From Spongiibacter thalassae (GTDB taxonomy: Bacteria; Pseudomonadota; Gammaproteobacteria; Pseudomonadales; Spongiibacteraceae): a stretch of 64,000 bases of DNA. The notes under the pieces were generated by a model. That model was not told where the DNA came from. It did no database searches and worked only from the letters and a program-made list of their open reading frames with translations. Positions within the stretch are counted from its first letter, which is position 1. Every line of letters starts with the position of its first letter. A program made the translations under genes and the position numbers. The DNA lies in NCBI RefSeq assembly GCF_012272835.1, contig NZ_JAAWWK010000001.1, positions 62,001 through 126,000 of the forward strand. The letters run 5' to 3'. Positions 1 through 64,000 of the stretch are shown here, piece by piece.

Positions 1-663
1 GCCGAATTGGAGCAAAAGTACGCCATCACTGTACATTGCCTGGCGATAGATTTAGCCGCCGAAGGAGTTGAACAGCAGATAAGCGACAAGGTGCGTGAAA
101 TCGGCACACCTCTAGGTTGGTTGGTAAATAATGCGGGTTATGGCATTACCGGCAGGCTAGACGAAACTGCGCTGAGTGAGTATGAACGCTTTCTCAAAAT
201 CATGTTAACTGGCCCAGTCGCACTTACCCAGCTGCTCTTGCCAGATTTAAAGAAGGCCGCGCCAGCGCATATTATTAATGTGGCCTCCGTCGCGGCATTT
301 TTACCGGGTACGCCGGGAGCCGGTGTATACCCAGCGTGTAAGGCTTTTATTAAATCTTATACTGAAACATTGGCGGGGGAGTTACGCAACAGCCAAGTCT
401 ATGCTACCGCATCGTGTCCGGGTATGACTAAAACCGAAATATTTGATGTTATGCCTGAATCTGCTGATGTCGAAAAAATGAAACAACGCCCCGGCATGTC
501 CGCAGCCGTTGTTGCACAGCAAGCGGTTAATGCTGTTGAGTCTGGCAAAGTAGTGATTGTTCATGGCTTGGTAAATAAAATTATTGCTGCAATATTTAGC
601 TTAATGCCTTTGCGCTTATCGATGTATATCGTCGCTAAGGCGTATCCACTAGAAGAGAATTAA
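1..663 (+). CDS. Short-chain dehydrogenase/reductase (5' truncated by window edge)
   Basis: This is a classical-type SDR whose reading frame is already open at base 1, so the N-terminal dinucleotide-binding glycine motif lies outside the window. The visible part shows the NNAG motif (NNAGYG), the serine-containing strand (NVASVAAFLPG), the catalytic YxxxK as YPACK, and the following PGMTKTE loop. It resembles broad-specificity bacterial SDRs that act on 3-oxoacyl or alcohol substrates; the substrate cannot be read from the sequence. It is on the opposite strand to the patatin gene that follows and ends at TAA 661-663. Confidence 0.85.
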   Translation, partial: AELEQKYAITVHCLAIDLAAEGVEQQISDKVREIGTPLGWLVNNAGYGITGRLDETALSEYERFLKIMLTGPVALTQLLLPDLKKAAPAHIINVASVAAFLPGTPGAGVYPACKAFIKSYTETLAGELRNSQVYATASCPGMTKTEIFDVMPESADVEKMKQRPGMSAAVVAQQAVNAVESGKVVIVHGLVNKIIAAIFSLMPLRLSMYIVAKAYPLEEN

Positions 664-912
664 GCCGTCGAATTTGTATTCTGCGGTTTTGCTGTTGAGT
701 TTTTTGTATGCGTGTTTGTCAGTGTGTTGAAGAGGTGTGGAAGTTTTCGACTGAATTAGCTTTCTTCGAGCAGGTCGGTAGTGCTTTGCTTCTGAACGCC
801 TGCTTAGAGGACGAGCGGAAAATCATGGAGCTTTTTTATCAAGAATTCAGATTGTATAGAATCATCACCAAGAGCCACGTTGGGTCCGAATTATATAAGT
901 CAGTTGAACGCC

Positions 913-2328
913 TCATAAACCGTATTTTGGCAAAATTGTATCCATTAGTCGGCTAATACGGGTATTGCTATGAATACGGGGTATTTTGGGCCAAGTGGAT
1001 TTTTCACCTGCTTCCATCAGCGTGAGTACCTCTTTTACAGAGGGTTTACTTAATAGCCTTAACGCGGGAATCAGTAGCTTCTCTGGAATAATTTTAATAT
1101 CTGCGTCATAGCTTTGTTCAAATACGCTGTAAAGTACATCTACCGCTGCTGTGGCTGACTTGGGCAGGGGAAACGCAAGGTGGGTGCGGAGTTTCACTGC
1201 GCTTCTTAAGCTTTCCGTTAGAAATGACTTCATTGGCTTAAATAGTAAACTCACAACTTCATTGTCGTCGGGGTTCGCTAAGAAAGGCCGTGTTAGCGGG
1301 TTGATCAGGCTAACAATGTAATGGTTTACTCCGTAAAGTCTAGCCAGTCTTTTGGTGGGTAAATCATCAGTTACTGAGCCGTCGACCCATTTTCTTGAAG
1401 GTAAATAATCTTGTAACTCGCCGTTAAAGTTTTTTGCCTTTAAGACAACAGGCGGGAAAACGCCAGGCACCGTGCAGGAGGCTTGTACGGCTGACCGAAT
1501 CAACACATTTGGCGTAGTGATGGCATTCAATAATCTGGACGTTTGGTGTAGCTCGGCCGGGGCTACCGAGATATTGATATATCGGCCTGTTTTTTCATAA
1601 GCCTCTTCAAATGTCATGTCTGGTATTAGTCGCGCTATAAGCGCAAGCAAGTATTCCAGTGAAACGCTATTGCTCCTGAAGCGGAAAATACTGTCGAGAA
1701 AGCTCACTTCGTACTCGGCGTCCTCTGCTAAATGTGTCGGGGAGAATAATTTATAAAGTTCTGCGTCGGTATGGGTGCCCAGCATACCTGCTGTTATTGA
1801 TCCCGCGCTGGAGCCAGAGATGATTTTAGGTAGCAGCTTTTGTTCCGCAAGTGCTTTTACTACGCCATAATGAAAATAGCCAAGTGTGCCGCCACCGCTA
1901 AGCATTAGTGCGGAGCGGCCATAGCACTGGTTCGCACGATTGAAAAAAGCCTTTTTTTCTTCGTAGCTAATTTGGGTTTCTGGGGTATTATCGATAGCCT
2001 GTATGCTCATAATAATTTCATCAATATACTTATCTATAAGATGTTTAGTGCCTGTCTTGGCCTTATTGTATAAAGGCAATTTGCCCATGCCACCCATATT
2101 GCCATGAATGCCTTCATGTAGGGCGAACAACAAGCCTCTAGCGTTCCCGGATTCACGCAGCGTATGTAAGCGGTTCAAACGCGTTTTAATTGCCTTGTAG
2201 TCATAAAGGTCGCTATTTTCTTCTGCGCGCCATGCCGACAGTCCAGAGTTTGCGTCATGCTGTTCTGCCCAGCTCAACCATTCGGTATACGATGATATTG
2301 CAGTTTGATCGGATGATGACTTGGGCAT
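913..2328 (-). CDS. Patatin-like phospholipase with N-terminal DUF3336 region
   Basis: The 471-residue protein has a long N-terminal region typical of DUF3336 patatins, such as yeast TGL-type triacylglycerol lipases. The patatin domain follows from about residue 137. It has the oxyanion-hole loop SGGGTLG (about 144-150), the nucleophile elbow GSSAG with Ser174, and the catalytic Asp316 in the DGS motif. Length fits the family. It probably hydrolyses acyl esters of storage lipid or phospholipid at the inner face of the membrane. Start ATG 2328 has GAGAAG just upstream. The next genes on the same strand, a hydrolase and a wax-ester synthase, also point to acyl-ester metabolism. Confidence 0.9.
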   Translation of the reverse strand: MPKSSSDQTAISSYTEWLSWAEQHDANSGLSAWRAEENSDLYDYKAIKTRLNRLHTLRESGNARGLLFALHEGIHGNMGGMGKLPLYNKAKTGTKHLIDKYIDEIIMSIQAIDNTPETQISYEEKKAFFNRANQCYGRSALMLSGGGTLGYFHYGVVKALAEQKLLPKIISGSSAGSITAGMLGTHTDAELYKLFSPTHLAEDAEYEVSFLDSIFRFRSNSVSLEYLLALIARLIPDMTFEEAYEKTGRYINISVAPAELHQTSRLLNAITTPNVLIRSAVQASCTVPGVFPPVVLKAKNFNGELQDYLPSRKWVDGSVTDDLPTKRLARLYGVNHYIVSLINPLTRPFLANPDDNEVVSLLFKPMKSFLTESLRSAVKLRTHLAFPLPKSATAAVDVLYSVFEQSYDADIKIIPEKLLIPALRLLSKPSVKEVLTLMEAGEKSTWPKIPRIHSNTRISRLMDTILPKYGL

Positions 2329-2378
2329 AATTTGCTTCTCAACGGATGTGGGCGCGTATGAATGAAAAATAAGGTTTT

Positions 2379-3329
2379 CTAAGCAGGTAAATGATGCAGC
2401 ACAAACTCATCTATTCTATTCCATGCCGCTTGGTATTGATTGAAAAATGGCATTAATTGCATGCAGTGCACCGCGCCATCATAAATATCGAGTTGGCTTA
2501 TGACCTTGTCGGCCATGGCCTTGTTGTGGGCGATGGTAGATACATCTCTCAATACTTCATTGCTGCTTGCGGTAAAGTAAAGTGGCGGATAACCAGAGAA
2601 ACTGTCCATTAAACTGACATTTACGAGTGGGTCTGAGCGCTGCTCGGCGCTAAAAATTAGGCTCTGAAAATACAGTACATCACTTAAGTGGAACATTGGG
2701 TCGCGCCGGGCGTTTTCGTGCCAAGAATCCCCCACCATCAGTGCATCACCGCTGGGAGATAGCATAACGGCGCAGGCGGGCATCGGGAGACTGTATTGCT
2801 TAAGCAGCGCGAGAAGGGAAAGCACGTTTCCGCCACCGGCAGACGCGCCAGATAATATAATATGCTGGGCTTCAACACCTTTGTCTAGCAAGGCCTTATA
2901 CACCGCTAGACAATCTTCGGGGCCTTGCGGAAATTTGAATTCAGGCGCCAAGCTATAGTGGGGGAAAACGCCTTCAGCGCCAATTCGGGCGCAAAATTTT
3001 GCAATAGGGGGGTACTCTAGGCTTGGCATTCGAATGCAGCCAGCGCCACCGTAGAGATGTAAAACAAGGAATTTTGCACCAGGATTAATGACTTTATCGC
3101 AGTTAATTCCGGAGATAGTCTCTTGAATATGGCTAAGCCCCTCAGGCAGCTTGGCATTGTCCTTTTTACCTAGGGTAGCGGTTTTATTTCTTAAGCCTTC
3201 AACTGTGTAGTTGCCCCGAAAAAATTTGAATACTCTCAGAAATAAGGTCAATAGTATTGCGATAATATTGGGTTTTGGAATGTCAGCTAATTTAGCTTGG
3301 CTGCGGACATCAGGTCGTTGAGCATTCAA
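2379..3329 (-). CDS. Alpha/beta hydrolase, HSL (family IV) type
   Basis: This 316-residue protein has the hormone-sensitive-lipase layout: a hydrophobic N-terminal segment (about 21-38), an oxyanion motif at 91-97, the nucleophile elbow GASAG with Ser163, and a C-terminal catalytic His in GAVHCMQL. The usual HGGG oxyanion motif reads HLYGGAG, so the His is displaced. It is probably an esterase for acyl or polycyclic esters. The start is TTG 3329, with CGAGG about 8 nt upstream and no early in-frame ATG. It lies between the patatin and the split WS/DGAT on the same strand, a likely lipid-turnover group. Confidence 0.82.
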   Translation of the reverse strand: MNAQRPDVRSQAKLADIPKPNIIAILLTLFLRVFKFFRGNYTVEGLRNKTATLGKKDNAKLPEGLSHIQETISGINCDKVINPGAKFLVLHLYGGAGCIRMPSLEYPPIAKFCARIGAEGVFPHYSLAPEFKFPQGPEDCLAVYKALLDKGVEAQHIILSGASAGGGNVLSLLALLKQYSLPMPACAVMLSPSGDALMVGDSWHENARRDPMFHLSDVLYFQSLIFSAEQRSDPLVNVSLMDSFSGYPPLYFTASSNEVLRDVSTIAHNKAMADKVISQLDIYDGAVHCMQLMPFFNQYQAAWNRIDEFVLHHLPA

Positions 3330-3371
3330 AATTATGTGCCTCGTTTAATGCGCTACTAAGAGCTAAAGTAC

Positions 3372-4184
3372 TTACTTGCTTGTTTTTTGCGCGGTGCTGG
3401 CTTTTCGGGCAACAGGTTTGGCAGCAACTTTTTTCTTGCTACTCGGTTTTGCGCTTCGACTCGCGAGCTGAACTTTTTGAAACGCATCGTATATACATTG
3501 CTCTAAGAAATCGGGATCTTTAATACTGTCTCGGCAACAGGTAAACGAAATGGACAGGGAGCTGCAGTAGCTGCTAATAACAAAGGCAAGTCCGGTTGTG
3601 CCAGTTAAGGGGGCAAGACCAAAGGAGTATACGACCTTGGAACCCGCTAGGTAGCGCTCGGTTCGGGGGCCAGGTATATTGGTTGTCGCATAGTGAAAGC
3701 CCATATTTTGACGGTCGAGCAGTTTGAAACGATTGGCGACTTTCAGGGCAATGTTTAGTACGCCGCTGGGCGCGACATCCAATACATCGCGCATAATATC
3801 GGCGCCATTTATAGCGAGCAATTCTTTACGTAACTCACTTTCGGCATGAATCTTTATGAGGCGTTCAAGAGGCTCTTTAATATGGCTGTGGACACAAACT
3901 GAGAGTAGCGTTGCATGGTTGGTTCCTGTGTCGTATTCGGTCATTGCCCGGGTATCTACAGCCATGCCTGCAATGAGTGATTCTTGTAGGCAGGTATCGT
4001 GTTTGGCAAGATATTGTTCGACTGCATAGGAGGTAATGCAGAGGATAACGTCATTTAGGGTTGCACCTTCTACCGACTGTTTTATCTCAATGATGTCTTT
4101 AATATTGAATAATCCAGCGCCCCACACACGAGCACTGGAGGTGATCCCATAGTTAAATGGCGTTTTTTCAGATTGTTTAATCAC
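3372..4184 (-). CDS. Wax ester synthase/diacylglycerol acyltransferase, C-terminal half (split gene)
   Basis: This 270-residue frame carries the second half of a WS/DGAT: the TLNDVIL segment (equivalent to the family NDVVLA motif), the NIPGP segment, and the DUF1298-like C-terminal domain. It ends in a Lys/Ala/Ser-rich tail. The apparent start is GTG 4184, which shares its G with the TAG stop of the N-terminal half (TAGTG). The frame is open well upstream of that GTG, so a -1 shift anywhere in the last 60 or so bases of the upstream half would give one protein of about 495 residues, the normal family size. It may be a frameshift mutation, a sequencing error, programmed frameshifting, or two coupled subunits. 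Confidence 0.8.
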   Translation of the reverse strand: MIKQSEKTPFNYGITSSARVWGAGLFNIKDIIEIKQSVEGATLNDVILCITSYAVEQYLAKHDTCLQESLIAGMAVDTRAMTEYDTGTNHATLLSVCVHSHIKEPLERLIKIHAESELRKELLAINGADIMRDVLDVAPSGVLNIALKVANRFKLLDRQNMGFHYATTNIPGPRTERYLAGSKVVYSFGLAPLTGTTGLAFVISSYCSSLSISFTCCRDSIKDPDFLEQCIYDAFQKVQLASRSAKPSSKKKVAAKPVARKASTAQKTSK

Positions 4185-4861
4185 TAGTTCGCTGTGGTTA
4201 CGTCCGGATTGACGCTTCTTTTCAACAGTTGAAACAATCTTTTTAGTTTGCTGAATGACTTTCCTGGTTGTTTGAGCATGTTTTTTCCCGCTTGCATCAG
4301 TAGCTGCGGGGTATCTGGCTCTGGCTCCAAGGTCATTTCAGGTGGTGGGGAATTATCAACAGTCGGTGTGTGGTCGTGTATTGATTCCAGCATCTGCAAT
4401 GCGGCCTTACCGTCAACCATGGCGTGGTGCATCTTAGTCATAATGGCAAAGGCGCCTGGGGGCATGCCGTCAACACCATCGAGACCCTCAATGACGTAGG
4501 CTTGCCACATGGGGCGGCTTAAATCCAAGTTTTGGCTGTGTAGCCGTGCCAGTTGAATACACAGTTGTCGCCAATCACCGGGCTTCGGTAGGGCGATATG
4601 TCGCACGTGATACTCTATATCAAAGTCTGGCGCATCAACCCAGTAAGGATCATCTAGGGAAAAAGGCACCCCTTTAATTTGACGCCGAAAAACAGGCGCA
4701 AGGTGTAGGCGGTTTTGATAATTTTGTAAGATATCTTTGAAACGAATAACGGCTTGGTCAGATGAGCTAGGGTCGTAAATATACACATGCGAAATATGTT
4801 GGGGCGCACTTTTGAATTCACTTTTGATGAAAAATGCATCGAAACCACTAAGCTGTTCCAT
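4184..4861 (-). CDS. Wax ester synthase/diacylglycerol acyltransferase, N-terminal half (split gene)
   Basis: This 225-residue frame holds the condensation-domain-like half of a WS/DGAT. The catalytic HHxxxDG motif reads HHAMVDG at about residues 145-151, preceded by the family's RPMWQ segment. The enzyme esterifies fatty alcohols or diacylglycerol with acyl-CoA at the inner membrane or on lipid bodies. It stops at TAG 4184-4186, where the C-terminal half begins in the -1 frame. Start ATG 4861 has a good AGAGG Shine-Dalgarno. On its own it lacks the second half of the acyltransferase fold and may be inactive. Confidence 0.82.
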   Translation of the reverse strand: MEQLSGFDAFFIKSEFKSAPQHISHVYIYDPSSSDQAVIRFKDILQNYQNRLHLAPVFRRQIKGVPFSLDDPYWVDAPDFDIEYHVRHIALPKPGDWRQLCIQLARLHSQNLDLSRPMWQAYVIEGLDGVDGMPPGAFAIMTKMHHAMVDGKAALQMLESIHDHTPTVDNSPPPEMTLEPEPDTPQLLMQAGKNMLKQPGKSFSKLKRLFQLLKRSVNPDVTTAN

Positions 4862-5007
4862 CTTGCTACCTCTAAAATTTAAAGCGAAATTATCACGCTA
4901 TACGATTGTGTATATTGCCGCTGGTCGCAGTAACTTTGCATCTGCGCCGCGGACTAGCTTGTTTAAGGTAAGGGCCATTACTTGGCGGCAGTATGCATTG
5001 AGTTTTA

Positions 5008-5406
5008 TCAATTAAATAATGGTGCCAACACCGCGTCAACAAGTTTGGTGTCTACGTACTCTTTGATCTTGATTATTTTGTCGTCGCGGATAAATATTAA
5101 AAAATGGTAGTCATTATTGTAATGAGCGCCAGAAACTAACTCCGAACGCCCCTTTACTTCAGCCGAAACGCGATTTTCTTCGGCGGTTAAATGCTGTATT
5201 TCAAAGTCGATGCCGGTCGCCGTAATTTGCTTAAACATCGCGGCGCCAGCAATGAGTTCATCATAGCCCCGAGAGCCAGAAATAAGAGAACTGCCCATGG
5301 TCACCGCTTCAACATCGTGGGCTAATAATGTTTGTATGGCTTCAATATCGCCATTTCCCATGGCCTGAATGAAGTCGGTGACGATTTTTTTGTTTTTGTC
5401 GCTCAT
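5008..5406 (-). CDS. NTF2/SnoaL-like fold protein
   Basis: The 132-residue protein matches the SnoaL/ketosteroid-isomerase-like cone fold: an N-terminal helix (IVTDFIQAMGNGDIEAIQTLLAHDV), alternating strands, and a final strand carrying IIKIKEYVDT. Members are isomerases, cyclases, dehydratases or simply ligand binders, so no reaction can be assigned. It sits 31 bp downstream of a heteromeric acyl-CoA dehydrogenase gene on the same strand, which suggests it belongs to the same degradation unit. Start ATG 5406. Confidence 0.75.
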   Translation of the reverse strand: MSDKNKKIVTDFIQAMGNGDIEAIQTLLAHDVEAVTMGSSLISGSRGYDELIAGAAMFKQITATGIDFEIQHLTAEENRVSAEVKGRSELVSGAHYNNDYHFLIFIRDDKIIKIKEYVDTKLVDAVLAPLFN

Positions 5407-5437
5407 AAATAAAATCTCATGAAAAGTACGGCGTTTA

Positions 5438-6547
5438 TTATAATGAATTCGCTAAAGACGCTAGGTGGTATTGGCTATTGCCTAGTAAGCCATCAATGGT
5501 GGTAAGCCTTTTAACATAATGGCCGACTTCTAGCTCGTTGGTCATACCGATACCACCATGGATTTGAATCGCGTTACGACTAATGAAATGTGCGGCTTTT
5601 CCTGTCTGGACTTTGAGTGCGGCAATATCCTGAGGAGAGGGGGAGTGGTGAACCCATTGTGACGCGATTTGTTCATTAAGGCAGCGGGTTTTTTTCAATG
5701 TCACGTACATGTCAGAAATCATGTGGCGTAATGCCTGAAAGCTGGCTATGGGAACTCCAAATTGCTTGCGTATTTTCGCGTATTCAATGGTCATTTCCAG
5801 TAGTTTTTCCATGCTGCCAAGCGCTTCACAGCAAAGCGCGTACATGCCTACCGTCATAGTTTCTTTAAGCAGTTCTTCGGCGTTGACAACAAGTTGGTTT
5901 TGCTTGGGTATAAGCACATTTTGTAACTGAAGCGTAGTCGCACGATGGCCGTCGTAAAGTTGGTGGTGTTGTGCGCTCAAACCTTTAGTGTCGGCAGCCA
6001 CAAAAAATAAGCTAGGTGTTTTAGTATTTTGGCTTTGCGCTGAGATAATATAGCTGTCAGCATTGAGACCGTTAAGCACGCTAATTTTTTCACCGTTGAT
6101 AAGGTAGCCGTCTTCGGTTTCAGTGGCTGTTGTCTTTATATTCATCACATTGGCTGACGATTGGCGTTCTTGCCATGCTAGTGAAATATGTACATTGCCG
6201 GAAATAATTTGCGCAGTTAATTCCTGACTTAGCGGCGAATCGTTGGCGTTAGAAAGTACATGGCCGGCTAATACCACGGTGCTAATATAGGGTTCAATAA
6301 TTAGGCCGTAGCCAAATTGTTCTAGTAGGCCAGAAATATCTGCGATATTTCCGCCGAGTCCGCCGTGTTCTTCATTGAAGGGTATGGCGAGCCAGGCGAG
6401 ATCTGCAAACATTTGCCAGTGTTTTTCGCTATAGCCAATAGTCGAGCTTGCAAGGGCTTGGCGGTGTGTAAAGCTGTACTCGTTGCTGATAAATTTCTGA
6501 GCGCTTTCAGCCAGTTGCGCTAGGATATCGGGTGGCAATTTACTCAT
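5438..6547 (-). CDS. Acyl-CoA dehydrogenase, short subunit of a probable heteromeric enzyme
   Basis: This FAD-dependent acyl-CoA dehydrogenase of 369 residues introduces the 2,3-double bond in an acyl-CoA. Visible landmarks are EEHGGLGG near residue 60, the RKQFGVPIASFQALRHMISDMY segment (FAD/dimer contact), and QIHGGIGMTNELEVGHYVKR near the C terminus. The mid-protein acyl-binding motif is degenerate compared with its 408-residue neighbour. Two unlike, adjacent ACAD genes 15 bp apart are the hallmark of alpha2beta2 dehydrogenases such as ChsE1-ChsE2 (FadE28-FadE29) for sterol side chains; that partnership here is inference. Start ATG 6547 has AAGGA upstream. Confidence 0.88.
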   Translation of the reverse strand: MSKLPPDILAQLAESAQKFISNEYSFTHRQALASSTIGYSEKHWQMFADLAWLAIPFNEEHGGLGGNIADISGLLEQFGYGLIIEPYISTVVLAGHVLSNANDSPLSQELTAQIISGNVHISLAWQERQSSANVMNIKTTATETEDGYLINGEKISVLNGLNADSYIISAQSQNTKTPSLFFVAADTKGLSAQHHQLYDGHRATTLQLQNVLIPKQNQLVVNAEELLKETMTVGMYALCCEALGSMEKLLEMTIEYAKIRKQFGVPIASFQALRHMISDMYVTLKKTRCLNEQIASQWVHHSPSPQDIAALKVQTGKAAHFISRNAIQIHGGIGMTNELEVGHYVKRLTTIDGLLGNSQYHLASLANSL

Positions 6548-6562
6548 GTCGCTATGTCCTTG

Positions 6563-7789
6563 TTATTTGCTGATGACAAGCTTTGCCAAAATGTCGCGTT
6601 GAATTTGATGAGATCCACCAAAAATACTACTGGCGCGCTGATTCAGGTAAGTGGGCATAACAGTTAGGACTTCAATAGGATCAATTGGCGGTGTTTCACT
6701 GCCAATATGCAAAGCGAGTTGCTGGTCAACAAGGGCGAGGGTGCCTGATATGTCGAGCGCTAATTCACTAATATGTTGAGTGAGGTTCATTGACTCTAGC
6801 TTAATAAGTGAAGCCATATGTGCGGCTTCTGGGTGATTTGAGCCAATCCGGCGGGCATAATTTTCTGACGCAGCCAGGCAGCGCCAGTCGACCTCTAGTT
6901 CCGCGCACTTTTGCTTAAATACTGGGTCGCTGCTTATTTTGCTGCCGTGGCCATCGTCAGTTACGTTAGCTAATGTGCGCAATTTGTCGAGTTCGCGGCG
7001 TAACACAAACTGAAAACTACCACCTGCGGCGCGCTCGTGTTCAAGTAAGTATTTGGCAACGGTCCAACCTTGGTTTTCTGTCCCTAAAACTTGGGTTTTA
7101 GGGACGCGAACATTGTCAAAAAACACCTCTGCTTGCTCGGGCATACCGTCAAGCCCGATGATGGGGCGCACTTCCATGCCTGGTAGGCTCATGCTGTCTA
7201 TTAGCAGGAAGGTGATGCCTGCTTGGGGGCGGCCCTCACTGGATGTACGCACCAATAAGAAAATATGGTCGACCTCAAAAGCCCAGGTTGTCCATGTTTT
7301 TTGGCCGTTAATAATATAGTGGTCGCCATCAGAATCGGCGCGACATTGAAGCGAGACCAAGTCTGAGCCAGCATTGGGTTCTGAGTAGCCCTGGCACCAG
7401 GTGTCTGCGCCAGAGGCAATGGGCGGCAGATATTTTGCTTTTTGTTCTGCTGTTCCAAATTTCATTATCGCCGGCGCTACCATGCCTACAGATTGCGGAG
7501 CCATCATGGGTAAACCGCGGGAGCAGTACTCCTCAAAAAAAATTCGGCGCTGCTCATCGCTCCAACCAGGGCCGCCGTACTCCTCTGGCCAGTTAACAAC
7601 GCTCCAGCCTTTTGTGGCCAACAATTTGTGCATGGTCATAACGGCGCTAAACGCGGGGAAATAGCTGGTGGTTTTCGCAACGGCTTCCCAAACGTCATCC
7701 GGTATATGGTTATTGAGGAAGTCGCATATCTCGTTTCTGAACTTACCTAAATCCATGTTTTTTTCTGGCGCCACAGTTTTATATCCCAT
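6563..7789 (-). CDS. Acyl-CoA dehydrogenase, long subunit
   Basis: This 408-residue acyl-CoA dehydrogenase has the full signature: EEYGGPGW near residue 75, the flavin/substrate motif GYSEPNAGSDL, the strand INGQKTWTT, and the C-terminal IFGGSHQIQRDILAK. It desaturates acyl-CoA thioesters in the cytoplasm and passes electrons to ETF. It lies immediately upstream of the shorter dehydrogenase, probably as its partner. The start at ATG 7789 has no clear Shine-Dalgarno; ATG 7756 (MDLGKF) is an alternative. Confidence 0.9.
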   Translation of the reverse strand: MGYKTVAPEKNMDLGKFRNEICDFLNNHIPDDVWEAVAKTTSYFPAFSAVMTMHKLLATKGWSVVNWPEEYGGPGWSDEQRRIFFEEYCSRGLPMMAPQSVGMVAPAIMKFGTAEQKAKYLPPIASGADTWCQGYSEPNAGSDLVSLQCRADSDGDHYIINGQKTWTTWAFEVDHIFLLVRTSSEGRPQAGITFLLIDSMSLPGMEVRPIIGLDGMPEQAEVFFDNVRVPKTQVLGTENQGWTVAKYLLEHERAAGGSFQFVLRRELDKLRTLANVTDDGHGSKISSDPVFKQKCAELEVDWRCLAASENYARRIGSNHPEAAHMASLIKLESMNLTQHISELALDISGTLALVDQQLALHIGSETPPIDPIEVLTVMPTYLNQRASSIFGGSHQIQRDILAKLVISK

Positions 7790-7840
7790 TGCAGTTTTTA
7801 TTGAATTACGCCTAGGCGAAAGAATGGTACACCTCGGCTT

Positions 7841-8575
7841 TCAGCGAAGCACAAGTCCCCCGTCGACCAAAATTGATTGCCCGGTGATATAGCTCGCACT
7901 GTCAGATGCTAGAAAGAGAACGGTCGGCGCTATATCTTCGGGCTCACCCCATCGCGGGATTGGGAGAGTGGATATAAGGCTTTTACTGAATTCCTCATTG
8001 TCATGCAAAGGGCCAACCAGCTGGGTATTCACATAGCCCGGTGCCACTAGATTAACCCGTATGCCTTTAGGTGCCCATTTATCGGCTAATGCTCGGGTTA
8101 ACCCTAAAAGTCCTGCTTTGGCAGCTGTATATGCAGGGGAACTTCGTATAGCGAGGAAACATGCAGCAGAACCAATATTAACGATAGCTCCTCGCCGCTG
8201 AGTGAGTGATTTGGAAAACCGAAACGCCAAGTCTGCTGGTGCCACCAAATCCACTTCCAAGGTAAGCCTGAAGCCGTCCATTTCAAATTCTCCGCCGGTG
8301 GAATTTGATACTCCAGCGTTATTAATTAGTATATCTATATCGCCCACTTGGTCTGCCAGCGTCACTCGTTCTAACGCCTTGGCCAGGTTGACTGGTATAT
8401 AGCTGAATGCGGATAGGTCGGTATCGTAATCACTTGCTTTATCACGAGTACCGGTAATAACGACGTCTGCTCCAGCCTTATAGAACGCATTCGCGAGCCC
8501 TAGGCCGATCCCTTGTGTTCCACCTGTTACTAGCACCCGCTTAGCCTTGAAATTAAAGATAACTTGACTTTCCAT
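7841..8575 (-). CDS. Short-chain dehydrogenase/reductase (SDR)
   Basis: This classical SDR of 244 residues has the cofactor motif GGTQGIG near residue 18, NNAGVS, a catalytic Ser in NIGSAACF, the YTAAK active-site YxxxK, and the C-terminal GQSILVDGG. Such enzymes oxidise or reduce a hydroxyl/keto group on acyl-CoA or steroid-like substrates with NAD(P)(H). In this operon it could supply the 3-hydroxyacyl-CoA dehydrogenase step, which is inference. Start ATG 8575. A 117-bp gap separates it from the next upstream gene. Confidence 0.88.
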   Translation of the reverse strand: MESQVIFNFKAKRVLVTGGTQGIGLGLANAFYKAGADVVITGTRDKASDYDTDLSAFSYIPVNLAKALERVTLADQVGDIDILINNAGVSNSTGGEFEMDGFRLTLEVDLVAPADLAFRFSKSLTQRRGAIVNIGSAACFLAIRSSPAYTAAKAGLLGLTRALADKWAPKGIRVNLVAPGYVNTQLVGPLHDNEEFSKSLISTLPIPRWGEPEDIAPTVLFLASDSASYITGQSILVDGGLVLR

Positions 8576-8692
8576 TGTTTAAAACCTGATTAATATGTTT
8601 TATAAAATTCGATTTGTAGGTGGGCGGTTAGCCGCAAAAATGATGACCCCGTCATTGCTGATTGCCCAAGAATGACAGATTTATACTCTGCC

Positions 8693-9475
8693 TTAACGCG
8701 CCACTTGGCCATCATCCACCCGTATCACGGTGCCAGTGACGCAGTCAGACGCCGGTGCACAAAGGTAAAGCAAGGTGCTGTCTAGCTGCGATGGTTCGCA
8801 AATGCGATTCCGTGGGAAATTTCCAGATACATCGCCTACGCGCGCTAGCATGCCGTCGGTCATTTCTGAGTGAAAAGTCCCTGGGGCAATAGCGTTAACA
8901 TTAATATGAAAGCGAGCCCATTCAACGGCCAAAACCTCGGTCATTCGCACCACTGCACCTTTGGTGATCGAATAGAGCGCGGCACCGCCACCTCCGTAAT
9001 TGTAGGCGGCAACGCTAGCAATATTGGTTATGCGCCCGTGGATACCGGCACTTTTAAAGCGTCGCGCTACTTCGCACGACAAGATAAATGGTCCGCGAAG
9101 ATTGGTGTCTAAGACGCGATCAATCAGTTCTACTGGCATTTTCATTGCTAGCTGAGAATCGGGTATTCCTGCATTGTTAACTAAAATAGTAAGCCTACCG
9201 AAAACAACCTCTGCTTTATCGACCGCGTTCATAATATTTTCGGCATCGGTCATATCCATCAGGACGCTCTGGCATTCACCGCCGTCTTGACGAATTACGG
9301 CTTCAAGTTCTCGAAGTTTATTCTCACGGCGCCCAGTAGCAATCACCTTTGCCCCAGCCGCTGCGAGGACTCGAGCGAACTGCCAACCGAGACCTGAGCT
9401 AGCGCCGGTTACCATGGCAATTTGCCCTGTTAGGTCAATACGGGTGTTGATCGAACCCTTATTATTTATTGTCAT
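8693..9475 (-). CDS. Short-chain dehydrogenase/reductase (SDR)
   Basis: The 260-residue classical SDR shows GASSGLGWQFA near residue 20, NNAGIPDS, NIASVAAYN with the catalytic Ser, YSITK as the YxxxK pair, and a C-terminal GTVIRVDDGQ. It is distinct from the neighbouring SDR and may handle another hydroxyl or keto position. It starts at ATG 9475, 9 bp after the stop of the enoyl-CoA hydratase gene, indicating co-transcription. No own strong ribosome-binding site is seen, so translation may be coupled. Confidence 0.88.
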   Translation of the reverse strand: MTINNKGSINTRIDLTGQIAMVTGASSGLGWQFARVLAAAGAKVIATGRRENKLRELEAVIRQDGGECQSVLMDMTDAENIMNAVDKAEVVFGRLTILVNNAGIPDSQLAMKMPVELIDRVLDTNLRGPFILSCEVARRFKSAGIHGRITNIASVAAYNYGGGGAALYSITKGAVVRMTEVLAVEWARFHINVNAIAPGTFHSEMTDGMLARVGDVSGNFPRNRICEPSQLDSTLLYLCAPASDCVTGTVIRVDDGQVAR

Positions 9476-9484
9476 ATTTAAACT

Positions 9485-10297
9485 CTATTTATCTTGGTAA
9501 ACAGGTGGCCGCTTTTCAAAAAATGCGGTTACGGCTTCTAGATGATCTCGGGTCTGCCCCACTAAAATTTGCTGGCGGTCTTCCAGCGCCATAGCGGCGT
9601 CCAGACTCGGTGCATCAATCGCTATATTTAAACCATCTTTGCTTAAGCGCAGACCCATAGGGGCAGTTAGGAGCATTTCATCCACGAAAATTTGGGCGAT
9701 TTTCTCTAGCTCGCCTTTGGCCACAACATCGGATACCAGATTGACCCTAAGCGCTCGCTCCGCATCGATAAATCGTCCGGTAAGTATCAACTCGGAAGCG
9801 ACCGATGTACCGACCAGGCGAGGTAAAAAATAACTCGCTCCCATATCACAACCTGTTAAACCAATTTTGATAAAGGCGGCGTTCATTTTGCAGTTATCTG
9901 CCGCAATTCGAATATCTGAGGCTAGGGCCATTGTAAAGCCACCACCACAAACGGCGCCGTGCAATTGGCTGATAATTGGTTGTGGACAGCGGCGCATCGC
10001 CTTCATAATGTCGCGAATGTCTGTTTGTAATTGGTAGGCTTGCTGCACTGAGCCCTCAACACCGTCGATATCCGATAAATCCAATCCTGCGCAAAAGGCG
10101 CGCCCCGCCGCCTTTAACACCACTACCCGCACGCTGTGATTACGATACAAGGCGGTGAAATAATCACTTAACTCATCTATCATCGCCCGATTCATGGCAT
10201 TGAGTGCAGCAGGGCGGTTGAGTGTTAGCCAATCGGCATCGTCTCTGTGCTCTAGGATGATTGTCTCGTAATTACGCTCGCTCTTGTCAGCACTCAT
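9485..10297 (-). CDS. Enoyl-CoA hydratase/isomerase (crotonase family)
   Basis: The crotonase-fold protein of 270 residues has the oxyanion-hole segment RAFCAGLDLSD, the second oxyanion loop HGAVCGGGFTMALASD, and the active-site region FIKIGLTGCDMGASYFLPRLVG. The second acidic residue is Asp in GCDMG, a variant common in actinobacterial-type EchA proteins. It hydrates 2-enoyl-CoA to 3-hydroxyacyl-CoA or isomerises the double bond. Start ATG 10297 has GAGAGGAA upstream, and the dienoyl-CoA-reductase-like gene ends 13 bp before it. Confidence 0.9.
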   Translation of the reverse strand: MSADKSERNYETIILEHRDDADWLTLNRPAALNAMNRAMIDELSDYFTALYRNHSVRVVVLKAAGRAFCAGLDLSDIDGVEGSVQQAYQLQTDIRDIMKAMRRCPQPIISQLHGAVCGGGFTMALASDIRIAADNCKMNAAFIKIGLTGCDMGASYFLPRLVGTSVASELILTGRFIDAERALRVNLVSDVVAKGELEKIAQIFVDEMLLTAPMGLRLSKDGLNIAIDAPSLDAAMALEDRQQILVGQTRDHLEAVTAFFEKRPPVYQDK

Positions 10298-10310
10298 TTT
10301 GCGATTCCTC

Positions 10311-11120
10311 TCAGCGTGGCAATGGGTTTAAACATCCAAAGCTGCCATCGCCCGTTAGCGTTCCACCATCGACGTAAATCAACTGGCCAGAAACATAAGC
10401 TGAGGCGTCTGAGCATAAAAACACGGCCATATCGGCAATTTCATTTATCTGGCCAAGGCGTCGCGCGGGCACTCGTTTCACTGCCGCTTCCAACTCTTCT
10501 GGTGTGCTGGATAAAAACTTCACACCCTCGGTGCCTTCAATACCGCCGGGGGCGATTAGATTGGCGCGAACACCTGCCGGCCCCCATTCGACAGCCAAGG
10601 TTTTGGTGAGCATATTCACCCCGGCTTTCGCCGCTGCGGCATGGGCCTGAAAAGGCATGGCTTGCTCAGATTGGCCGGCAGTAATCGCGATCAAGGATGC
10701 GCCCGGCTTAGTCAGGTAGTCAAAACTGGCGCGAAATACATTAAACGTCCCTATCAAGTCGATATCGATCACGGTTTTAAAGCCATTAGGCGAAAGCCCC
10801 ACCAAGGGGGCGAAGAAGTTGCCCGCCGCGCCGGAAACAAGCATATCGATAGTGCCAAATTTTTCTGCGGTGGTTTTAAGCGCCGCTGCTACCGCGTCGT
10901 AATCACGAACATCACAGGATAAGCCTAAGGCCTGGCCGCCACCTATATCTGAAATTTCTTGTTGTGCCCTCGCCGCGCGTTCAGCATTGCGCCCGATCAC
11001 TACTACATTGGCACCGTTTTCCGCAAAGGCTTTAGCAATGCCTAGATTAATGCCTCGTGTACCACCCGCAACAAAAGCAACTTTATTAGAAAATAATTGA
11101 CCATGGAATGATTTAGCCAT
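10311..11120 (-). CDS. 2,4-dienoyl-CoA reductase-type SDR
   Basis: This 269-residue SDR resembles the peroxisomal/bacterial 2,4-dienoyl-CoA reductase group: AGGTRGINLGIA cofactor motif, SGAAGNFFAP, LSPNGFKTVIDIDLIGTFNV, and EWGPAGVRANLIAPGGIEGTEG. The usual catalytic Tyr of YxxxK is absent (HAAAAK), as is normal for DECR2-type proteins. It reduces 2,4-dienoyl-CoA with NADPH, needed for unsaturated chains. The ATG at 11120 is chosen because AAGGAG lies 6 nt upstream; the frame stays open to 11183 without support. It is the first gene of the operon running to about 5.0 kb. Confidence 0.88.
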   Translation of the reverse strand: MAKSFHGQLFSNKVAFVAGGTRGINLGIAKAFAENGANVVVIGRNAERAARAQQEISDIGGGQALGLSCDVRDYDAVAAALKTTAEKFGTIDMLVSGAAGNFFAPLVGLSPNGFKTVIDIDLIGTFNVFRASFDYLTKPGASLIAITAGQSEQAMPFQAHAAAAKAGVNMLTKTLAVEWGPAGVRANLIAPGGIEGTEGVKFLSSTPEELEAAVKRVPARRLGQINEIADMAVFLCSDASAYVSGQLIYVDGGTLTGDGSFGCLNPLPR

Positions 11121-11183
11121 TATGAACTCCTTAGCGGATCGCTGAGTGTTGTAGAACAGTTTTAGGCAGTGCACCCAAAACAT

Positions 11184-11412
11184 AATTGGTAGGGGGTGGG
11201 GCGGGTTTTCATTCCCACCCTTGAGGTAATGTTTGCGAAGCTTCTTCTCAGGGAATCAAACCATTCATTTTATCAAGGAGCAGCCCCCGCCGCGTCTTTT
11301 GCTTTTTGATCAGGCATTCGGGTTCGGCGAAGGTGCTGGCTCATGCAGTAGTTCGGTTGAAATAGATGTTCGCCGAATTATCTCAAATTATGGGGGTTGT
11401 GCAGAGATTAAT
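11184..11412 (-). mobile_element. IS5-family remnant, left (transposase 5') end
   Basis: Reading the minus strand, this stretch matches the 5' end of the IS5-like element at 14.4 kb: the non-coding leader, the terminal repeat (about 11393-11408), and codons for the transposase N terminus with small deletions. About 230 bp survive; the rest of the element is gone. Its orientation is inverted relative to the copy at 14403-15346, so the two 5' ends face each other across the P450 gene. The remnant separates the SDR operon promoter region from the P450 stop codon. Confidence 0.75.
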
Positions 11413-11427
11413 TCGGTAAGTTATTTG

Positions 11428-12726
11428 TTATTCAATTTCAAAGCGAATTGGTAGCACTTTAGGTCCACTAATAAAATTTGCTTTTGTGAACTTTACTTCA
11501 CCATTGAATTTTAGGGATTTAATTCGTGGTAGTAACGCTTCAAGCAGTACTCGTAGTTCAAGTTTTGCTAAATGTTGGCCAATACACACATGGGGGCCGT
11601 GCCCAAACGCTAGGTGCTTGTTGGGTTGACGATCAATGCGAAACTCAAAGGGGTTAGAGAACTTCTCTTCATCAAAATTTGCACTTTGGTAAGATAGCAT
11701 TACCCAGTCGCCCGCTTTAATTGTTTGTCCGCGTATTTGATAGTCTTCATTTGCGGTGCGCATAAAATGCTTAACTGGTGTGATCCACCTAAATGTTTCA
11801 TCAACAAGACCTGGTATTAATGAGGGGTCTTTTTTTACTTTTTCAAACTGTTCAGGAAATTGGCATAAGGCCCATATGGCACCCGCAGTAGACGCTGAGG
11901 TGGTGTCATGCCCCGCGGTGGCGAGGACTGTATAGTAATTCGCTAGCTCATAGGGTTTGATCGGCTCGCCGTCAACGAGAGCGTTGGCAACAACGGTGGC
12001 GACGTCGTCGCGGGGCGTGGCGCGTCGATCTTCCGCTATCCCATTGAAGTAGCTGGCAAAATCTGCGAGCACCTTCTTTATTACTTCTGCTGCCGCTGCT
12101 GGGTCAGCCATTTTCTCGCTGTCGCGAGCGAGATCAGGGTCGCGTGCACCAAACAGCTCTTGGGTGAGCTTAAGCATCAATGGTTCGTCTTTTTCAGGTA
12201 CACCTAAGATATCCATAACGACGTGGAGGGGATAACGGAGTGCTATGTCACTGACAAAATCACACTCGGGAGCATTGGCGATCATTGTGTCGGCAAAACT
12301 GCTTGCTATTTCTTTAACACGAGCTTCGAGTTCACGTACTTTTTTAGGCATAAACCAATTCTGAGTGATGCTTCGGTACTTTAAGTGCTCAGGGGGATCC
12401 ATGTTTACCAGGTTTCTGGAAAGATGTGGTGAACCTGCGGTTATGTGTCGAATTTGCTGGTCGACAATTTTTCTAGTGAGAACAGATGAATTCTCGGCGC
12501 TATTAAATTTGTCATTTTGGCGGCTGATTTCACTTATATCGTCAAATTTAGTGGCCAGCCAGAATGGATTGAAATCCTCGTGCTCGACTTTTCCTAGCGG
12601 CTGATTTGCGCGAAGCCAAGTAAATACTTCATACATGCTTTCGGGTTCAGCCCATGCGCAGGGATCAACGATCCGGTCGGCGTAATCTTGCGGGACTAAA
12701 TTCCTTTGGGTATTAATTGTCGTCAT
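11428..12726 (-). CDS. Cytochrome P450 (bacterial class I type)
   Basis: The 432-residue P450 has the I-helix AGHDTT (about 271-276), the K-helix ETFR (310-313), and the haem loop FGHGPHVCIG with Cys381 as thiolate ligand. The overall layout resembles CYP125/CYP142-like and related soluble P450s that hydroxylate terpenoid or sterol chains; the exact family cannot be assigned without a search. It needs a ferredoxin and reductase not found in this window. It shares matching segments (PFWLATKF, DFVSDIALRYPL) with the P450 at 31.1 kb. Start ATG 12726 has AAGGA upstream. It is bracketed by inverted IS5 remnants. Confidence 0.92.
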   Translation of the reverse strand: MTTINTQRNLVPQDYADRIVDPCAWAEPESMYEVFTWLRANQPLGKVEHEDFNPFWLATKFDDISEISRQNDKFNSAENSSVLTRKIVDQQIRHITAGSPHLSRNLVNMDPPEHLKYRSITQNWFMPKKVRELEARVKEIASSFADTMIANAPECDFVSDIALRYPLHVVMDILGVPEKDEPLMLKLTQELFGARDPDLARDSEKMADPAAAAEVIKKVLADFASYFNGIAEDRRATPRDDVATVVANALVDGEPIKPYELANYYTVLATAGHDTTSASTAGAIWALCQFPEQFEKVKKDPSLIPGLVDETFRWITPVKHFMRTANEDYQIRGQTIKAGDWVMLSYQSANFDEEKFSNPFEFRIDRQPNKHLAFGHGPHVCIGQHLAKLELRVLLEALLPRIKSLKFNGEVKFTKANFISGPKVLPIRFEIE

Positions 12727-13067
12727 CTCGATGTCCTTTATTTGTGCGATCGCAGTGTTCTGGTGAGACCATTCTTAATACGCATTTACAAAGAATGTGG
12801 TCATATTGATTGCTATGTATGGTATCCTCCCTCAATCTGGCTCGCAAGAACTTTTGCGTCTTTAATAAAATCATAATAGATGCATAAGGAAATAAAAAAG
12901 TGGATTAGTAGATATATTGCAGCAAGAAAGACTGTATTTGCGTCGTCATTTATGTGGGGTGATTTTCTGCTTTTGTTGTCGGTCCATATTGGGTGCTCGG
13001 GTTTAGAGGCAGGGCTAACTTTACCTTGCGCTGACCTTTCTCCGATACGAGTTGCAGGTGGTGTCCC
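12727..13067. other. Intergenic region upstream of the P450 gene
   Basis: This 340-bp stretch holds the presumed promoter of the minus-strand P450. A 10-bp palindrome TGCGATCGCA lies at 12745-12754, just upstream of the start codon. A short plus-strand frame (12880-13071) has no recognisable features and I do not call it a gene. No other structure was identified. Confidence 0.4.
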
Positions 13068-14042
13068 CTAAGTAGCCGTCCGGTGAGTACACCTTTTGCT
13101 CCTGAGCCAGGGCCAACATGATGGTGTCTATCTGTTTTTGGAGCGGACACCTAAAATGGATACGCAAGGATTACTTTGTCGACCTGTTAAGCCACGACGT
13201 CGCCGACACACTCTGGAATTTAAGGCACGGGTACTGGCCGCTAGTGCGGAGCTTGGTGCGTCTGTGCTGGCCCCGGGGAAGATGCGTATCCATAAGGCTT
13301 ATGTCTGGGCCTATGCCTCAATGCGGTACTCCGCCATCCAGGGGGTGCTCTATGACTTCCAGCCTGGCCGTGCCGCGCAGGCGGCCAGAGACTTCCTGGC
13401 CGATTGGCAAGGCAAACTGGTCTGCGACGACTATGGGGGTTACAAGGCCGGCTTTGCCAGTGGCATCATCGAAATTGGCTGCTGGGCCCATGCCCGCCGT
13501 AAGTTCCATGATTTGCATGTGGCCAATAAAAGTCAGATTTCCGAGCAGGCGCTCGGTTATATACAAGACCTGTACTTGATTGAGCTGGAGCTAGCTGAAC
13601 TGCCCCCAGAGGAACGGTAGCGGCAGGAAAACTCAAAGCTCATCCTTGATCAATTGCATCACCGGCTCATTGCCAAGTGACAGCAGGTGCCGGATGGCAG
13701 TGGTACGGCTAGAGCGATCGCCTACAGCTTAAAACGCTGGGACGCCTTGATCCGTTATATCGATGACGGCGCAGTGCCCATCGACAACAACTGGGTAGAG
13801 AACCAAATCCGGCCCTGGGCGCTCGGTCGGTCAAACTGGCTATTTGCAGGTTCACTGCGCAGTGGTCAGCGGGCGGCGAATACCATGACGCTGATCCCGT
13901 CGGTCAAGATCAACGGCCTCAATCCGTAAGCCTACCTAAAAGATGTGATGGAAAAACTGCCGACACAGAAAGCGTCAAAAATCGAGGAGCTGCTACCGCA
14001 CAATTGGAGGCATTGATCAACTTGGGATTGCCGGAGGCTTAC
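13068..14042 (+). mobile_element. Decayed IS66-family element
   Basis: The element contains a fused, broken transposase frame. Imperfect inverted ends may be present: TAAG..CC.TCCGG near 13068-13084, and its inverted counterpart near 14024-14042. A normal IS66 element is about 2.5 kb with tnpA, tnpB and tnpC; here only about 1 kb remains because tnpA is joined directly to the 3' part of tnpC. It lies between the two inverted IS5 remnants. Confidence 0.7.
13156..14016 (+). pseudogene. IS66 transposase, TnpA-TnpC deletion fusion with stop codons
   Basis: The first 37 or so codons resemble IS66 TnpA (RRRRHTLEFKARVLAASAELGASV). Sequence then jumps to the TnpC catalytic domain (VYDFQPxRA equivalent, KLVCDDYGGYKA, EIGCWAHARRKFHDLH, VPIDNNWVENQIRPWALGRSNWLFAG). 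The single reading frame is interrupted by TAG at 13618-13620, TGA at 13678-13680 and TAA at 13927-13929, yet the frame is otherwise kept to the TnpC C terminus (ELLPHNW) and TGA 14014-14016. It is therefore a dead transposase gene. Confidence 0.85.
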
Positions 14043-14398
14043 GCATGTAATGTGCATCGGCCAGAAATTTGTTTCGCAGATGTAAGGCATTGATATTAAA
14101 TAAAAAATGTGCTTTTCGTGGTGCCAAAACCTACTCATGTGCGAAGCAATGAGAGCTTAGTCCGGATACTAGAGCAACGTAGCAGCGCCCGAAGCTGGCG
14201 GTGCACTCAGTCCGTTGGGTGCAGCAATACAGCAAAAATAGTGCGTTAAAAGTTGGTATTGCGGTATCATGGATTATACCTAGGTTGCATATTGTCAGTT
14301 TGGAGTATGATCTTGGTTTTCTGGGTTGATTCGGGCGAGTTGATTGCCGATGGTAGGCGCGGCGTTGCGTTGGCTTAATACGGGGTTGCGTGGGTCTT
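14043..14398. other. Gene-free spacer between IS66 and IS5 remnants
   Basis: No coding, RNA or repeat structure was recognised in this 356-bp stretch. It ends with CTAG (14399-14402), which abuts the left end of the IS5-like element. Confidence 0.4.
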
Positions 14399-14469
14399 CT
14401 AGGACATCTCCGCACAACCTCCATAATTTAAGCTAATTTAGCGAACATTTATTTTAACCGGACTACTGT

Positions 14470-15232
14470 ATGGGCCAGCTTACCTTCGTCGAAGCCGAAT
14501 ACCTGAACAAAAAGCGTAAGACGCGGCGGGCGCTGTTCCTTGAGAAAATGGATGGTTTGATTCCCAGGGCGAAGCTGGAGGAGAAGCTCCGCAAGCACTA
14601 CCCCAAGGGTGAGAATGGAGGCCCTCCTTACCCGCTCCTCATCATGCTTCGAGTGCATTGCCTGCAACTGTTCTTCAACCTCAGCGATCCGGCGATGGAG
14701 GATGCCTTATACGAGATCGAGTCCAAGAGCTGCACCCAGCTCAACTAAGAATCAGGAGGTGGAGCGAGACCGAGAGATGTATCAGGCCAAGAAAGGCGAT
14801 GAATGGCTCTTTGGTATGAAGATGCATATTAGTGTGGATGACCGAGATGGCTTGATTCACAGCGTCGCAACTACAGCAGCGAATGTGCGTGATCTCACTG
14901 CCGCGGATCAGCTTCTTCATGGAGAAGAGCAGCGAGTCTGGGGTGATGCGGGTTATACCGGCATCCATAATCGGGGTGAATTTAAAGATCGGGAAGTCGA
15001 TTGGCGTATCGCGCTACGTCCCGGCAGCCGAAGCAAGCTAGCAGAGTCGCTGCAGGAAATGCTGGGGGAGATAAAGGCCAGCGTTCGAGCCAGGGTTGAG
15101 CATCCCTTCCGAACGATCAAACAGCAGTTTGGTTATGGGAAGGTTCGTTACCGTGGGTTGGCGAAAAGTGCCAATCGGTTTTACATCATCTCGGCGTTTA
15201 CCCTCCCTCATAGGGAGGGTGTGCGCCAGTAA
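14470..15232 (+). pseudogene. IS5-family transposase, broken by internal deletion
   Basis: The N-terminal frame (14470-14748) matches IS5 transposase: QLTFVEAEYLNKKRKTRR, MLRVHCLQLFFNLSDPAMEDALYEI. It runs into a stop after an internal deletion of roughly 80 codons. The C-terminal part continues in another frame from about 14745 with REMYQAKKGDEWLFGMKMHISVD, VWGDAGYTGI, RARVEHPFRTIKQQFGYGKVRYRGL. The first catalytic Asp region is lost and the final codons are replaced by a small palindrome (15200-15220). It is not functional. Confidence 0.85.
15200..15220. repeat. Perfect 8-bp hairpin inside the IS5 remnant
   Basis: ACCCTCCC and GGGAGGGT are separated by TCATA. The palindrome replaces transposase codons expected between AFTL and VRQ. 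It could act as a weak terminator or mark a small rearrangement. Confidence 0.6.
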
Positions 15233-15377
15233 TCAGCCAGATGGCTGGGTAAGGCCGAGAGGGGGTGCGAGTCACAAGGTTTTACGCTACGAACGCGGTG
15301 ATTTAGCGACATTTTGTTAGCGACGGCGGTTTTGTGCAGAACATCTCTAGGTAATAGGTAATTCATGGAGGAACAAG

Positions 15378-16754
15378 ATGTTAGTTGAAAATATACCGCA
15401 ATCTTCAGAAATTCCAGGTCCAAGAGGCTTGCCTTTTATTGGCGTTATCCCGCGCTTTCTTCAAGAGCCGCTGGCCTTATTTGAGGATGCGGTCAGGAAA
15501 TATGGGCAGGTATTTAAGCTTCCTTTGGGGGGCAAGGAGATTGTCTTCCTGAATGACCCGAGTGATATCGAAAATGTACTGAGGCTTGATTTTAGATCCT
15601 ACGGGCAGTCTGCTACCCACGAGGATCTGCTCGCGCCTTTGCTCGGTCGTGGCGTCGCTTCAGTGTCAGATCATGCCTATTGGGAGCAGCTCCACAGAAT
15701 ACTTTTGCCTGCTTTTACACCTAAAATGTTGAAAAAATATTTTGAGCAAACTGCGCTTGTTATTCAGTCCGAAGTCGACCATCTTGAAGAGTTGCGTTTA
15801 GCGGATTCGAATGTTGAACTTTATGAGTTTGTGCGTTTGGGAATATTCACGGCCCTTACGAAAACTCTGTTTGTGCGCGGCATTGAGAGTGATGAAATTC
15901 CTGGCATCTTGGAATTGTTTCTGTCGTCTAACAATTATATCAATGCCCGTTATCTTACCAATGCATCGCGTTTTACGGCGATATTGCCGGCCATACGGAA
16001 AGGGCGGCGTGACCTGAAGAAAATCGATAAACGGGTTTATGAGTTGATAGCCTATCGAAAGGAAAATCGAGTTGAAGAGGCGGAAGATATGCTCGATACC
16101 CTGTTGGAGGCAAGGTTTAGCGACGGTACAGCTTTAAGCGATGTAGAATTGCGGGACAATATCACATCGCTCTTCTTTGGTGGCCAAGAAACGACGCCAA
16201 GTGAAGTAACTTGGGCTTTTGGCTTATTGGCAGCTAATCCTGATAAACGCCAGATCATGCTTAACGAAATCGATGAGGTGCTTGCCGACCGTATTCCGAC
16301 ATTCGATGACCTGAGTAAGCTTGTTTACACCGGTATGGTGTTTGACGAGGCTATGCGACTTTACCCGGCTTTTAGTTTTTTGGCGCGAGAAGCGTTGATT
16401 GATACAACTATACGTGGCTACAGTGTGAAAAAAGGTACGCCTATCGCGTTTCCGGGGTGGACAATTCATCGCAACGAGGATTATTGGCCGGATTCGGAGA
16501 AGTTTCTCCCAGAGCGTCATGCTAAAGAAATAAGTCGTAAGCGCGCTAAATGCTCATTTATGTCATTTGGCTATGGTCAGCGTCGTTGTATTGGTGAGCG
16601 AGTGGCTAGAATGGAGAGCACGCTGATGTTGGCGATGGTGTCCCAAAGATTTTTGCTTGAGCACGCCGACGGCAGGCTGCCGGACCCCCGCGTACAGATG
16701 TCGATTAAGCCGGTAGGAAAAATGCCGATGAAAATTATTAAGCGGTATAGGTGA
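15378..16754 (+). CDS. Cytochrome P450 (CYP4/CYP102-like, eukaryote-type layout)
   Basis: The 458-residue P450 begins with the proline-rich IPGPRGLPFIG segment and lacks a membrane anchor. It has GGQETTPSE in the I helix (about 268-276), EAMR (324-327), a PERF-like FLPER, and the haem loop FGYGQRRCIG with Cys404. Such class-E P450s hydroxylate fatty acids, alkanes or terpenoids. It is quite different from the two other P450s in the window. Start ATG 15378 has a strong GGAGG site, lying just outside the IS5 right end, so its promoter may come from or be disrupted by the IS. Confidence 0.92.
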   Translation: MLVENIPQSSEIPGPRGLPFIGVIPRFLQEPLALFEDAVRKYGQVFKLPLGGKEIVFLNDPSDIENVLRLDFRSYGQSATHEDLLAPLLGRGVASVSDHAYWEQLHRILLPAFTPKMLKKYFEQTALVIQSEVDHLEELRLADSNVELYEFVRLGIFTALTKTLFVRGIESDEIPGILELFLSSNNYINARYLTNASRFTAILPAIRKGRRDLKKIDKRVYELIAYRKENRVEEAEDMLDTLLEARFSDGTALSDVELRDNITSLFFGGQETTPSEVTWAFGLLAANPDKRQIMLNEIDEVLADRIPTFDDLSKLVYTGMVFDEAMRLYPAFSFLAREALIDTTIRGYSVKKGTPIAFPGWTIHRNEDYWPDSEKFLPERHAKEISRKRAKCSFMSFGYGQRRCIGERVARMESTLMLAMVSQRFLLEHADGRLPDPRVQMSIKPVGKMPMKIIKRYR

Positions 16755-17635
16755 GTAGATCGTTAAAAATTCATGTACTTCGTCAGCTTGCGATCAGCTG
16801 AGTTTGGTGAATAAAGCTTTTATCGAGATATAGCTTCCGCTCTCAATGGATAAGGAGCTGAGGCGCTGTCTGTATTAGATTTTTTTAGAAACTGTTCACA
16901 ATAATTCCTATAAATCGCCGGACGGATATTACAAAGCAATAATTCAAAATTATCGAACTCTAGTTCCCAATTCTGCGTGGCAACGTGAAAATTTCTAACC
17001 TGCAAGTGTTTAACGCAGTGTTGTAAGTCGCCGACCGCGGGTGCAAGTGGCGCGGTTTGCCGAAAAAGTTTGGCCGCTGGCTGAGTATTTATATGTGCGC
17101 GGGAATCGCTGGGCTACAGCAAAGTTTTCTGGATACCGTGTTTCTTGCTCTTCAGGGGAGTGATGTTATCTATCGTGAGGACAAACATCGATGTTCAGAT
17201 AGAGCCCCGTCGGCAAATTTATTGGAGCCAGAGCGCTGAATGCTTATCAGCAGGGGGCGTTACCGTCAGCTGGCAAAGAAAAGCTGGAATGCTGCTGTTT
17301 CATATAACTGTCGCAAAGGATTGGCCATATTTAGTGGGTGTGGGAGCACGTGCGAGCTCCTTTTGGTTGCGATTTATGCGGTCTATTAGTTGAAAATATG
17401 GTCGCGATATAGATGTGTCAGTCACGTTGTTATTTTTTTGCATTATAATTGTGTATAATATGAATGCATGGTATTGTGGGTTCAAGTGGGCTGTTTTAAG
17501 AGTTGATGTGGGCTGACCGTGCGCGACCTGTGCTTCGCACTTGGTGGAGCCGTTGGGGTCATTGCATGAAAATTTAGGTCACAGAGTTTTGTAATTACGC
17601 GGAAAATATTTTTCTATAATAAGGAGTAGTGCTCA
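16755..17635. other. Long intergenic region, no gene recognised
   Basis: About 880 bp without a convincing gene; short frames on both strands lack family features or ribosome-binding sites. An inverted repeat ATTATA/TATAAT lies at 17442-17459 in AT-rich sequence. The 3' end carries AAGGAG for the next gene. The stretch may hold decayed DNA and the promoter of the following kinase-like gene. Confidence 0.4.
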
Positions 17636-18700
17636 ATGAGTGATATGTCTAGCGCAATGGATGAGGCGGTGGCCGCAGCGAAATCTAATTATGCCGTTAT
17701 TGATAATAAAAAGCTTAAGGTATTTTTGGGAAAAATATTTGAGGCGGATGTAAATATTTTGCAGGTGCAAGGTGGTGCAGAAAAGTCAGGGTCATCCTCG
17801 GGGATACTGATTTTCGACGCTGCAATCGAACATGAGGAGGGCCAAGAGCTCAAAAAGCTGGTGCTGCGTTACGACCCTGAAAGTAATGATCGATTGTTTT
17901 TTGAATATGATCTGGAAAGCCAGTACGTACTAATAAAGAAGCTGCAAGACAGTGGCCTGCCACTCCCGAAGGTTTACGGTATAGATGTGAGTGGTGATTG
18001 TCTGGGGGTCTCAGGGTTTATTATGGATTGCGTTGTTGGCTTGCCAATACCGACATCGTTATTTGCCAGTGGTCCATTGGTTGAAGCTAGCGATGAGCAG
18101 CGCGAAAATATATATCAGCAAATACTTGGCACGCTCGTTTCAATACATTCGCTTGATCTTGCTGAGTTTGGGTTGGCCGATTATACAAAAATAGCGCCTG
18201 GTGATACAGCGCAGGAAAAGCTTATAAATTGGTGGTGGAAAACATGGGATTGGGCAAAGCCCGAGGGCTTTGAGCGATTAGTGCCCGTTCGCCAGTGGCT
18301 ACTTGATAATGCCCCAGTAGAAAACAATATGGTGTTAATGCATGGGGATCCAAATTTAGGCAACTATATGCTCGACAACGGGAAAGTTACGGCTATTTTG
18401 GATTGGGAGTTGTCAAGTATTGGTAGTCCTGAGCTGGACTTGGCGATACAGGTATTGTCGATGGAAGCGCATATGCCATATGCCGATCAGTTACCTGTAA
18501 CCCCGCCGACTCAGGAACAGTGGTTGTCGTATTACTATGAGGCTGGCGGTCGACCGCTGAAAAATTTCGACTATTTTCGCAAGCAGGCGGCATACCAAAT
18601 TTTAGTTTGCTTGGGTTCTATGTGTAATTATTTACCTGAAAGCGTATCAGCGTCATATAAGGTGATGGCGGAATTTTATTGGGCTGAAGTTGAAGGTTGA
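17636..18700 (+). CDS. Phosphotransferase family protein (APH/ACAD10-11 N-domain type)
   Basis: The 354-residue aminoglycoside-phosphotransferase-fold kinase has the catalytic loop HGDPNLGN (about 236-243) and metal-binding DWE (256-258) within the segment AILDWELSSIGSPELDLA. This subgroup accompanies acyl-CoA dehydrogenases, and ACAD10/ACAD11 and LvaA homologues phosphorylate 4-hydroxyacyl-CoA. It is more likely metabolic than a resistance gene, given the P450/dehydrogenase neighbourhood. Start ATG 17636 has a strong AAGGAG site. Confidence 0.88.
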   Translation: MSDMSSAMDEAVAAAKSNYAVIDNKKLKVFLGKIFEADVNILQVQGGAEKSGSSSGILIFDAAIEHEEGQELKKLVLRYDPESNDRLFFEYDLESQYVLIKKLQDSGLPLPKVYGIDVSGDCLGVSGFIMDCVVGLPIPTSLFASGPLVEASDEQRENIYQQILGTLVSIHSLDLAEFGLADYTKIAPGDTAQEKLINWWWKTWDWAKPEGFERLVPVRQWLLDNAPVENNMVLMHGDPNLGNYMLDNGKVTAILDWELSSIGSPELDLAIQVLSMEAHMPYADQLPVTPPTQEQWLSYYYEAGGRPLKNFDYFRKQAAYQILVCLGSMCNYLPESVSASYKVMAEFYWAEVEG

Positions 18701-18830
18701 GAGCTGCTGATTCTAATAGTTATATTGGGTGAGATCATTATTTTTAATAGTAACTGGATAATATAATTAATCTGGAAGGTCGATTGTATTAGAAATGCTT
18801 TATTTTTAATAATAATATTTTGGATTAGCG

Positions 18831-20318
18831 ATGAAAGACGTACTCATTATAGGCGCTAGTATTTCTGGACTTTCAGCGGCATTGGCCTTTCAGGCCAAAG
18901 GCTTCAAGGTCACCGTTATCGAAAGTGATTCCGCGCCAAATTCAGATATTACTCCTGCCGATGCTTGGTCTTGGCGTCGCAGGGGAGTTGCGCATGCGAT
19001 GCAGCCACATTTTTTTCTAAGTGGATTGCGTAATTATCTTGCTGATTTATACCCAGGCTTACTAAAGGATTTTATCGAGGCAGGTGTAGAGCAAATATCG
19101 CTCAGCCAATGCATTCATTCATCGGCGGCTCACCGCTATAAGGCCAAGGATAACGACGCAGACCTCACTTTTTTTGCAGCGAGGCGCAGTGCATTTGAGT
19201 TGGTTATGTATCGTTACGTTGAGCGTCAGGAAAATATTCAGTTACTCCCCGATGTAAGAGTGAAAGAATTGCTGTTCGATGGGACTCGCGCTCCCTTTAC
19301 AGTTAAGGCGTGCTTGGCTGCATCCGCTGGAGAAATAAAGCGGTACGATGCCGATTACGTTGTCGATGCGTCTGGTCGCACCACAAACTTAATAAAGCCT
19401 ATATGTCAGGCTGGTGCGATTGTTGATGATTTTACGTATAAATCAAAGTCAGCTTACTACACCCGTCATTATCGGCTTTTACCAGGTCAAGAAGCACCTG
19501 AATTTATCGGAATGCCGAGCGCTATGTTCGATGACATCGTCGTGGTGACCTTTATAGCTGATAATAGAAATTTTGTTATTTCGATAGTGGTGAATCAAGA
19601 TGATCCACTTCTATACGGGAATTCAATGAGCGATACCACAGTGTTTGAGGAAATTGTTCGTCGAATTCCGAAGGCTTCGCGTTGGATCGAATCGAGCCGA
19701 GCTGAGCCAACGTCGAGTGTCATTGCGTGGGCAAATATGGACTTTTTCTGGCGATCATTGGTCAGCGCTGAACAGCCCCAAATACTCGGCTATTTTCCGG
19801 TGGGTGATACCATGGTGCGGAGCAACCCAAAATTTGGCCGAGGTTGCACATGGGCGGTGATGGGCTCACATATTCTTGCGGAGAGTATTGCTGCGGGTGG
19901 TGATGTGTCAGAGATGACCCTTCGTTACGAGCGCAGTATAAACCAATATTTTAGAAGTGATTGGGAAGTCATGTTACAAGTTGATAAAGACGACCAAATG
20001 CGATTTGAAAGAGCAGTTGGATTGCGTCGCAGAACATTGTTATCTGGATTATACGCAAAATTTACCGGTTTAACTTCAAATGTCGCTGTCTCGGTCGATC
20101 CTGAGTTGTACAGGGAAGTCGTACGCGGTTTTTACGGTTTAACTTCTCCTACGGCGTGGTTAAAGAAGCCAAGTAACTGGTTTCGAATTCTAAAATCGGT
20201 GTTTATGCCAAGTGAATCGAAACGGCTTGCTATTGCTTATTCAAAGCGTCCCAGTCGATCAGAAATGGAAAGAATAATAAATAATTGTAGAGCTAGCGTC
20301 AACGTTGGAGAACTATGA
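18831..20318 (+). CDS. FAD-dependent oxidoreductase/monooxygenase-like flavoprotein
   Basis: The 495-residue protein has an N-terminal FAD-binding Rossmann motif (IIGASISGLSAALAF, about 6-20) followed by an acidic ESD. A GD-type motif (FPVGDTMVRSNPKFGRGCTWA) lies near residues 322-342. This layout belongs to the geranylgeranyl-reductase / squalene-epoxidase / flavin-monooxygenase superfamily, but the substrate is unknown. The next gene overlaps its stop by 4 bp (ATGA), so the two are translationally coupled. Confidence 0.8.
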   Translation: MKDVLIIGASISGLSAALAFQAKGFKVTVIESDSAPNSDITPADAWSWRRRGVAHAMQPHFFLSGLRNYLADLYPGLLKDFIEAGVEQISLSQCIHSSAAHRYKAKDNDADLTFFAARRSAFELVMYRYVERQENIQLLPDVRVKELLFDGTRAPFTVKACLAASAGEIKRYDADYVVDASGRTTNLIKPICQAGAIVDDFTYKSKSAYYTRHYRLLPGQEAPEFIGMPSAMFDDIVVVTFIADNRNFVISIVVNQDDPLLYGNSMSDTTVFEEIVRRIPKASRWIESSRAEPTSSVIAWANMDFFWRSLVSAEQPQILGYFPVGDTMVRSNPKFGRGCTWAVMGSHILAESIAAGGDVSEMTLRYERSINQYFRSDWEVMLQVDKDDQMRFERAVGLRRRTLLSGLYAKFTGLTSNVAVSVDPELYREVVRGFYGLTSPTAWLKKPSNWFRILKSVFMPSESKRLAIAYSKRPSRSEMERIINNCRASVNVGEL

Positions 20319-20704
20319 TGCCAAGTTATTCTTCATTGTTAAATGATAATAAAGGTAAATCGAATTCTGGCACCTTGCTGGTGATTTATTGCATAACGGC
20401 TGTATTAAGCGTGTCGTATTATTTTGGAGTCGCGTGGATTAAAAGCGGCATCGCTGCGACTATTCCTCAATTTCTCGATGCGTCAGTAGAGTATTTATGG
20501 GTGCGAGGTGTCTTGGTCGATTTCTTAATGTTTAATACATTTATTTCCATATGGTTATTCTATCGAGAAAAAACATTATTAGGTGGTGCGCTAACAACGC
20601 TCCTGTTTTGGGCATCCGGATCGATTTTCCTTGGATTATATATAGCCTTGTTGTGGCTTAAATATGGGTCTATGAAGTCCATATTGTTAGGCAGGAATGC
20701 ATAG
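20315..20704 (+). CDS. Small integral membrane protein, possibly DUF1475-like
   Basis: The 129-residue protein has about three hydrophobic helices (roughly 20-40, 66-85, 90-115), with a short YREK loop between the second and third. It resembles small DUF1475/DUF2834-type membrane proteins, but I am not sure of the family. Its ATG overlaps the stop of the upstream flavoprotein gene, implying a linked function such as membrane anchoring or electron delivery (inference). It ends before a terminator-like hairpin. Confidence 0.65.
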   Translation: MMPSYSSLLNDNKGKSNSGTLLVIYCITAVLSVSYYFGVAWIKSGIAATIPQFLDASVEYLWVRGVLVDFLMFNTFISIWLFYREKTLLGGALTTLLFWASGSIFLGLYIALLWLKYGSMKSILLGRNA

Positions 20705-20739
20705 AATAGTTTCGGTAAGTTAAATGAGAATTTTTTGCC

Positions 20740-20760
20740 GTTCTCGCCGTTTCCGAGAAC
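20740..20760 (+). terminator. Terminator-like hairpin
   Basis: GTTCTCG and CGAGAAC form a 7-bp stem with a 7-nt loop. TTT follows and TTTTTT precedes it. It lies 36 bp after the small membrane protein gene. Confidence 0.5.
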
Positions 20761-20800
20761 TTTGCGTTAGCAAGAAATTAGATATTATCTGTATTTAGTC

Positions 20801-20823
20801 ATCGATAATTATAATTTATCGAT
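20801..20823. promoter_or_regulatory. 23-bp near-perfect inverted repeat upstream of the AttH-like gene
   Basis: ATCGATAA and TTATCGAT are separated by TTATAAT. The site lies 49 bp upstream of the preferred start codon. Its centre contains a -10-like TATAAT, so it could be an operator over the promoter. The binding protein is unknown. Confidence 0.45.
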
Positions 20824-20872
20824 CAATAGAGTGGCGCAGTATTTCCTAAGTGTGAAAATGGAGATGAAATTA

Positions 20873-21868
20873 ATGAATTACGATGTTTCTTGGGACAAGC
20901 CCCATCAAGCGGTGGATGATGTACTTTGGCAGGAGAGTGATGCGTACTGGTTTTACGATACGGAGCAAGGTATTGGTGGCTTTCATCGTATAGGGCAGAA
21001 GCCGAAATTGGGTAAGGGGCAGCTTACGCTTTTTGTATTTAAAACCGGTGCTCAGCGTTTTGTTATGAGTGATGGCGACCGTACTGAGAAAGAGCTCACA
21101 TCAGCTGCGCGTCAGGAATCCAAACAAGTTGTCGGGGGGCATACAGCAGAGGCTTTGGGCGATGCTCGAATGCGCTTTACATGGGAGGAGCCCGAAACAT
21201 CTGCAGATCTTGAATTTTACGAGGCATTTTATGAGCCACGCGATTGGTCTAAGTCTGGTCATTCCAAAGATTTTATGAGTAATATTAATTCCGACGGACA
21301 TTTAGAATGCTCAGGAAAAATTCGCGGCGTAATTCGTATTGGTGATAGCTCATATAATATTGACGCGCTAGCACACAGGGATCGTTCCTGGGGTGTGCGC
21401 GATAACGCTCGAGTTTCTATGCATCGCTACCGAATGTTTAGCGGCACAGTAGGACCTGAGATGAGTTTTGCTTGTTTCCTACTGGATTTAAAAGGAGGCC
21501 AGAAGATGGTTGCTGGCTTTGCTAAAGTTGAGGGGCAAGATTATGACGTGCATGACCTCCGCGTAATCACGCTTTTAGACAGCGATGGGCTAACCCCTCT
21601 GAAATCAATCGGAATATTGACTCTGGAAAGTGGCGAAGAACTGAGGATTGAAACGACTTCAGTCCAAGGGTTTATTACACCTGTGAGGGAGGCTTATTCC
21701 GTTAGTCAAGATCATATATCGACCTTTATATATAAAGATAAAATTGGCTTCATGGATCTTGAGCTTTGCATGAATCCAGGCAGGGGTGATTATATACCTA
21801 CTAAAGATGATGTTACTTTCGTAGCCGTAGAGCAGGGGTTGTCTGGATTTAGTCAGTACGAGTACTGA
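20873..21868 (+). CDS. AttH/CrtC-like lipocalin-fold protein (DUF7064/7065 type)
   Basis: The protein has about 331 residues from the preferred ATG 20873, which has GGAG 9 nt upstream; GTG 20831 would add 14 residues. It shows the motif HRDRSWGVRD in the middle, with strands on either side, as in proteins related to hydroxyneurosporene synthase (CrtC) and AttH. CrtC hydrates isoprenoid double bonds, while most relatives have no known reaction. A paralogue with RDKSWGPRD lies at the window end. It sits between a flavoprotein and a TonB receptor, so a role in handling a hydrophobic isoprenoid-like ligand is plausible. Confidence 0.72.
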   Translation: MNYDVSWDKPHQAVDDVLWQESDAYWFYDTEQGIGGFHRIGQKPKLGKGQLTLFVFKTGAQRFVMSDGDRTEKELTSAARQESKQVVGGHTAEALGDARMRFTWEEPETSADLEFYEAFYEPRDWSKSGHSKDFMSNINSDGHLECSGKIRGVIRIGDSSYNIDALAHRDRSWGVRDNARVSMHRYRMFSGTVGPEMSFACFLLDLKGGQKMVAGFAKVEGQDYDVHDLRVITLLDSDGLTPLKSIGILTLESGEELRIETTSVQGFITPVREAYSVSQDHISTFIYKDKIGFMDLELCMNPGRGDYIPTKDDVTFVAVEQGLSGFSQYEY

Positions 21869-22027
21869 TTCATTATTCGTAATTTAAAAAGTTTAAAGCA
21901 GATAATAATTGCCGAGATGGCAGCGCTATGACTACGACGTAGCGCCAACCTAGGCTTGGATAAATAGATGTTGTTTTGCTTTCGTGCGGTATTCAAATTA
22001 TTAATTAGTAGCAAGGAAGGAAATAGT

Positions 22028-24277
22028 ATGAGAAGTAGTATTATGTCGAGAACATGTCCGGCCTCTGCATTTGTTGCAGTTATAGCGTTGGGGATACAGG
22101 GAGTCTATGGCGCTGGACTTGCCCTGGAAGAGGTTATAGTAACTGCACAAAAACGCGAACAAGGACTTTCAGACCTGAGTGCTTCAATATCCGTAGTGGG
22201 TGGTGAAGATCTAGGATTTCGTGATATTTCGAATGCGTCAGACATTTCACAATCGGTGCCCAATTTACAGTATGGCAACGTCGCTGGCGCGTCGCAAATA
22301 ACTATTCGTGGCATAGGTTTAAACGTCGAAACGGGGTTTGCGGAACCGGCTGTAGCGGTACACATCGATGGAGTATATTTAGGTCGAGCCAATGGTGCTG
22401 CACTAGGCTTGTCTGATCTAGCCGCAGTAGAAGTATTGCGTGGTCCTCAAGGCACGCTTTACGGCCGAAATGCGACCGGAGGGGTGATAAATTTTATAAC
22501 GAATAAGCCTACCCAGGAATTTGAAGGCGAGATCAGTGCGGGTGTCGCGTCTTTTGGCGGTGTTAGTGGCCGAGGGTATTTGTCCGGTCCGTTTAGTGAT
22601 AAATTTCGGGGAAGAGTATTTGTTGAATATGAAGATGGCGATGGGCATATAAAAAACGGTTTTACCGGTGAATCAGAAGGTGGAGTAGAAGCAACGACAA
22701 TAAAGGGAAGCTTGAGTTACGATTTGACAGAAACTTTAACATCTGACTTGTCTTACTTGCTTATAAATCAAAATTGGCATGGTCCAACTTTTGAAAAAGT
22801 CGTTCCCGGTGGCTTTGCTTCTATACAGGGCGTGGGGTACGATTCCAGACCAAATCATGTACGTAACAATGTCGACCCAAGTTCGGATATCGATATGCAA
22901 GTTGCCTCGCTTAGCTTGGACTGGGTAAAGGATAATTTCACGCTACGATCGATAACGGGTTATAGTAAGTTTGAGCGCCTTGATCTGATAGATGGTGAAG
23001 CAACGGCGCTGGATTATTTAGTCAGTAGCCGAGACGAAAATTCTGAGGCATTTTCGCAGGAATTAAACTTTAGCGGTAGCTACGACGATTTCGTTGATTG
23101 GATTGCAGGTGCGTATGCCTTTCACGAAGAAAGCTATGCGCTGACAGATGTAGTGACAGGCGAATACAAAGGTGGTCCAGCTCTCGCATTTGCGATGGGT
23201 GCAGGAGAGTACGGTGTCGAGAACCCAAATGATTTACTTTCGGATCCCGCATTCGTAGCAGACTTCGCTACGTGGTCTTCTGATCCCGCTAACGCGGCAT
23301 TTCTTGCCGTACCTGCATTTAACTCGTTAGCGTATAATAGGCTGATTGAGCAAGTAGATGTCCTCGGATTTTTCTCAGATGCTACGGTTCATTTTTCCGA
23401 GCAGACGCGTGTTAAGGCTGGAATACGCTATAGTGAAGAAAAGAAAAAGGGAAATCAGTCGGTGATTAATTTCGATGGTGCATTGACGCTATGTGATGAT
23501 TTGGATTCTGAGATTTCATTTTATGACGTTTCGCCAAAGCTCGTATTTGAGAATAATATTACGCATGGTTCTATGCTATATGCGCAGTATCAGCAAGGAT
23601 TCAAATCTGGTGGATACAATCAGTCTGGCTGCGAAGCTTTCGAGCCAGAAGAGGTTGTCGCTTATGAGGCTGGGTTAAAAAGTAAGTTGATTGACGACCG
23701 GCTATTTGTTGCAATCGCCGCATTTACCTACGATTACACTAATCTCCAAGTGCTGCTTATAAGGGATTTTGTCGGTTATGTAGAAAACGCAGCTGACTCT
23801 ACAATAAACGGAATTGAAATTGAGTCTAAGTTTGCGGTCACAGAAAATATCGCAATTGATTTTTCCGCTTCTTGGCTAGATGCGACATACGGTAATTTCG
23901 TTGATTCAGACGGCTCCGATTACGCAGGAAATCGACTGAGCCGGTCACCGGAGTATACGGCGTTTGGCGGCTTGGATTATACGCTTCCGCTCAGTTTCTA
24001 TAATATTGAAGAGCTTCGTTTAAGAGCTGAAGCATATTGGTCAGATGACGTATATTTCCGGCCATCAAATACGGATAATGATAAACAAGAAAGTTATGCA
24101 GTATATAATGCATATGCTTCTATATATGGTGCGCAATCGCGATATCATATAGGTGCATTTGTTAAAAATATAACCGATGAAGAATACTTGGAAAGTGTTA
24201 TTAAATTGGCAGATGGACTCGACGGGCACTATTCGCTACCGAGAACATGGGGAATTGAAATGAGTGTTAAATTTTGA
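22028..24277 (+). CDS. TonB-dependent outer-membrane receptor
   Basis: This receptor has about 749 residues from ATG 22028, which follows an AAGGAAGGAAA site; the open frame upstream to 21968 lacks support. It has a signal peptide (VAVIALGIQGVYGAG), a TonB-box-like EEVIVTAQKRE, a plug with VPNLQYG, RGIGLNVETG, VHIDGVYLGR and VEVLRGPQGTLYGRNATGG, a 22-strand barrel, and a C-terminal Phe. It would import a large or scarce substrate using TonB energy. The next TonB receptor is closely similar in the plug. Both lie within the P450/dehydrogenase locus, suggesting its substrate enters here. Confidence 0.93.
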   Translation: MRSSIMSRTCPASAFVAVIALGIQGVYGAGLALEEVIVTAQKREQGLSDLSASISVVGGEDLGFRDISNASDISQSVPNLQYGNVAGASQITIRGIGLNVETGFAEPAVAVHIDGVYLGRANGAALGLSDLAAVEVLRGPQGTLYGRNATGGVINFITNKPTQEFEGEISAGVASFGGVSGRGYLSGPFSDKFRGRVFVEYEDGDGHIKNGFTGESEGGVEATTIKGSLSYDLTETLTSDLSYLLINQNWHGPTFEKVVPGGFASIQGVGYDSRPNHVRNNVDPSSDIDMQVASLSLDWVKDNFTLRSITGYSKFERLDLIDGEATALDYLVSSRDENSEAFSQELNFSGSYDDFVDWIAGAYAFHEESYALTDVVTGEYKGGPALAFAMGAGEYGVENPNDLLSDPAFVADFATWSSDPANAAFLAVPAFNSLAYNRLIEQVDVLGFFSDATVHFSEQTRVKAGIRYSEEKKKGNQSVINFDGALTLCDDLDSEISFYDVSPKLVFENNITHGSMLYAQYQQGFKSGGYNQSGCEAFEPEEVVAYEAGLKSKLIDDRLFVAIAAFTYDYTNLQVLLIRDFVGYVENAADSTINGIEIESKFAVTENIAIDFSASWLDATYGNFVDSDGSDYAGNRLSRSPEYTAFGGLDYTLPLSFYNIEELRLRAEAYWSDDVYFRPSNTDNDKQESYAVYNAYASIYGAQSRYHIGAFVKNITDEEYLESVIKLADGLDGHYSLPRTWGIEMSVKF

Positions 24278-24298
24278 TGACTGAAAGGGGGGCTTGGG

Positions 24299-24331
24299 AG
24301 TTATAGCGAAGGTTTAACCTTCGCTATAACT
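24299..24331 (+). terminator. Perfect 16-bp inverted repeat, terminator-like
   Basis: AGTTATAGCGAAGGTT is followed by a single T and its exact reverse complement, 21 bp after the receptor stop codon. There is no long T run immediately after it, so termination may be factor-assisted. Confidence 0.6.
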
Positions 24332-24492
24332 GTAGAGGTCATTTCGAGTTTTTCTCTGTAGTAAGACATTATCGATAGTAAGCTTGTTGGAGGTTTTTTG
24401 CTCTTTAGGATTTCTATTAAACATCGTGTAGTCAGAGAAAGTGACCTTTCCCCAGAGTTAGTACCACAACCCCGATGAGATTACCCAAAAAA

Positions 24493-25233
24493 TTATGCCG
24501 CCTGTTCAGCAAATGCAACAGGTGGCAAATAGTCCAGAGAGCTGTGGGGGCGCACATGGTTGTAGTGGTGCCTCCACTGCTTGATCTCTGCCTTGGCTTC
24601 TTCCATTGATCTAAACCAGTGACGGTTCAAGCATTCGTTTCTGAATTTTCCATTCAAGCTTTCAACGAAAGCATTCTGTGTCGGTTTTCCCGGCTGTATG
24701 AATCCAAGCTTTACGCCTGATTCCTGACTCCAGAAGAACATGGCCTTGCTGGTAAATTCGGTGCCGTTGTCGCAGATAATCGTATTCGGTTTGCCGCGAG
24801 TCTCGATTAGCTGACCAAGAAAGCGAGCGACTTGCCGACCACTAATCGATACGGAAACCAGCCGCCCAACCATCTCCCGGGAATAATCATCAACAATATT
24901 CAGTACCCGAAAGCGCCGCCCATTGCTCAATTGATCTGACACAAAGTCCATCGACCATCGTTGATTGATACCTAAAGGCACTTCCATTGGCTGACGTGGA
25001 CGCTGTAGTTTCCTTCGCTTCTTGGTGCGCACTTGCAGCCCTTCTTCGGTGTAAATCCGATAAGTACGCTTTCTATTAATAACCAACCCTTCGGCCTTAA
25101 GAAGGCCATGCAGCAACAAATAGCCATAGGCTGTGCGACTGATGCCCACTAACCGGCAAGCCGATCGCTCACTGATACGATGCTCTGAGATCATATGCCT
25201 GGCTATCTGCTTGCGACCGGCGGACTTCACCAC
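24493..25233 (-). pseudogene. IS3-family OrfB transposase with in-frame deletion
   Basis: The DDE integrase-core frame has 246 residues and shows SMDFVSDQ, VDDYSRE, CDNGTEFTSKAMFFW, KPTQNAFVESLNGKFRNECL and YNHVRPHSSL, so the D-D-E residues are present. After GISRTAY about 30 residues of the usual HTH/linker region are missing and the sequence resumes at GYLLLHGLL. The likely expression route is -1 frameshifting from orfA at the A6G run (25233-25239). With orfA truncated, the element is probably inactive. Confidence 0.8.
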
Positions 25234-25355
25234 TTTTTTGACAACACATCCTTCATCGCTTCAACTTCGAGGAGCTTCTCTGCCAACAGCCGTTTTAGCT
25301 TGTTGTTCTCGCTTTCCAGCTCTCGTAGCCGTTTGGCTTCGTTGACAAGGTCTCA
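25227..25355 (-). pseudogene. IS3-family OrfA, C-terminal remnant
   Basis: The minus strand encodes EAKRLRELESENNKLK, then LLAEKLLEVEAMKDVL, then SKKW and a stop: the leucine-zipper-like coiled coil and typical end of IS3 OrfA. The helix-turn-helix part is absent. The A6G slippery run before the stop is intact. Confidence 0.75.
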
Positions 25356-25636
25356 CTTATACCTACCCTGGTGCAGGTATTTTAGGTGTCGATCATCGAG
25401 GCTGTTCGCTTCTGGTTGCCTTTTTTGGGGCTCTTTTGAGGAAAATCCATCGGAATATCGCGCCATCGGGCGATTGTGGGTTCATAATGGCATGGTGAAT
25501 GGTTATATTAGTGACTATAAGAGCATAAAAGTCGAATAAACGCACAAAAAAGTTGTTTTCGTCGCGAGGGGGCGCTATATTGGGTGTGCTCGAATGGGCT
25601 CAGATAAAGGCGTGATCTAAAGCTGCGGAGGCATAT

Positions 25637-27910
25637 GTGTTTATAAGAATATTAGATTGTAACGGCGTAGGGGTTGTCACACGTCGTTCATCCAGGGTGA
25701 TTAGTGCGTCAATTTGTTTTGGTCTGGCGAGTTTGTATATGCCTTCGGTATCTGTGGCTCAGATCGAAGAGGTTATAGTTACCGCTTCGAAAAGAGAATC
25801 TGGTCTTCAGGATGCGCCGATGTCTGTAAGCGCCGTTTCTGGGGACGAAATGAAATACCGTCAGGTGGGTAGTATTACGGATATGGCTACGCAGGTTCCG
25901 GGGCTTTCTGTGAGCGAAAGCGGCGGATCAACCTTGGTAAGTATTCGCGGTGTAGGTATGAATGTTGATTCCGGTGCTGTCGAGCCCGGAGTGGCTGTTC
26001 ATGTGAACGGAGTCTATCAACCGCGCCCGAGTACCGGGCCGTTAGGGTTGAATGATCTCGCGCGAGTCGAAGTGCTGCGGGGGCCGCAGGGTACGTTATA
26101 TGGCCGAAATTCGACCGGCGGTGTAGTTAATTTTATCCTTAATAGGCCCTCAAGCGAGTCGGAGGGCTCTGTTAGGGCGGGGTTGTCTAACTATGGTACC
26201 CAAAGTATGTCGGGCGTTGTGTCGGGTCCTTTGATTAAGGATGTTCTTTTAGGCCGAACGATGCTCGAGTGGAATCAGAGTGATGGCTATGTAAAAGAGT
26301 TGGAGCGAGGGGGTACTTCTGACGATGTGGAGGGATATGGCGGCCGCGTTGCTCTCACGTGGTTGGCTACAGACTTGCTGAGCTTCGAGTTGGGTGCGAT
26401 TTACCGTGACGATGAAGGTGGCGGACTTACGCCTCGAGATGTAATTCGTGTCGCACCAGATCCGCAGAAAGAAACTACAGGATTGTTCTTTAACCCTGCG
26501 CAGACTACCTCGGAAGACCAGTATGTTGACGGTGAGCCCTGGGAAAGACGCCTAAACTATAATCCCGTCGGTGATAGAAGTACGGTCAATGTAGATATAA
26601 CAATCGCTTACGAAATGGACTTTGGCACCTTGAAGTTGGTCTCGGGGTACCAGACTCACGAGTATAAATACGTTTACGATGCCGACTTCACCTCAGATGA
26701 TATTTATAACTTTGCTCCAGATGGATTCGGTGCTACGTCGGACTCTTTGAGCCACGAATTAACGCTATCTGGGGCCACTGAGCGCCTCGATTGGTTGATT
26801 GGCGGGTATTTCTTCGAGGAGGACTACACTCCACTGCTGCAGGTTTCTATTCCGAAGGCATTTGGCGGCGCCGGACTGGAGGCTTTGCTCACCGCAGATG
26901 AAACAGCTGAGTCGGTCGCATTATTCACTGATATGGCATATTCACTGACGGATACGATACGCGTTTTGGTAGGCTTTCGCGCGCTGGAAGATAAGAAAGA
27001 GGCAGACCAGACCAATAAATACGCATTGGGGGGAGTGCCGCTAGAGCTAATACCTTTATCGCTGATCCCCGCCGACTCCGCACTACCGAAGTCCTGTGAA
27101 CAGGCGCCATTGTCAATTGAAAGCGGACGAAAGTACACCCCAAAATACGGAGTTCAGTGGGACGTTGGCGATGACTATATGGTTTACGGACAATATACGC
27201 TCGGATACAAATCCGGCGGCAGTAACTTTTCGTCTTGCGGCGATACTTATGAGCCCGAAGAAGTAGAGTCTTATGAATTGGGTATGAAGTCGAGCTGGTT
27301 TGACCGTAGGTTAATTGCCAATCTGTCGATATTTGATAGCAGCTACTCAAATTTTCAAGTACTAAAAATAGAAGGTATTGCAGCAAGCATTATCAACGCT
27401 CCCGAAGCCAAGATCCAGGGTGCAGAGCTGGAGTTGCAGGCACAGCTGCTTGAGCCGTTAATGTTGACAGTATCTGGGTCGTACCTGGATGCCTATTACA
27501 AGGAGTTTTTCGACACGGATAGCTCAAATCCTGAAAATGGTGAACAGGATCTTTCAGGTGTTCAGCTGTCTCGCGCGCCAAAGTATACGGTTAATACCGG
27601 GCTGGAATACAGTTGGGAGATGGATGTCGAGCTTTTGTCGTATTGGCGATTCCGAGTGGAATATTTCCTTAGTGATGACCTTGTTTATCGACCCTACGGC
27701 GGCCCAGAGGACGGTCAGGAGTCCTATGCATTAGTCAATAGCTATCTCAGTATCATGAATGCCGATGAAAAATTGGCGATCAATATTTTTAGTAAAAATA
27801 TTACTAACACTGAATATTATCTCTACTCTGCGGGTGACAGTACTGGTCGAATCTATGGTCCTGCAGGGCAGCCTAATTCATATGGTGTTGAAGTCAGTTA
27901 TAGATTTTAG
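25637..27910 (+). CDS. TonB-dependent outer-membrane receptor
   Basis: The receptor has 757 residues: signal peptide (ICFGLASLYMPSVSVA), TonB-box-like IEEVIVTASKRE, plug motifs VPGLSVSESGG, RGVGMNVDSG, VHVNGVYQPR and VEVLRGPQGTLYGRNSTGG, then a beta barrel ending SYRF with the expected terminal Phe. It starts at GTG 25637 with GGAGG 5 nt upstream. Plug residues match those of the receptor at 22-24 kb, so the pair are paralogues. It precedes the aldehyde-dehydrogenase/GMC/P450 run and probably brings in their substrate. Confidence 0.92.
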   Translation: MFIRILDCNGVGVVTRRSSRVISASICFGLASLYMPSVSVAQIEEVIVTASKRESGLQDAPMSVSAVSGDEMKYRQVGSITDMATQVPGLSVSESGGSTLVSIRGVGMNVDSGAVEPGVAVHVNGVYQPRPSTGPLGLNDLARVEVLRGPQGTLYGRNSTGGVVNFILNRPSSESEGSVRAGLSNYGTQSMSGVVSGPLIKDVLLGRTMLEWNQSDGYVKELERGGTSDDVEGYGGRVALTWLATDLLSFELGAIYRDDEGGGLTPRDVIRVAPDPQKETTGLFFNPAQTTSEDQYVDGEPWERRLNYNPVGDRSTVNVDITIAYEMDFGTLKLVSGYQTHEYKYVYDADFTSDDIYNFAPDGFGATSDSLSHELTLSGATERLDWLIGGYFFEEDYTPLLQVSIPKAFGGAGLEALLTADETAESVALFTDMAYSLTDTIRVLVGFRALEDKKEADQTNKYALGGVPLELIPLSLIPADSALPKSCEQAPLSIESGRKYTPKYGVQWDVGDDYMVYGQYTLGYKSGGSNFSSCGDTYEPEEVESYELGMKSSWFDRRLIANLSIFDSSYSNFQVLKIEGIAASIINAPEAKIQGAELELQAQLLEPLMLTVSGSYLDAYYKEFFDTDSSNPENGEQDLSGVQLSRAPKYTVNTGLEYSWEMDVELLSYWRFRVEYFLSDDLVYRPYGGPEDGQESYALVNSYLSIMNADEKLAINIFSKNITNTEYYLYSAGDSTGRIYGPAGQPNSYGVEVSYRF

Positions 27911-28020
27911 AACGAGCTAGTAATTTAAGCTTTACTTATACGAATGAGTTGGCGAATAGACGATTTTGGTATTGTATTTTCGCTATCCTTGACTCAATTT
28001 TAGTTACTTAGGTGATAAAA

Positions 28021-29466
28021 ATGACAACGAAAATTGATATTAAGACGCTCGTAGATGCCCAGCGCGAAGCGCATAAAAATGATCCATTTCCGTCGATTGA
28101 AGTTAGATCAGATCGTATTCGTCGATTGATAAAAATGCTCGCGGAAAATGATAAAAAGATATGTGATTGTCTTATGGCAGATTTTGGCAATCGACCGGAA
28201 ATTACCACGCGAATGGCGGAGATTTTGGGCACGATTTCTACCCTGAAATATGCGTTAGAAAATATAGAAGAATGGTCGAAACCTGATATTCGAGTGACGC
28301 CACCACCTGCGGGGCCTGCTGGTGCTGTTTCCGAGGTTCAGTACATGCCGTTAGGATCAGTCGGAGTAATCTCACCGTGGAATTTGCCGATTAATCTCAG
28401 TTTCGGAGTTATGGGGGCAATATTTGCTGCGGGCAACAGAATCGTGCTCAAGCCTTCTGAAGTCACCGAACGTACATCTCTACTAATTCAAGAAATGATA
28501 GAGGCGAATTTCGATACAACTGAGCTTGCTGTAGTACTGGGTGGGGCCGATGTGGCGGCGGAATTTTCAGCGGCGCCATTTAACCACCTGATGTTTACGG
28601 GTTCGTCGGCGGTGGGGCGCAAAGTAGCGATGGCCGCAGCGGAAAATCTGGTGCCCTGTACATTGGAGTTGGGCGGCAAAAACTCAATCATTGTGTCAAA
28701 AACGGCTGACATCAGTGACATAGTAAAAAAGATCATGATGATCCGTATGGTTAATGGCGGTCAAATATGCCTTGGGCCGGATGTTTTATTCGTACCGGAA
28801 GTAATGGAAGATGAGTTAATCGCCAAATGCACCGAAATTGCGAATACTTTCTTCCCTCAAATGCAGAGTGATCCAGACTATGGTCAAATTATAAGTGATC
28901 GCCAAGTGGATCGCTTGAAAGGATTACTAGCCGAAGTCGAGGAAAAGCAAGCCGGTGAAGTGGTTTATCTTTTCGATCCCGAGCAGGTGCCTTTAGCAAG
29001 ACGTTTCCCTCCAGTTATCGTTAAATCGCCAGCAAGCGATACCCGGTTGATGAAAGAAGAAGTCTTCGGCCCAATTATCTCTGTGTTTCCGTATTCAAAT
29101 TATGATGACGTGATAACGCGGTTGAATAGTGATGAAAATTTACGCGAGCCACTGGCCCTGTATTATTTCGGGGATGATCAACTGGAAATGGACAAACTTC
29201 GCTATCAAACGCAATCCGGCGGGCTCTGCTTCAATACTCTAGCTGCGCACTACAATGTAGAGGATTTGCCATTTGGTGGTATTGGGCGAAGTGGTATGGG
29301 TAATTATCACGGCATAGAGGGATTCAGAACGTTTTCTCACGCCCGTGCTGTTTATACGCAATGCAAGCAGGATTTCCTAGCGCCTATGTTGCCTCCGCAC
29401 AGTGAACAAATTAAGGCGCACGTCGCTGCCATGGTTCAGGGTGTATTGGGGGGAAGTCATGACTGA
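28021..29466 (+). CDS. Aldehyde dehydrogenase (coniferyl-aldehyde-dehydrogenase-like)
   Basis: The 481-residue NAD(P)-dependent ALDH has the NAD-site SPWNLPI (about 118-124), KPSE, FTGSSAVG, the general base Glu216 in LELGGK, and the nucleophile Cys250 in NGGQICLGPD. The C-terminal LPFGGIGRSGMGNYHG segment is typical of the CalB-like group. It converts an aldehyde to the acid. ATG 28021 is preferred (AGGTGA 6 nt upstream) over GTG 28012. A paralogue lies at 35.5 kb. The GMC oxidoreductase gene overlaps its end by 8 bp, so the two steps may be alcohol to aldehyde to acid. Confidence 0.92.
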   Translation: MTTKIDIKTLVDAQREAHKNDPFPSIEVRSDRIRRLIKMLAENDKKICDCLMADFGNRPEITTRMAEILGTISTLKYALENIEEWSKPDIRVTPPPAGPAGAVSEVQYMPLGSVGVISPWNLPINLSFGVMGAIFAAGNRIVLKPSEVTERTSLLIQEMIEANFDTTELAVVLGGADVAAEFSAAPFNHLMFTGSSAVGRKVAMAAAENLVPCTLELGGKNSIIVSKTADISDIVKKIMMIRMVNGGQICLGPDVLFVPEVMEDELIAKCTEIANTFFPQMQSDPDYGQIISDRQVDRLKGLLAEVEEKQAGEVVYLFDPEQVPLARRFPPVIVKSPASDTRLMKEEVFGPIISVFPYSNYDDVITRLNSDENLREPLALYYFGDDQLEMDKLRYQTQSGGLCFNTLAAHYNVEDLPFGGIGRSGMGNYHGIEGFRTFSHARAVYTQCKQDFLAPMLPPHSEQIKAHVAAMVQGVLGGSHD

Positions 29467-31063
29467 TCTATATGACTACGTTGTGGTTGGCGGCGGGTCT
29501 GCGGGTTGTGTCGTTGCAAGTCGTCTTAGCGAAAATCCCCACGTGCGTGTTTGCTTGATAGAGGCAGGCGGCAATAACCGAACTCGATTTATGAAGGAGC
29601 CGCTTACTTCCGTTTTGCTTAACGTACCAAAAAAGGGCAAAGCAAACTGGGGTTTTGAGACAGTGGAGCAGCCAGGATTAAATGGCCGGGTGAACTATCA
29701 GCCCAGAGGGAAGGGGCTTGGGGGAAGCTCGGCGATAAACGGCATGTTGTATGTTCGTGGTCACGCTAAAGACTTTAACGATTGGGCTGCATTGGGTAAT
29801 GAAGGCTGGTCATACAGGGATGTGCTCCCTTACTTCAAAAAATCGGAAGACAATGTCCGTGGAGCTGATGAATATCACGGAACAGGTGGGCCACTCAAGG
29901 TCAGTGAAAGAGGATATGAGCACCACTCTCACAGTTTATTTATTGAAGCGTGTAGCGATCTTGGATTAGGTAAGACAGACGATTTTAACGGTGCGAAGCA
30001 AGAGGGTGCAGGTTGGTATCAGCTGACACAAAAGGAGCGTATGCGCTGCAGTACTTCTTATGCATTTATTGAGCCGAACCGCAATCGTCCTAATTTAGAC
30101 ATTCTGGTTAAATCACTGGCAACAAAAATCGTGTTTGATGGGAAAACTGCGGTGGCTGTTGAAATCATTCGAAAGGGGAAAAAGGAGATTGTTAAAGCTA
30201 AAAAGGAAATTATTATTTCGGCTGGCGCGTACCAGTCACCACAGCTATTAATGCTTTCGGGTGTGGGTGAGGCGGGCGAATTAGGCAGGCATTCCATTCC
30301 GGTAGTAGTGAATATCCCTGGCGTCGGTAAAAACCTGCAGGAACATGTCGATTTTGGTTTGGTTTACAAAACTGATGATACCAGTTTCTGGGGCGAGTCA
30401 AACCGTAAATTAATGCCGGCGATAAGAACTGCTCTGGAGTACTTGTTCCACCGAAAAGGCAAGATTGCCTCTGTTTTATACGAGTCGGGTGGCTTTTTTA
30501 AAACAACGCCGGAGAAGGATCGCCCGGATATACAGATGCACTATATGCCCGCGGCCGGGGTTGATCACGGCCGCGTAATGCTTCCTGGCCATGGTCTGAG
30601 TCTACACGTGTGTGTTTTGCGACCTGAGTCCAAGGGGACGGTCGGATTGAAGGATAGCAATCCGCTTTCAGAACCTCTAATAGATTTGAATCTATTTGAT
30701 AATAACGAGGATATGGAGACGCTTTTACGTGGGGTTAAGCTTGGGCAGAAAATATTGCGACACCAATACTTTTCCACGTTTACGCTCCGGGACTATTTCT
30801 TTAAAGACGATATGTCGGACGAGGAAATGGTAGAGGTTATAAGAAACCACGCGAACACGGTATATCACCCAGTTGGTACTTGTAAAATGGGAAGTGATAA
30901 AGACTCCGTTGTTGATCCGGAGCTTAGAGTTCATGGCATTAAAAATCTTAGAGTAGCCGACGCTTCTATCATGCCGACAATAGTGGGTGGGAATACCAAC
31001 GCAGCTGCAATAATGATCGGCGAAAAATGCGCGGACATGATTTTAAGCGCTGGTGCACAATAA
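29459..31063 (+). CDS. GMC-family alcohol dehydrogenase/oxidase
   Basis: The 534-residue flavoprotein has the N-terminal FAD motif VVGGGSAGCVVASRL, the GMC signature GKGLGGSSAINGMLYVRG, and the active-site pair His in YHPVGTCKMG and Asn in GGNTNAAA. It is related to choline, alcohol and polyethylene-glycol dehydrogenases, and would oxidise a primary alcohol, for example that formed by a P450. ATG 29459 overlaps the ALDH stop codon. The open frame upstream of it lies inside the ALDH gene and is not used. Confidence 0.92.
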   Translation: MTDLYDYVVVGGGSAGCVVASRLSENPHVRVCLIEAGGNNRTRFMKEPLTSVLLNVPKKGKANWGFETVEQPGLNGRVNYQPRGKGLGGSSAINGMLYVRGHAKDFNDWAALGNEGWSYRDVLPYFKKSEDNVRGADEYHGTGGPLKVSERGYEHHSHSLFIEACSDLGLGKTDDFNGAKQEGAGWYQLTQKERMRCSTSYAFIEPNRNRPNLDILVKSLATKIVFDGKTAVAVEIIRKGKKEIVKAKKEIIISAGAYQSPQLLMLSGVGEAGELGRHSIPVVVNIPGVGKNLQEHVDFGLVYKTDDTSFWGESNRKLMPAIRTALEYLFHRKGKIASVLYESGGFFKTTPEKDRPDIQMHYMPAAGVDHGRVMLPGHGLSLHVCVLRPESKGTVGLKDSNPLSEPLIDLNLFDNNEDMETLLRGVKLGQKILRHQYFSTFTLRDYFFKDDMSDEEMVEVIRNHANTVYHPVGTCKMGSDKDSVVDPELRVHGIKNLRVADASIMPTIVGGNTNAAAIMIGEKCADMILSAGAQ

Positions 31064-31082
31064 ATTAGAACGAGGAATTATT

Positions 31083-32372
31083 ATGAGTATTCAGCTGAAT
31101 AGCGAACAAAAGCAAATATTCAATCGAGTGGTAGAGGCAGGTTTCTACGCCGATCCAGGTCTTATGCACTCGACGTTCAGGCGGATGCGAAAGGAAGCGC
31201 CTATTTGCTGGCTTGAGCCAGATAACTATCGCCCTTTTTGGGCAGTAACCAAATACGCTGATATGAAAGAAGTGCTTCGTAGAAGCGATGTTTTCTTAAA
31301 TGCCCCGCGTCGCCAGCTTTTCAACATCCCAACCGAACAGGGGATGATAGAACGTTCCGGTAATAAATATGGTCTCGCTCTGCGCACGCTGACCGATATG
31401 GATGAGCCGGATCACAGTGTGTATCGCAACGTCACTAAGGACTGGTTCTCCAAAAAGTCGGTGGCTGAACTTGCCAGCGACGTGCGGAAAATTGCTGAAG
31501 AATTCGCTGAAAAAATGGTCGCACTTGGCGGGGAGTGCGATTTTGTAAGTGATATAGCACTTTGGTATCCCCTTAGAGTAATTATGAGTGTCATGGGAGT
31601 GCCGCGGGAAGATGAAGAGCGGATGCTCAAATGGACAATGGAGCTATTCGGCTTTGAGGATGAAGATTTAAGCCGGGATAATGCCAAGGGAGATGCCAGT
31701 GAGGCTAAATCAGCACAGGCTACATTAAACGATTTCTTCGCCTATTTTTCCGCAATAACTAAAGATAGGCAAGAAAATCCCCGCGATGATCTATGCACGT
31801 TGCTCGCTAACGCCAGAATAGACGATAAGTTGATGCCTACGTTGGAGCTAATGTCGTATTACGTAATAGTGGCTACAGCTGGCCATGATACAACTAGTTC
31901 CTCTACATCAACCGGTATGTTGTCATTAATTGAGAATCCTGGTGAGCTTGAAAAGCTAAAATCCAATAGTGTCTACTCTGAATATTTTGTCAACGAAACT
32001 ATTCGGTACGCATCGCCGGTCAGGCATTTCTGCCGGACTGCTAACTCAGATTTTAATTTAAACGGTACTCTTATCAGAAAAGGTGAGTCCGTTGTGGTGT
32101 TCCATCCATCGGCGAATGCTGATGAAAGTCTTTTTGAAGATCCAGAAAAATTCCAGATTGATCGGCGTCGTAATTGGCACATGGCTTTCGGATATGGCAT
32201 ACACGTGTGTCTGGGTCAGCACTTGGCTCGTATGGAGATCGGTATGCTTTTTGAAGAAATATTCAAGCGAATAGACACTATAGAATTGGCAGGAGAGCCT
32301 AAATGGGCGTCGAATTCATTTATTGGAGGATTGAAATCTCTCCCGATTACTTATCGCATTAAGTCCAAATAG
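31083..32372 (+). CDS. Cytochrome P450 (bacterial class I type)
   Basis: The 429-residue P450 has AGHDTT (about 266-271), ETIR (305-308) and the haem loop FGYGIHVCLG with Cys376. It is a near relative of the P450 at 11.4-12.7 kb. ATG 31083 has GAGGAA upstream, 20 bp after the GMC gene. Its place directly after ALDH and GMC genes suggests sequential oxidation of one carbon: hydroxylation, alcohol oxidation, aldehyde oxidation. Ferredoxin and ferredoxin reductase partners are not in this window. Confidence 0.92.
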   Translation: MSIQLNSEQKQIFNRVVEAGFYADPGLMHSTFRRMRKEAPICWLEPDNYRPFWAVTKYADMKEVLRRSDVFLNAPRRQLFNIPTEQGMIERSGNKYGLALRTLTDMDEPDHSVYRNVTKDWFSKKSVAELASDVRKIAEEFAEKMVALGGECDFVSDIALWYPLRVIMSVMGVPREDEERMLKWTMELFGFEDEDLSRDNAKGDASEAKSAQATLNDFFAYFSAITKDRQENPRDDLCTLLANARIDDKLMPTLELMSYYVIVATAGHDTTSSSTSTGMLSLIENPGELEKLKSNSVYSEYFVNETIRYASPVRHFCRTANSDFNLNGTLIRKGESVVVFHPSANADESLFEDPEKFQIDRRRNWHMAFGYGIHVCLGQHLARMEIGMLFEEIFKRIDTIELAGEPKWASNSFIGGLKSLPITYRIKSK

Positions 32373-32509
32373 CGTAACGGAATCTAGATGATTTCACCAC
32401 GCTGTGACGCTCAAAATAGCCACTCTTATGGATGCTATTAATCTCGAGTGGTTTGCACGGAAGTGGTTTCATTGTCTCTACGTAGAGTGATCTCGAAGGA
32501 ATCTATTTT

Positions 32510-33601
32510 ATGAGTGGTAGTTATCAAGAGGCGGGACGTTGTCCAGTGGGCGGAAAGTCGGGCGATGTACGCCAAAGAGCCGAGCAGAAGTTTGGCGCTG
32601 AGGCAAATGATTCGGGTAATGCGGATTGGGCCTTGGGGCCCGGATCAGTCACGTGGAAAGTGCTACGTAACCCTGCAGTTTTCTTTATCGGTATGCTGCG
32701 TACTTCGATGTTGATTCCGTTGCATCCGCCCTTCGCATCTGCGGCAGAACTTGATACATCTTATCTCACCGACCCGCTGGGTAGGTTTCGTCGTATTGCG
32801 GTATTCGCGTATATGGCGGGGTTCGGTAGTAAACGTGATGCCGTGAAAGTTAGTAAATACGTAATAAAAAGTCACACGATGATAAAGGGTATAGAGCCCA
32901 TTACCCAGAAGCCCTTTCAAGCTAACTCTGAGTACGAGTTAGCCTTGACTTTAGCAGTTCAAACTTTTGGATTTTTAGTCGCTTATGAAGCGCTCTATGG
33001 GGCCCTTAGTGATGAGCAGCGTGATCAATTTGTTGTTGAACAAAAAGTGCTCGGTGCCGTTATAGGTGTTAACCCAGACCATGTGCCGTCGTCTTACAAC
33101 GGTTTACTTTCTTATCTGGCAGAAGCACGTATACATTGGGCTGCAGGCTTGGCGAGTCGGAATATAAATGCAGTTTTTGTAGATGCGGACTTTCCAAGCG
33201 GTAGTTTGGTAGGGGAGTTACCGTGGTATAAGCGAACGATTGTTATGTGGGTCCTTCGGGTCTTCTCTGATATGGCGCTAGCGCTCATGGTTCCGGAAGA
33301 AAGGTTGCTGATAGGGATTAATCGTAGTCCTAAACTCCGGTCAAGGGGCGCGGTAAACGCTTCTTTCCGCCTTTTTGGGAAACTAATGGGGAGCAAAAAA
33401 GGCATTGAGTCTTTTGCGAGTTTCGTGGGTGCGAAGGCTGGAGGCATTTTCCTGAGCGCGTTAGAAGTTGAAAGCCGAGGGAATCTGGCGCAGTTAGAGA
33501 AGGACTTTGTTGTGCCGAATCCCAAGGACTTTTTCATTAAACTGCCTGATCTTGTCATGAATTGGCCGGGAACTCCGGCTAAATACAGGCTCGGAGGCTA
33601 A
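32510..33601 (+). CDS. DUF2236 (MpaB/Lcp-like) oxygenase-family protein
   Basis: The 363-residue protein has the family outline: GPGSVTWKVLRNP near 43-55, TDPLGRFRRIAVF near 87-99, SHTMIKG with His122 (candidate axial haem ligand), AYEALYGALSDEQRDQF, and a late VP motif. Known members are Lcp rubber oxygenase and MpaB, which oxidatively cleave isoprenoid C=C bonds using haem b. From memory of the family, a Thr expected after the RR pair is Ile, and the WVH His is Ala, so catalysis may differ. It follows a P450 gene; start ATG 32510 with AAGGAA. Confidence 0.75.
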   Translation: MSGSYQEAGRCPVGGKSGDVRQRAEQKFGAEANDSGNADWALGPGSVTWKVLRNPAVFFIGMLRTSMLIPLHPPFASAAELDTSYLTDPLGRFRRIAVFAYMAGFGSKRDAVKVSKYVIKSHTMIKGIEPITQKPFQANSEYELALTLAVQTFGFLVAYEALYGALSDEQRDQFVVEQKVLGAVIGVNPDHVPSSYNGLLSYLAEARIHWAAGLASRNINAVFVDADFPSGSLVGELPWYKRTIVMWVLRVFSDMALALMVPEERLLIGINRSPKLRSRGAVNASFRLFGKLMGSKKGIESFASFVGAKAGGIFLSALEVESRGNLAQLEKDFVVPNPKDFFIKLPDLVMNWPGTPAKYRLGG

Positions 33602-33803
33602 TATTAGGCGGTCTGCGGGGTATAGGCTACAGCTAAGGAGCTTTCTGTCCCAACAGAGAGGTAGTGAGGCATATACAGTTTCGGTGCTCGGTAGGCCGTG
33701 CGAAGTATATATCCTGTCTCTAACTAAACGCTCGATAGCGATATTGCGTCATAAATACTTCTATAGGTAATGCAATAATGTAAAAAAAGTTGATATTTGA
33801 TTT

Positions 33804-33818
33804 ATTGTGCGGCACAAT
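33804..33818. promoter_or_regulatory. Perfect 15-bp palindrome, candidate operator
   Basis: ATTGTGC-G-GCACAAT lies about 140 bp upstream of the thiolase-like gene in an otherwise gene-free 300-bp gap. Its ATTGT...ACAAT outline is shared with the site at 45554-45566. No regulator is assigned. Confidence 0.5.
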
Positions 33819-33955
33819 GTTGGGCAAGTCTGCCGCATGTATGCTTTTTTGCCGCGGAAATTCTAATATAAAAATTAATAAATTCGCGTGAACGTGAGTA
33901 GATATTGGCGCCATTCAACCTGTATCAATTGCCTGTATGGGAGCAAGCAAAATAT

Positions 33956-35485
33956 ATGAATACTACGCCGATCTTGGTTGGGTCCGGTCAAGTTGTTCAA
34001 AGAGACATCGACGCGTCGGATTCGGCGAAATCCCCTGTAGAGCTTGCAGCAGAAGCAGCGCAGTTAGCGCTGCGCGATACCTTTTGTGGTGAGCTGATCC
34101 ATCACATTGATACTTTGGCTATGGTGCGTTTGTTCATGGATTCGGCGGGCGTCTTTACGCATCCGTTTGGTTCATGTAACAAACCACCGCTTTCTGTTGC
34201 TCAGCGCATTGGCGCGCGTCCGGAAAGGTTGATTTATGGGGCAGAGGGAGGGCAGAGTCCTCAGCGGTTTGTAAACGAGCTGGCCCAGTCAATTCGTGGA
34301 GGGAAAGCCAAAGCGGCAATTATTTGCGGGGCTGAAGCTACCCACGCGATGAAAACGGCCTTGCGCCGGAACTGGGCGCTGGACTGGTCAGAAAATATCT
34401 CGGGTGATATCGAAGACCGAGGCTATAGGCCGTTGCAAAACCCGCTAGAGCGGGCTCATGGCATTACCTTTCCTCCTCAGGTATATGCGCTCTTTGAAAA
34501 CGCGTGGCGACACCGGCACGGGCTTTCGGTAGCAGAGCATAAGTGTGTAATGGCGAAGCTATTCGCCCGATTTAGCGCTGTGGCCTCGAATAATCCTTAT
34601 TCTCAGTTTCCTTACGCACGTAGCGAGGAGTTTCTGGCGACAGACTCAGATGATAATTACCCCATTAATATTCCCTACAACAAATGGCTAATTGCTCAAG
34701 ACGCTGTGAGCCAGGGGGCAGCAGTGGTCATGACTTCTGTGGGAATCGCGGAAGAGCTCGGTATACCAAATAGCCAGTGGGTGTATCTCCACGGGCAAGG
34801 TGACGCCGACGATAGCTGGGTCTCCGGACGGCGGGATTTAGCTGCTTCCGAAGCAGTAGTCCGGGCTGTTGGCGAAGCGCTGGCCTCTGCGGGAAAATGT
34901 GTCAATGATATCGATTTGCTCGATATTTATAGCTGTTTTCCTATAGCGGTAATTACCGTATGCGAAGCACTGGGGTTAGAGATCGATAGCACTAAGGAAT
35001 TAACAGTTACAGGTGGTTTGCCGTACTTTGGTGGTGCTGGTAATAACTACAGTTTGCACGCGGTGGCCGAAATGACATCCCGCCTTAGAAAATCGCCTGG
35101 TCAATATGGCTTGGTATCAGCTAATGGTGGCTATCTATCAAAACAGTCAGTTGGGATATATTCCACAACACCGCCTCTGCCGAACGTCAATACCTTATAT
35201 AGTAGCGCCAAAATAGAACCTGATGTCGTTCCTGGTGACACAGACGTTGTGGCTATGTATGAAGGCGTCGGACATGTAGAAAGCTATTCTCTGGTTTACA
35301 AAAAAGGACAGCCTGCCAGTGCTTTCATCATTGGCCGCTGCATGGGTGGAGACCGTCGATTCCTTGCGGTTGTTCAAAAAGACGATGTAGAAACTCTGAA
35401 AGCTGTCGAGGCTTCTGAATTTATAGGAAGAAAAGTTAACGTTGAACATCGCGATAATATAAATGTATTTAAACTTTCGAGATAG
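33956..35485 (+). CDS. Thiolase-like protein type 1 (TLP1-like) with extra C-terminal domain
   Basis: The protein has about 509 residues from ATG 33956; TTG 33905 is an alternative. The thiolase fold is visible in VELAAEAAQLALRD, AAIICGAEATHA, DLLDIYSCFPIAV and TGGLPYFGGAGNNYS, followed by a C-terminal OB-like extension (FIIGRCMGGDRRFLA). This is the TLP1 arrangement. The classical N-terminal catalytic Cys of thiolases is not evident, so it may bind CoA esters or work with a partner rather than cleave alone. Two bp separate it from the ALDH gene. Confidence 0.78.
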   Translation: MNTTPILVGSGQVVQRDIDASDSAKSPVELAAEAAQLALRDTFCGELIHHIDTLAMVRLFMDSAGVFTHPFGSCNKPPLSVAQRIGARPERLIYGAEGGQSPQRFVNELAQSIRGGKAKAAIICGAEATHAMKTALRRNWALDWSENISGDIEDRGYRPLQNPLERAHGITFPPQVYALFENAWRHRHGLSVAEHKCVMAKLFARFSAVASNNPYSQFPYARSEEFLATDSDDNYPINIPYNKWLIAQDAVSQGAAVVMTSVGIAEELGIPNSQWVYLHGQGDADDSWVSGRRDLAASEAVVRAVGEALASAGKCVNDIDLLDIYSCFPIAVITVCEALGLEIDSTKELTVTGGLPYFGGAGNNYSLHAVAEMTSRLRKSPGQYGLVSANGGYLSKQSVGIYSTTPPLPNVNTLYSSAKIEPDVVPGDTDVVAMYEGVGHVESYSLVYKKGQPASAFIIGRCMGGDRRFLAVVQKDDVETLKAVEASEFIGRKVNVEHRDNINVFKLSR

Positions 35486-35487
35486 TT

Positions 35488-36909
35488 ATGACTCAACAAA
35501 ATACTGATATCGATATCACCGTAAAGCTGGATTACATCCTTCGGGCCCAAAAAACAGCGCATTTGAAAGACCCCTATCCTTCGGTAAGTGTGCGACAGGA
35601 CAGATTGAGTCGAGTGCTGGATTTAACTGTGCGCAATGAAAAGAAGATTTGTGACGCTGTTAATGCCGACTTCGAAAATCGGTCAAGCATTTCAACCCAA
35701 GCGCTGGATATATTACCTGTGCTGCAGGCGTATAAGCATGCAAAGAAACACGTTAGCCAGTGGATGAAAACTGAAAAGCGGAAAAGTAATTTTCCATTAG
35801 GACTGCTTGGTGCAAAATCGACCGTGGAATATATCCCGCTCGGCGTCGTTGGTAATATTGCGCCATGGAACTTCCCGATACAGCTATCGCTAATGCCTTT
35901 TGCCGAGGTATTCGCCGCAGGGAATAGGGGTATGTTAAAGCCTTCCGAGCTGTCACCGGAAACGTCGAATTTAATGGCTGAGCTTGTTTCAGAAAACTTT
36001 AATGAGGATGAGTTTGCTGTCATCCAAGGTGGAGTTGACGTTTCCAAGGCCTTCGCGGGATTGCCTTTTGATCACTTGCTATTTACTGGTTCGACTCAGG
36101 TCGGTCGTCAGGTTGCAAGTATCGCCGCGCCTAATTTAGTGCCGATGACATTGGAATTGGGTGGGAAAAACCCGGTAATCGTATCGAGGAGCGCTGACCT
36201 AAAGCTTGCAGCAGATAAAATAATGTGGGCTAAGACAATGAACGGTGGCCAAATTTGCCTGTGCCCAGATACGGTTTATGTTGCAAACGAGCGCATTGAT
36301 GAATTTGTAGAGCACTGCAAAAGCGCCGTTGAAGCTATGTATCCAGACATTGACAAGAACGAGGACTATATTCACATAATCAGTCAACGGCACGCAGACA
36401 GGTTGGTTGAATTGGTCACCGATGCGGAAGAAAAAGGCGCCACAGTAATCCGGCTGGGCAATAGTAATAACCGTCGTGTACCTCCCAGTATAGTGTTAAA
36501 TGCCGATCCGAATTCCCGAATTTGCCAAGAGGAGATCTTCGGTGGTCCTCTTTTAGTAAAGCCATTCGACGAGCTGGCGAAGATCGTTGATACGATAAAT
36601 CAGGGGGAAAGTCCCTTGGCGTTGTACTATTTTGGTAATAATAAACAGGAAATTAAGTCGCTTACGCTCGAAACCCGTTCGGGCGGAATGGTTGTTAATG
36701 ACTTACTGGCACACTGTCTTCAAGAAAATCTTCCATTTGGCGGCATGGGTAAAAGTGGAATGGGCGTTTACCATGGTTTCGACGGTTTCAAAAATTTCAG
36801 TCATGGAAGAGCTGTATATCATCAGTCAAATCTAGACCCCCTTAAAATGATCAGGCCGCCATTTTCTCCCAAGCTGAGAGCTTATGTTAAGGAGAAAATA
36901 AAAGCCTAG
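35488..36909 (+). CDS. Aldehyde dehydrogenase (CalB-like), second paralogue
   Basis: The 473-residue ALDH has APWNFPIQ near residue 125, FTGSTQVG, Glu223 in LELGGK, Cys257 in NGGQICLCP, and LPFGGMGKSGMGVYHG near the C terminus. It is clearly related to the ALDH at 28.0 kb (shared DPYPSV.VR.DR, EKKICDA, ADF.NR). The two may act on different aldehydes of one pathway. It starts at ATG 35488, two bases after the previous stop. Confidence 0.92.
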   Translation: MTQQNTDIDITVKLDYILRAQKTAHLKDPYPSVSVRQDRLSRVLDLTVRNEKKICDAVNADFENRSSISTQALDILPVLQAYKHAKKHVSQWMKTEKRKSNFPLGLLGAKSTVEYIPLGVVGNIAPWNFPIQLSLMPFAEVFAAGNRGMLKPSELSPETSNLMAELVSENFNEDEFAVIQGGVDVSKAFAGLPFDHLLFTGSTQVGRQVASIAAPNLVPMTLELGGKNPVIVSRSADLKLAADKIMWAKTMNGGQICLCPDTVYVANERIDEFVEHCKSAVEAMYPDIDKNEDYIHIISQRHADRLVELVTDAEEKGATVIRLGNSNNRRVPPSIVLNADPNSRICQEEIFGGPLLVKPFDELAKIVDTINQGESPLALYYFGNNKQEIKSLTLETRSGGMVVNDLLAHCLQENLPFGGMGKSGMGVYHGFDGFKNFSHGRAVYHQSNLDPLKMIRPPFSPKLRAYVKEKIKA

Positions 36910-36991
36910 TGCTAAACAATATCAATTGATGGGCGGGGTGTTATATCAATACCTGCAGTTAATGAAACTATAACCGATAAAGCGAGCGAGA

Positions 36992-38194
36992 ATGGAAGGG
37001 ATCAGCGGAAGTGCAAAGGGTGCACTAAATGGTGTAAAGGTCGTCGACTTAAGCACGGTCGTGTTTGGGCCCTACGGCAGTCAAATATTAGGCGACCTTG
37101 GTGCAGAAGTGATAAAAGTCGAAGGTGGTCGGGGAGATAATATGCGATTGCCAGGGAATTCTCCTGTTCCTGGAATGGGGCCGCTTTACCTTGCGCTGAA
37201 TAGAAACAAAAAATCTATCACGCTTGAACTTAAAAGGCCAAGTGCGCTTGCGGCGATGAAAAAACTTATTGAAGGCGCCGACGTTTTCTATACCAATGTA
37301 AGAATGGCAGGGTTGGAAAGGCTCGGGCTTGGTTATGAACAGGTTAAAGCAATAAATCCTGGAGTTGTCTATGTCCACTGTACAGGCTTTGGCACTGAAG
37401 GAGCTTATGGGGGGAAACTCGCGTATGACGATGTGGTTCAGGCAGCGTCAGGGTTTTCCGATCTCTTACCCAGAGTGGACGGCAACGACGCACCTCGTTA
37501 TGTACCTTCTTTGATCGCGGATAAAACGGCAGGTCTGCATGCGGCTTACGCGACAATGGCGGGTCTTTTTCATAAGCAACGAACCGGTGAAGGACAGTTT
37601 ATCGAAGTGCCAATGTTTGAAACCTTCACTTCTTTCCATATGATCGAAAATCTCTATGACCATTCATTTGTGCCGCCTCGGGGTAATATCGCCTACGATC
37701 GCTCTATCGACCCAAATCGTCGTCCTTTTAAGACATTGGACGGGTACATATCTATAGTTCCCTACGCGCCAGAACATTGGCAAATAATTATGGATTTTGG
37801 CGGCATAGATAATATTCTGGAGGACGAACGCTTTAATTCGTTTGAAAAGCGGACGAAGAATACAGGTATATTATATGGAATGGTAGAAGATATTACTAAG
37901 ACAAAAACCACGGATGAATGGGTCGAGCTAATGGACGAAGCAGGACTGCCGTGTATGAGAGTAAACCGAATGGAGGAGGTGTTGGATGACAAGCACTTGC
38001 AAGAGGTCTCGTTCTTTCAAAAGAGAAATCACCCAGTCATTGGTGAGTACTTGAATATTCGGCACCCGGTCAAGTTTAGCGTAACTCCTGCATCAACTCG
38101 CAATGATGCTCCTAGTTTGGGCGAACATAATGAAGAAATATTAGGGGGACTTGGGTATTCACACGAGGAAATTTCTGAAATACAGGGTAAATAA
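36992..38194 (+). CDS. CaiB/BaiF (family III) CoA-transferase
   Basis: The 400-residue protein begins with GVKVVDLSTVVFGPYGSQILGDLGAEVIKVE, the classical CoA-binding start of family III enzymes. It continues with NRNKKSITLELK and the active-site region LAYDDVVQAASGFSD, where the catalytic Asp lies. Family members transfer CoA between acids or racemise 2-methylacyl-CoA (AMACR). In a pathway for branched isoprenoid chains either role fits. Start ATG 36992. Confidence 0.9.
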   Translation: MEGISGSAKGALNGVKVVDLSTVVFGPYGSQILGDLGAEVIKVEGGRGDNMRLPGNSPVPGMGPLYLALNRNKKSITLELKRPSALAAMKKLIEGADVFYTNVRMAGLERLGLGYEQVKAINPGVVYVHCTGFGTEGAYGGKLAYDDVVQAASGFSDLLPRVDGNDAPRYVPSLIADKTAGLHAAYATMAGLFHKQRTGEGQFIEVPMFETFTSFHMIENLYDHSFVPPRGNIAYDRSIDPNRRPFKTLDGYISIVPYAPEHWQIIMDFGGIDNILEDERFNSFEKRTKNTGILYGMVEDITKTKTTDEWVELMDEAGLPCMRVNRMEEVLDDKHLQEVSFFQKRNHPVIGEYLNIRHPVKFSVTPASTRNDAPSLGEHNEEILGGLGYSHEEISEIQGK

Positions 38195-38610
38195 ATACAG
38201 GGAGAACACGAGGGTAGTGTGACTTGATGCGACAGTTATAAGCGAATTTGAATGCGGACATTGTTAAATGCGTCAGGCGATACAGTACAGTTATTCACAC
38301 TGCATTTGGTGTAATTGTTGCGTGCCGCCTTTCGGAAATTTCTCGTCAACTTACCGATGCCATGATTGCTCCTATTTATGCGTGCTCATCCGAGGTTATA
38401 AAAATTATCATCAGTCATGACCTTCTAGGTTCTAAGCATACGCCCATTAATTCAAGGAATTTTTGAGGTATTGATTAAGTGGGAAATAATGTTTTCCTTC
38501 CAGTAAGAAACTTAATTGCCTGCTGCAACGCCCGTTATGAAATTTATGTAAAAAATAGGATGAATGGGTAGGCAATTATTGTTTAGATAGAGATTAGAAG
38601 AGGTTTAATT
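38195..38610. other. Gene-free intergenic region
   Basis: The 416-bp stretch has no convincing gene. A 72-codon frame (38248-38466) has no ribosome-binding site or family features. No repeat or hairpin of note was found. It presumably contains the promoter of the next gene. Confidence 0.4.
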
Positions 38611-39585
38611 TTGAAGACTCGCATTACTGAAATGTTGGGAATAAAGTATCCGATTATACAAGGTGGGATGATGTGGGTCGGTCGAGCGGAACTGGCCGCG
38701 GCAGTTTCAAATGCCGGTGGGCTAGGGATTTTAACGGCGTTAACTCAGCCTACACCTGACGCTTTACGACAAGAGATCGTTCGCTGCCGCGAAATGACTG
38801 ACAAGCCGTTTGGGGTGAACATCACGCTATTGCCGTCAATAAATCCTCCTCCTTATGATGAGTACGCGCAGGCGGCGGTAGAAAGCGGTATAAAGGTAAT
38901 AGAAACCGCAGGTCGCAGTCCGGAAAAATATATGCCCTATTTCAAGAAAAATGGGGTCAAGGTGATTCATAAATGTACATCTGTACGTCACGCGTTAAAA
39001 GCGGAGCGGATAGGGTGTGACGCTGTAAGTGTAGATGGTTTCGAATGTGCGGGACACCCGGGAGAAGACGATGTGACCAACTTGGTTCTATTGCCTGCGG
39101 CATATGCGAAACTTAGCATTCCCATAGTTGCATCTGGTGGCATAGCCAACGGGCAGCAAATGGCTGCTGCTCTGGCGCTAGGCGCCGAAGGCGTAAATAT
39201 GGGGTCTAGATTCGTAGCGACGAAAGAGGCGCCGGTTCATCAGAACATGAAGCAAGCCATGGTTGATGCCGATGAGCTTCAAACAACCCTGATGTTCCGT
39301 ACATTAAAGAATACGGTGCGGGTGTTCAAAAATTCCATTTCTGAAAAAGTGGTAAAGATAGAGGCGCGAGAAGGGGAAACGGACTTCTCGGAGTTGCAGC
39401 CACTTGTAGCAGGTGTGCGCGGTCGTGAACGCTGTATTGAAGCAGGCGATATTGACGATGGTGTTTGGACTGTCGGTATGGTGATGGGACTGATTCAAGA
39501 TATTCCTAGTTGCGAAGAGCTAATTCAAAGAATGGTTAAAGATTGTAACGAAACAATTTCTTCCCGTCTCCGCGCCATGCTGTAA
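38611..39585 (+). CDS. Nitronate monooxygenase / FabK-like FMN enzyme
   Basis: The 324-residue TIM-barrel flavoprotein has YPIIQGGMMWVGRAELAAAVSNAGGLGIL at the start, VDGFECAGHPGEDD with the conserved His, and the FMN phosphate-binding ASGGIANGQQMAAALALGAEGVNMGSRF. The family includes nitronate monooxygenases and FabK-type enoyl reductases. In catabolic clusters like this one it may be an ene-reductase or dehydrogenase for a CoA ester. Start TTG 38611 with AAGAGG upstream. Confidence 0.85.
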   Translation: MKTRITEMLGIKYPIIQGGMMWVGRAELAAAVSNAGGLGILTALTQPTPDALRQEIVRCREMTDKPFGVNITLLPSINPPPYDEYAQAAVESGIKVIETAGRSPEKYMPYFKKNGVKVIHKCTSVRHALKAERIGCDAVSVDGFECAGHPGEDDVTNLVLLPAAYAKLSIPIVASGGIANGQQMAAALALGAEGVNMGSRFVATKEAPVHQNMKQAMVDADELQTTLMFRTLKNTVRVFKNSISEKVVKIEAREGETDFSELQPLVAGVRGRERCIEAGDIDDGVWTVGMVMGLIQDIPSCEELIQRMVKDCNETISSRLRAML

Positions 39586-39586
39586 G

Positions 39587-39602
39587 ACAGGTCCAGACCT
39601 GT
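39587..39602 (+). terminator. Short inverted repeat after the NMO-like gene
   Basis: ACAGGTC-CA-GACCTGT lies immediately after the stop codon. It could be a weak terminator or an operator; no T run follows. Confidence 0.35.
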
Positions 39603-39758
39603 TTGTCCAATGAATACATGCGGCTGTTACGCTAGCCGACGAAAATGTGAATGTTGGGAATTTCAACGAATACTAATAGCCATTTTATATGGTAGAAAGA
39701 TTCAGAAGTCGGTATCTATACAAGGCGTTTAAGAATACCAATTTACGGAGATTAATCG

Positions 39759-41324
39759 ATGAGAAAGTCATCCATCACTACTTTTGAAATGCTCGATTAT
39801 TTCGTGCGTATTAGCGGGGAGAAGCCCGCATTAAAACAAGACTCACGCCAACTAAGTTATGCTCAGTGGAACGAGCAAAGTTTGGTCGTTGCTAACGCGT
39901 TGGCGAAGTCGGGTATCGGTCCCGGAGACCGGGTAGCGGTTCTGACTTTTAATCGTATTGAGCAGTTCGTTATACTCTACGCGACTATGAAGCTTGGTGC
40001 GGTATATGTACCTGTTAACTATCGCCTGGCCCCTGCTGAATTCAAATACATTCTCAATCAGTCGGAGTCTAAGGCGATATTTATTGAAAGCGACGAGTTG
40101 ACCGAAAAAATTGAAAGTATTGCCGATGAAACGTCGTTGTCAACTTTTGTGCGTCTAGACGATAGCGAATCGCTTAATGGCCGTTGGCAATCATTTTCAA
40201 GCCTTATTTCGAAGCAAGACCAGACACCTGTTGATTTTGAGCCTAAGCCCGATACCCCTGTATATCAAATGTATACTTCTGGCACGACGGGTTTTCCGAA
40301 GGGTGTAATAGTCACGCAACAGCAATCCGCCGCGTTTGTGGTTCATTCTCTGTGGATTCCACCTAGAGTCGACGCGGGAAAGCCACACTTGGCCGTCGCG
40401 CCTATATTTCATGCAGGAGCATTATGTAGCAGTATTATGGCGCTGTGCGCGGGCCGACCAGTGCATATTTTAAAGGATTTCAATCCGCAAGTAGTAGTTG
40501 AAGAATTGGTTAAGGAAAAGATCGCCGATGTGATGTTAGTGCCCGCGATGCTGCACGCCATTTTGCAATACGTGCCAAATTTGCATCAATATGACTTTGG
40601 TCATCTGGAGAAAATTATTTACGGGGCGTCACCTATTACGGTTGACGTACTGGAGCGTTCCATGAAGGCCTTTGGCTGCTGCTTTCAACAGGGCTTCGGC
40701 ATGACTGAAACCGTAGCGTCAGCTACAGCTCTGACAGCCGATGATCACTTGAAAGCTATTAATGGTCGTCCGGAATTACTCCGATCTTGCGGTAGAGCGG
40801 GTTTGTTTGTAGACATTAAAATTGTAGATACGCTAAGTCGCCAGGAGCTACCTCAGGGTGAAATTGGTGAAATAGCAGTACGCGCTCCGCATGTAATGGA
40901 AGGCTATAGTAAACAGCCGGAAAAAACCGCGGAAGTATTGGATGAAGACGGCTGGTATTATTCTGGTGACGGTGGCTATATCGATCAAGATGGGTATGTT
41001 TTTATAAAGGATAGAATCAAGGATATGATTGTGTCTGGCGGCGAAAATGTATACCCCGCCGAAGTGGAAAACGTACTAATGTCTCATCCCGATATTATAG
41101 ATGTTGCTGTAATCGGCTTACCGGATGAAAAATTTGGCGAGGCGGTGGTTGCAATTTGTGTTGCATCACCGGATGCAGGCTTGGACCCGGCGAAGATGAT
41201 TGAATACTGTCGCGCGCATATTGCGGGCTACAAGATTCCGCGCCGCTATGAGAGGATTGAAACATTGCCTCGAAACCCCTCAGGGAAAATATTGAAGCGT
41301 GAGCTTCGAGATCAATTTTTGTGA
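39759..41324 (+). CDS. AMP-dependent acyl-CoA synthetase (FadD-like)
   Basis: The 521-residue ligase activates an acid to its CoA ester via an acyl-AMP. Visible motifs: the P-loop YTSGTTGFPKG (about 172-182), YGASPI, GFGMTE, YSGDGGYIDQDGYVFIKDRIKDMI, GGENVYPAEVE, and C-terminal PRNPSGKILKREL with the catalytic Lys. It probably follows the aldehyde dehydrogenases in the route. ATG 39759 has GGAG upstream. A second, related ligase is at 59.0 kb. Confidence 0.94.
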   Translation: MRKSSITTFEMLDYFVRISGEKPALKQDSRQLSYAQWNEQSLVVANALAKSGIGPGDRVAVLTFNRIEQFVILYATMKLGAVYVPVNYRLAPAEFKYILNQSESKAIFIESDELTEKIESIADETSLSTFVRLDDSESLNGRWQSFSSLISKQDQTPVDFEPKPDTPVYQMYTSGTTGFPKGVIVTQQQSAAFVVHSLWIPPRVDAGKPHLAVAPIFHAGALCSSIMALCAGRPVHILKDFNPQVVVEELVKEKIADVMLVPAMLHAILQYVPNLHQYDFGHLEKIIYGASPITVDVLERSMKAFGCCFQQGFGMTETVASATALTADDHLKAINGRPELLRSCGRAGLFVDIKIVDTLSRQELPQGEIGEIAVRAPHVMEGYSKQPEKTAEVLDEDGWYYSGDGGYIDQDGYVFIKDRIKDMIVSGGENVYPAEVENVLMSHPDIIDVAVIGLPDEKFGEAVVAICVASPDAGLDPAKMIEYCRAHIAGYKIPRRYERIETLPRNPSGKILKRELRDQFL

Positions 41325-41375
41325 TCTAAACTGTTAATAAATTGTCGTTGTAGTGCCAATTCAAAGAGACTCATT

Positions 41376-43163
41376 ATGTCTGTATACGAAGCCCCTGTCG
41401 AAGAGATATTATTCTCAATGTATGATGTTAATCAATTTGACTCACATTATGAAAGTTTTGATTTGGGCAAGGATGTAGTAACCGCTATTCTTAATGAAGC
41501 TGCCAAATTTGCTGAGCAAGATCTTTTTCCACTTAACGCAACCGGTGATCGTGAGGGTGTGAAATTTGTTGATGGATCGGTGTCTCCCCCATCCGGCTTT
41601 AAAGAAGCCTATAAGAAATACGTAGACGGCGGTTGGCCGTCACTCGCGCAGCCGGAACACTTCGGGGGGCAAGGATTACCCAGTTCTCTCTCTACAGTAA
41701 TTTTAGAGTTGTGGCAGTCAGCTAACCAAGCGTGGTGTATGTATTCTGCTTTGGGGGAGGGCGCATGTGAAACTTTGTTGGCTTATGGTAGCGACAACGA
41801 AAAATCACTTTACTTGCCAAAACTTATTAGTGGAACATGGACAGGAACGATGTGTTTGACAGAGGCACAGGCCGGTTCTGATCTTGGGCTGTTACGAACT
41901 AAAGCTGAGCCTGCCGATAATGGCAGTTACCGGATTTATGGTAGCAAAATATTTATTTCCTCTGGCGATCATGATCTATCGGAAAATATTGTGCATTTGG
42001 TGTTGGCTCGTTTGCCTGAAGCACCTGAAGGTAGTCGCGGAATTTCGTTGTTTGTAGTTCCAAAATATAAGGTTGCAGGTGATGGAAGCCTTGGGGAGCG
42101 AAACCAAGTTTATTGTGGCTCTGTAGAGCATAAGATGGGCCTAAAGGGTAGTGCAACTTGCGTAATGAACTTTGACGGCGCAGAAGGTTTTTTGCTCGGC
42201 CCGCCCAATCGCGGTTTGTCGTGCATGTTTACCTTCATCAACAAGTCCCGTTTAGGTGTTGCAGTACAAGGGCTGGCCCAAGCTGAAGGTGCTTACCAGA
42301 TGTCCTGTACATACGCTTCAGCTCGTCTGCAAGGACACTCGCCATGCAGCTCTTCTTCTCAGGGTCGGTATGCTGATCCCATTGCTGAACAGCCTGACGT
42401 TCAGCGAATGCTGCTAAGTCAACAGGTTTTTTGCGAAGGTGGACGGGTGCTTGCCCATTATTGCGCGAAGCTAGTTGATCAAAGTCATTCTAGCGATAAG
42501 AGCATAGCTTCATATGCCGGAGGCTTGTTGTCGCTGCTAACGCCGATCGCGAAAGGGTGCTTGTCAGAGTGGGGGTCGGAAGCATGTGATATTGGAATTC
42601 AGGTTTTCGGCGGGCACGGATATATTCAGGAATGGGGAATTGAACAGCGGTTACGGGATGTGAGAATTACTCGAATATATGAAGGTACCAATGGTATACA
42701 GGGGCTGGATTTGTTGGGTAGAAAAGTGCTTGCAGACGGTGGTGTTATATTAGAGCGTTATTTGAATGAAATTCTGGAATTTAGTGATGAGTGTAAGCCT
42801 ATTTCGAAATTAGCCTATCTGGCTGAGGCCATGCAAAAACGTGTTGCCGAGTGGCAAGCGCTAAATAAAGAGATATTCGCCCAGGCGGGAGGTAAGAAAG
42901 GGTATATTGAATCTATCTCGTTTGATTACCTAATGTATGCTGGCTATATAACATTGGCGTACCAATGGTTGCGTATAGCGAAGGCCTCAGCAGCACATTC
43001 ATCTCCCAGCATCACTATATGGAAGGGTCAAAAACTGAATGCAGCGCGCTTTTGCTTTTCTAATATACTACCCCGCTCAGCGGCGCACCGCGAAGCGATA
43101 AGGATTGGTAGTGATACTATACTGAATTCGGTGCTGGCCGAGCAGTCTGTAAATACGAATTAG
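41376..43163 (+). CDS. Long acyl-CoA dehydrogenase, DmdC/FadE5-like
   Basis: The 595-residue ACAD is longer than the classical 380-residue type and has the N- and C-terminal extensions of the DmdC (3-methylmercaptopropionyl-CoA) group. Motifs: EHFGGQGLP, MCLTEAQAGSDLG, YGSKIFISSGDHDLSENIVHLVLAR, the FGGHGYIQEW segment, and RITRIYEGTNGIQGLDLLGRK. It desaturates the CoA ester made by the upstream ligase, 51 bp away. Start ATG 41376. Confidence 0.93.
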   Translation: MSVYEAPVEEILFSMYDVNQFDSHYESFDLGKDVVTAILNEAAKFAEQDLFPLNATGDREGVKFVDGSVSPPSGFKEAYKKYVDGGWPSLAQPEHFGGQGLPSSLSTVILELWQSANQAWCMYSALGEGACETLLAYGSDNEKSLYLPKLISGTWTGTMCLTEAQAGSDLGLLRTKAEPADNGSYRIYGSKIFISSGDHDLSENIVHLVLARLPEAPEGSRGISLFVVPKYKVAGDGSLGERNQVYCGSVEHKMGLKGSATCVMNFDGAEGFLLGPPNRGLSCMFTFINKSRLGVAVQGLAQAEGAYQMSCTYASARLQGHSPCSSSSQGRYADPIAEQPDVQRMLLSQQVFCEGGRVLAHYCAKLVDQSHSSDKSIASYAGGLLSLLTPIAKGCLSEWGSEACDIGIQVFGGHGYIQEWGIEQRLRDVRITRIYEGTNGIQGLDLLGRKVLADGGVILERYLNEILEFSDECKPISKLAYLAEAMQKRVAEWQALNKEIFAQAGGKKGYIESISFDYLMYAGYITLAYQWLRIAKASAAHSSPSITIWKGQKLNAARFCFSNILPRSAAHREAIRIGSDTILNSVLAEQSVNTN

Positions 43164-43363
43164 GCTGACTTTTTAATAATAGCTTTATTATGTGTAATAT
43201 GTCGGTCGGTTAGTTTATTTATATTGTTCCCCGCAGGTAAAACTGAAGATGTCTTCAAGATTAATTGAGCAGGTGAGTGCCGTCCTTATGAAATTATTGC
43301 GGAAATTTAGGGGTGGTTTTTCAGTCGGGAAATTTTTCAGGCCTATTTAAAGGTGCGGGTTCT

Positions 43364-44017
43364 ATGAAGTTTATGGCTGTGCTGGTATTTTTTTTTGGGA
43401 TTGCCTTTGGTGATGCCTCCTTCGCGGACGATTGGCTTTTAAAGAAAGATGATGATGGCATAAAGGTTTTTACGAAATATATTCAAGGTAATGAGATTAC
43501 AAGTTATCTTGGAATTACTGAAATAAATTCACCCTTGATGTCTGTTGCGCATTTGATGCTTGATTTGGCGATCATGGAGGACTGGTTTCATTTGAGTTAC
43601 GGAATTAAAGGGATAGAAAATATTGATAAATCTCAACGTCTAATTTATATGCGGCAAAAGACACCTGTCATGATTGCCGACAGAGATATGATTGTACGGC
43701 AGAAAGTAAATGCGATTAGCGATAGCCTGGTAGTAATAGAGCTGAATGCGGTAGTAGGCATTTTGCCTGAGCAAAAAGGCTATGTTCGGATTCCATTGTT
43801 TCATGCAAAGTGGAGGCTAAGTCGCGTGGATGATCAATCCACTCTCGTTGAGTATAGCGGATTTGCGGAACCCGGCGGAAGTATACCTGTATGGTTGGCG
43901 AATAAGTTGGTTACGGAAGTGCCCTTTCAAACGTTAAGGAAATTGAGGAATCAAAGTTTTTCGTCTGCCGTAGGTTCCTTGAGCTTTCGAGTTATTCCTA
44001 GAGATGCTTCGCTGTAG
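43364..44017 (+). CDS. Exported START-domain lipid-binding protein
   Basis: The preferred start ATG 43364 (AGGTGCGG upstream) gives 217 residues with a clear signal peptide (AVLVFFFGIAFGDASFA before DDW). The rest fits a START/Bet-v1-like lipid-binding fold: WLLKKDDDGIKVFTK, DLAIMEDWFH, YMRQKTPVMIADRDMIVRQ, and KWRLSRVDDQSTLVEYSGFAEPGGSIPVWLANKL. START proteins bind sterols, phospholipids or other hydrophobic ligands, here in the periplasm. It could ferry substrate from the TonB receptor across the periplasm (inference). Confidence 0.82.
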   Translation: MKFMAVLVFFFGIAFGDASFADDWLLKKDDDGIKVFTKYIQGNEITSYLGITEINSPLMSVAHLMLDLAIMEDWFHLSYGIKGIENIDKSQRLIYMRQKTPVMIADRDMIVRQKVNAISDSLVVIELNAVVGILPEQKGYVRIPLFHAKWRLSRVDDQSTLVEYSGFAEPGGSIPVWLANKLVTEVPFQTLRKLRNQSFSSAVGSLSFRVIPRDASL

Positions 44018-45553
44018 TAAGCGTGTTGCGTGATTTTGGCGCTAACTTATTGAGGTAAGATACTAAAGCGCCAAGGCTTCTGCATTGGTCAGAGCGTATG
44101 GTGGTCTATATCAAGGTTCTGTAAACTCTCGCTGGCTTTTGCGCCGCGCGGCGTATCACTAAAGAGCCGGTTTGGTCGGCCTACCGTGAAAGGGCCTGAT
44201 TGCATTTTCAGCCAACGCATTACTGATGTAAAACAAATAGTTAAGATTGTAGTGTGAGTGGTCCCATTCCGACCATTGCTAAAGTCGCTGAAAGCCATGA
44301 TTTATAAGAGTTTCAGACGATTTTACCTTCCTGCATTTCACCGCGATAACCCAGCAATTTTTCGATTCGTGACCATTTCGTGACCGCGGCCGCTTTGGCG
44401 GAGCTGAAACGTTATAGCTTGATTTTCAGAAAGCTTGTCAGCACTTTGTCCATGTTTGTCCGATAAGATGCCCTTAGCATACCCCTGGTTTTGGGGTAAT
44501 TATGGGGGGCGTGGTGTTTGTGAAAGCCAGACCCCCCGTGGCGTGGAGAGGACTGATGCCCCTTACTGCAGTGGAAGTGTCTCAGGCGAAACCCAAAGAA
44601 AAGCTCTATAAGCTATTCGACGGCGTCCCATTCCCTGGGTGATATCGGGTGAAAACTGGTGGGGGCTGACCAGTGAAGCGCCGCAAGTTTTAGCCTTAAA
44701 AAGCGCTCGCGGTGTGCCCCAGTGCTAGGGGCAGCTTATCAGGGGGCAACGGCCATCCTGTGGCAAACGGCACGAGCCGTATTGGTATCAGCGTCCGGCG
44801 ATTGATCTGGAGGCTGTGCATTGGTTTCTCGGTATATCTTATCAAGGGGGCATTATTCTCATGAGTCCAAAGCCTCAGTGGGGAGAGCTAGAGCAGGCAG
44901 GAGGATGGCGGGGGGTGGCTGAGCCTTTCGCGATTATCTGCATTGGCACTCGGTAGGCCCAATAGTCTCCTGCTCAGTCGATATACCCAGTCAGCGCGAC
45001 ACTACCCCGTCCCGCCCCATACTGCCATCTGCGCGCATGGTAATCAGCTGTATCTCACACCATGACGCTTACTTTCGATTCGGGGGCATCACCGTGCGGC
45101 TGCCACTCATGCCGCTTTATACACATGTAAGAGAGCATTTCCGGCCCATTTTTGGTTCGCGACCATTTTAACCTTTGCTTGGACGGTCGTGGGCGATATC
45201 GACCCGCTGCCCGAGAGCTATCGAGGCCTGTTGCCGGTGGTGCGTTTTGTCGTCAGTTGTGGGCTTGTTGCGGCTATCAGCGCAATCTTGAGGGGGGAGC
45301 GCTAATTAGACAAGCGTCGTCTATTATATGGATATGAGCGGGGCAGAGTCAGAGAAAGGCTGAGCTACGGCATCTCATCTATCAGGTGGTGATATCGCTT
45401 CGCTTTCGGGGGGCGCGATGAGTTTTCGTAAGGGGTCCTGGGGGCGGCAGTTTGCCTCCTCCTTCTTGTCTTCGGCAGGCGTCAGTACGTCTGAGTCCTC
45501 CTATTTGTTGAGTCGAACAGGTGGCATACTCCCTGCTTTTGTGCTACTGTAGC
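44018..45553. other. Gene-poor region with mobile-element debris
   Basis: About 1.5 kb without an intact gene. It contains an integrase start (44556-44642) preceded by a small inverted repeat (ACCCC...GGGGT, about 44479-44497). An uninterrupted plus-strand stretch near 45110-45304 reads like a membrane segment (WTVVGDIDPLPESYRGLLPVV) but has no start codon. Base composition is richer in G+C than the preceding locus. It probably marks the decayed edge of an integrated element. Confidence 0.5.
44556..44642 (+). pseudogene. Tyrosine integrase, N-terminal fragment
   Basis: The 28 codons read MPLTAVEVSQAKPKEKLYKL then FDG, matching the conserved start of P4-like tyrosine integrases. The frame then diverges and stops at TGA 44640-44642. 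A good GAGAGG ribosome-binding site is still present. The catalytic domain is missing. Confidence 0.7.
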
Positions 45554-45566
45554 ATTGTATTACAAT
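45554..45566. promoter_or_regulatory. 13-bp palindrome upstream of TonB receptor
   Basis: ATTGTA-T-TACAAT lies 23 bp upstream of the receptor start codon, a position suited to an operator that blocks transcription. It shares TGTATTA with the site at 58804-58820. Confidence 0.5.
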
Positions 45567-45589
45567 ATCATAACGGGTTGAGATGATTT

Positions 45590-47956
45590 ATGTCGTTACT
45601 TGCTAGCAGTAAAAAGGATTCCAAGACCAAGGTGTACGCCTGGGCTGTCGCCCTCGCCACTTGCTCCAGTGTGAATGTGCTATCAGCTGAAAGGCAGCTA
45701 GAGGAGGTGATAGTTACTGCTCAGAAGCAGGCGAAAAGTATGCAGGATATCCCGGCTTCGGTCTCGAGTATCGACAGTAGCTTCCTGACCGACGCTGCGC
45801 TTACTGACGTCGGAGACATCGTGGCGTACACGCCGAATGTTTCCTTTAACGACTCCGTCAAGTTCTTCCCCATCGTAACCATGCGCGGATACGGTACTGC
45901 GCCATTTGCGCGAGGACTGGAGCCCTCCATCGGGCTTGTAGTGGACGATATTCCCTATGGTAGAACTTCCTACGTCAATGATGCTGTATTTGACGTGTCG
46001 AAGTTTGAGGTTTTGCGCGGGCCGCAGGGTTCGTTATTTGGCAAAAACACCATTGCCGGTCTATTCAATGTCGTCACCTTTGATCCCGACTTTGACTGGA
46101 GTGGGTACGCGACAGGTGGTGTAGGCTTCAATAATGATCGGCACGTGGAGGGCGCGCAATCCTTCACTCTGATTGACGAAGTGCTGGCCGGGAGAATCGT
46201 CGGTCGAGCCAGTGAGAGCGACACCGTATACAACTCCGCCAACGATAATCAGGGAACAGTCGAAGACCACTCGTTCCGATTGAAACTGAAATGGTTTGTA
46301 TCCAGTTCGACTGACCTATTGCTCAACGCATGGGCCTCCAGTCTGGAGCAGAACGAAGTGTCATTGCAGCCCTCAAGAGTCACCGATCAGTCGAGGGAAG
46401 AGTATCTTACCCACGACCCGGATTATGAAACCGATGAATATGATAACAATACCTCGGCTAGCGACTCGGCGCTTGCCACCCGGGACACGGAAACAATCAG
46501 TCTAATTGTCAACCACGCCTTCGACAACGATGGGCTGTTTTTTAATTCGGCGCTGAGCCTGAATACGGCGTATTCTGAGCTTCAAGAAACCTTTCTATAT
46601 GACGCGGATGCGTCGCCAATTGACTTTGCTACCTTCGGCAGTGTAGTGCCGGACGTTTATGAGCAGAAACACATAGAGACAAGGTTTACCTCTGATGTAC
46701 AGACGCCTTGGGGCATTGGCGAAAACCTGAATTTGATGCTGGGTTTGTTTTACAGCGACGTGAACACCACATCGTCTACAAAAGTCTCGTTTAATTTGTG
46801 TGAGTTTCAAAGCTATGCTGAGTCCGGCGCTGACCTCCGCGACGGCTTCGGTTTTCCTGTCTCCACGCCGCTGAATGCCCCCTGTAATTTTGAAAGAGAA
46901 TCACATCAGAATATTACTGAGACAAATATAGTAAGCCACGCGTTCTTTTCCCAGGTAGAGTGGGACTTTAACGCACAGTGGTCGTTGATATTGGGAGCGC
47001 GTTACGGCGAAAACAAGCTGACTGGTAGCATTGAATCTTTCTCTGCTAGCAATACGAATATCGTGCCCACAATTTTAAGCTACCAGACGTTTAGTCAGCA
47101 ACATAGCGACACCGAGTACGACTTCTCACCGAAAGTTGCTTTAACCTGGCGCCCGAACGATGATCTCACGCTGTTCTTCACCAGAACCCAGGGCTTCAAG
47201 GGCGGCGGTATCGCTTCGGGCGTCTACAGAGAGGCACGCACAAGATATGGTGAGGAAACCAGTACCTCCTCTGAGCTGGGTGTAAAAGCAGAGCTGTTTG
47301 ATAGAACGCTTCGTTTGAACGTCACAGCCTTTCATTCAGAGTTTCAGGATCTTCAGGTTCAGAACTTTGATGGCCAAACGATATTCGTAACCAACGCATC
47401 GGATTCCTATTCTACCGGTGTGGAAATGGACTTTCTGTGGATAACGCCCTTGCCCTGGCTAACCATCGGCGGCAGCGCCGGTTACGTCGACGCGGCCTAT
47501 GAAAACTATTTTTGCGGAGTGCCTGATCAGGATGAAGAAGCGGATGATCCTGCACATCCATCGTGCGATACTTCTAACAGCGAAGTCCGTTATGAAGACC
47601 AGTCTGGCCAACAACTTCCGTACTCACCGGATGTTTCGGTAACGCTTAACTTCAACGGAAATTTTGATTTGGACAATGGCTACAGCCTTATTTCGGGTCT
47701 GGACATTATCCACCGCGGTGAACTGGAAGTGGATCAAGACCCCTTCTACACCCAGGAGCCGGTTACCAAGTTTGCAGCTAGATTAGGGCTCCGTTCTGAT
47801 AGTGGTTGGTCAATCGTGGCAAATGGCAAAAACCTGACCCGCGAAAAGGAACGGATTTTTGGTGCTGCTGCTCCGGGCGTGCCGGGCAATAACCAGGCGT
47901 TGGCCACAGATGATCTGATGTGGACCGTCGATTTCCGCTACGACTGGGGTCTCTAA
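45590..47956 (+). CDS. TonB-dependent outer-membrane receptor
   Basis: The 788-residue receptor has a signal peptide (YAWAVALATCSSVNVLSA), TonB-box-like LEEVIVTAQKQ, and a plug with TPNVSFNDS, MRGYGTAPFARG, VVDDIPYGRTS and FEVLRGPQGSLFGKNTIAG. The barrel ends DWGL, an unusual non-aromatic C terminus for this class. Its plug differs from the 22-28 kb pair, so it likely takes up another substrate. It precedes a serine hydrolase gene, which may process what is imported. Confidence 0.9.
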   Translation: MSLLASSKKDSKTKVYAWAVALATCSSVNVLSAERQLEEVIVTAQKQAKSMQDIPASVSSIDSSFLTDAALTDVGDIVAYTPNVSFNDSVKFFPIVTMRGYGTAPFARGLEPSIGLVVDDIPYGRTSYVNDAVFDVSKFEVLRGPQGSLFGKNTIAGLFNVVTFDPDFDWSGYATGGVGFNNDRHVEGAQSFTLIDEVLAGRIVGRASESDTVYNSANDNQGTVEDHSFRLKLKWFVSSSTDLLLNAWASSLEQNEVSLQPSRVTDQSREEYLTHDPDYETDEYDNNTSASDSALATRDTETISLIVNHAFDNDGLFFNSALSLNTAYSELQETFLYDADASPIDFATFGSVVPDVYEQKHIETRFTSDVQTPWGIGENLNLMLGLFYSDVNTTSSTKVSFNLCEFQSYAESGADLRDGFGFPVSTPLNAPCNFERESHQNITETNIVSHAFFSQVEWDFNAQWSLILGARYGENKLTGSIESFSASNTNIVPTILSYQTFSQQHSDTEYDFSPKVALTWRPNDDLTLFFTRTQGFKGGGIASGVYREARTRYGEETSTSSELGVKAELFDRTLRLNVTAFHSEFQDLQVQNFDGQTIFVTNASDSYSTGVEMDFLWITPLPWLTIGGSAGYVDAAYENYFCGVPDQDEEADDPAHPSCDTSNSEVRYEDQSGQQLPYSPDVSVTLNFNGNFDLDNGYSLISGLDIIHRGELEVDQDPFYTQEPVTKFAARLGLRSDSGWSIVANGKNLTREKERIFGAAAPGVPGNNQALATDDLMWTVDFRYDWGL

Positions 47957-47993
47957 CGGATCTCTGTTGAGCCGGATGGCAACTCAGTCTTGA

Positions 47994-48031
47994 CCTCAAA
48001 TCCATCGGCTACTCCGCCGATGGATTTGAGG
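47994..48031 (+). terminator. Strong 16-bp hairpin after the TonB receptor
   Basis: CCTCAAATCCATCGGC pairs perfectly with GCCGATGGATTTGAGG across the loop TACTCC, 38 bp after the stop codon. The T run is missing, but the stem is long enough to be a terminator or 3' RNA stabiliser. Confidence 0.65.
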
Positions 48032-48314
48032 CAGAATACAGAGACTGCCATAGTCTTAGTGTTGTAATAGTAAAATGGGTTGGCCTGATAACCCTGAACG
48101 CGCGGATATCGCCCGATGAATACTCAGTAGGCAGAGGCTTTAATCGGCTATGTCGGTTTGGGCAAGTGTCTTTTCGAGTTAAAAAACTACGTATCTGGCT
48201 TGAAACTTGGCTAAGGTATTAACGTGCTTTCGTCGTGGCGATTTATTCGTCGATCTCGGCGCCGTTACGGCGGTAAACTCAGCGGAATACACTACATCGC
48301 AAACAGGAAATAAA

Positions 48315-49526
48315 ATGAATCCAATAAAAATTCTTCTGGCAGTTGTTGCTGTCATGTTGGTGGGTGCCGGTATTTACTACGCGCCTATCATAGATAGGCT
48401 GTATTTCTCCGTGACAATGGAAGATGAAGCATCAATGGCGGAGAATTTGCGAATTGCAGACACTAAGTATCGCACCCATATCATCCCGCGCTCGTCCAAT
48501 CCTGAAGCATTTCCAAAGCAGTTAAAAAAAGACGTTTTACCGGAATCATTCATCAATCACGGGAAGGCGATTTCAAGTGCTGACTTCCTCAAAGAATCCC
48601 GGCCCACCGGTCTGCTGGTCATCAAGGACGGTCAGGTCATCTACGAAAATTACTGGCAAGGCCTGAAGGAGTCAGATCGTCAGTTTGCCTTTTCTGTCGC
48701 GAAATCGATGACCTCCGTTTTGGTTGGCATGGCCATCGGTGACGGCCTAATCGACGACGTGAACGATCCTGTTGTGAAGTACCTGCCTCATTTCAAGGGC
48801 TCCGCCTGGGATCAGGCGACCATCGCCAACGCACTTGAAATGTCGAGCGGTGTGGACTTCGACGAGGACTACAGCCGTACCGACACCGACATGCGCCGCT
48901 TCCAGATTGACTTTGTTCTGGACAAGCCGGTCGAGCCCTTCCTGCTCTCACTGGATTCTGCTGGCCCTCCAGGTGTGAAGCAGGGCTACAATAGTATGGA
49001 GACGCAGCTCCTCGGTTTTGTTTTGCGCAGCGTTATCGGTGATCGTACCCTCGCCGATTATATGCACGAGAAGCTCTGGGAGCCGCTGGGCGCTCAGGAC
49101 GACGCAAGCTGGACTACCGATGTCACCGGAATGGAGATAACCATTGGCGGTTTAAGCATGAGCTTGAGAGACCTCGCCAAAGTTGGCCAGCTGTTTTTGC
49201 AGCGTGGCCAATGGAAGGGGGAGCAACTCATTCCTGAGTTCTGGGTATTGGAGTCCACTACGCCGTCCAAGCCATACCAGATGCCGGGTCGGGATAACCC
49301 GCTGTCTGAGAAGCCCTTCGGCTATGGCTATCTATGGTGGACGCCAGTAGATCCCAGCGGTCGGGAATACTACGCCTCAGGGCTTTACGGGCAGTACCTC
49401 TTCGTAAACGAAGAAAAAGGGCTGGTTATTGCAATGTATAACGCCAATATCAACTTCAATCAGGACCCTGATGGTTGGAAAGAGCGTTACGAGGACTTTT
49501 TTCAAGCCATAGCTCAAGCTCTGTAG
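48315..49526 (+). CDS. Membrane-anchored serine hydrolase (class C beta-lactamase fold)
   Basis: Starting at ATG 48315 (AGGAAAT upstream) the protein has 403 residues with an N-terminal membrane anchor (IKILLAVVAVMLVGAGIYYAP). The SxxK nucleophile is SVAK (Ser127, Lys130), followed by GYNSMETQ (YxN position) and a late YASGLYGQ segment. It belongs to the penicillin-binding-protein/esterase group that includes 6-aminohexanoate-dimer hydrolase and EstB. It probably hydrolyses an ester or amide in the periplasm. It ends before a terminator hairpin at 49570. Confidence 0.88.
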   Translation: MNPIKILLAVVAVMLVGAGIYYAPIIDRLYFSVTMEDEASMAENLRIADTKYRTHIIPRSSNPEAFPKQLKKDVLPESFINHGKAISSADFLKESRPTGLLVIKDGQVIYENYWQGLKESDRQFAFSVAKSMTSVLVGMAIGDGLIDDVNDPVVKYLPHFKGSAWDQATIANALEMSSGVDFDEDYSRTDTDMRRFQIDFVLDKPVEPFLLSLDSAGPPGVKQGYNSMETQLLGFVLRSVIGDRTLADYMHEKLWEPLGAQDDASWTTDVTGMEITIGGLSMSLRDLAKVGQLFLQRGQWKGEQLIPEFWVLESTTPSKPYQMPGRDNPLSEKPFGYGYLWWTPVDPSGREYYASGLYGQYLFVNEEKGLVIAMYNANINFNQDPDGWKERYEDFFQAIAQAL

Positions 49527-49569
49527 CTTGATCATTAGCCTGACAGTATTTAACGCTAATGTCTGGATT

Positions 49570-49601
49570 GGGATTATGCTCGTTACCGCGAGCATAATCC
49601 C
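49570..49601 (+). terminator. Hairpin terminator between convergent genes
   Basis: GGGATTATGCTCG and CGAGCATAATCCC form a 13-bp stem with a 6-nt loop, followed by CTAGTTTT. It lies between the serine hydrolase and the convergent acyltransferase gene. Confidence 0.75.
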
Positions 49602-49638
49602 CTAGTTTTGATAAAGTAGTCTCAGTAGGCCTCGACGA

Positions 49639-50523
49639 TTACCAGCCGAGCTTGTTCAGCAGGCTTGGTTTATCCTCTTGCATTTCTTCACGTAATTTGA
49701 GCATTTTCTCTATAGACGCTTCCAGTTCCGCTTTGGTCTGATCGCGCAGTTTAAACTGGCTTGCCTGGCTTATATTTTTACCCTTATATCTGCCGGTCTT
49801 AATAGGTTTGCCAAAATGGACGAATACCTGCTTCCATTTTGGTAGTAGGGTACCCATGAAGCCCCGCGGGATTGGCGGCAGGAGGTCGGAATTCATGTAT
49901 TCTTCAGATACACCGGCTCTACGCAGTATCTTTCCAAATACCGAGTCGCGCAGTTCATCCCTGTCAAGATAGCGGTCATACCACTCATCCGGCCCAACAA
50001 TTCCCATAGGCACTATGGGCACACCGTGTTTGGCGGCAAGGCGCACAAACCCTGTCCGTTCCTTCCACTGAATGGTGTAGCGCAGGTCCAGGTTTTTGTT
50101 GGCCTCGTAAGCCCCACCGGGAAAAACCAGAACATCTTTGTTTGCTTCGAAGAGTGCGGATCCAATATCCGGGTGCCCCATAACGCCACCATTATTGATG
50201 GACAGCTTACGGAGCCGTGGATTTTCATAGAATGCGCGGTCATTCATGCCCCTGACCACTCGACCAGCAGACTCCGCAAGGATAGGCACCGCGACTATTG
50301 TATCGCCGGCCATTGTGGAATGATTGGCCACAAACAGGGCGGGGGCTTCTGGAATATTTTCTATGCCGGTCACCACAGGTTTGGAGAAACGGCGAAGCCG
50401 TTTAAGCAATTGACGGGCACCATGCATCAGCGCCTCTTCGTCAAGCGATAGTGTGTCCTCAATAATTTGCTGGACCAATTGGTCTGTCCGGGAATTGCTA
50501 TCATTCCTTTGATTTTTCTTCAC
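49639..50523 (-). CDS. Lysophospholipid acyltransferase family protein (MGAT-like LPLAT)
   Basis: The 294-residue protein has the acyltransferase active-site motif as VANHSTMAGD (about 65-74), the substrate motif VLVFPGGAYEANK (131-143), and GVPIVPMGIVGPDEWYD. The layout fits the LPLAT/MGAT-like branch, with His and Asp separated by five residues. It would transfer an acyl chain from acyl-CoA or acyl-ACP to a lipid hydroxyl at the membrane. It is convergent with the serine hydrolase. Start ATG 50523. Confidence 0.87.
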   Translation of the reverse strand: MKKNQRNDSNSRTDQLVQQIIEDTLSLDEEALMHGARQLLKRLRRFSKPVVTGIENIPEAPALFVANHSTMAGDTIVAVPILAESAGRVVRGMNDRAFYENPRLRKLSINNGGVMGHPDIGSALFEANKDVLVFPGGAYEANKNLDLRYTIQWKERTGFVRLAAKHGVPIVPMGIVGPDEWYDRYLDRDELRDSVFGKILRRAGVSEEYMNSDLLPPIPRGFMGTLLPKWKQVFVHFGKPIKTGRYKGKNISQASQFKLRDQTKAELEASIEKMLKLREEMQEDKPSLLNKLGW

Positions 50524-50786
50524 ATGCCACCTCTTTTGTTGCTTTCGATTTTATCGGTGAAAACGCTTGGCCTACGGAAACGCTAAGCTTTATACCTTAA
50601 TGCCCGTTTCTATTTAATTAATTGGAAGCCCTGTGATTTTGCTTGCCCGGCGGGCTCGATTGAATGGTCAGGGCCCGGGCGTGTCACCGAGGGCCCTCGC
50701 TCTTGAGGTGTGGTCGAACGACATAGGGCAAGCGGCCTGCCTCATCGCAACCTTTCCTGCTCGTGCTCAGCGATAAGTACGGGCCT

Positions 50787-51884
50787 TTAGCTTTGCCCAA
50801 GCAGCTTGCGGTATTTGCTAATGAAAAGATCCTTGCCTTTCATTCTCGACGTCAGAAAGTGGCCCACCGCCATGCCGTCCTTGCCAACCGGCAGCATGCT
50901 GGCGCCCCGCTTCGGGCCAAGTGGCAGCAAGATTGGTGCCAGGGGCCAGCCCTCGTAGGGCTTTTGAGACTCTACCGGTTTACCGGCCAATACTGCCTTG
51001 ATGATTTTCTCCAGGCAGGGCGCCTGGCGAGCTATGGATACGATTGTCATCGCGTCACCGGAGGCGAGTACGTCGCCAAAGGCGAAAAGGGAGGGGTGGC
51101 TTTTACTGGGGCGCATCCAGCCATCGTGCATGACACGGCCATCCGGAGCCGTCTGTACGTCATCCACCGCAAGCAGCAATTCTGCCTGCGGTTTGGCGCC
51201 AATTGCTGGAAATACTATATCCGCGTCGATAGTCTCTCCGCCCGGCAATTGCAATGTGCCGCTGTAGGGTTCTTTCAGCGACTGCAGGTTTTCTACCAGC
51301 TTTCCGGTATGAAGATGCACACCCAAATCAGCAAAGTCGGTCTCCAGCTTTTTCCCGAAACCCGGCTTGTACATGGGGTATAGCGAAGCTTCGTCGGTGA
51401 TCAGGTGAACTTCTTTCTCGGGGTAGGCGTGGGCGATTTCACCTGCCAATTCAGCGCCAACCGGCCCGGCTCCTACAATCGCGACGGTTTTCGCGCTAGC
51501 CAAGGAGGACGCTGCCTGCCTGCTGATTGCTCGGAACTCATCGAGGCCCGCAGGGGTGTGCTTGAAGGGCGCGGCATAGCTGGACCCGGTAGCGACTACC
51601 GTAACTGTGGATTTAAGCTTTCTACCATCGCTAAGCACGACACCGTCCGGGTCAATACGCTCTGCCCATCCCTGGACGAACTGGCCTCGTTTTAAAAGGT
51701 TTTTGTAGGGAATTATCAGCTTGTCCAGCAAGCTACTGTCGGTAACTGCACGGATTGCGGCAGGGGTGTGTACAAAGCTGTCTTTCCCATCCACGAGCGT
51801 CACATCCGCCGTTGGGTCCAGACGCTTGGCCAGTTCTATCCCGGCGTGACCACCGCCTACTATTACGACTTTCTGTCCAGACAT
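50787..51884 (-). CDS. FAD-dependent NAD(P)H oxidoreductase (FSP1/NDH-2-like)
   Basis: Using ATG 51884 the protein has 365 residues; longer upstream frames (to 52100) carry no conserved sequence. It has two dinucleotide-binding motifs, KVVIVGGGHAGIELAK near the N terminus and VAIVGAGPVGAELAGE near residue 135. A FAD-contacting FAFGDV segment lies near residue 275. The closest shape is AIFM2/FSP1 and type II NADH dehydrogenases, which reduce quinones or small acceptors. It is divergent from nothing; the Crp-like gene lies upstream on the same strand. Confidence 0.85.
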   Translation of the reverse strand: MSGQKVVIVGGGHAGIELAKRLDPTADVTLVDGKDSFVHTPAAIRAVTDSSLLDKLIIPYKNLLKRGQFVQGWAERIDPDGVVLSDGRKLKSTVTVVATGSSYAAPFKHTPAGLDEFRAISRQAASSLASAKTVAIVGAGPVGAELAGEIAHAYPEKEVHLITDEASLYPMYKPGFGKKLETDFADLGVHLHTGKLVENLQSLKEPYSGTLQLPGGETIDADIVFPAIGAKPQAELLLAVDDVQTAPDGRVMHDGWMRPSKSHPSLFAFGDVLASGDAMTIVSIARQAPCLEKIIKAVLAGKPVESQKPYEGWPLAPILLPLGPKRGASMLPVGKDGMAVGHFLTSRMKGKDLFISKYRKLLGQS

Positions 51885-52234
51885 TGTTTCTACTCGCTTT
51901 CTCAATAGGAAATTTTGATATTCAATTCGGTGCAAATGTATAACAATATTACACTTCAAGGAGGACATCAATGCAAATCGGTGCAGCGGTGCGCTCTCGA
52001 TGTGAGTGCTCCTACAGGATTGTCCAATGGACAGCAGCTGGCACATCGCCATTGATGTCCGCCAGGTATAGGGCGGCCGGCAGACCTTCCACCAGTCCAT
52101 TGGATAGGACGTTGAGCCTGGCGGGGCGATTCAAATTGGCCGGCATAGCGGTGCTACGCCTTAATCGTACTCGATCGGCGGGAAACACGCGGCAACGATA
52201 GGTGCCAGAAGCGCCTTTGTGGCGTTAAACGGGT

Positions 52235-52837
52235 TTAATGGCTATTTAGCCACTGTTTCTTGTATCTGGACAGGGCAACCGGGGTAATGCCGAGGTAGGA
52301 GGCGATGTGATACTGAGGAATTCGCTCCAGCAGGTCGGGAAAGTTGCGGACAAACTGCAGAAAGCGCTGCCGGGCTGTCATGGTCAGCAATTCCGCCTCG
52401 CGTCGCTCGTTGCGTATCAGCATCATTTCGCAGCTATGCAGATGTAGTCGCTGTAAGACAGGCATTTTCGGTGCCAGTGTTCGCATCAGCCCGAGATCTA
52501 TTTCCACCAGCACACTTGGCTCCAATGTCTCGATAGCAAATCGGCATGGTTCGTCGAGAATGGCAGCGCTAAGGCTGCCGACGATATGGTTATTCTTGTA
52601 AAATCCTTTGTTTAGCTCCTTGCCCTCCGGGGTGATGTAATAGAAGCGCACCAGGCCGTCCGCAATAAAGTAGTGGTGGGTAGATTTCTCTCCGGCCACT
52701 TGTAGGCAGTGCTTCGCTGCCACCTCCTTTACCCTGAGGCAAGGTAGAAAGCCCTCCCACTCGTCCGGCGGAAAGTTGAAAAGCTGATCAAAATGCTGGC
52801 GCATTCCATTCAGGACAATGTGTTCATCTGGAGCCAT
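52235..52837 (-). CDS. Crp/Fnr-family transcription regulator
   Basis: The 200-residue protein has an N-terminal cyclic-nucleotide-binding-like beta barrel (about 20-120; HHYFIADGLVRFYYITPEGKE). A dimerisation helix and a C-terminal helix-turn-helix follow (IPQYHIASYLGITPVALSRYKKQW). The ligand is unknown, and no Fnr-type cysteine cluster is seen. It may control the flavoprotein gene downstream on the same strand. Confidence 0.85.
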   Translation of the reverse strand: MAPDEHIVLNGMRQHFDQLFNFPPDEWEGFLPCLRVKEVAAKHCLQVAGEKSTHHYFIADGLVRFYYITPEGKELNKGFYKNNHIVGSLSAAILDEPCRFAIETLEPSVLVEIDLGLMRTLAPKMPVLQRLHLHSCEMMLIRNERREAELLTMTARQRFLQFVRNFPDLLERIPQYHIASYLGITPVALSRYKKQWLNSH

Positions 52838-53240
52838 TCTCAGACAACCCTCCTTCGGTGAAGATATTCCAGAGGCTGCATACGGTGCCTACGCAGCGCA
52901 TAAGGTATCATAGGGCGAAGCAATTTGGCGGAAGAAATCGCTGTCAATCGGTCGCAGTACACCGCCATTGCGGCAGTCAGTCTACACCTGATCGGCTTGC
53001 CGATGGTCGCCATTTGGGGGAGTGTAACGTCTACGATTTTCGCGATCGCGAGGGTTTTGGATTTCGATTCCAGTCAACTGTACAATGGCGCCCTGTGCGT
53101 CAAAGCAGCAGACACTGTCGAGCTAAACAGAATCCGGGCCAGGTGTCGTGACATACCGCTGGCACTTTAAAGAGGTCCGTGCTTTGAGTGCTTGAAATTA
53201 GTCACCAATCCAGCTCGGCATGGAAGAATAGGACCCCATT
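52838..53240. other. Divergent intergenic region between regulators
   Basis: The 403-bp stretch contains the promoters of the Crp-like (minus) and MarR-like (plus) genes. A plus-strand frame from TTG 52925 to 53170 has a hydrophobic middle, but no ribosome-binding site or family match, so I do not call it. No repeats were seen. Confidence 0.4.
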
Positions 53241-53735
53241 ATGGCCCGCACCAATAAACGTGCTAACGACAAAGCTCCCGAGGAAATCTTCCAGGAGTTG
53301 CTGGGTGCTCCACACCCAGCAAGCCTACTACCCCTCACCTTGAATATCTTCTATTGGGTAGATGACAGCCTGCAAAACCTATTGAAGAAAAATGGCTGGC
53401 CGAGCATTACTCGCCTTCAGTCCCAGGTTCTCACTTGCCTTGAGTATGGGTTAATTCGAACCACAGATATTGCGAAGCACGTCGGTGTTAGCAGGCAGGT
53501 TGTCAATCGCTGTGTAAACGAGCTTGTTGACCTGAACTTGCTGGAGCTAAACCCTGACCCGGATGACAAGCGGGCCAAGGTTATTTCACCAACCGCCGAG
53601 GGGCAGCGTATTGTGCTATGCGCCCTTGAGTCGCTGGAGATGATTGAAAAAACTCTTGCAGAGCGCATAGGCAAAGAGAATTTGGAATCGTTGCGAACTA
53701 TTCTTGAAATGCCGCGCGGAGCGCCCCTGGAGTAA
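53241..53735 (+). CDS. MarR-family transcription regulator
   Basis: The 164-residue winged-helix regulator has the recognition region IRTTDIAKHVGVSRQVVNRCVNELVDLNLL and the wing NPDPDDKRAKVISPTAEG, both standard for MarR. It ends EMPRGAPLE. MarR proteins usually bind palindromes near themselves and are released by phenolic or lipophilic ligands. A degenerate copy of its 3' end lies at about 56530-56620, and a fragment of a flavin-reductase gene lies just downstream. Confidence 0.88.
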   Translation: MARTNKRANDKAPEEIFQELLGAPHPASLLPLTLNIFYWVDDSLQNLLKKNGWPSITRLQSQVLTCLEYGLIRTTDIAKHVGVSRQVVNRCVNELVDLNLLELNPDPDDKRAKVISPTAEGQRIVLCALESLEMIEKTLAERIGKENLESLRTILEMPRGAPLE

Positions 53736-53812
53736 AGGGCGACTCTCAGTGTTTCGAGATTGGTGTGCATTTTAGAACAAAACGCCACTGCCTCGAAGAC
53801 GATTAGAAAATT

Positions 53813-54001
53813 TCAGACAGCTTGTCTGCCTTCGATTTCGACATTTGCCAGGTAGGCCTCAACTTCCTCGCGACAGGCTTTTGTCTTGGCAGGCCGCACG
53901 TTGGCCTGCACGTCACGAATATCAATAACGCCAACAATATATCTCAGATAGGGTCGCTGAAGATCTATGTGTTCGCAGGCTAGAGGCCTTCCAGGCTTGC
54001 T
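53813..54001 (-). pseudogene. Azoreductase-like gene, C-terminal fragment
   Basis: The minus strand encodes LQRPYLRYIVGVIDIRDVQA followed by CREEVEAYLANVE. This aligns with the end of the intact azoreductase-like protein at 56686-57306 (LPYLKYIFGAIGIRDVRA, REEVEAYLSGFE). Only the last quarter or so survives. It abuts the TonB receptor stop codon at 54016 and pairs with the nearby MarR gene 3' end as a duplicated junction. Confidence 0.8.
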
Positions 54002-54015
54002 GTCGTCGTTTTCAA

Positions 54016-56349
54016 CTAGTAGGCACCAAAGTTCCACCGAAAGGACAGCGCATAGGTGCGTGGGTCATTGACGTTGCCAAGGGTTACACCGGTCGTCACG
54101 ACTGTTGGTGCAGCGAAGTTTAGCGTTGTTTCGTCTGTCAGGTTGTAACCGCCAAGTATGAGCGACCATTGATTGTCTATCGCCGACAGCTGGATGCTCG
54201 CGTTGTACTTGATATATTCGTCTTGAATGGTGGATTTTTGGTGCGAAGCATCGAGCGGCGTTTCCCCTGAGTAGATAATGTCGAGCCTCGGGTTCAGCGT
54301 TAAATGGTCGGTGATCAGATGTGAATAGTCGATAAACATAGTGGCGCTCCATTCAGAGGCGAGGGCGAGCTGCTCGCCTGCGGCTTCGCGCCCCTGGCCG
54401 TCGCTGGCTCGGCAGTCTTCACCCCAATCATTTTGGTTGCCGGGGCAGGGCGCACCCGGGAACGAGTCGTATTTCGCGCTCAGGCGAGCCACGTTGCCGC
54501 CGAAGAGCAAGGATTCTGTCGCCGCGAACATGATTTCAAGCTCAACGCCTTTGGTTGTCGCCTCTGCCGCATTGCCGGTGATGAATTCTGTGCCGTTAAA
54601 GTTGGATACTTGCAGATTGTCGAAATTGGTATAGAAAATAGCGCTATTGATTCTGAGGCGGTTGTCAAAAAGCTGTAGCTTCGCACCTATTTCATGATTT
54701 TTTGCCAGCTCGGATTCGAACTCGAATTTGCTAATATCTCCAGTGGCTTCGGATGCATTGAAGCCGCCACCCTTTGACGCCCTGGCATGAGTATAGTAGA
54801 ACATCAGATCGTCGCTGGGAGTCCATTGTGCATTCACAGTATAGTCCGTGTTGTTCTCTTTACGTGTTTGATAGTCGTACACGTAAGGGTTTCTGCCTAG
54901 CGCCGAAGCTAAAGTTTCTCTGAACGCCTGATCGCCGGGTAAATCTTCTGATTGATCGTCGGGAGATCCATAGCGGTAGACATCTTGTGAGGCACGGCCT
55001 TTCTTGACTTCATGGGAGCGCCGGGCGCCAGCGGTTAAGCTAAGCTGCTCAAAGATATTCCAGGTGCCCTGGAAAAAGGCTGACATGGATTTGGTGGGCT
55101 CTTCGTAGTCGGAGTTGCTCGTAAACCTCGCCCTGGGTGCGAATAGTAGGTCCAGGTCAATTTGGTAATTGGGCTGGTAGAACCTGCGATCCATGTAAAA
55201 CAAGCCGCCGATATATTCAATTGTGCCACCGGTAGGGGATGCAACCCGTAACTCCTGAGAGGTTTGGTCAAAGTACTCGTCGTTAAATACGTATATGAAA
55301 TTAGAAGCAGAGATATCGCCGTCCATCTCATTTTCTTTCTCGTACTCTGAGTACCCGCCCAGCCAAGTGAGTTCGTGCTCGCCCAAAGCCGTGGTGAGTT
55401 TCAGTGTGAAATTGTCGGAGATAATGGTCCGGCCGGAGGGTGCGTTGCTAAAAACGTACTCGTTAGCGATGTAATCCTCGCCGGCGGCGTTTTGTTGCGC
55501 GAAGACTTCAGCGGCAACCAAATCAATGATGAGTTGTGATGCGGGGTCACCCGTGTACGCATTTGGTGCAGTTCGATCATAGTGGGTTAGTTGAAAACTA
55601 TTGTTAATGGCGGTCTGCCGAGAATTTTCCGCTTTGAAGAAGATGTTGAAGTTATCGCTCACATCCCAGGTGAAGGCGATCCGCAGGGATTCATTTTCAG
55701 AATCAGGGTCGTCGGTATGTTGAACCTCGTTGCTTAGAAATCCACCTGTGGTTTCTCTCTTTGCAACAATTCTCGTACTTAATCTCTCCGTCAACGGAAT
55801 GTTCAACACTGCAGTAGTTTCATATTGCGAAAAGGAATTGTATGCACCGCTGATATAGCCTTCGAACGCGTCAGAGGGCTTTTGGGTAATTATACTCACG
55901 GCGCCTGCAATGCTGTTTTTGCCGAACAATACACCCTGAGGTCCGCGTACAACCTCTACCGCGGCGATATCTAAGAATGGCACTTGGAATTGAGCGGCAC
56001 GGCCGGCGTAAATGCCGTCGATGTAGAGTCCCACTGCTTGTTCAAAGCTGGGGTTCCCTCCGCCTGAACCAAGGCCCCTCATGGTGATAACGGTATCGTC
56101 CGTGGTCGCGCCGATATTGAGGTTCGGTATCATTTCCGACATGTTTTGTAGATTGTTCAGGCCATTTTTAGTCATTACTTCCGCGGACATCGCGGTGACC
56201 GAAATAGGAACGTCCTGAGCGCTTTGCTCACGTTTTTGAGCTGTAACTAAAACCTCTTCTAATGCCGGGGCGCTGAATGCCATGCTGCTTGCTAATGTAA
56301 GCATTGAGCATAGTGCCAGTTTGGTAGATTTGTTGCTTAATGATTTCAT
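54016..56349 (-). CDS. TonB-dependent outer-membrane receptor
   Basis: The preferred start ATG 56349 gives 777 residues: signal peptide (LALCSMLTLASSMAFSA), TonB-box-like LEEVLVTAQKRE, and a plug with IPNLNIGATTDD, MRGLGSGGGNPSF, LYIDGIYAGR and VEVVRGPQGVLFGKNSIAG. The barrel ends RWNFGAY with an aromatic last residue. The substrate is unknown. It is inserted between two copies of a marR-3'/azoreductase-3' junction, which suggests arrival by duplication or recombination. Confidence 0.92.
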   Translation of the reverse strand: MKSLSNKSTKLALCSMLTLASSMAFSAPALEEVLVTAQKREQSAQDVPISVTAMSAEVMTKNGLNNLQNMSEMIPNLNIGATTDDTVITMRGLGSGGGNPSFEQAVGLYIDGIYAGRAAQFQVPFLDIAAVEVVRGPQGVLFGKNSIAGAVSIITQKPSDAFEGYISGAYNSFSQYETTAVLNIPLTERLSTRIVAKRETTGGFLSNEVQHTDDPDSENESLRIAFTWDVSDNFNIFFKAENSRQTAINNSFQLTHYDRTAPNAYTGDPASQLIIDLVAAEVFAQQNAAGEDYIANEYVFSNAPSGRTIISDNFTLKLTTALGEHELTWLGGYSEYEKENEMDGDISASNFIYVFNDEYFDQTSQELRVASPTGGTIEYIGGLFYMDRRFYQPNYQIDLDLLFAPRARFTSNSDYEEPTKSMSAFFQGTWNIFEQLSLTAGARRSHEVKKGRASQDVYRYGSPDDQSEDLPGDQAFRETLASALGRNPYVYDYQTRKENNTDYTVNAQWTPSDDLMFYYTHARASKGGGFNASEATGDISKFEFESELAKNHEIGAKLQLFDNRLRINSAIFYTNFDNLQVSNFNGTEFITGNAAEATTKGVELEIMFAATESLLFGGNVARLSAKYDSFPGAPCPGNQNDWGEDCRASDGQGREAAGEQLALASEWSATMFIDYSHLITDHLTLNPRLDIIYSGETPLDASHQKSTIQDEYIKYNASIQLSAIDNQWSLILGGYNLTDETTLNFAAPTVVTTGVTLGNVNDPRTYALSFRWNFGAY

Positions 56350-56413
56350 TAGAGTTATCCGCAGTATAGTTATTTTCGATGGAGCTAACATTTTAGAAGT
56401 AATAAACTATTGC

Positions 56414-56476
56414 GCTAGACGCTAGACGCTAGACGCGAGACGCGAGACGCGAGACGCGAGACGCGAGACGCGAGAA
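56414..56476. repeat. Heptanucleotide tandem repeat (9 units)
   Basis: Three GCTAGAC units are followed by five GCGAGAC and one GCGAGAA, head to tail, with a single-step unit change. The array lies 65 bp upstream of the TonB receptor start, in or near its promoter, so slippage could change expression. Confidence 0.85.
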
Positions 56477-56529
56477 AGCTATAAAAGCGTCGTCGACGGC
56501 GTCGTTGTAAGTTTTTCGATACAATCCTT

Positions 56530-56620
56530 GCTTCATAGGCCTTCGTTGCGTATCGGCAAAAAGAGATTGAAACCATTGCGAAATATGTTCGAAATACCAC
56601 GTGGAACGCCCCTGGATTAA
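56530..56620 (+). pseudogene. MarR-family gene, 3' fragment
   Basis: The last 10 codons encode EIPRGTPLD and a stop (56591-56620), matching EMPRGAPLE of the intact marR gene. The bases upstream and the 3' flank (AAGGGGCG versus AAAGGGCG) also align, with a frameshift. It precedes the intact azoreductase-like gene, just as the intact marR precedes the azoreductase fragment. Confidence 0.72.
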
Positions 56621-56685
56621 GGGGCGGCTATCACGATCTCAGCATTCGAATAAGATTCGAGTTGATTCCCTTTACTTAAAGCCAA

Positions 56686-57306
56686 TCAGAAGTTTTCTGC
56701 TGCCTGTCTGGCCTCGGTTTCAAAACCTGAGAGATAGGCTTCCACTTCCTCGCGACTCGCTTTTGTCGTTGCCCAAGGTACGATGGCCCGCACGTCGCGA
56801 ATGCCAATAGCACCAAAAATATACTTCAAGTAAGGCAACTGAAAATCGTTGTAGTCACCGGGCATTGTTGAAGAGCGAGTCAAAATCATTTGTACAGGAC
56901 GGTTTCTAAGGAGCCCAACATGATCCATTTTTTCGAAATCGTAACCGAAGGTTTCAAGAGGCTGGACTAGGCAATCGATATACTGCTTGAGCGGCCAGGG
57001 AATGGAGTAGTTCCACATTGGGCAGGACAGCAAGATTTTATCTGCCCCGTCAAAGTAACTGATTTCTTGTTTGACCTTCTCCCAGGCCGATTCCTGTTCC
57101 GCGGTACGGGCCTCACCCATAATCGGGGCGAATTTTGCGAAGGCCTCGGCTTTACCAAAGGCCGGCATATCATGCTCGAACACATTCAGTGTTCTGATTT
57201 CGTCATCAGGATTCTTCGCTTTGTAGGCTTCCAGAAAAGCTCTTGCCAATCGACTTGAATACGAGTGGTCTCCCTTAGGGCTCGCTTCGATATGTAATAA
57301 AATCAT
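56686..57306 (-). CDS. FMN-dependent NADH azoreductase/quinone reductase-like protein
   Basis: The 206-residue flavodoxin-fold protein shows the N-terminal phosphate loop EASPKGDHSYSSRLA, the FMN-contact CPMWNYSIPWPLKQYID (about 94-110), and a C-terminal YIFGAIGIRDVRAIVP. It reduces azo compounds or quinones with NAD(P)H and FMN in the cytoplasm. Such genes are frequently under MarR control; a broken marR piece lies convergent to it. Start ATG 57306. Confidence 0.87.
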   Translation of the reverse strand: MILLHIEASPKGDHSYSSRLARAFLEAYKAKNPDDEIRTLNVFEHDMPAFGKAEAFAKFAPIMGEARTAEQESAWEKVKQEISYFDGADKILLSCPMWNYSIPWPLKQYIDCLVQPLETFGYDFEKMDHVGLLRNRPVQMILTRSSTMPGDYNDFQLPYLKYIFGAIGIRDVRAIVPWATTKASREEVEAYLSGFETEARQAAENF

Positions 57307-57413
57307 ATTTTTATTCCTTTAATTAAGGTCTAACAGTCGGCGCTATTGTTTTAAAAGGCTTCTATAGCCCCTTTTCAACAATATCTACAGCAAAATTACC
57401 GTGCCAAAACGCG

Positions 57414-58436
57414 CTACGAGGCTGCCAGCTTCACTAGCTGAGTACCAAAATTTTCACCCTTCATCACACGAAGCAGTGCGTTTGGCGCCTGCTCAATACC
57501 TTCTAACACGTCTTCCTTATATTGAAGCTTGCCTGCCATGAGCAAAGGCACTAAACGCCCCGCCACCGCTGGAACCCGATCCATATAATGAAAAATGTGA
57601 AAACCCCGCATCGTTGCTTCATTGTGAACCAGGTCGAAATAATTTGATGGCCCTTTGAATGGCCCTGAGTCTGAGTACTGTGAGGTTGCTCCACAAAGCA
57701 CGACCCTTGCGTGCATGGCGAGGTTGCTCAGCGCGGCTTCCAATGTCTCACCGCCGACATTATCAAAATACACATCGACACCTTTTGGGCATAGCTCTGC
57801 GATCCGAGCTCTAATGTCTTCGCGTTTATAATTGATCACATGGTGGACACCCATGGAGCTTAACCACTCGCCCTTTTCATCAGATCCCATAATGCCGACA
57901 ACCGTACAGCCCGCTGCCAAAGCCAATTGGCACACCAAGCTGCCGACAGTGCCTGCCGCGGCGGACACCAATACGGTATCACCCAATTTGGGTTGTCCCA
58001 GTTCTATTAAACCAAGGTAAGCCGTAGGCCCCGACGCACCTAGCACGTGCAGCGCCAGTGTCGCGGGTATCTCTGCGGGCAAGGGGTTATGACGTAGATT
58101 TGGTAGCTGCTCGCCGCCAATTACGCAGTATTCCGCCCAGCCAAGCGGCCCAACGACGCGGTCGCCGACCGAATAAGACTCATTTTTCGAGGCAACGACA
58201 GCGCCCACTCCCTGCCCCCACATAACACTGCCAACCGGCACAGGGGGCTGCTGCGCAACGCCGCGATTGAGGGCAACAACAGCTGGTGGGTTTACCATGA
58301 CGCTGTCGGTGCGTACCAAAACCTCACCTTCAGCGAGTTCGGGCATGCTGACGGTTTCGAGGCGAAAGTTATCAAGGGTAACTGACTTTTCGGGGCGTGA
58401 TGCAACAACACATTGACGATACTCATTGGGAATCAT
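57414..58436 (-). CDS. NADP-dependent MDR-family reductase (PTGR2/2-alkenal reductase type)
   Basis: From ATG 58436 (CGGAG upstream) the protein has 340 residues; the upstream frame to 58541 is unsupported. The GroES-like N domain contains GEVLVRTDSVMVNPP and GSVMWGQGVGAVVASK. The Rossmann motif VLVSAAAGTVGSLVCQLA lies mid-protein, followed by GVDVYFDNVGGE. Zinc ligands of alcohol dehydrogenases are absent, which fits the double-bond reductase group acting on enals or enones. Confidence 0.88.
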   Translation of the reverse strand: MIPNEYRQCVVASRPEKSVTLDNFRLETVSMPELAEGEVLVRTDSVMVNPPAVVALNRGVAQQPPVPVGSVMWGQGVGAVVASKNESYSVGDRVVGPLGWAEYCVIGGEQLPNLRHNPLPAEIPATLALHVLGASGPTAYLGLIELGQPKLGDTVLVSAAAGTVGSLVCQLALAAGCTVVGIMGSDEKGEWLSSMGVHHVINYKREDIRARIAELCPKGVDVYFDNVGGETLEAALSNLAMHARVVLCGATSQYSDSGPFKGPSNYFDLVHNEATMRGFHIFHYMDRVPAVAGRLVPLLMAGKLQYKEDVLEGIEQAPNALLRVMKGENFGTQLVKLAAS

Positions 58437-58541
58437 GGTTTTTATTCTCCGAGATAAATGCTTTAGTAAAAACGCTTGGTCCTGTCTTGGATATAGTAAG
58501 CATAGGTGACATAATAAGCAACATTGATGACAATTATGCAA

Positions 58542-58998
58542 GTGTTGAAATTACCTAAGGAGTGTTTAAGGCCGGTGGTCTCCGTAATTTCAATACACTG
58601 TTGGCACACGACGGTGTGACCGCATAAGGCCTGACTGTCGCGTGCCGACAGGGTGGTTTAGCCGTCACAACCGGCTGAATCCTGCTAATCCCCCCAATCG
58701 CGCGGCACGGATGCTTCGAAAGTGAGCATCCCGGTGCTTAGGCGCAAGGTGGGCGTTAGCGAGGCCGCCGGGAATTCATCTTATTTTGCTCAAACCGAAT
58801 TAATGTATTAATGTAATACAAAAGTTGCTGGCCAGTCGACTCATAATTCGAGCCTTAACAAGTGTTGGCGGCCAATGGTTCTTCGTAGGCAAAACCGTCT
58901 GTCAGTACCGCGGGTCATTGGCAGGCGAGCTGCGCAAGGGCATGACATAACAATAGCTGTTCCTGAAAATAACGAACAACGCCCTAAGGGAGATCACT
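58542..58998. other. Intergenic region upstream of the CoA-ligase operon
   Basis: About 457 bp separate divergent genes. Apart from the palindrome at 58804-58820 and the ribosome-binding site GGGAG before 58999, no structure was recognised. Confidence 0.4.
58804..58820. promoter_or_regulatory. 17-bp inverted repeat, candidate operator
   Basis: TGTATTA-ATG-TAATACA has perfect 7-bp arms and lies 178 bp upstream of the acyl-CoA synthetase gene, and on the other side upstream of the MDR reductase. It shares the TGTATTA core with 45554-45566. A TetR- or MarR-type repressor is possible. Confidence 0.55.
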
Positions 58999-60552
58999 AT
59001 GCTGGTCCATCACTATCTGGAATTCTACGCACAAGGTTCGGCTGACGCGCCTTGCTATAGCTTTAATGACACTACGTTAAGCTACCGAGAGACGAATGCT
59101 TGTGTAAATCGCTTGGCAAACGGTTTGCTTGATCTTGGGGTTAAACAAGAGCAGCGTGTTGCTATTTTAGGTGAAAACAGCCTTGAGCATTGCCTGCTGT
59201 TTATGGCGGCCAGCAAAATCGGTGCCGTTGCGGTGCCTCTCAACTATCGCCTGACGGCGACAGAGCTGGCCTACATCATCAATGACGCCGAAGCCCAGGT
59301 ATTGATCGTATTGGATTCGATGGCGGAGACACTCGCCGCCCTGCGCGCTCATCTGTCGCCGTCGATACACCTGATTACCGGGAGCCTGAGCGACAGCTTG
59401 CATTGGGCACCGTGGCTGGAAAGTTTTCCAAGCACCAAGCCAATCATCGAGGTCGACCAAACTGCCCCCTACTTGCAGTTGTACACCAGCGGCACCACAG
59501 GCAACCCCAAGGGCGTCATCATCAGTCACTTCAACGTCGTGCAATTAAGCACTATGGGCTTACTCGCGGCGCCCAAGCGTGTCGCCAGAGGTAGCGCCGG
59601 TATTGTGGTTGCCCCTTTGTTCCATATTGGTGGCGCGGGGTCAGCCATTCTCGGTGTTTGTTATGGCCAGCACACACTGCTGCATGAAACCTTCGATCCA
59701 ATAAAGCTGCTGGATGATATCGAAAACTACCCGGTGGGGAATGTGTTCATGGTGCCGGCCATGATTATGTTCCTACTGCAAATACCTGGCATTGAAAAAC
59801 GCGACTTCAGCCAGCTTGAAATTATCTCTTATGGGGCTTCGCCGATTTCTGAAACGGTATTGGCTCAGGCGATGGCGGTGTTTAAATGCGAATTCATGCA
59901 ATTGTACGGTATGACCGAGACCACAGGCAGCGTGGTCTCCCTGCTACCCAGTGATCATCATCGCGCCTTGGCAGGCAAGCCTGAGCTATTGCGTTCCTGC
60001 GGTAAGCCCATGGTTGGGGCGGAGGTCAAGGTCGTCGATGCGGCAGGTAATAGCGTGGCGGCAAACGAAGTCGGCGAAATCTGGATAAAATCCGATACCA
60101 ATATGATGCGCTATCACAACCTTCCGGAAGCGACCGCCAAGGATCTTACCGACGGTTGGGTTCACACCGGCGATGCGGGTTATCTGGACGCCGAGGGTTA
60201 TCTCTATCTCAAAGACCGCATCAAAGACATGGTGGTTAGCGGCGGTGAGAACATCTATCCCGTGGAAGTCGAGAACGCGCTGGCCAAGCACGATGCGATT
60301 GCCGATGTCGCCGTCATTGGTATTCCAGATGATAAATTCGGCGAAGCGCTATTGGCTGTCGTCGTGCTCAAGCCTGGATCGTCGCTCACCGCCGAAGAGA
60401 TGGTTGAGTTCTGCAGGGATAAAATTGCGGGCTACAAAATCCCCAGGAGACTCGAGATAGTCACGGAGCTGCCGCGCAATCCATCGGGCAAAATTTTGAA
60501 AAAGAATTTGCGAGAGCCTTATTGGCAAAATGCAGAGCGAGCTATTGGCTAA
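58999..60552 (+). CDS. AMP-dependent acyl-CoA synthetase
   Basis: The 517-residue ligase has the P-loop YTSGTTGNPKG (about 162-172), YGASPIS, LYGMTETTG, HTGDAGYLDAEGYLYLKDRIKDM, GGENIYPVEVE and PRNPSGKILKK near the C terminus. It makes acyl-CoA via acyl-adenylate. It begins a plus-strand operon with an acyl-CoA dehydrogenase and an APH kinase, the same set as LvaE/LvaC/LvaA of levulinate catabolism. It is a clear paralogue of the ligase at 39.8 kb. ATG 58999 has GGGAG upstream. Confidence 0.94.
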   Translation: MLVHHYLEFYAQGSADAPCYSFNDTTLSYRETNACVNRLANGLLDLGVKQEQRVAILGENSLEHCLLFMAASKIGAVAVPLNYRLTATELAYIINDAEAQVLIVLDSMAETLAALRAHLSPSIHLITGSLSDSLHWAPWLESFPSTKPIIEVDQTAPYLQLYTSGTTGNPKGVIISHFNVVQLSTMGLLAAPKRVARGSAGIVVAPLFHIGGAGSAILGVCYGQHTLLHETFDPIKLLDDIENYPVGNVFMVPAMIMFLLQIPGIEKRDFSQLEIISYGASPISETVLAQAMAVFKCEFMQLYGMTETTGSVVSLLPSDHHRALAGKPELLRSCGKPMVGAEVKVVDAAGNSVAANEVGEIWIKSDTNMMRYHNLPEATAKDLTDGWVHTGDAGYLDAEGYLYLKDRIKDMVVSGGENIYPVEVENALAKHDAIADVAVIGIPDDKFGEALLAVVVLKPGSSLTAEEMVEFCRDKIAGYKIPRRLEIVTELPRNPSGKILKKNLREPYWQNAERAIG

Positions 60553-60608
60553 GTTCCCAAACGCCCTTATTAACCTGACAGATAGATATTCACGACGAGA
60601 ACAATAGA

Positions 60609-61874
60609 ATGGACTTTACGATCCCGGAAGAAATAACCCGCTTTCTAGCAGAAGTTGATCAATTTATTGAAGACAAAATCAAGCCTCTGGAGCAGCAGGA
60701 CGACAATATTCGTTTTTTCGACCATCGCCGCGAAAATGAGCGAACCGACTGGGAGCGTGGTGGGTTGCCAAATGAGGAGTGGGAAGAGTTGCTGGCCAAG
60801 GCTAAAAGCCTTGCTATTGAAGCGGGCATTTTTAGCTACCCCTTTCCTGAAGAGCATGGCGGTCGGGACGGCAGTAATCTTGGCATGGCCATTATTCGTG
60901 AGCACCTCGCGGCGAAAGGCCTGGGTTTGCACAATGACCTACAGAACGAGCATTCGGTCATAGGTAACAACATCGGCCTGCTATTGATGCTCGAATACGG
61001 CACTGATGAACAAAAGGCCGAATGGCTCGAAGGACTAAAATCCGCTAAAGCGGGATTTGCCTTCGGTATTACCGAGCCTGAACACGGTTCCGATGCGACG
61101 TGGATGGAAACCAGTGCGGTGAAAGAGGGAGATCACTGGATTATTAACGGTGAAAAGACCTGGAATACCGGCGTGCACATCGCTCAGGCCGATCTGGTGA
61201 TGGCCCGCACCAGCGGAAACCCTGGCGACGGCCTCGGCATCACCGCTTTCCTGGTGCCGATGAATGCCCCAGGGGTGAAGGTCGAGGAGTACCTGTGGAC
61301 CTTTAATATGCCCTCAGATCATGCTCGGGTGAGCTTCAACAACGTGAGAGTTCCCCACTCATCCATCTTTGGCGGAGAGGGCAGAGGCTTGCAAATTGTG
61401 CAGCATTTCTTCAATGAGAATCGCATTCGTCAAGCGGCTTCCAGCCTTGGCGCGGCGCAATTTTGTATCAACGAATCGGTAAAGCATGCCAACGCGCGAA
61501 AACCCTTCGGCAAGCCGCTATCAAGAAATCAAGGCATTCAATTCCCACTGGTAGACCTGCAAGCGCGGGCGGAAATGCTGCGCGCGCTAATCCACAAAAC
61601 AGCGTGGCTGATGGACAAGGATGGCGCATTTTCGGTGTCAGACAAGGTTTCCATTTGTAACTACCAGGCCAATCGACTGTGCTGCGAAGCTGCCGATTTC
61701 GCCATGCAGGTCCACGGTGGCATGGGCTATTCACGATACAAGCCCTTTGAACATATCTACCGCCACCACCGGCGCTACCGCATTACCGAAGGCGCGGATG
61801 AAATACAGATGCGCCGAGTGGCCGGTTATCTATTTGGCTTTATGAAGCAGAGCAAGCCTAAGGGAGTTGGCTAA
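60609..61874 (+). CDS. Acyl-CoA dehydrogenase (ACAD10/11- or LvaC-like)
   Basis: The 421-residue ACAD has EEHGGRDGSN, the flavin/substrate motif GITEPEHGSDATWMETSA, INGEKTWNTG, and C-terminal VHGGMGYSRYKPFEHIYRHHRRYRITEGADEIQMRR. The motif and the following kinase place it with the ACADs that act on phosphorylated 4-hydroxyacyl-CoA, removing phosphate rather than only desaturating; that assignment is inference. Its TAA overlaps the next ATG (TAATG). Confidence 0.9.
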   Translation: MDFTIPEEITRFLAEVDQFIEDKIKPLEQQDDNIRFFDHRRENERTDWERGGLPNEEWEELLAKAKSLAIEAGIFSYPFPEEHGGRDGSNLGMAIIREHLAAKGLGLHNDLQNEHSVIGNNIGLLLMLEYGTDEQKAEWLEGLKSAKAGFAFGITEPEHGSDATWMETSAVKEGDHWIINGEKTWNTGVHIAQADLVMARTSGNPGDGLGITAFLVPMNAPGVKVEEYLWTFNMPSDHARVSFNNVRVPHSSIFGGEGRGLQIVQHFFNENRIRQAASSLGAAQFCINESVKHANARKPFGKPLSRNQGIQFPLVDLQARAEMLRALIHKTAWLMDKDGAFSVSDKVSICNYQANRLCCEAADFAMQVHGGMGYSRYKPFEHIYRHHRRYRITEGADEIQMRRVAGYLFGFMKQSKPKGVG

Positions 61875-63268
61875 TGACGACAGCCCAGGAATTTACCCAA
61901 ACCCTCAGTCGGGTACTCGCAAGCGCCATACCCGGCTTTGAGGCGCTAGTGGATTGCCGGCAATTAACAGCAGGCGCGAGCCAGGAAACCTATCGCATTA
62001 TTTATCGCGGTGCCGAGGGGGAGACAAGCATCGCGTTGCGACGGGGGCAAGCCACCTCCACTAGCGATTCAAGTGTTGGCGGAATCAGCCTGGAGGCTGA
62101 GGCGAAACTATTCAAACTGGCTAAGCGCTACGACATTCCCAGCCCAACCGTGCTCTATGAGCTTCAGCCGGAAGACGGTCTCGGCGCAGGCTTTATTATG
62201 AACTGGCTCGAAGGTGAAACGCTTGGCCACCGTATCAATCGCCGACCGGAACTGGCAGACATACGCCCGAAGTTGGCCTACCGATGCGGCGAAATTTTGG
62301 GCCAAATTCACAGCATCGATTGGCGCAAAGAGAAGCTCGATAGCTTCCTGGAGGTCGTTGATACTCGGGCCGTCATTCAAAAAGCGTGGGATCAGTACCT
62401 TGCCCTCAATATCCCAACGCCAATGATAGATTTCACGGCCCGCTGGTTGCTGGAAAACCTTCCCGAACACGGTCGCCAAACCCTGGTTCATTCCGATTTC
62501 CGTAACGGTAATTTGATGATCAGCCCACAAGGTGTGGAGGCAGTGCTCGACTGGGAGTTGGCGCATATTGGCGACCCCATTCAAGACCTCGGCTGGTTGA
62601 CGGTTAACTCCTGGCGCTTTGGTAACCGCGAGTTAGCTGTAGGTGGATTTGGCCACCTTGACGATTTACTCGCAGGGTATAGCGACGCTACCGGCATAGA
62701 GGTAAACCCGCAAGACGTTGTTTTTTGGCAGGTATTTGGCTCTTTTGGCTGGTCGGTCGGCACCTTGGGCATGGCCCATACATGGCGAACTGGAGAGACC
62801 CCCAGCCTCGAGCGCCCCGTGATTGGTCGCCGGTCTTCAGAGGCGCAAATGGATTGCGTTAACCTGCTTATTCCCGGTGACTTCAATCTACCGGAAGCAC
62901 CGGGACTGGACGCAGGAACACAGCTTCCTATGCCCGCAGAGCTACTGCAGGGCGTGATGGACTTCCTGAAGGACGAGGCCGCAGCAAACCTCGAGGGGCG
63001 TTCTGGCTTTCTCGCTAAAGTTGCCGCCAACTCCCTTGGTATAGCCCAACGAGAACTCCTTATCGGGCCAAAACTGGCAAGCGAAGAGCGGCAACGCCTG
63101 CAAGCCCTGTTGGGCCAGGATGGTGATGTAGATCACTTGAGAGGGGAGCTAAGTAAGCGACTACGTGCCGACATGCCACTGGACTCACCTTCCCTTGCCG
63201 ATCATTTGCGACAAACGGTGGCTGGCCAATTGGCCATTGATCAGCCCGGATATTCAGCGTTGCAATAA
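61874..63268 (+). CDS. APH-family phosphotransferase, candidate 4-hydroxyacyl-CoA kinase
   Basis: The 464-residue protein has the APH fold with SQETYRI near residue 36, the catalytic loop HSDFRNGN (206-213; Asp208, Asn213), and metal-binding DWE (226-228) in AVLDWELAHIGDPIQDLGW. A C-terminal extension of about 150 residues follows. It is translationally coupled to the ACAD (TAATG). Kinase plus ACAD in one operon is the bacterial equivalent of the fused ACAD10/ACAD11 proteins. It ends at a strong terminator. Confidence 0.9.
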   Translation: MTTAQEFTQTLSRVLASAIPGFEALVDCRQLTAGASQETYRIIYRGAEGETSIALRRGQATSTSDSSVGGISLEAEAKLFKLAKRYDIPSPTVLYELQPEDGLGAGFIMNWLEGETLGHRINRRPELADIRPKLAYRCGEILGQIHSIDWRKEKLDSFLEVVDTRAVIQKAWDQYLALNIPTPMIDFTARWLLENLPEHGRQTLVHSDFRNGNLMISPQGVEAVLDWELAHIGDPIQDLGWLTVNSWRFGNRELAVGGFGHLDDLLAGYSDATGIEVNPQDVVFWQVFGSFGWSVGTLGMAHTWRTGETPSLERPVIGRRSSEAQMDCVNLLIPGDFNLPEAPGLDAGTQLPMPAELLQGVMDFLKDEAAANLEGRSGFLAKVAANSLGIAQRELLIGPKLASEERQRLQALLGQDGDVDHLRGELSKRLRADMPLDSPSLADHLRQTVAGQLAIDQPGYSALQ

Positions 63269-63270
63269 AC

Positions 63271-63304
63271 AAAAAAGGCTCGCCTTGTTGGGCGAGCCTT
63301 TTTT
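63271..63304. terminator. Perfect bidirectional Rho-independent terminator
   Basis: AAAAAAGGCTCGCC, loop TTGTTG, GGCGAGCCTTTTTT: a GC-rich stem flanked by A and T runs works in both directions. It separates the kinase gene from the convergent AttH-like gene. Confidence 0.95.
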
Positions 63305-63339
63305 GGGGCTGACAGAGCAGGTTTTCGCTCGTCGGAGGC

Positions 63340-64000
63340 CTATTTTTTCATAACATGCCAATGTTCGGAGATACCGTAGCCGGTCAATTCGTTCCATTGA
63401 TATCGGGCCAGACCTTCCATAATCAAAATAGCGCCATTCTCGGTAGGGACTTTTGTCGGGCACATATTCACCACCTGGCCGGTGATGCGCAGATCCTCGC
63501 CTTCAACCGTTTTCCCGGTAATGACGACATCGGTATGTATTATTGAGTCTGCTTTATAGTCAGACTCAACTTTTAGATCAGCGAGTGCAGTTGTTTTGCC
63601 GTCGCGCAGTAGCCAAGAGCCGAAAGTTTCCCAGCGTCCCTCAGGTGATTTTATGATACTGCCACCCAGCGCCACTTCAGGGCCAAAGTTCATTGAAAAC
63701 CAATAAACATGGGGGCTTGGTCCCGCTTCAGCGGGAGTGGCAGTTAGGCTCTGCCCCATACTCCAATCACGTGGCCCCCAGGACTTGTCGCGAATGCCGT
63801 GGCCTTTAACGGTCCATTGCTCATTGCCGAGCGTGATCTTGCCGCTCACTTCGCCGGCCTGCTCGAAATGGCCACGGTCATCTTCGGAAGCCAAGTGCGG
63901 GCTTGATTGACAGTTAAACTCGAGGGACATGTCCAATTGTGCTGCGGTGTACCAGCCCTCAGGGCGCGATTTACTGCGCTGCAGAAGGATGGTGCCGTCG
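63340..64000 (-). CDS. AttH/CrtC-like (DUF7064/7065-type) protein, 5' end beyond the window
   Basis: The frame stays open to the last base on the minus strand, so the N terminus lies outside. The visible C-terminal part of about 219 residues has GHGIRDKSWGPRDW, then VYWFSMNFGPEVALGGSII, and a strand-rich C-terminal half. The RDKSWGPRD core matches RDRSWGVRD of the protein at 20.9 kb. Relatives include CrtC (carotenoid 1,2-hydratase) and AttH, but no reaction is established for this branch. Confidence 0.75.
   Translation of the reverse strand, partial: DGTILLQRSKSRPEGWYTAAQLDMSLEFNCQSSPHLASEDDRGHFEQAGEVSGKITLGNEQWTVKGHGIRDKSWGPRDWSMGQSLTATPAEAGPSPHVYWFSMNFGPEVALGGSIIKSPEGRWETFGSWLLRDGKTTALADLKVESDYKADSIIHTDVVITGKTVEGEDLRITGQVVNMCPTKVPTENGAILIMEGLARYQWNELTGYGISEHWHVMKK

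Follow-up and report, generated by a model that had tools for sequence, protein, structure and literature searches.

Shy-Sal (with Sad) and ChsH1-ChsH2-Ltp2 are hydratase-aldolase systems of steroid side-chain removal, in which Sal and Ltp2 are hydratase-coupled proteins of thiolase fold with a Tyr (in Sal also a Cys) in a motif of the YDCY/YDHF type. According to PMC12329534, the catalytic residues of CtSal are Tyr302 and Cys304 of YDCY, and the Sal assay employs the aldehyde dehydrogenase Sad. The thiolase-like proteins of type 1 (TLP1) were left without a function in the 2012 structure paper, where YSCF was given as the fingerprint of MsTLP1 and no thiolase activity was found for this protein (PMC3406046). 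A tlp1 gene is present in the window (the whole stretch of 64,000 nucleotides analysed) within the region 15378-44017, which an earlier note had presented as a candidate locus for uptake and degradation of an isoprenoid- or sterol-like compound.

This region does not stand alone: it is the right-hand cargo end of a low-GC genomic island of about 82 kb at tRNA-Pro, spanning C1:24,110-106,261 in contig coordinates, with tRNA-Pro(cgg) located at C1:24047-24123. The right edge of the region is real, since it is followed by an att repeat which starts in the tRNA 3' end and shares 88% identity with C1:24110-24268 in an alignment of 159 columns. The left edge, 15378, does not mark an end of the island, which runs about 53 kb further left, past IS66 and DDE-transposase debris at 13.1-15.2 kb. 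The GC content was 0.437-0.492 across C1:25-105 kb (5-kb bins) as compared with 0.511-0.584 in 14 sampled 20-kb stretches, and the right neighbour of the island was intermediate (0.484-0.560), partly overlapping the island values. An Arm-DNA-bind_2 integrase piece (4e-25) was found in a short ORF adjoining tRNA-Pro. Since the two ORFs that follow gave no Pfam match, the tyrosine integrase gene looks broken, and for this reason the island is probably now fixed. The repeat of the tRNA 3' end, the adjoining integrase and the GC shift are shared with tRNA-associated genomic islands, from which this one differs by its broken integrase and by possible tandem accretion. A second copy (83%) of C1:25908-26024 was found beyond attR, in a presumed integrase-remnant stretch, and is a possible sign of tandem islands; the ORF covering C1:25908-26024 is itself without Pfam match. 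No conjugation genes were recognised among the ORFs scanned.

In an empty-site comparison the tRNA-Pro was common to relatives and its flanks were not. Among the places listed from 21 family genomes, none but the att repeat reached more than 15 bases beyond the tRNA. When 18.5 kb was compared with 20 family genomes, the matches listed were partial only (nmo, acad, fadD, aldA/aldB, gmc, tlp1 and tbdtB pieces), and mpaB, cypB and cai had none among them. What had been a list of catabolic genes becomes a single acquired unit with defined limits, whose biochemistry can be put to the test.

Features of the right-hand end of the island (window positions; families assigned with Pfam and NCBIfam to ORFs of at least 120 aa)
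Feature	Position	Strand	Family or nearest match
Transposase remnants (IS66, DDE) on the left side of the cluster	13096..15232	+	
cypA, cytochrome P450	15378..16754	+	PF00067 2e-81
aph, APH-family phosphotransferase (kinase)	17636..18700	+	PF01636 3e-22
fadmo, FAD-dependent oxidoreductase	18831..20318	+	PF00890/PF01266
129-aa ORF, overlaps fadmo by 4 bp	20315..20704	+	no Pfam/NCBIfam match
DUF7065-DUF7064 protein	20831..21868	+	PF23213 2e-17, PF23212 3e-13
tbdtA, TonB-dependent receptor	21968..24277	+	PF00593, PF07715
IS3-type transposase remnant between two modules	24493..25233	-	NF033516 2e-63
tbdtB, TonB-dependent receptor	25637..27910	+	PF00593, PF07715
aldA, aldehyde dehydrogenase	28012..29466	+	PF00171 6e-79
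gmc, GMC alcohol oxidase/dehydrogenase	29402..31063	+	PF00732/PF05199
cypB, P450	31053..32372	+	nearest P450terp, then 3tkt, P450tol
mpaB, divergent MpaB/Lcp-family oxygenase	32510..33601	+	PF09995 5e-26
tlp1, thiolase-like protein type 1	33905..35485	+	PF18313; 4egv
tlp1 motif YSCF (residues 342-345, listed ORF)	34928..34939	+	
aldB, aldehyde dehydrogenase	35488..36909	+	PF00171
cai, CoA-transferase family III (CaiB)	36992..38194	+	PF02515 4e-100
nmo, NMO/FabK-like flavoprotein	38611..39585	+	PF03060
fadD, acyl-CoA ligase	39759..41324	+	PF00501; NF004837 above cut-off
acad, 595-aa acyl-CoA dehydrogenase	41376..43163	+	
START-domain protein, N-terminal signal-like stretch (by eye)	43313..44017	+	PF01852 5e-6
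attR, right island end: repeat of tRNA-Pro 3' end and downstream DNA	44262..44409	+	
83% copy of C1:25908-26024	45168..45284	+	

The genes named in the earlier note were found in place and their families were borne out by Pfam and NCBIfam, including the two P450s and the MpaB/Lcp homologue. Apart from IS remnants, all 18 genes of the span are open and lie on the forward strand, as the note states for the genes that it lists; the IS3-type remnant is the sole scanned exception. The protein called CrtC/AttH-like exists as a gene, its domains being DUF7065 and DUF7064. The two receptors are 33% identical and the two aldehyde dehydrogenases 44%. The putative CalB-likeness of the latter comes only from annotated homologues, namely calB of a Sphingobium plasmid (46%) and a 'coniferyl aldehyde dehydrogenase' of a P. 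aeruginosa plasmid (40%). As had been noted, no KstD/Hsa-type ring-opening enzymes were recognised among the proteins scanned in 15.4-44.0 kb, and the scanned ORFs of this span (at least 120 aa) included no recognisable hydratase, ferredoxin or regulator.

YSCF, with Y342 and C344, was invariant in all 30 aligned rows (the window protein and 29 relatives), and this Tyr and Cys would correspond to the two catalytic residues of YDCY in the bile-acid aldolase Sal. The YSCF column falls on the HDCF motif when TLP1 is aligned with an SCP2 thiolase, 4bi9, and the alignment with Sal had an E value of 0.016. The predicted model (pLDDT 89.7) has the thiolase fold and matches 4egv and Sal 9myr (E 4e-19), Sal ranking 23 among the fold matches, no closer than several thiolases. 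We propose that TLP1 is a Sal-like retro-aldolase which would feed the adjoining aldehyde dehydrogenase and CaiB. In parallel to Sal-Sad, aldB follows tlp1 after 2 bp, and TLP1 relatives are fused to an enoyl-CoA hydratase (ECH) in 17 of 80 loci. Unlike Sal and Ltp2, TLP1 carries its own C-terminal beta-barrel in cis in place of a separate DUF35 partner, none of which was found among the proteins scanned in the region; the motif is YSCF and not YDCY, and the hydratase of the fused relatives is of the crotonase type, whereas that of Shy is a MaoC domain. In addition, the window TLP1 is unfused and no hydratase adjoins it, and its aldolase activity is putative. Unfused TLP1s have varied neighbours (phosphatase, aminotransferase, amidase, thioesterase), with a CoA-transferase III beside 5 of 72.

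The complete gene set was conserved nowhere among the loci searched (80 TLP1 loci and 13 GMC loci); of the neighbourhood co-occurrence sought by the earlier note, what was found are conserved pairs and two plasmids with a similar set. No gmc or mpaB homologues were found near TLP1 in the 80 loci, and P450 and aph homologues were few. The recurring sub-modules are TLP1-CaiB, with a CaiB relative (47-51%) beside TLP1 in 10 of the 80 loci and, in two pieces, in one more (L159); a CalB-type aldehyde dehydrogenase with GMC, adjoining in 4 of the 13 GMC loci retrieved (5 counting a weaker one); and the APH kinase with DUF7064/7065 as a separate conserved pair. The two plasmids, from the Erythrobacteraceae Croceicoccus marinus and Croceibacterium atlanticum (L084, L253), hold a looser GMC-ALDH-CaiB-P450-TBDT cluster of about 11.4 kb with identities of 38% for gmc, 31-32% over 74% for the aldehyde dehydrogenase, 31% for cai and 28-30% for the receptor; their P450 shares 42-43% identity with cypB and 46-47% with the P450 of the left flank (11428-12726). 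They also hold a Rieske oxygenase, a reductase, an MFS protein and regulators, and nothing in them matched mpaB, tlp1, aph or DUF7064. A plasmid region of about 19 kb in Novosphingobium sp. EMRT-2 (L082) contains a tlp1 (46%) fused to ECH, with matches to cai (51%), P450 (47%), aph (27%), DUF7064 (30%) and TBDT, in a different gene order and without gmc, ald or mpaB match.

As conservation does not extend to any one set, the genes may not all belong to the same pathway. An acquired patchwork, its modules gathered by IS activity and island insertion and partly decaying, is consistent with the IS66, DDE and IS3 remnants, the broken integrase and the second copy of the integrase-region fragment, and yet is rather unlikely, as the 18 non-IS genes are open and co-oriented, gmc overlaps cypB and aldB closely follows tlp1. 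With about even odds, the island end combines catabolic modules into a mosaic that serves to import and break down a hydrophobic substrate, probably a branched or cyclic one. That a hydrophobic compound is taken up and degraded, as first suggested, is well supported by the gene-family content; the isoprenoid or sterol nature of the substrate is plausible, and aryl-alkyl compounds are candidates too.

The best PDB match of cypB is P450terp (333 bits), with the P450tol monooxygenase almost as near (301 bits). Membership of CYP108 requires more than 40% identity to a named CYP108. CypA gave NCBIfam matches to albaflavenone monooxygenase and pentalenene oxygenase, both below cut-off, and its nearest solved relatives in the PDB are eukaryotic (LUT5, CYP3A4); for gmc the nearest is 8b7s, an oxidoreductase named for chloramphenicol inactivation. 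A substrate of the isoprenoid or sterol type whose methyl-branched chain is blocked, a reading narrower than the preferred one and a little less probable, is favoured by P450terp, by the presence of the MpaB/Lcp family, by the further P450s and the pimeloyl-CoA-dehydrogenase-type ACAD pairs in and near the island, and by the means that an aldolase activity of TLP1 would provide for dealing with a beta-branch. Against it, the region yielded no recognisable enzyme of acyclic-terpene or steroid-ring degradation, and mpaB is only distantly related to the members found (no match above 34% identity in the homologue searches made). The active site of this family consists of Arg164, Thr168 and His198 in LcpK30 numbering (PMC5522427); in an alignment with 21 relatives, on an inferred mapping to these numbers, mpaB keeps R92 and H122 and has I96 at the Thr position.

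An aryl-alkyl or phenylpropanoid substrate, the alkyl group being hydroxylated by a P450 and processed by GMC and the CalB-like aldehyde dehydrogenases before CoA activation and beta-oxidation, is unlikely. It would account for the closeness of cypB to P450tol, for the top NCBIfam match of both aldehyde dehydrogenases (benzaldehyde dehydrogenase MdlD, below its cut-off) and their matches to 'coniferyl aldehyde dehydrogenase' genes, and for a carotenoid-oxygenase-family gene of the same island, nearest to a 'Dioxygenase' and lignostilbene dioxygenases; no aromatic-ring dioxygenase was recognised among the ORFs scanned, though, and the MpaB, DUF7064 and TLP1 families give no pointer to aromatics. 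A substrate of this kind would conflict neither with the island architecture nor with an aldolase role of TLP1. The order tbdtB-aldA-gmc may resemble that of the PEG (peg) operon of sphingomonads, but a polyether or alcohol of the PEG type is very improbable, two P450s, TLP1 and an ACAD being unnecessary for PEG.

For the preferred hydrophobic, branched or cyclic compound, the order of reactions that we infer would begin with import through the TonB receptors and oxidation by CypB/CypA, perhaps also by the MpaB-type enzyme. GMC would yield an aldehyde and AldA the acid, whose CoA ester, formed by FadD or CaiB, would be desaturated by ACAD. A hydratase from elsewhere (an island candidate lies at 9485-10297) would give the beta-hydroxyacyl-CoA, and its retro-aldol cleavage by TLP1 would bypass the blocked beta-oxidation position; the released aldehyde would be oxidised by AldB and the acid re-activated by CaiB.

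The 4-hydroxyacyl-CoA kinases LvaA and ACAD10-ACAD11 belong to the APH superfamily. These kinases act beside ACADs in catabolism of the lipid type (PMC11342911), and aph may resemble them in this; here aph pairs with DUF7064/7065 and not with an LvaC-type ACAD. The kinase and the DUF7064/7065 protein may activate a hydroxyl group through phosphorylation, and their pairing offers a starting point for a domain family still to be characterised. Taken jointly, it is possible, at somewhat less than even chance, that TLP1s are hydratase-coupled retro-aldolases, with the Tyr of YSCF as base, the Cys as acid, an OB-like barrel in cis and a fused hydratase in some, that they belong here to an undescribed pathway for shortening branched hydrophobic chains, and that APH-DUF7064/7065 is a second undescribed activity, in which phosphorylation drives the processing of a hydroxylated intermediate. 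If TLP1 is an aldolase, one explanation would be provided for the passing of blocked beta-oxidation positions, and a function would be gained for a family found in sphingomonads, mycobacteria and SAR92/Porticoccaceae gammaproteobacteria. Like aph, the genes fadmo and nmo and the 129-aa ORF had not been listed in the earlier note; nmo gave long DNA matches (66-72%) in relatives.

The open reading frames between window positions 15378 and 44017 were as the earlier note had described them, and their families were upheld by Pfam and NCBIfam scans. By our own count, this span holds 18 genes other than those of insertion sequences, every one on the forward strand, and these include an APH-family kinase, an FAD oxidoreductase, a 129-aa ORF and an NMO/FabK-like flavoprotein, which had not been listed before. 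The overlaps of gmc with the P450 gene cypB (11 bp, from the listed starts) and of fadmo with the 129-aa ORF (4 bp), together with a gap of only 2 bp between tlp1 and the aldehyde dehydrogenase gene aldB, suggest shared transcripts; one single operon is unlikely because of intergenic gaps of 0.3–1.4 kb and an IS3 remnant. Among the scanned ORFs (at least 120 aa) of the span, none was identified as a ferredoxin, a regulator or an enoyl-CoA hydratase. An Rfam scan of the window returned no family, and promoter and terminator scans gave counts similar to those of shuffled sequences (34 versus 32.5, sd 6.2, and 22 versus 18.3, sd 3.8, respectively) and were set aside. Further to the left in the window, a wax-ester synthase/DGAT is divided between two ORFs, the catalytic domain being in one and the C-terminal domain in the other; a frameshift may be the cause.

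Features of the locus and its surroundings (plain numbers, window positions; C1 and C9, host contigs; G007, congener genome; L062 and L063, fetched loci)
Feature	Position	Strand	Other positions
tRNA-Pro(cgg)	C1:24047-24123		
Repeat, left copy (tRNA-Pro last bases and downstream DNA)	C1:24110-24268		
Repeat, right copy	44262-44409		C1:106262-106409
Presumed integrase stretch, fragment	C1:25908-26024		
Copy of this fragment	45168-45284		
Carotenoid-oxygenase family (RPE65) gene	C1:27448-28917		L062:5448-6917
Wax-ester synthase/DGAT, two ORFs	3372-4861	-	
Locus	15378-44017	+	
APH kinase gene and DUF7064/7065 gene	17636-21868	+	L063:728-3019
IS3 remnant	24493-25233		
CoA ligase, ACAD-like and APH+DUF6285 genes	58999-63268		C9:384.8-389.1 kb; G007:C1 2.708-2.712 Mb
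APH+DUF6285 protein	61874-63268	+	
DUF7064-like ORF, window right end	63343-63999	-	

The window corresponds to C1:62001–126000 of the host, and the locus lies in a genomic island of about 82 kb. The GC content of 5-kb bins over C1 25–105 kb was 0.437–0.492, as compared with 0.511–0.584 in fourteen sampled 20-kb stretches elsewhere in the host, 0.494–0.520 in three stretches of C9:335–395 kb, and 0.484–0.560 in the bins to the right of the island (105–226 kb). The last bases of tRNA-Pro and the DNA downstream of it are repeated at the right end (88% identity over 159 columns, E 3e-55), and, of the other matches listed from 21 family genomes, none ran on for more than 15 bases beyond the tRNA. 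The position of this att repeat relative to tRNA-Pro puts the right edge of the locus close to the right end of the island, and the left edge of the locus is a mere IS boundary within it. Just inside tRNA-Pro an integrase piece (Arm-DNA-bind_2, 4e-25) is followed by two ORFs without Pfam match, so that the integrase gene looks broken, and by a Cro/C1-type regulator. An empty tRNA-Pro site could not be demonstrated in relatives. Part of the presumed integrase stretch recurs behind attR (83% over 117 bp), and a 90% copy of part of this fragment is also found on contig C6; a second island may be stacked behind the first, i.e., as tandem islands at tRNA-Pro. The left end of the island carries a carotenoid-oxygenase family gene and, further along, a TonB receptor and an RND pump.

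When 18.5 kb of DNA from the right part of the locus was compared with the host and 20 family relatives, the matches listed were all partial. The main one among those listed was nmo, with long stretches at 66–72%; acad gave one match (67% over 1.3 kb), short pieces of tbdtB, aldA, gmc, tlp1, aldB, fadD and acad also matched, and mpaB, cypB and cai were covered by none of the matches listed. In contrast, the right flank has homologues at 62–96% protein identity over 2.65–2.74 Mb of the congener G007. The CoA ligase, ACAD-like and APH+DUF6285 genes of this flank are strongly kept, at 72–96% protein identity, and have duplicates in the host, where C9:335–395 kb and C1:106–226 kb are further regions dense in ACAD, ECH, SDR, TLP1, CaiB and TonB-receptor genes.

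The co-occurrence of the genes in other genomes, proposed in the earlier note as a check, was found for pairs of them (TLP1–CaiB, ALDH–GMC and APH–DUF7064/7065) and, in what was searched, not for the whole set. In the best 80 of 194 TLP1 loci from named genomes, neither gmc nor mpaB was present, and the set as a conserved unit was rejected. A CaiB relative (47–51%) adjoins TLP1 in 10 of these loci, and in one more (L159) CaiB is in two pieces (56% and 35%); a CalB-type ALDH directly adjoins GMC in four of 13 fetched GMC loci, with one further weaker case. Among sixteen P450 loci, one contained tlp1 and none gmc or mpaB. Singly, the genes are not rare: cypB has matches in 142 of the 397 other genomes of the phylum, the best at 46%, and gmc, at E 1e-120 or better, in 48 of the 368 others of the class, the best at about 50%, so that their mere presence says little. 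The best relatives of mpaB had at most 34% identity, none spanning more than 80% of its length. Partial matches were found in 10 of 95 relatives and in 17 plasmid records, matches at E 1e-10 or better in 18 of 278 other genomes of the phylum sample, and none in the named-genome scan with mpaB as anchor, which detects close relatives only. In our own alignment MpaB retains two of the three Lcp-named residues.

The closest functional cousins are two Erythrobacteraceae plasmids, from Croceicoccus marinus and Croceibacterium atlanticum, with GMC, ALDH, CaiB, P450 and TBDT in about 11.4 kb and the common order TBDT-Rieske-reductase-MFS-GMC-ALDH-CaiB-P450-TBDT; their P450s are nearer to the P450 of the window left flank (46–47%) than to cypB (42–43%). 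Another cousin, the Novosphingobium EMRT-2 plasmid, carries TLP1-ECH, CaiB, P450, APH and DUF7064. No description of this gene set was found in the open-licence PMC papers searched, as judged by titles and abstract openings.

The earlier assignment to the degradation of an isoprenoid- or sterol-like compound stands as to the gene set, which is real; as to the substrate class, it is one plausible reading. The nearest relatives were P450terp for cypB (333 bits, P450tol 301 bits), a chloramphenicol-inactivating oxidoreductase (8b7s) for GMC, an acyl-CoA dehydrogenase (8pns) for ACAD, and the dioxygenase 5v2d and lignostilbene dioxygenases for the island carotenoid-oxygenase family gene; isoprenoids are not singled out by them. 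The locus is more interesting for its island context and for two of its parts, TLP1 and the APH-DUF7064/7065 pair, than as a named pathway.

We infer that TLP1 may be a Sal-like retro-aldolase. According to its structure paper (PMC3406046), MsTLP1 has the thiolase fold with an additional C-terminal barrel, its YSCF fingerprint replaces the thiolase motif, it has neither the nucleophilic Cys nor thiolase activity, and no function was assigned to it. For the bile-acid aldolase Sal, PMC12329534 describes Tyr and Cys of YDCY as the catalytic pair, a complex with a hydratase and an assay coupled to the aldehyde dehydrogenase Sad; an SLP with YDCF was proposed as an aldolase. No link between TLP1 and Sal was seen in these two papers: the term "tlp1" is absent from the text of PMC12329534, and "aldol" from that of PMC3406046. 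Y342 and C344 of TLP1 were invariant in 30 of 30 aligned TLP1s, the window sequence counted; in the TLP1 profile YSCF aligned with HDCF of an SCP2 thiolase, and the profile matched Sal at E 0.016, the alignment itself not being displayed. Fusion of TLP1 to an enoyl-CoA hydratase (17 of the 80 loci) and the order tlp1-aldB-cai fit a sequence in which a hydratase would act first, followed by TLP1 as aldolase, AldB as aldehyde dehydrogenase, and CoA re-activation by the cai product. Against an aldolase, the closest fold outside TLP1 is not Sal: the model (pLDDT 89.7) best matched TLP1 4egv, then thiolases and TbSLP, with Sal 9myr at rank 23. The neighbours of unfused TLP1s, also against it, were mixed (72 ORFs scanned out of 124 neighbour ORFs found, those following fused genes left out), and neighbours as general support for the hydratase link were dropped. 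We know of no measured TLP1 activity.

The APH-family kinase and DUF7064/7065 genes form a conserved pair. Of 12 further DUF7065 loci (L232, L233 and L236–L245; one genome supplied three and one genus two), 10 have a same-strand APH gene no more than 1.6 kb away, and in eight of these the distance is at most 0.51 kb; of the two without a partner, L238 has only 2.6 kb on one side and in L242 the DUF gene reaches the contig end. The DUF profile was built from five DUF7064 proteins and the APH profile from seven proteins, of which six are encoded beside DUF7064 genes, so that the search leans to DUF7064-linked kinases. Control sequences of 2.25 Mb (80 TLP1, 14 GMC-set and 16 P450 loci and 13 host stretches) gave nine APH matches, six of them within P450 loci, and no DUF match. 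DUF7065 was found in nine of 115 order genomes, the host counted, and in one of 299 phylum genomes, which was the host itself with four copies. A structure model of the DUF7064/7065 protein folded alone (pLDDT 38.6) was discarded, and no mention of DUF7064 or DUF7065 was found in the open-licence PMC papers searched. By analogy with the Lva and ACAD10/11 systems, whose kinases phosphorylate 4-hydroxyacyl-CoAs (PMC11342911), it is a reasonable guess that the window APH phosphorylates a hydroxyl. A second DUF7064-like ORF is located beside the APH+DUF6285 protein.
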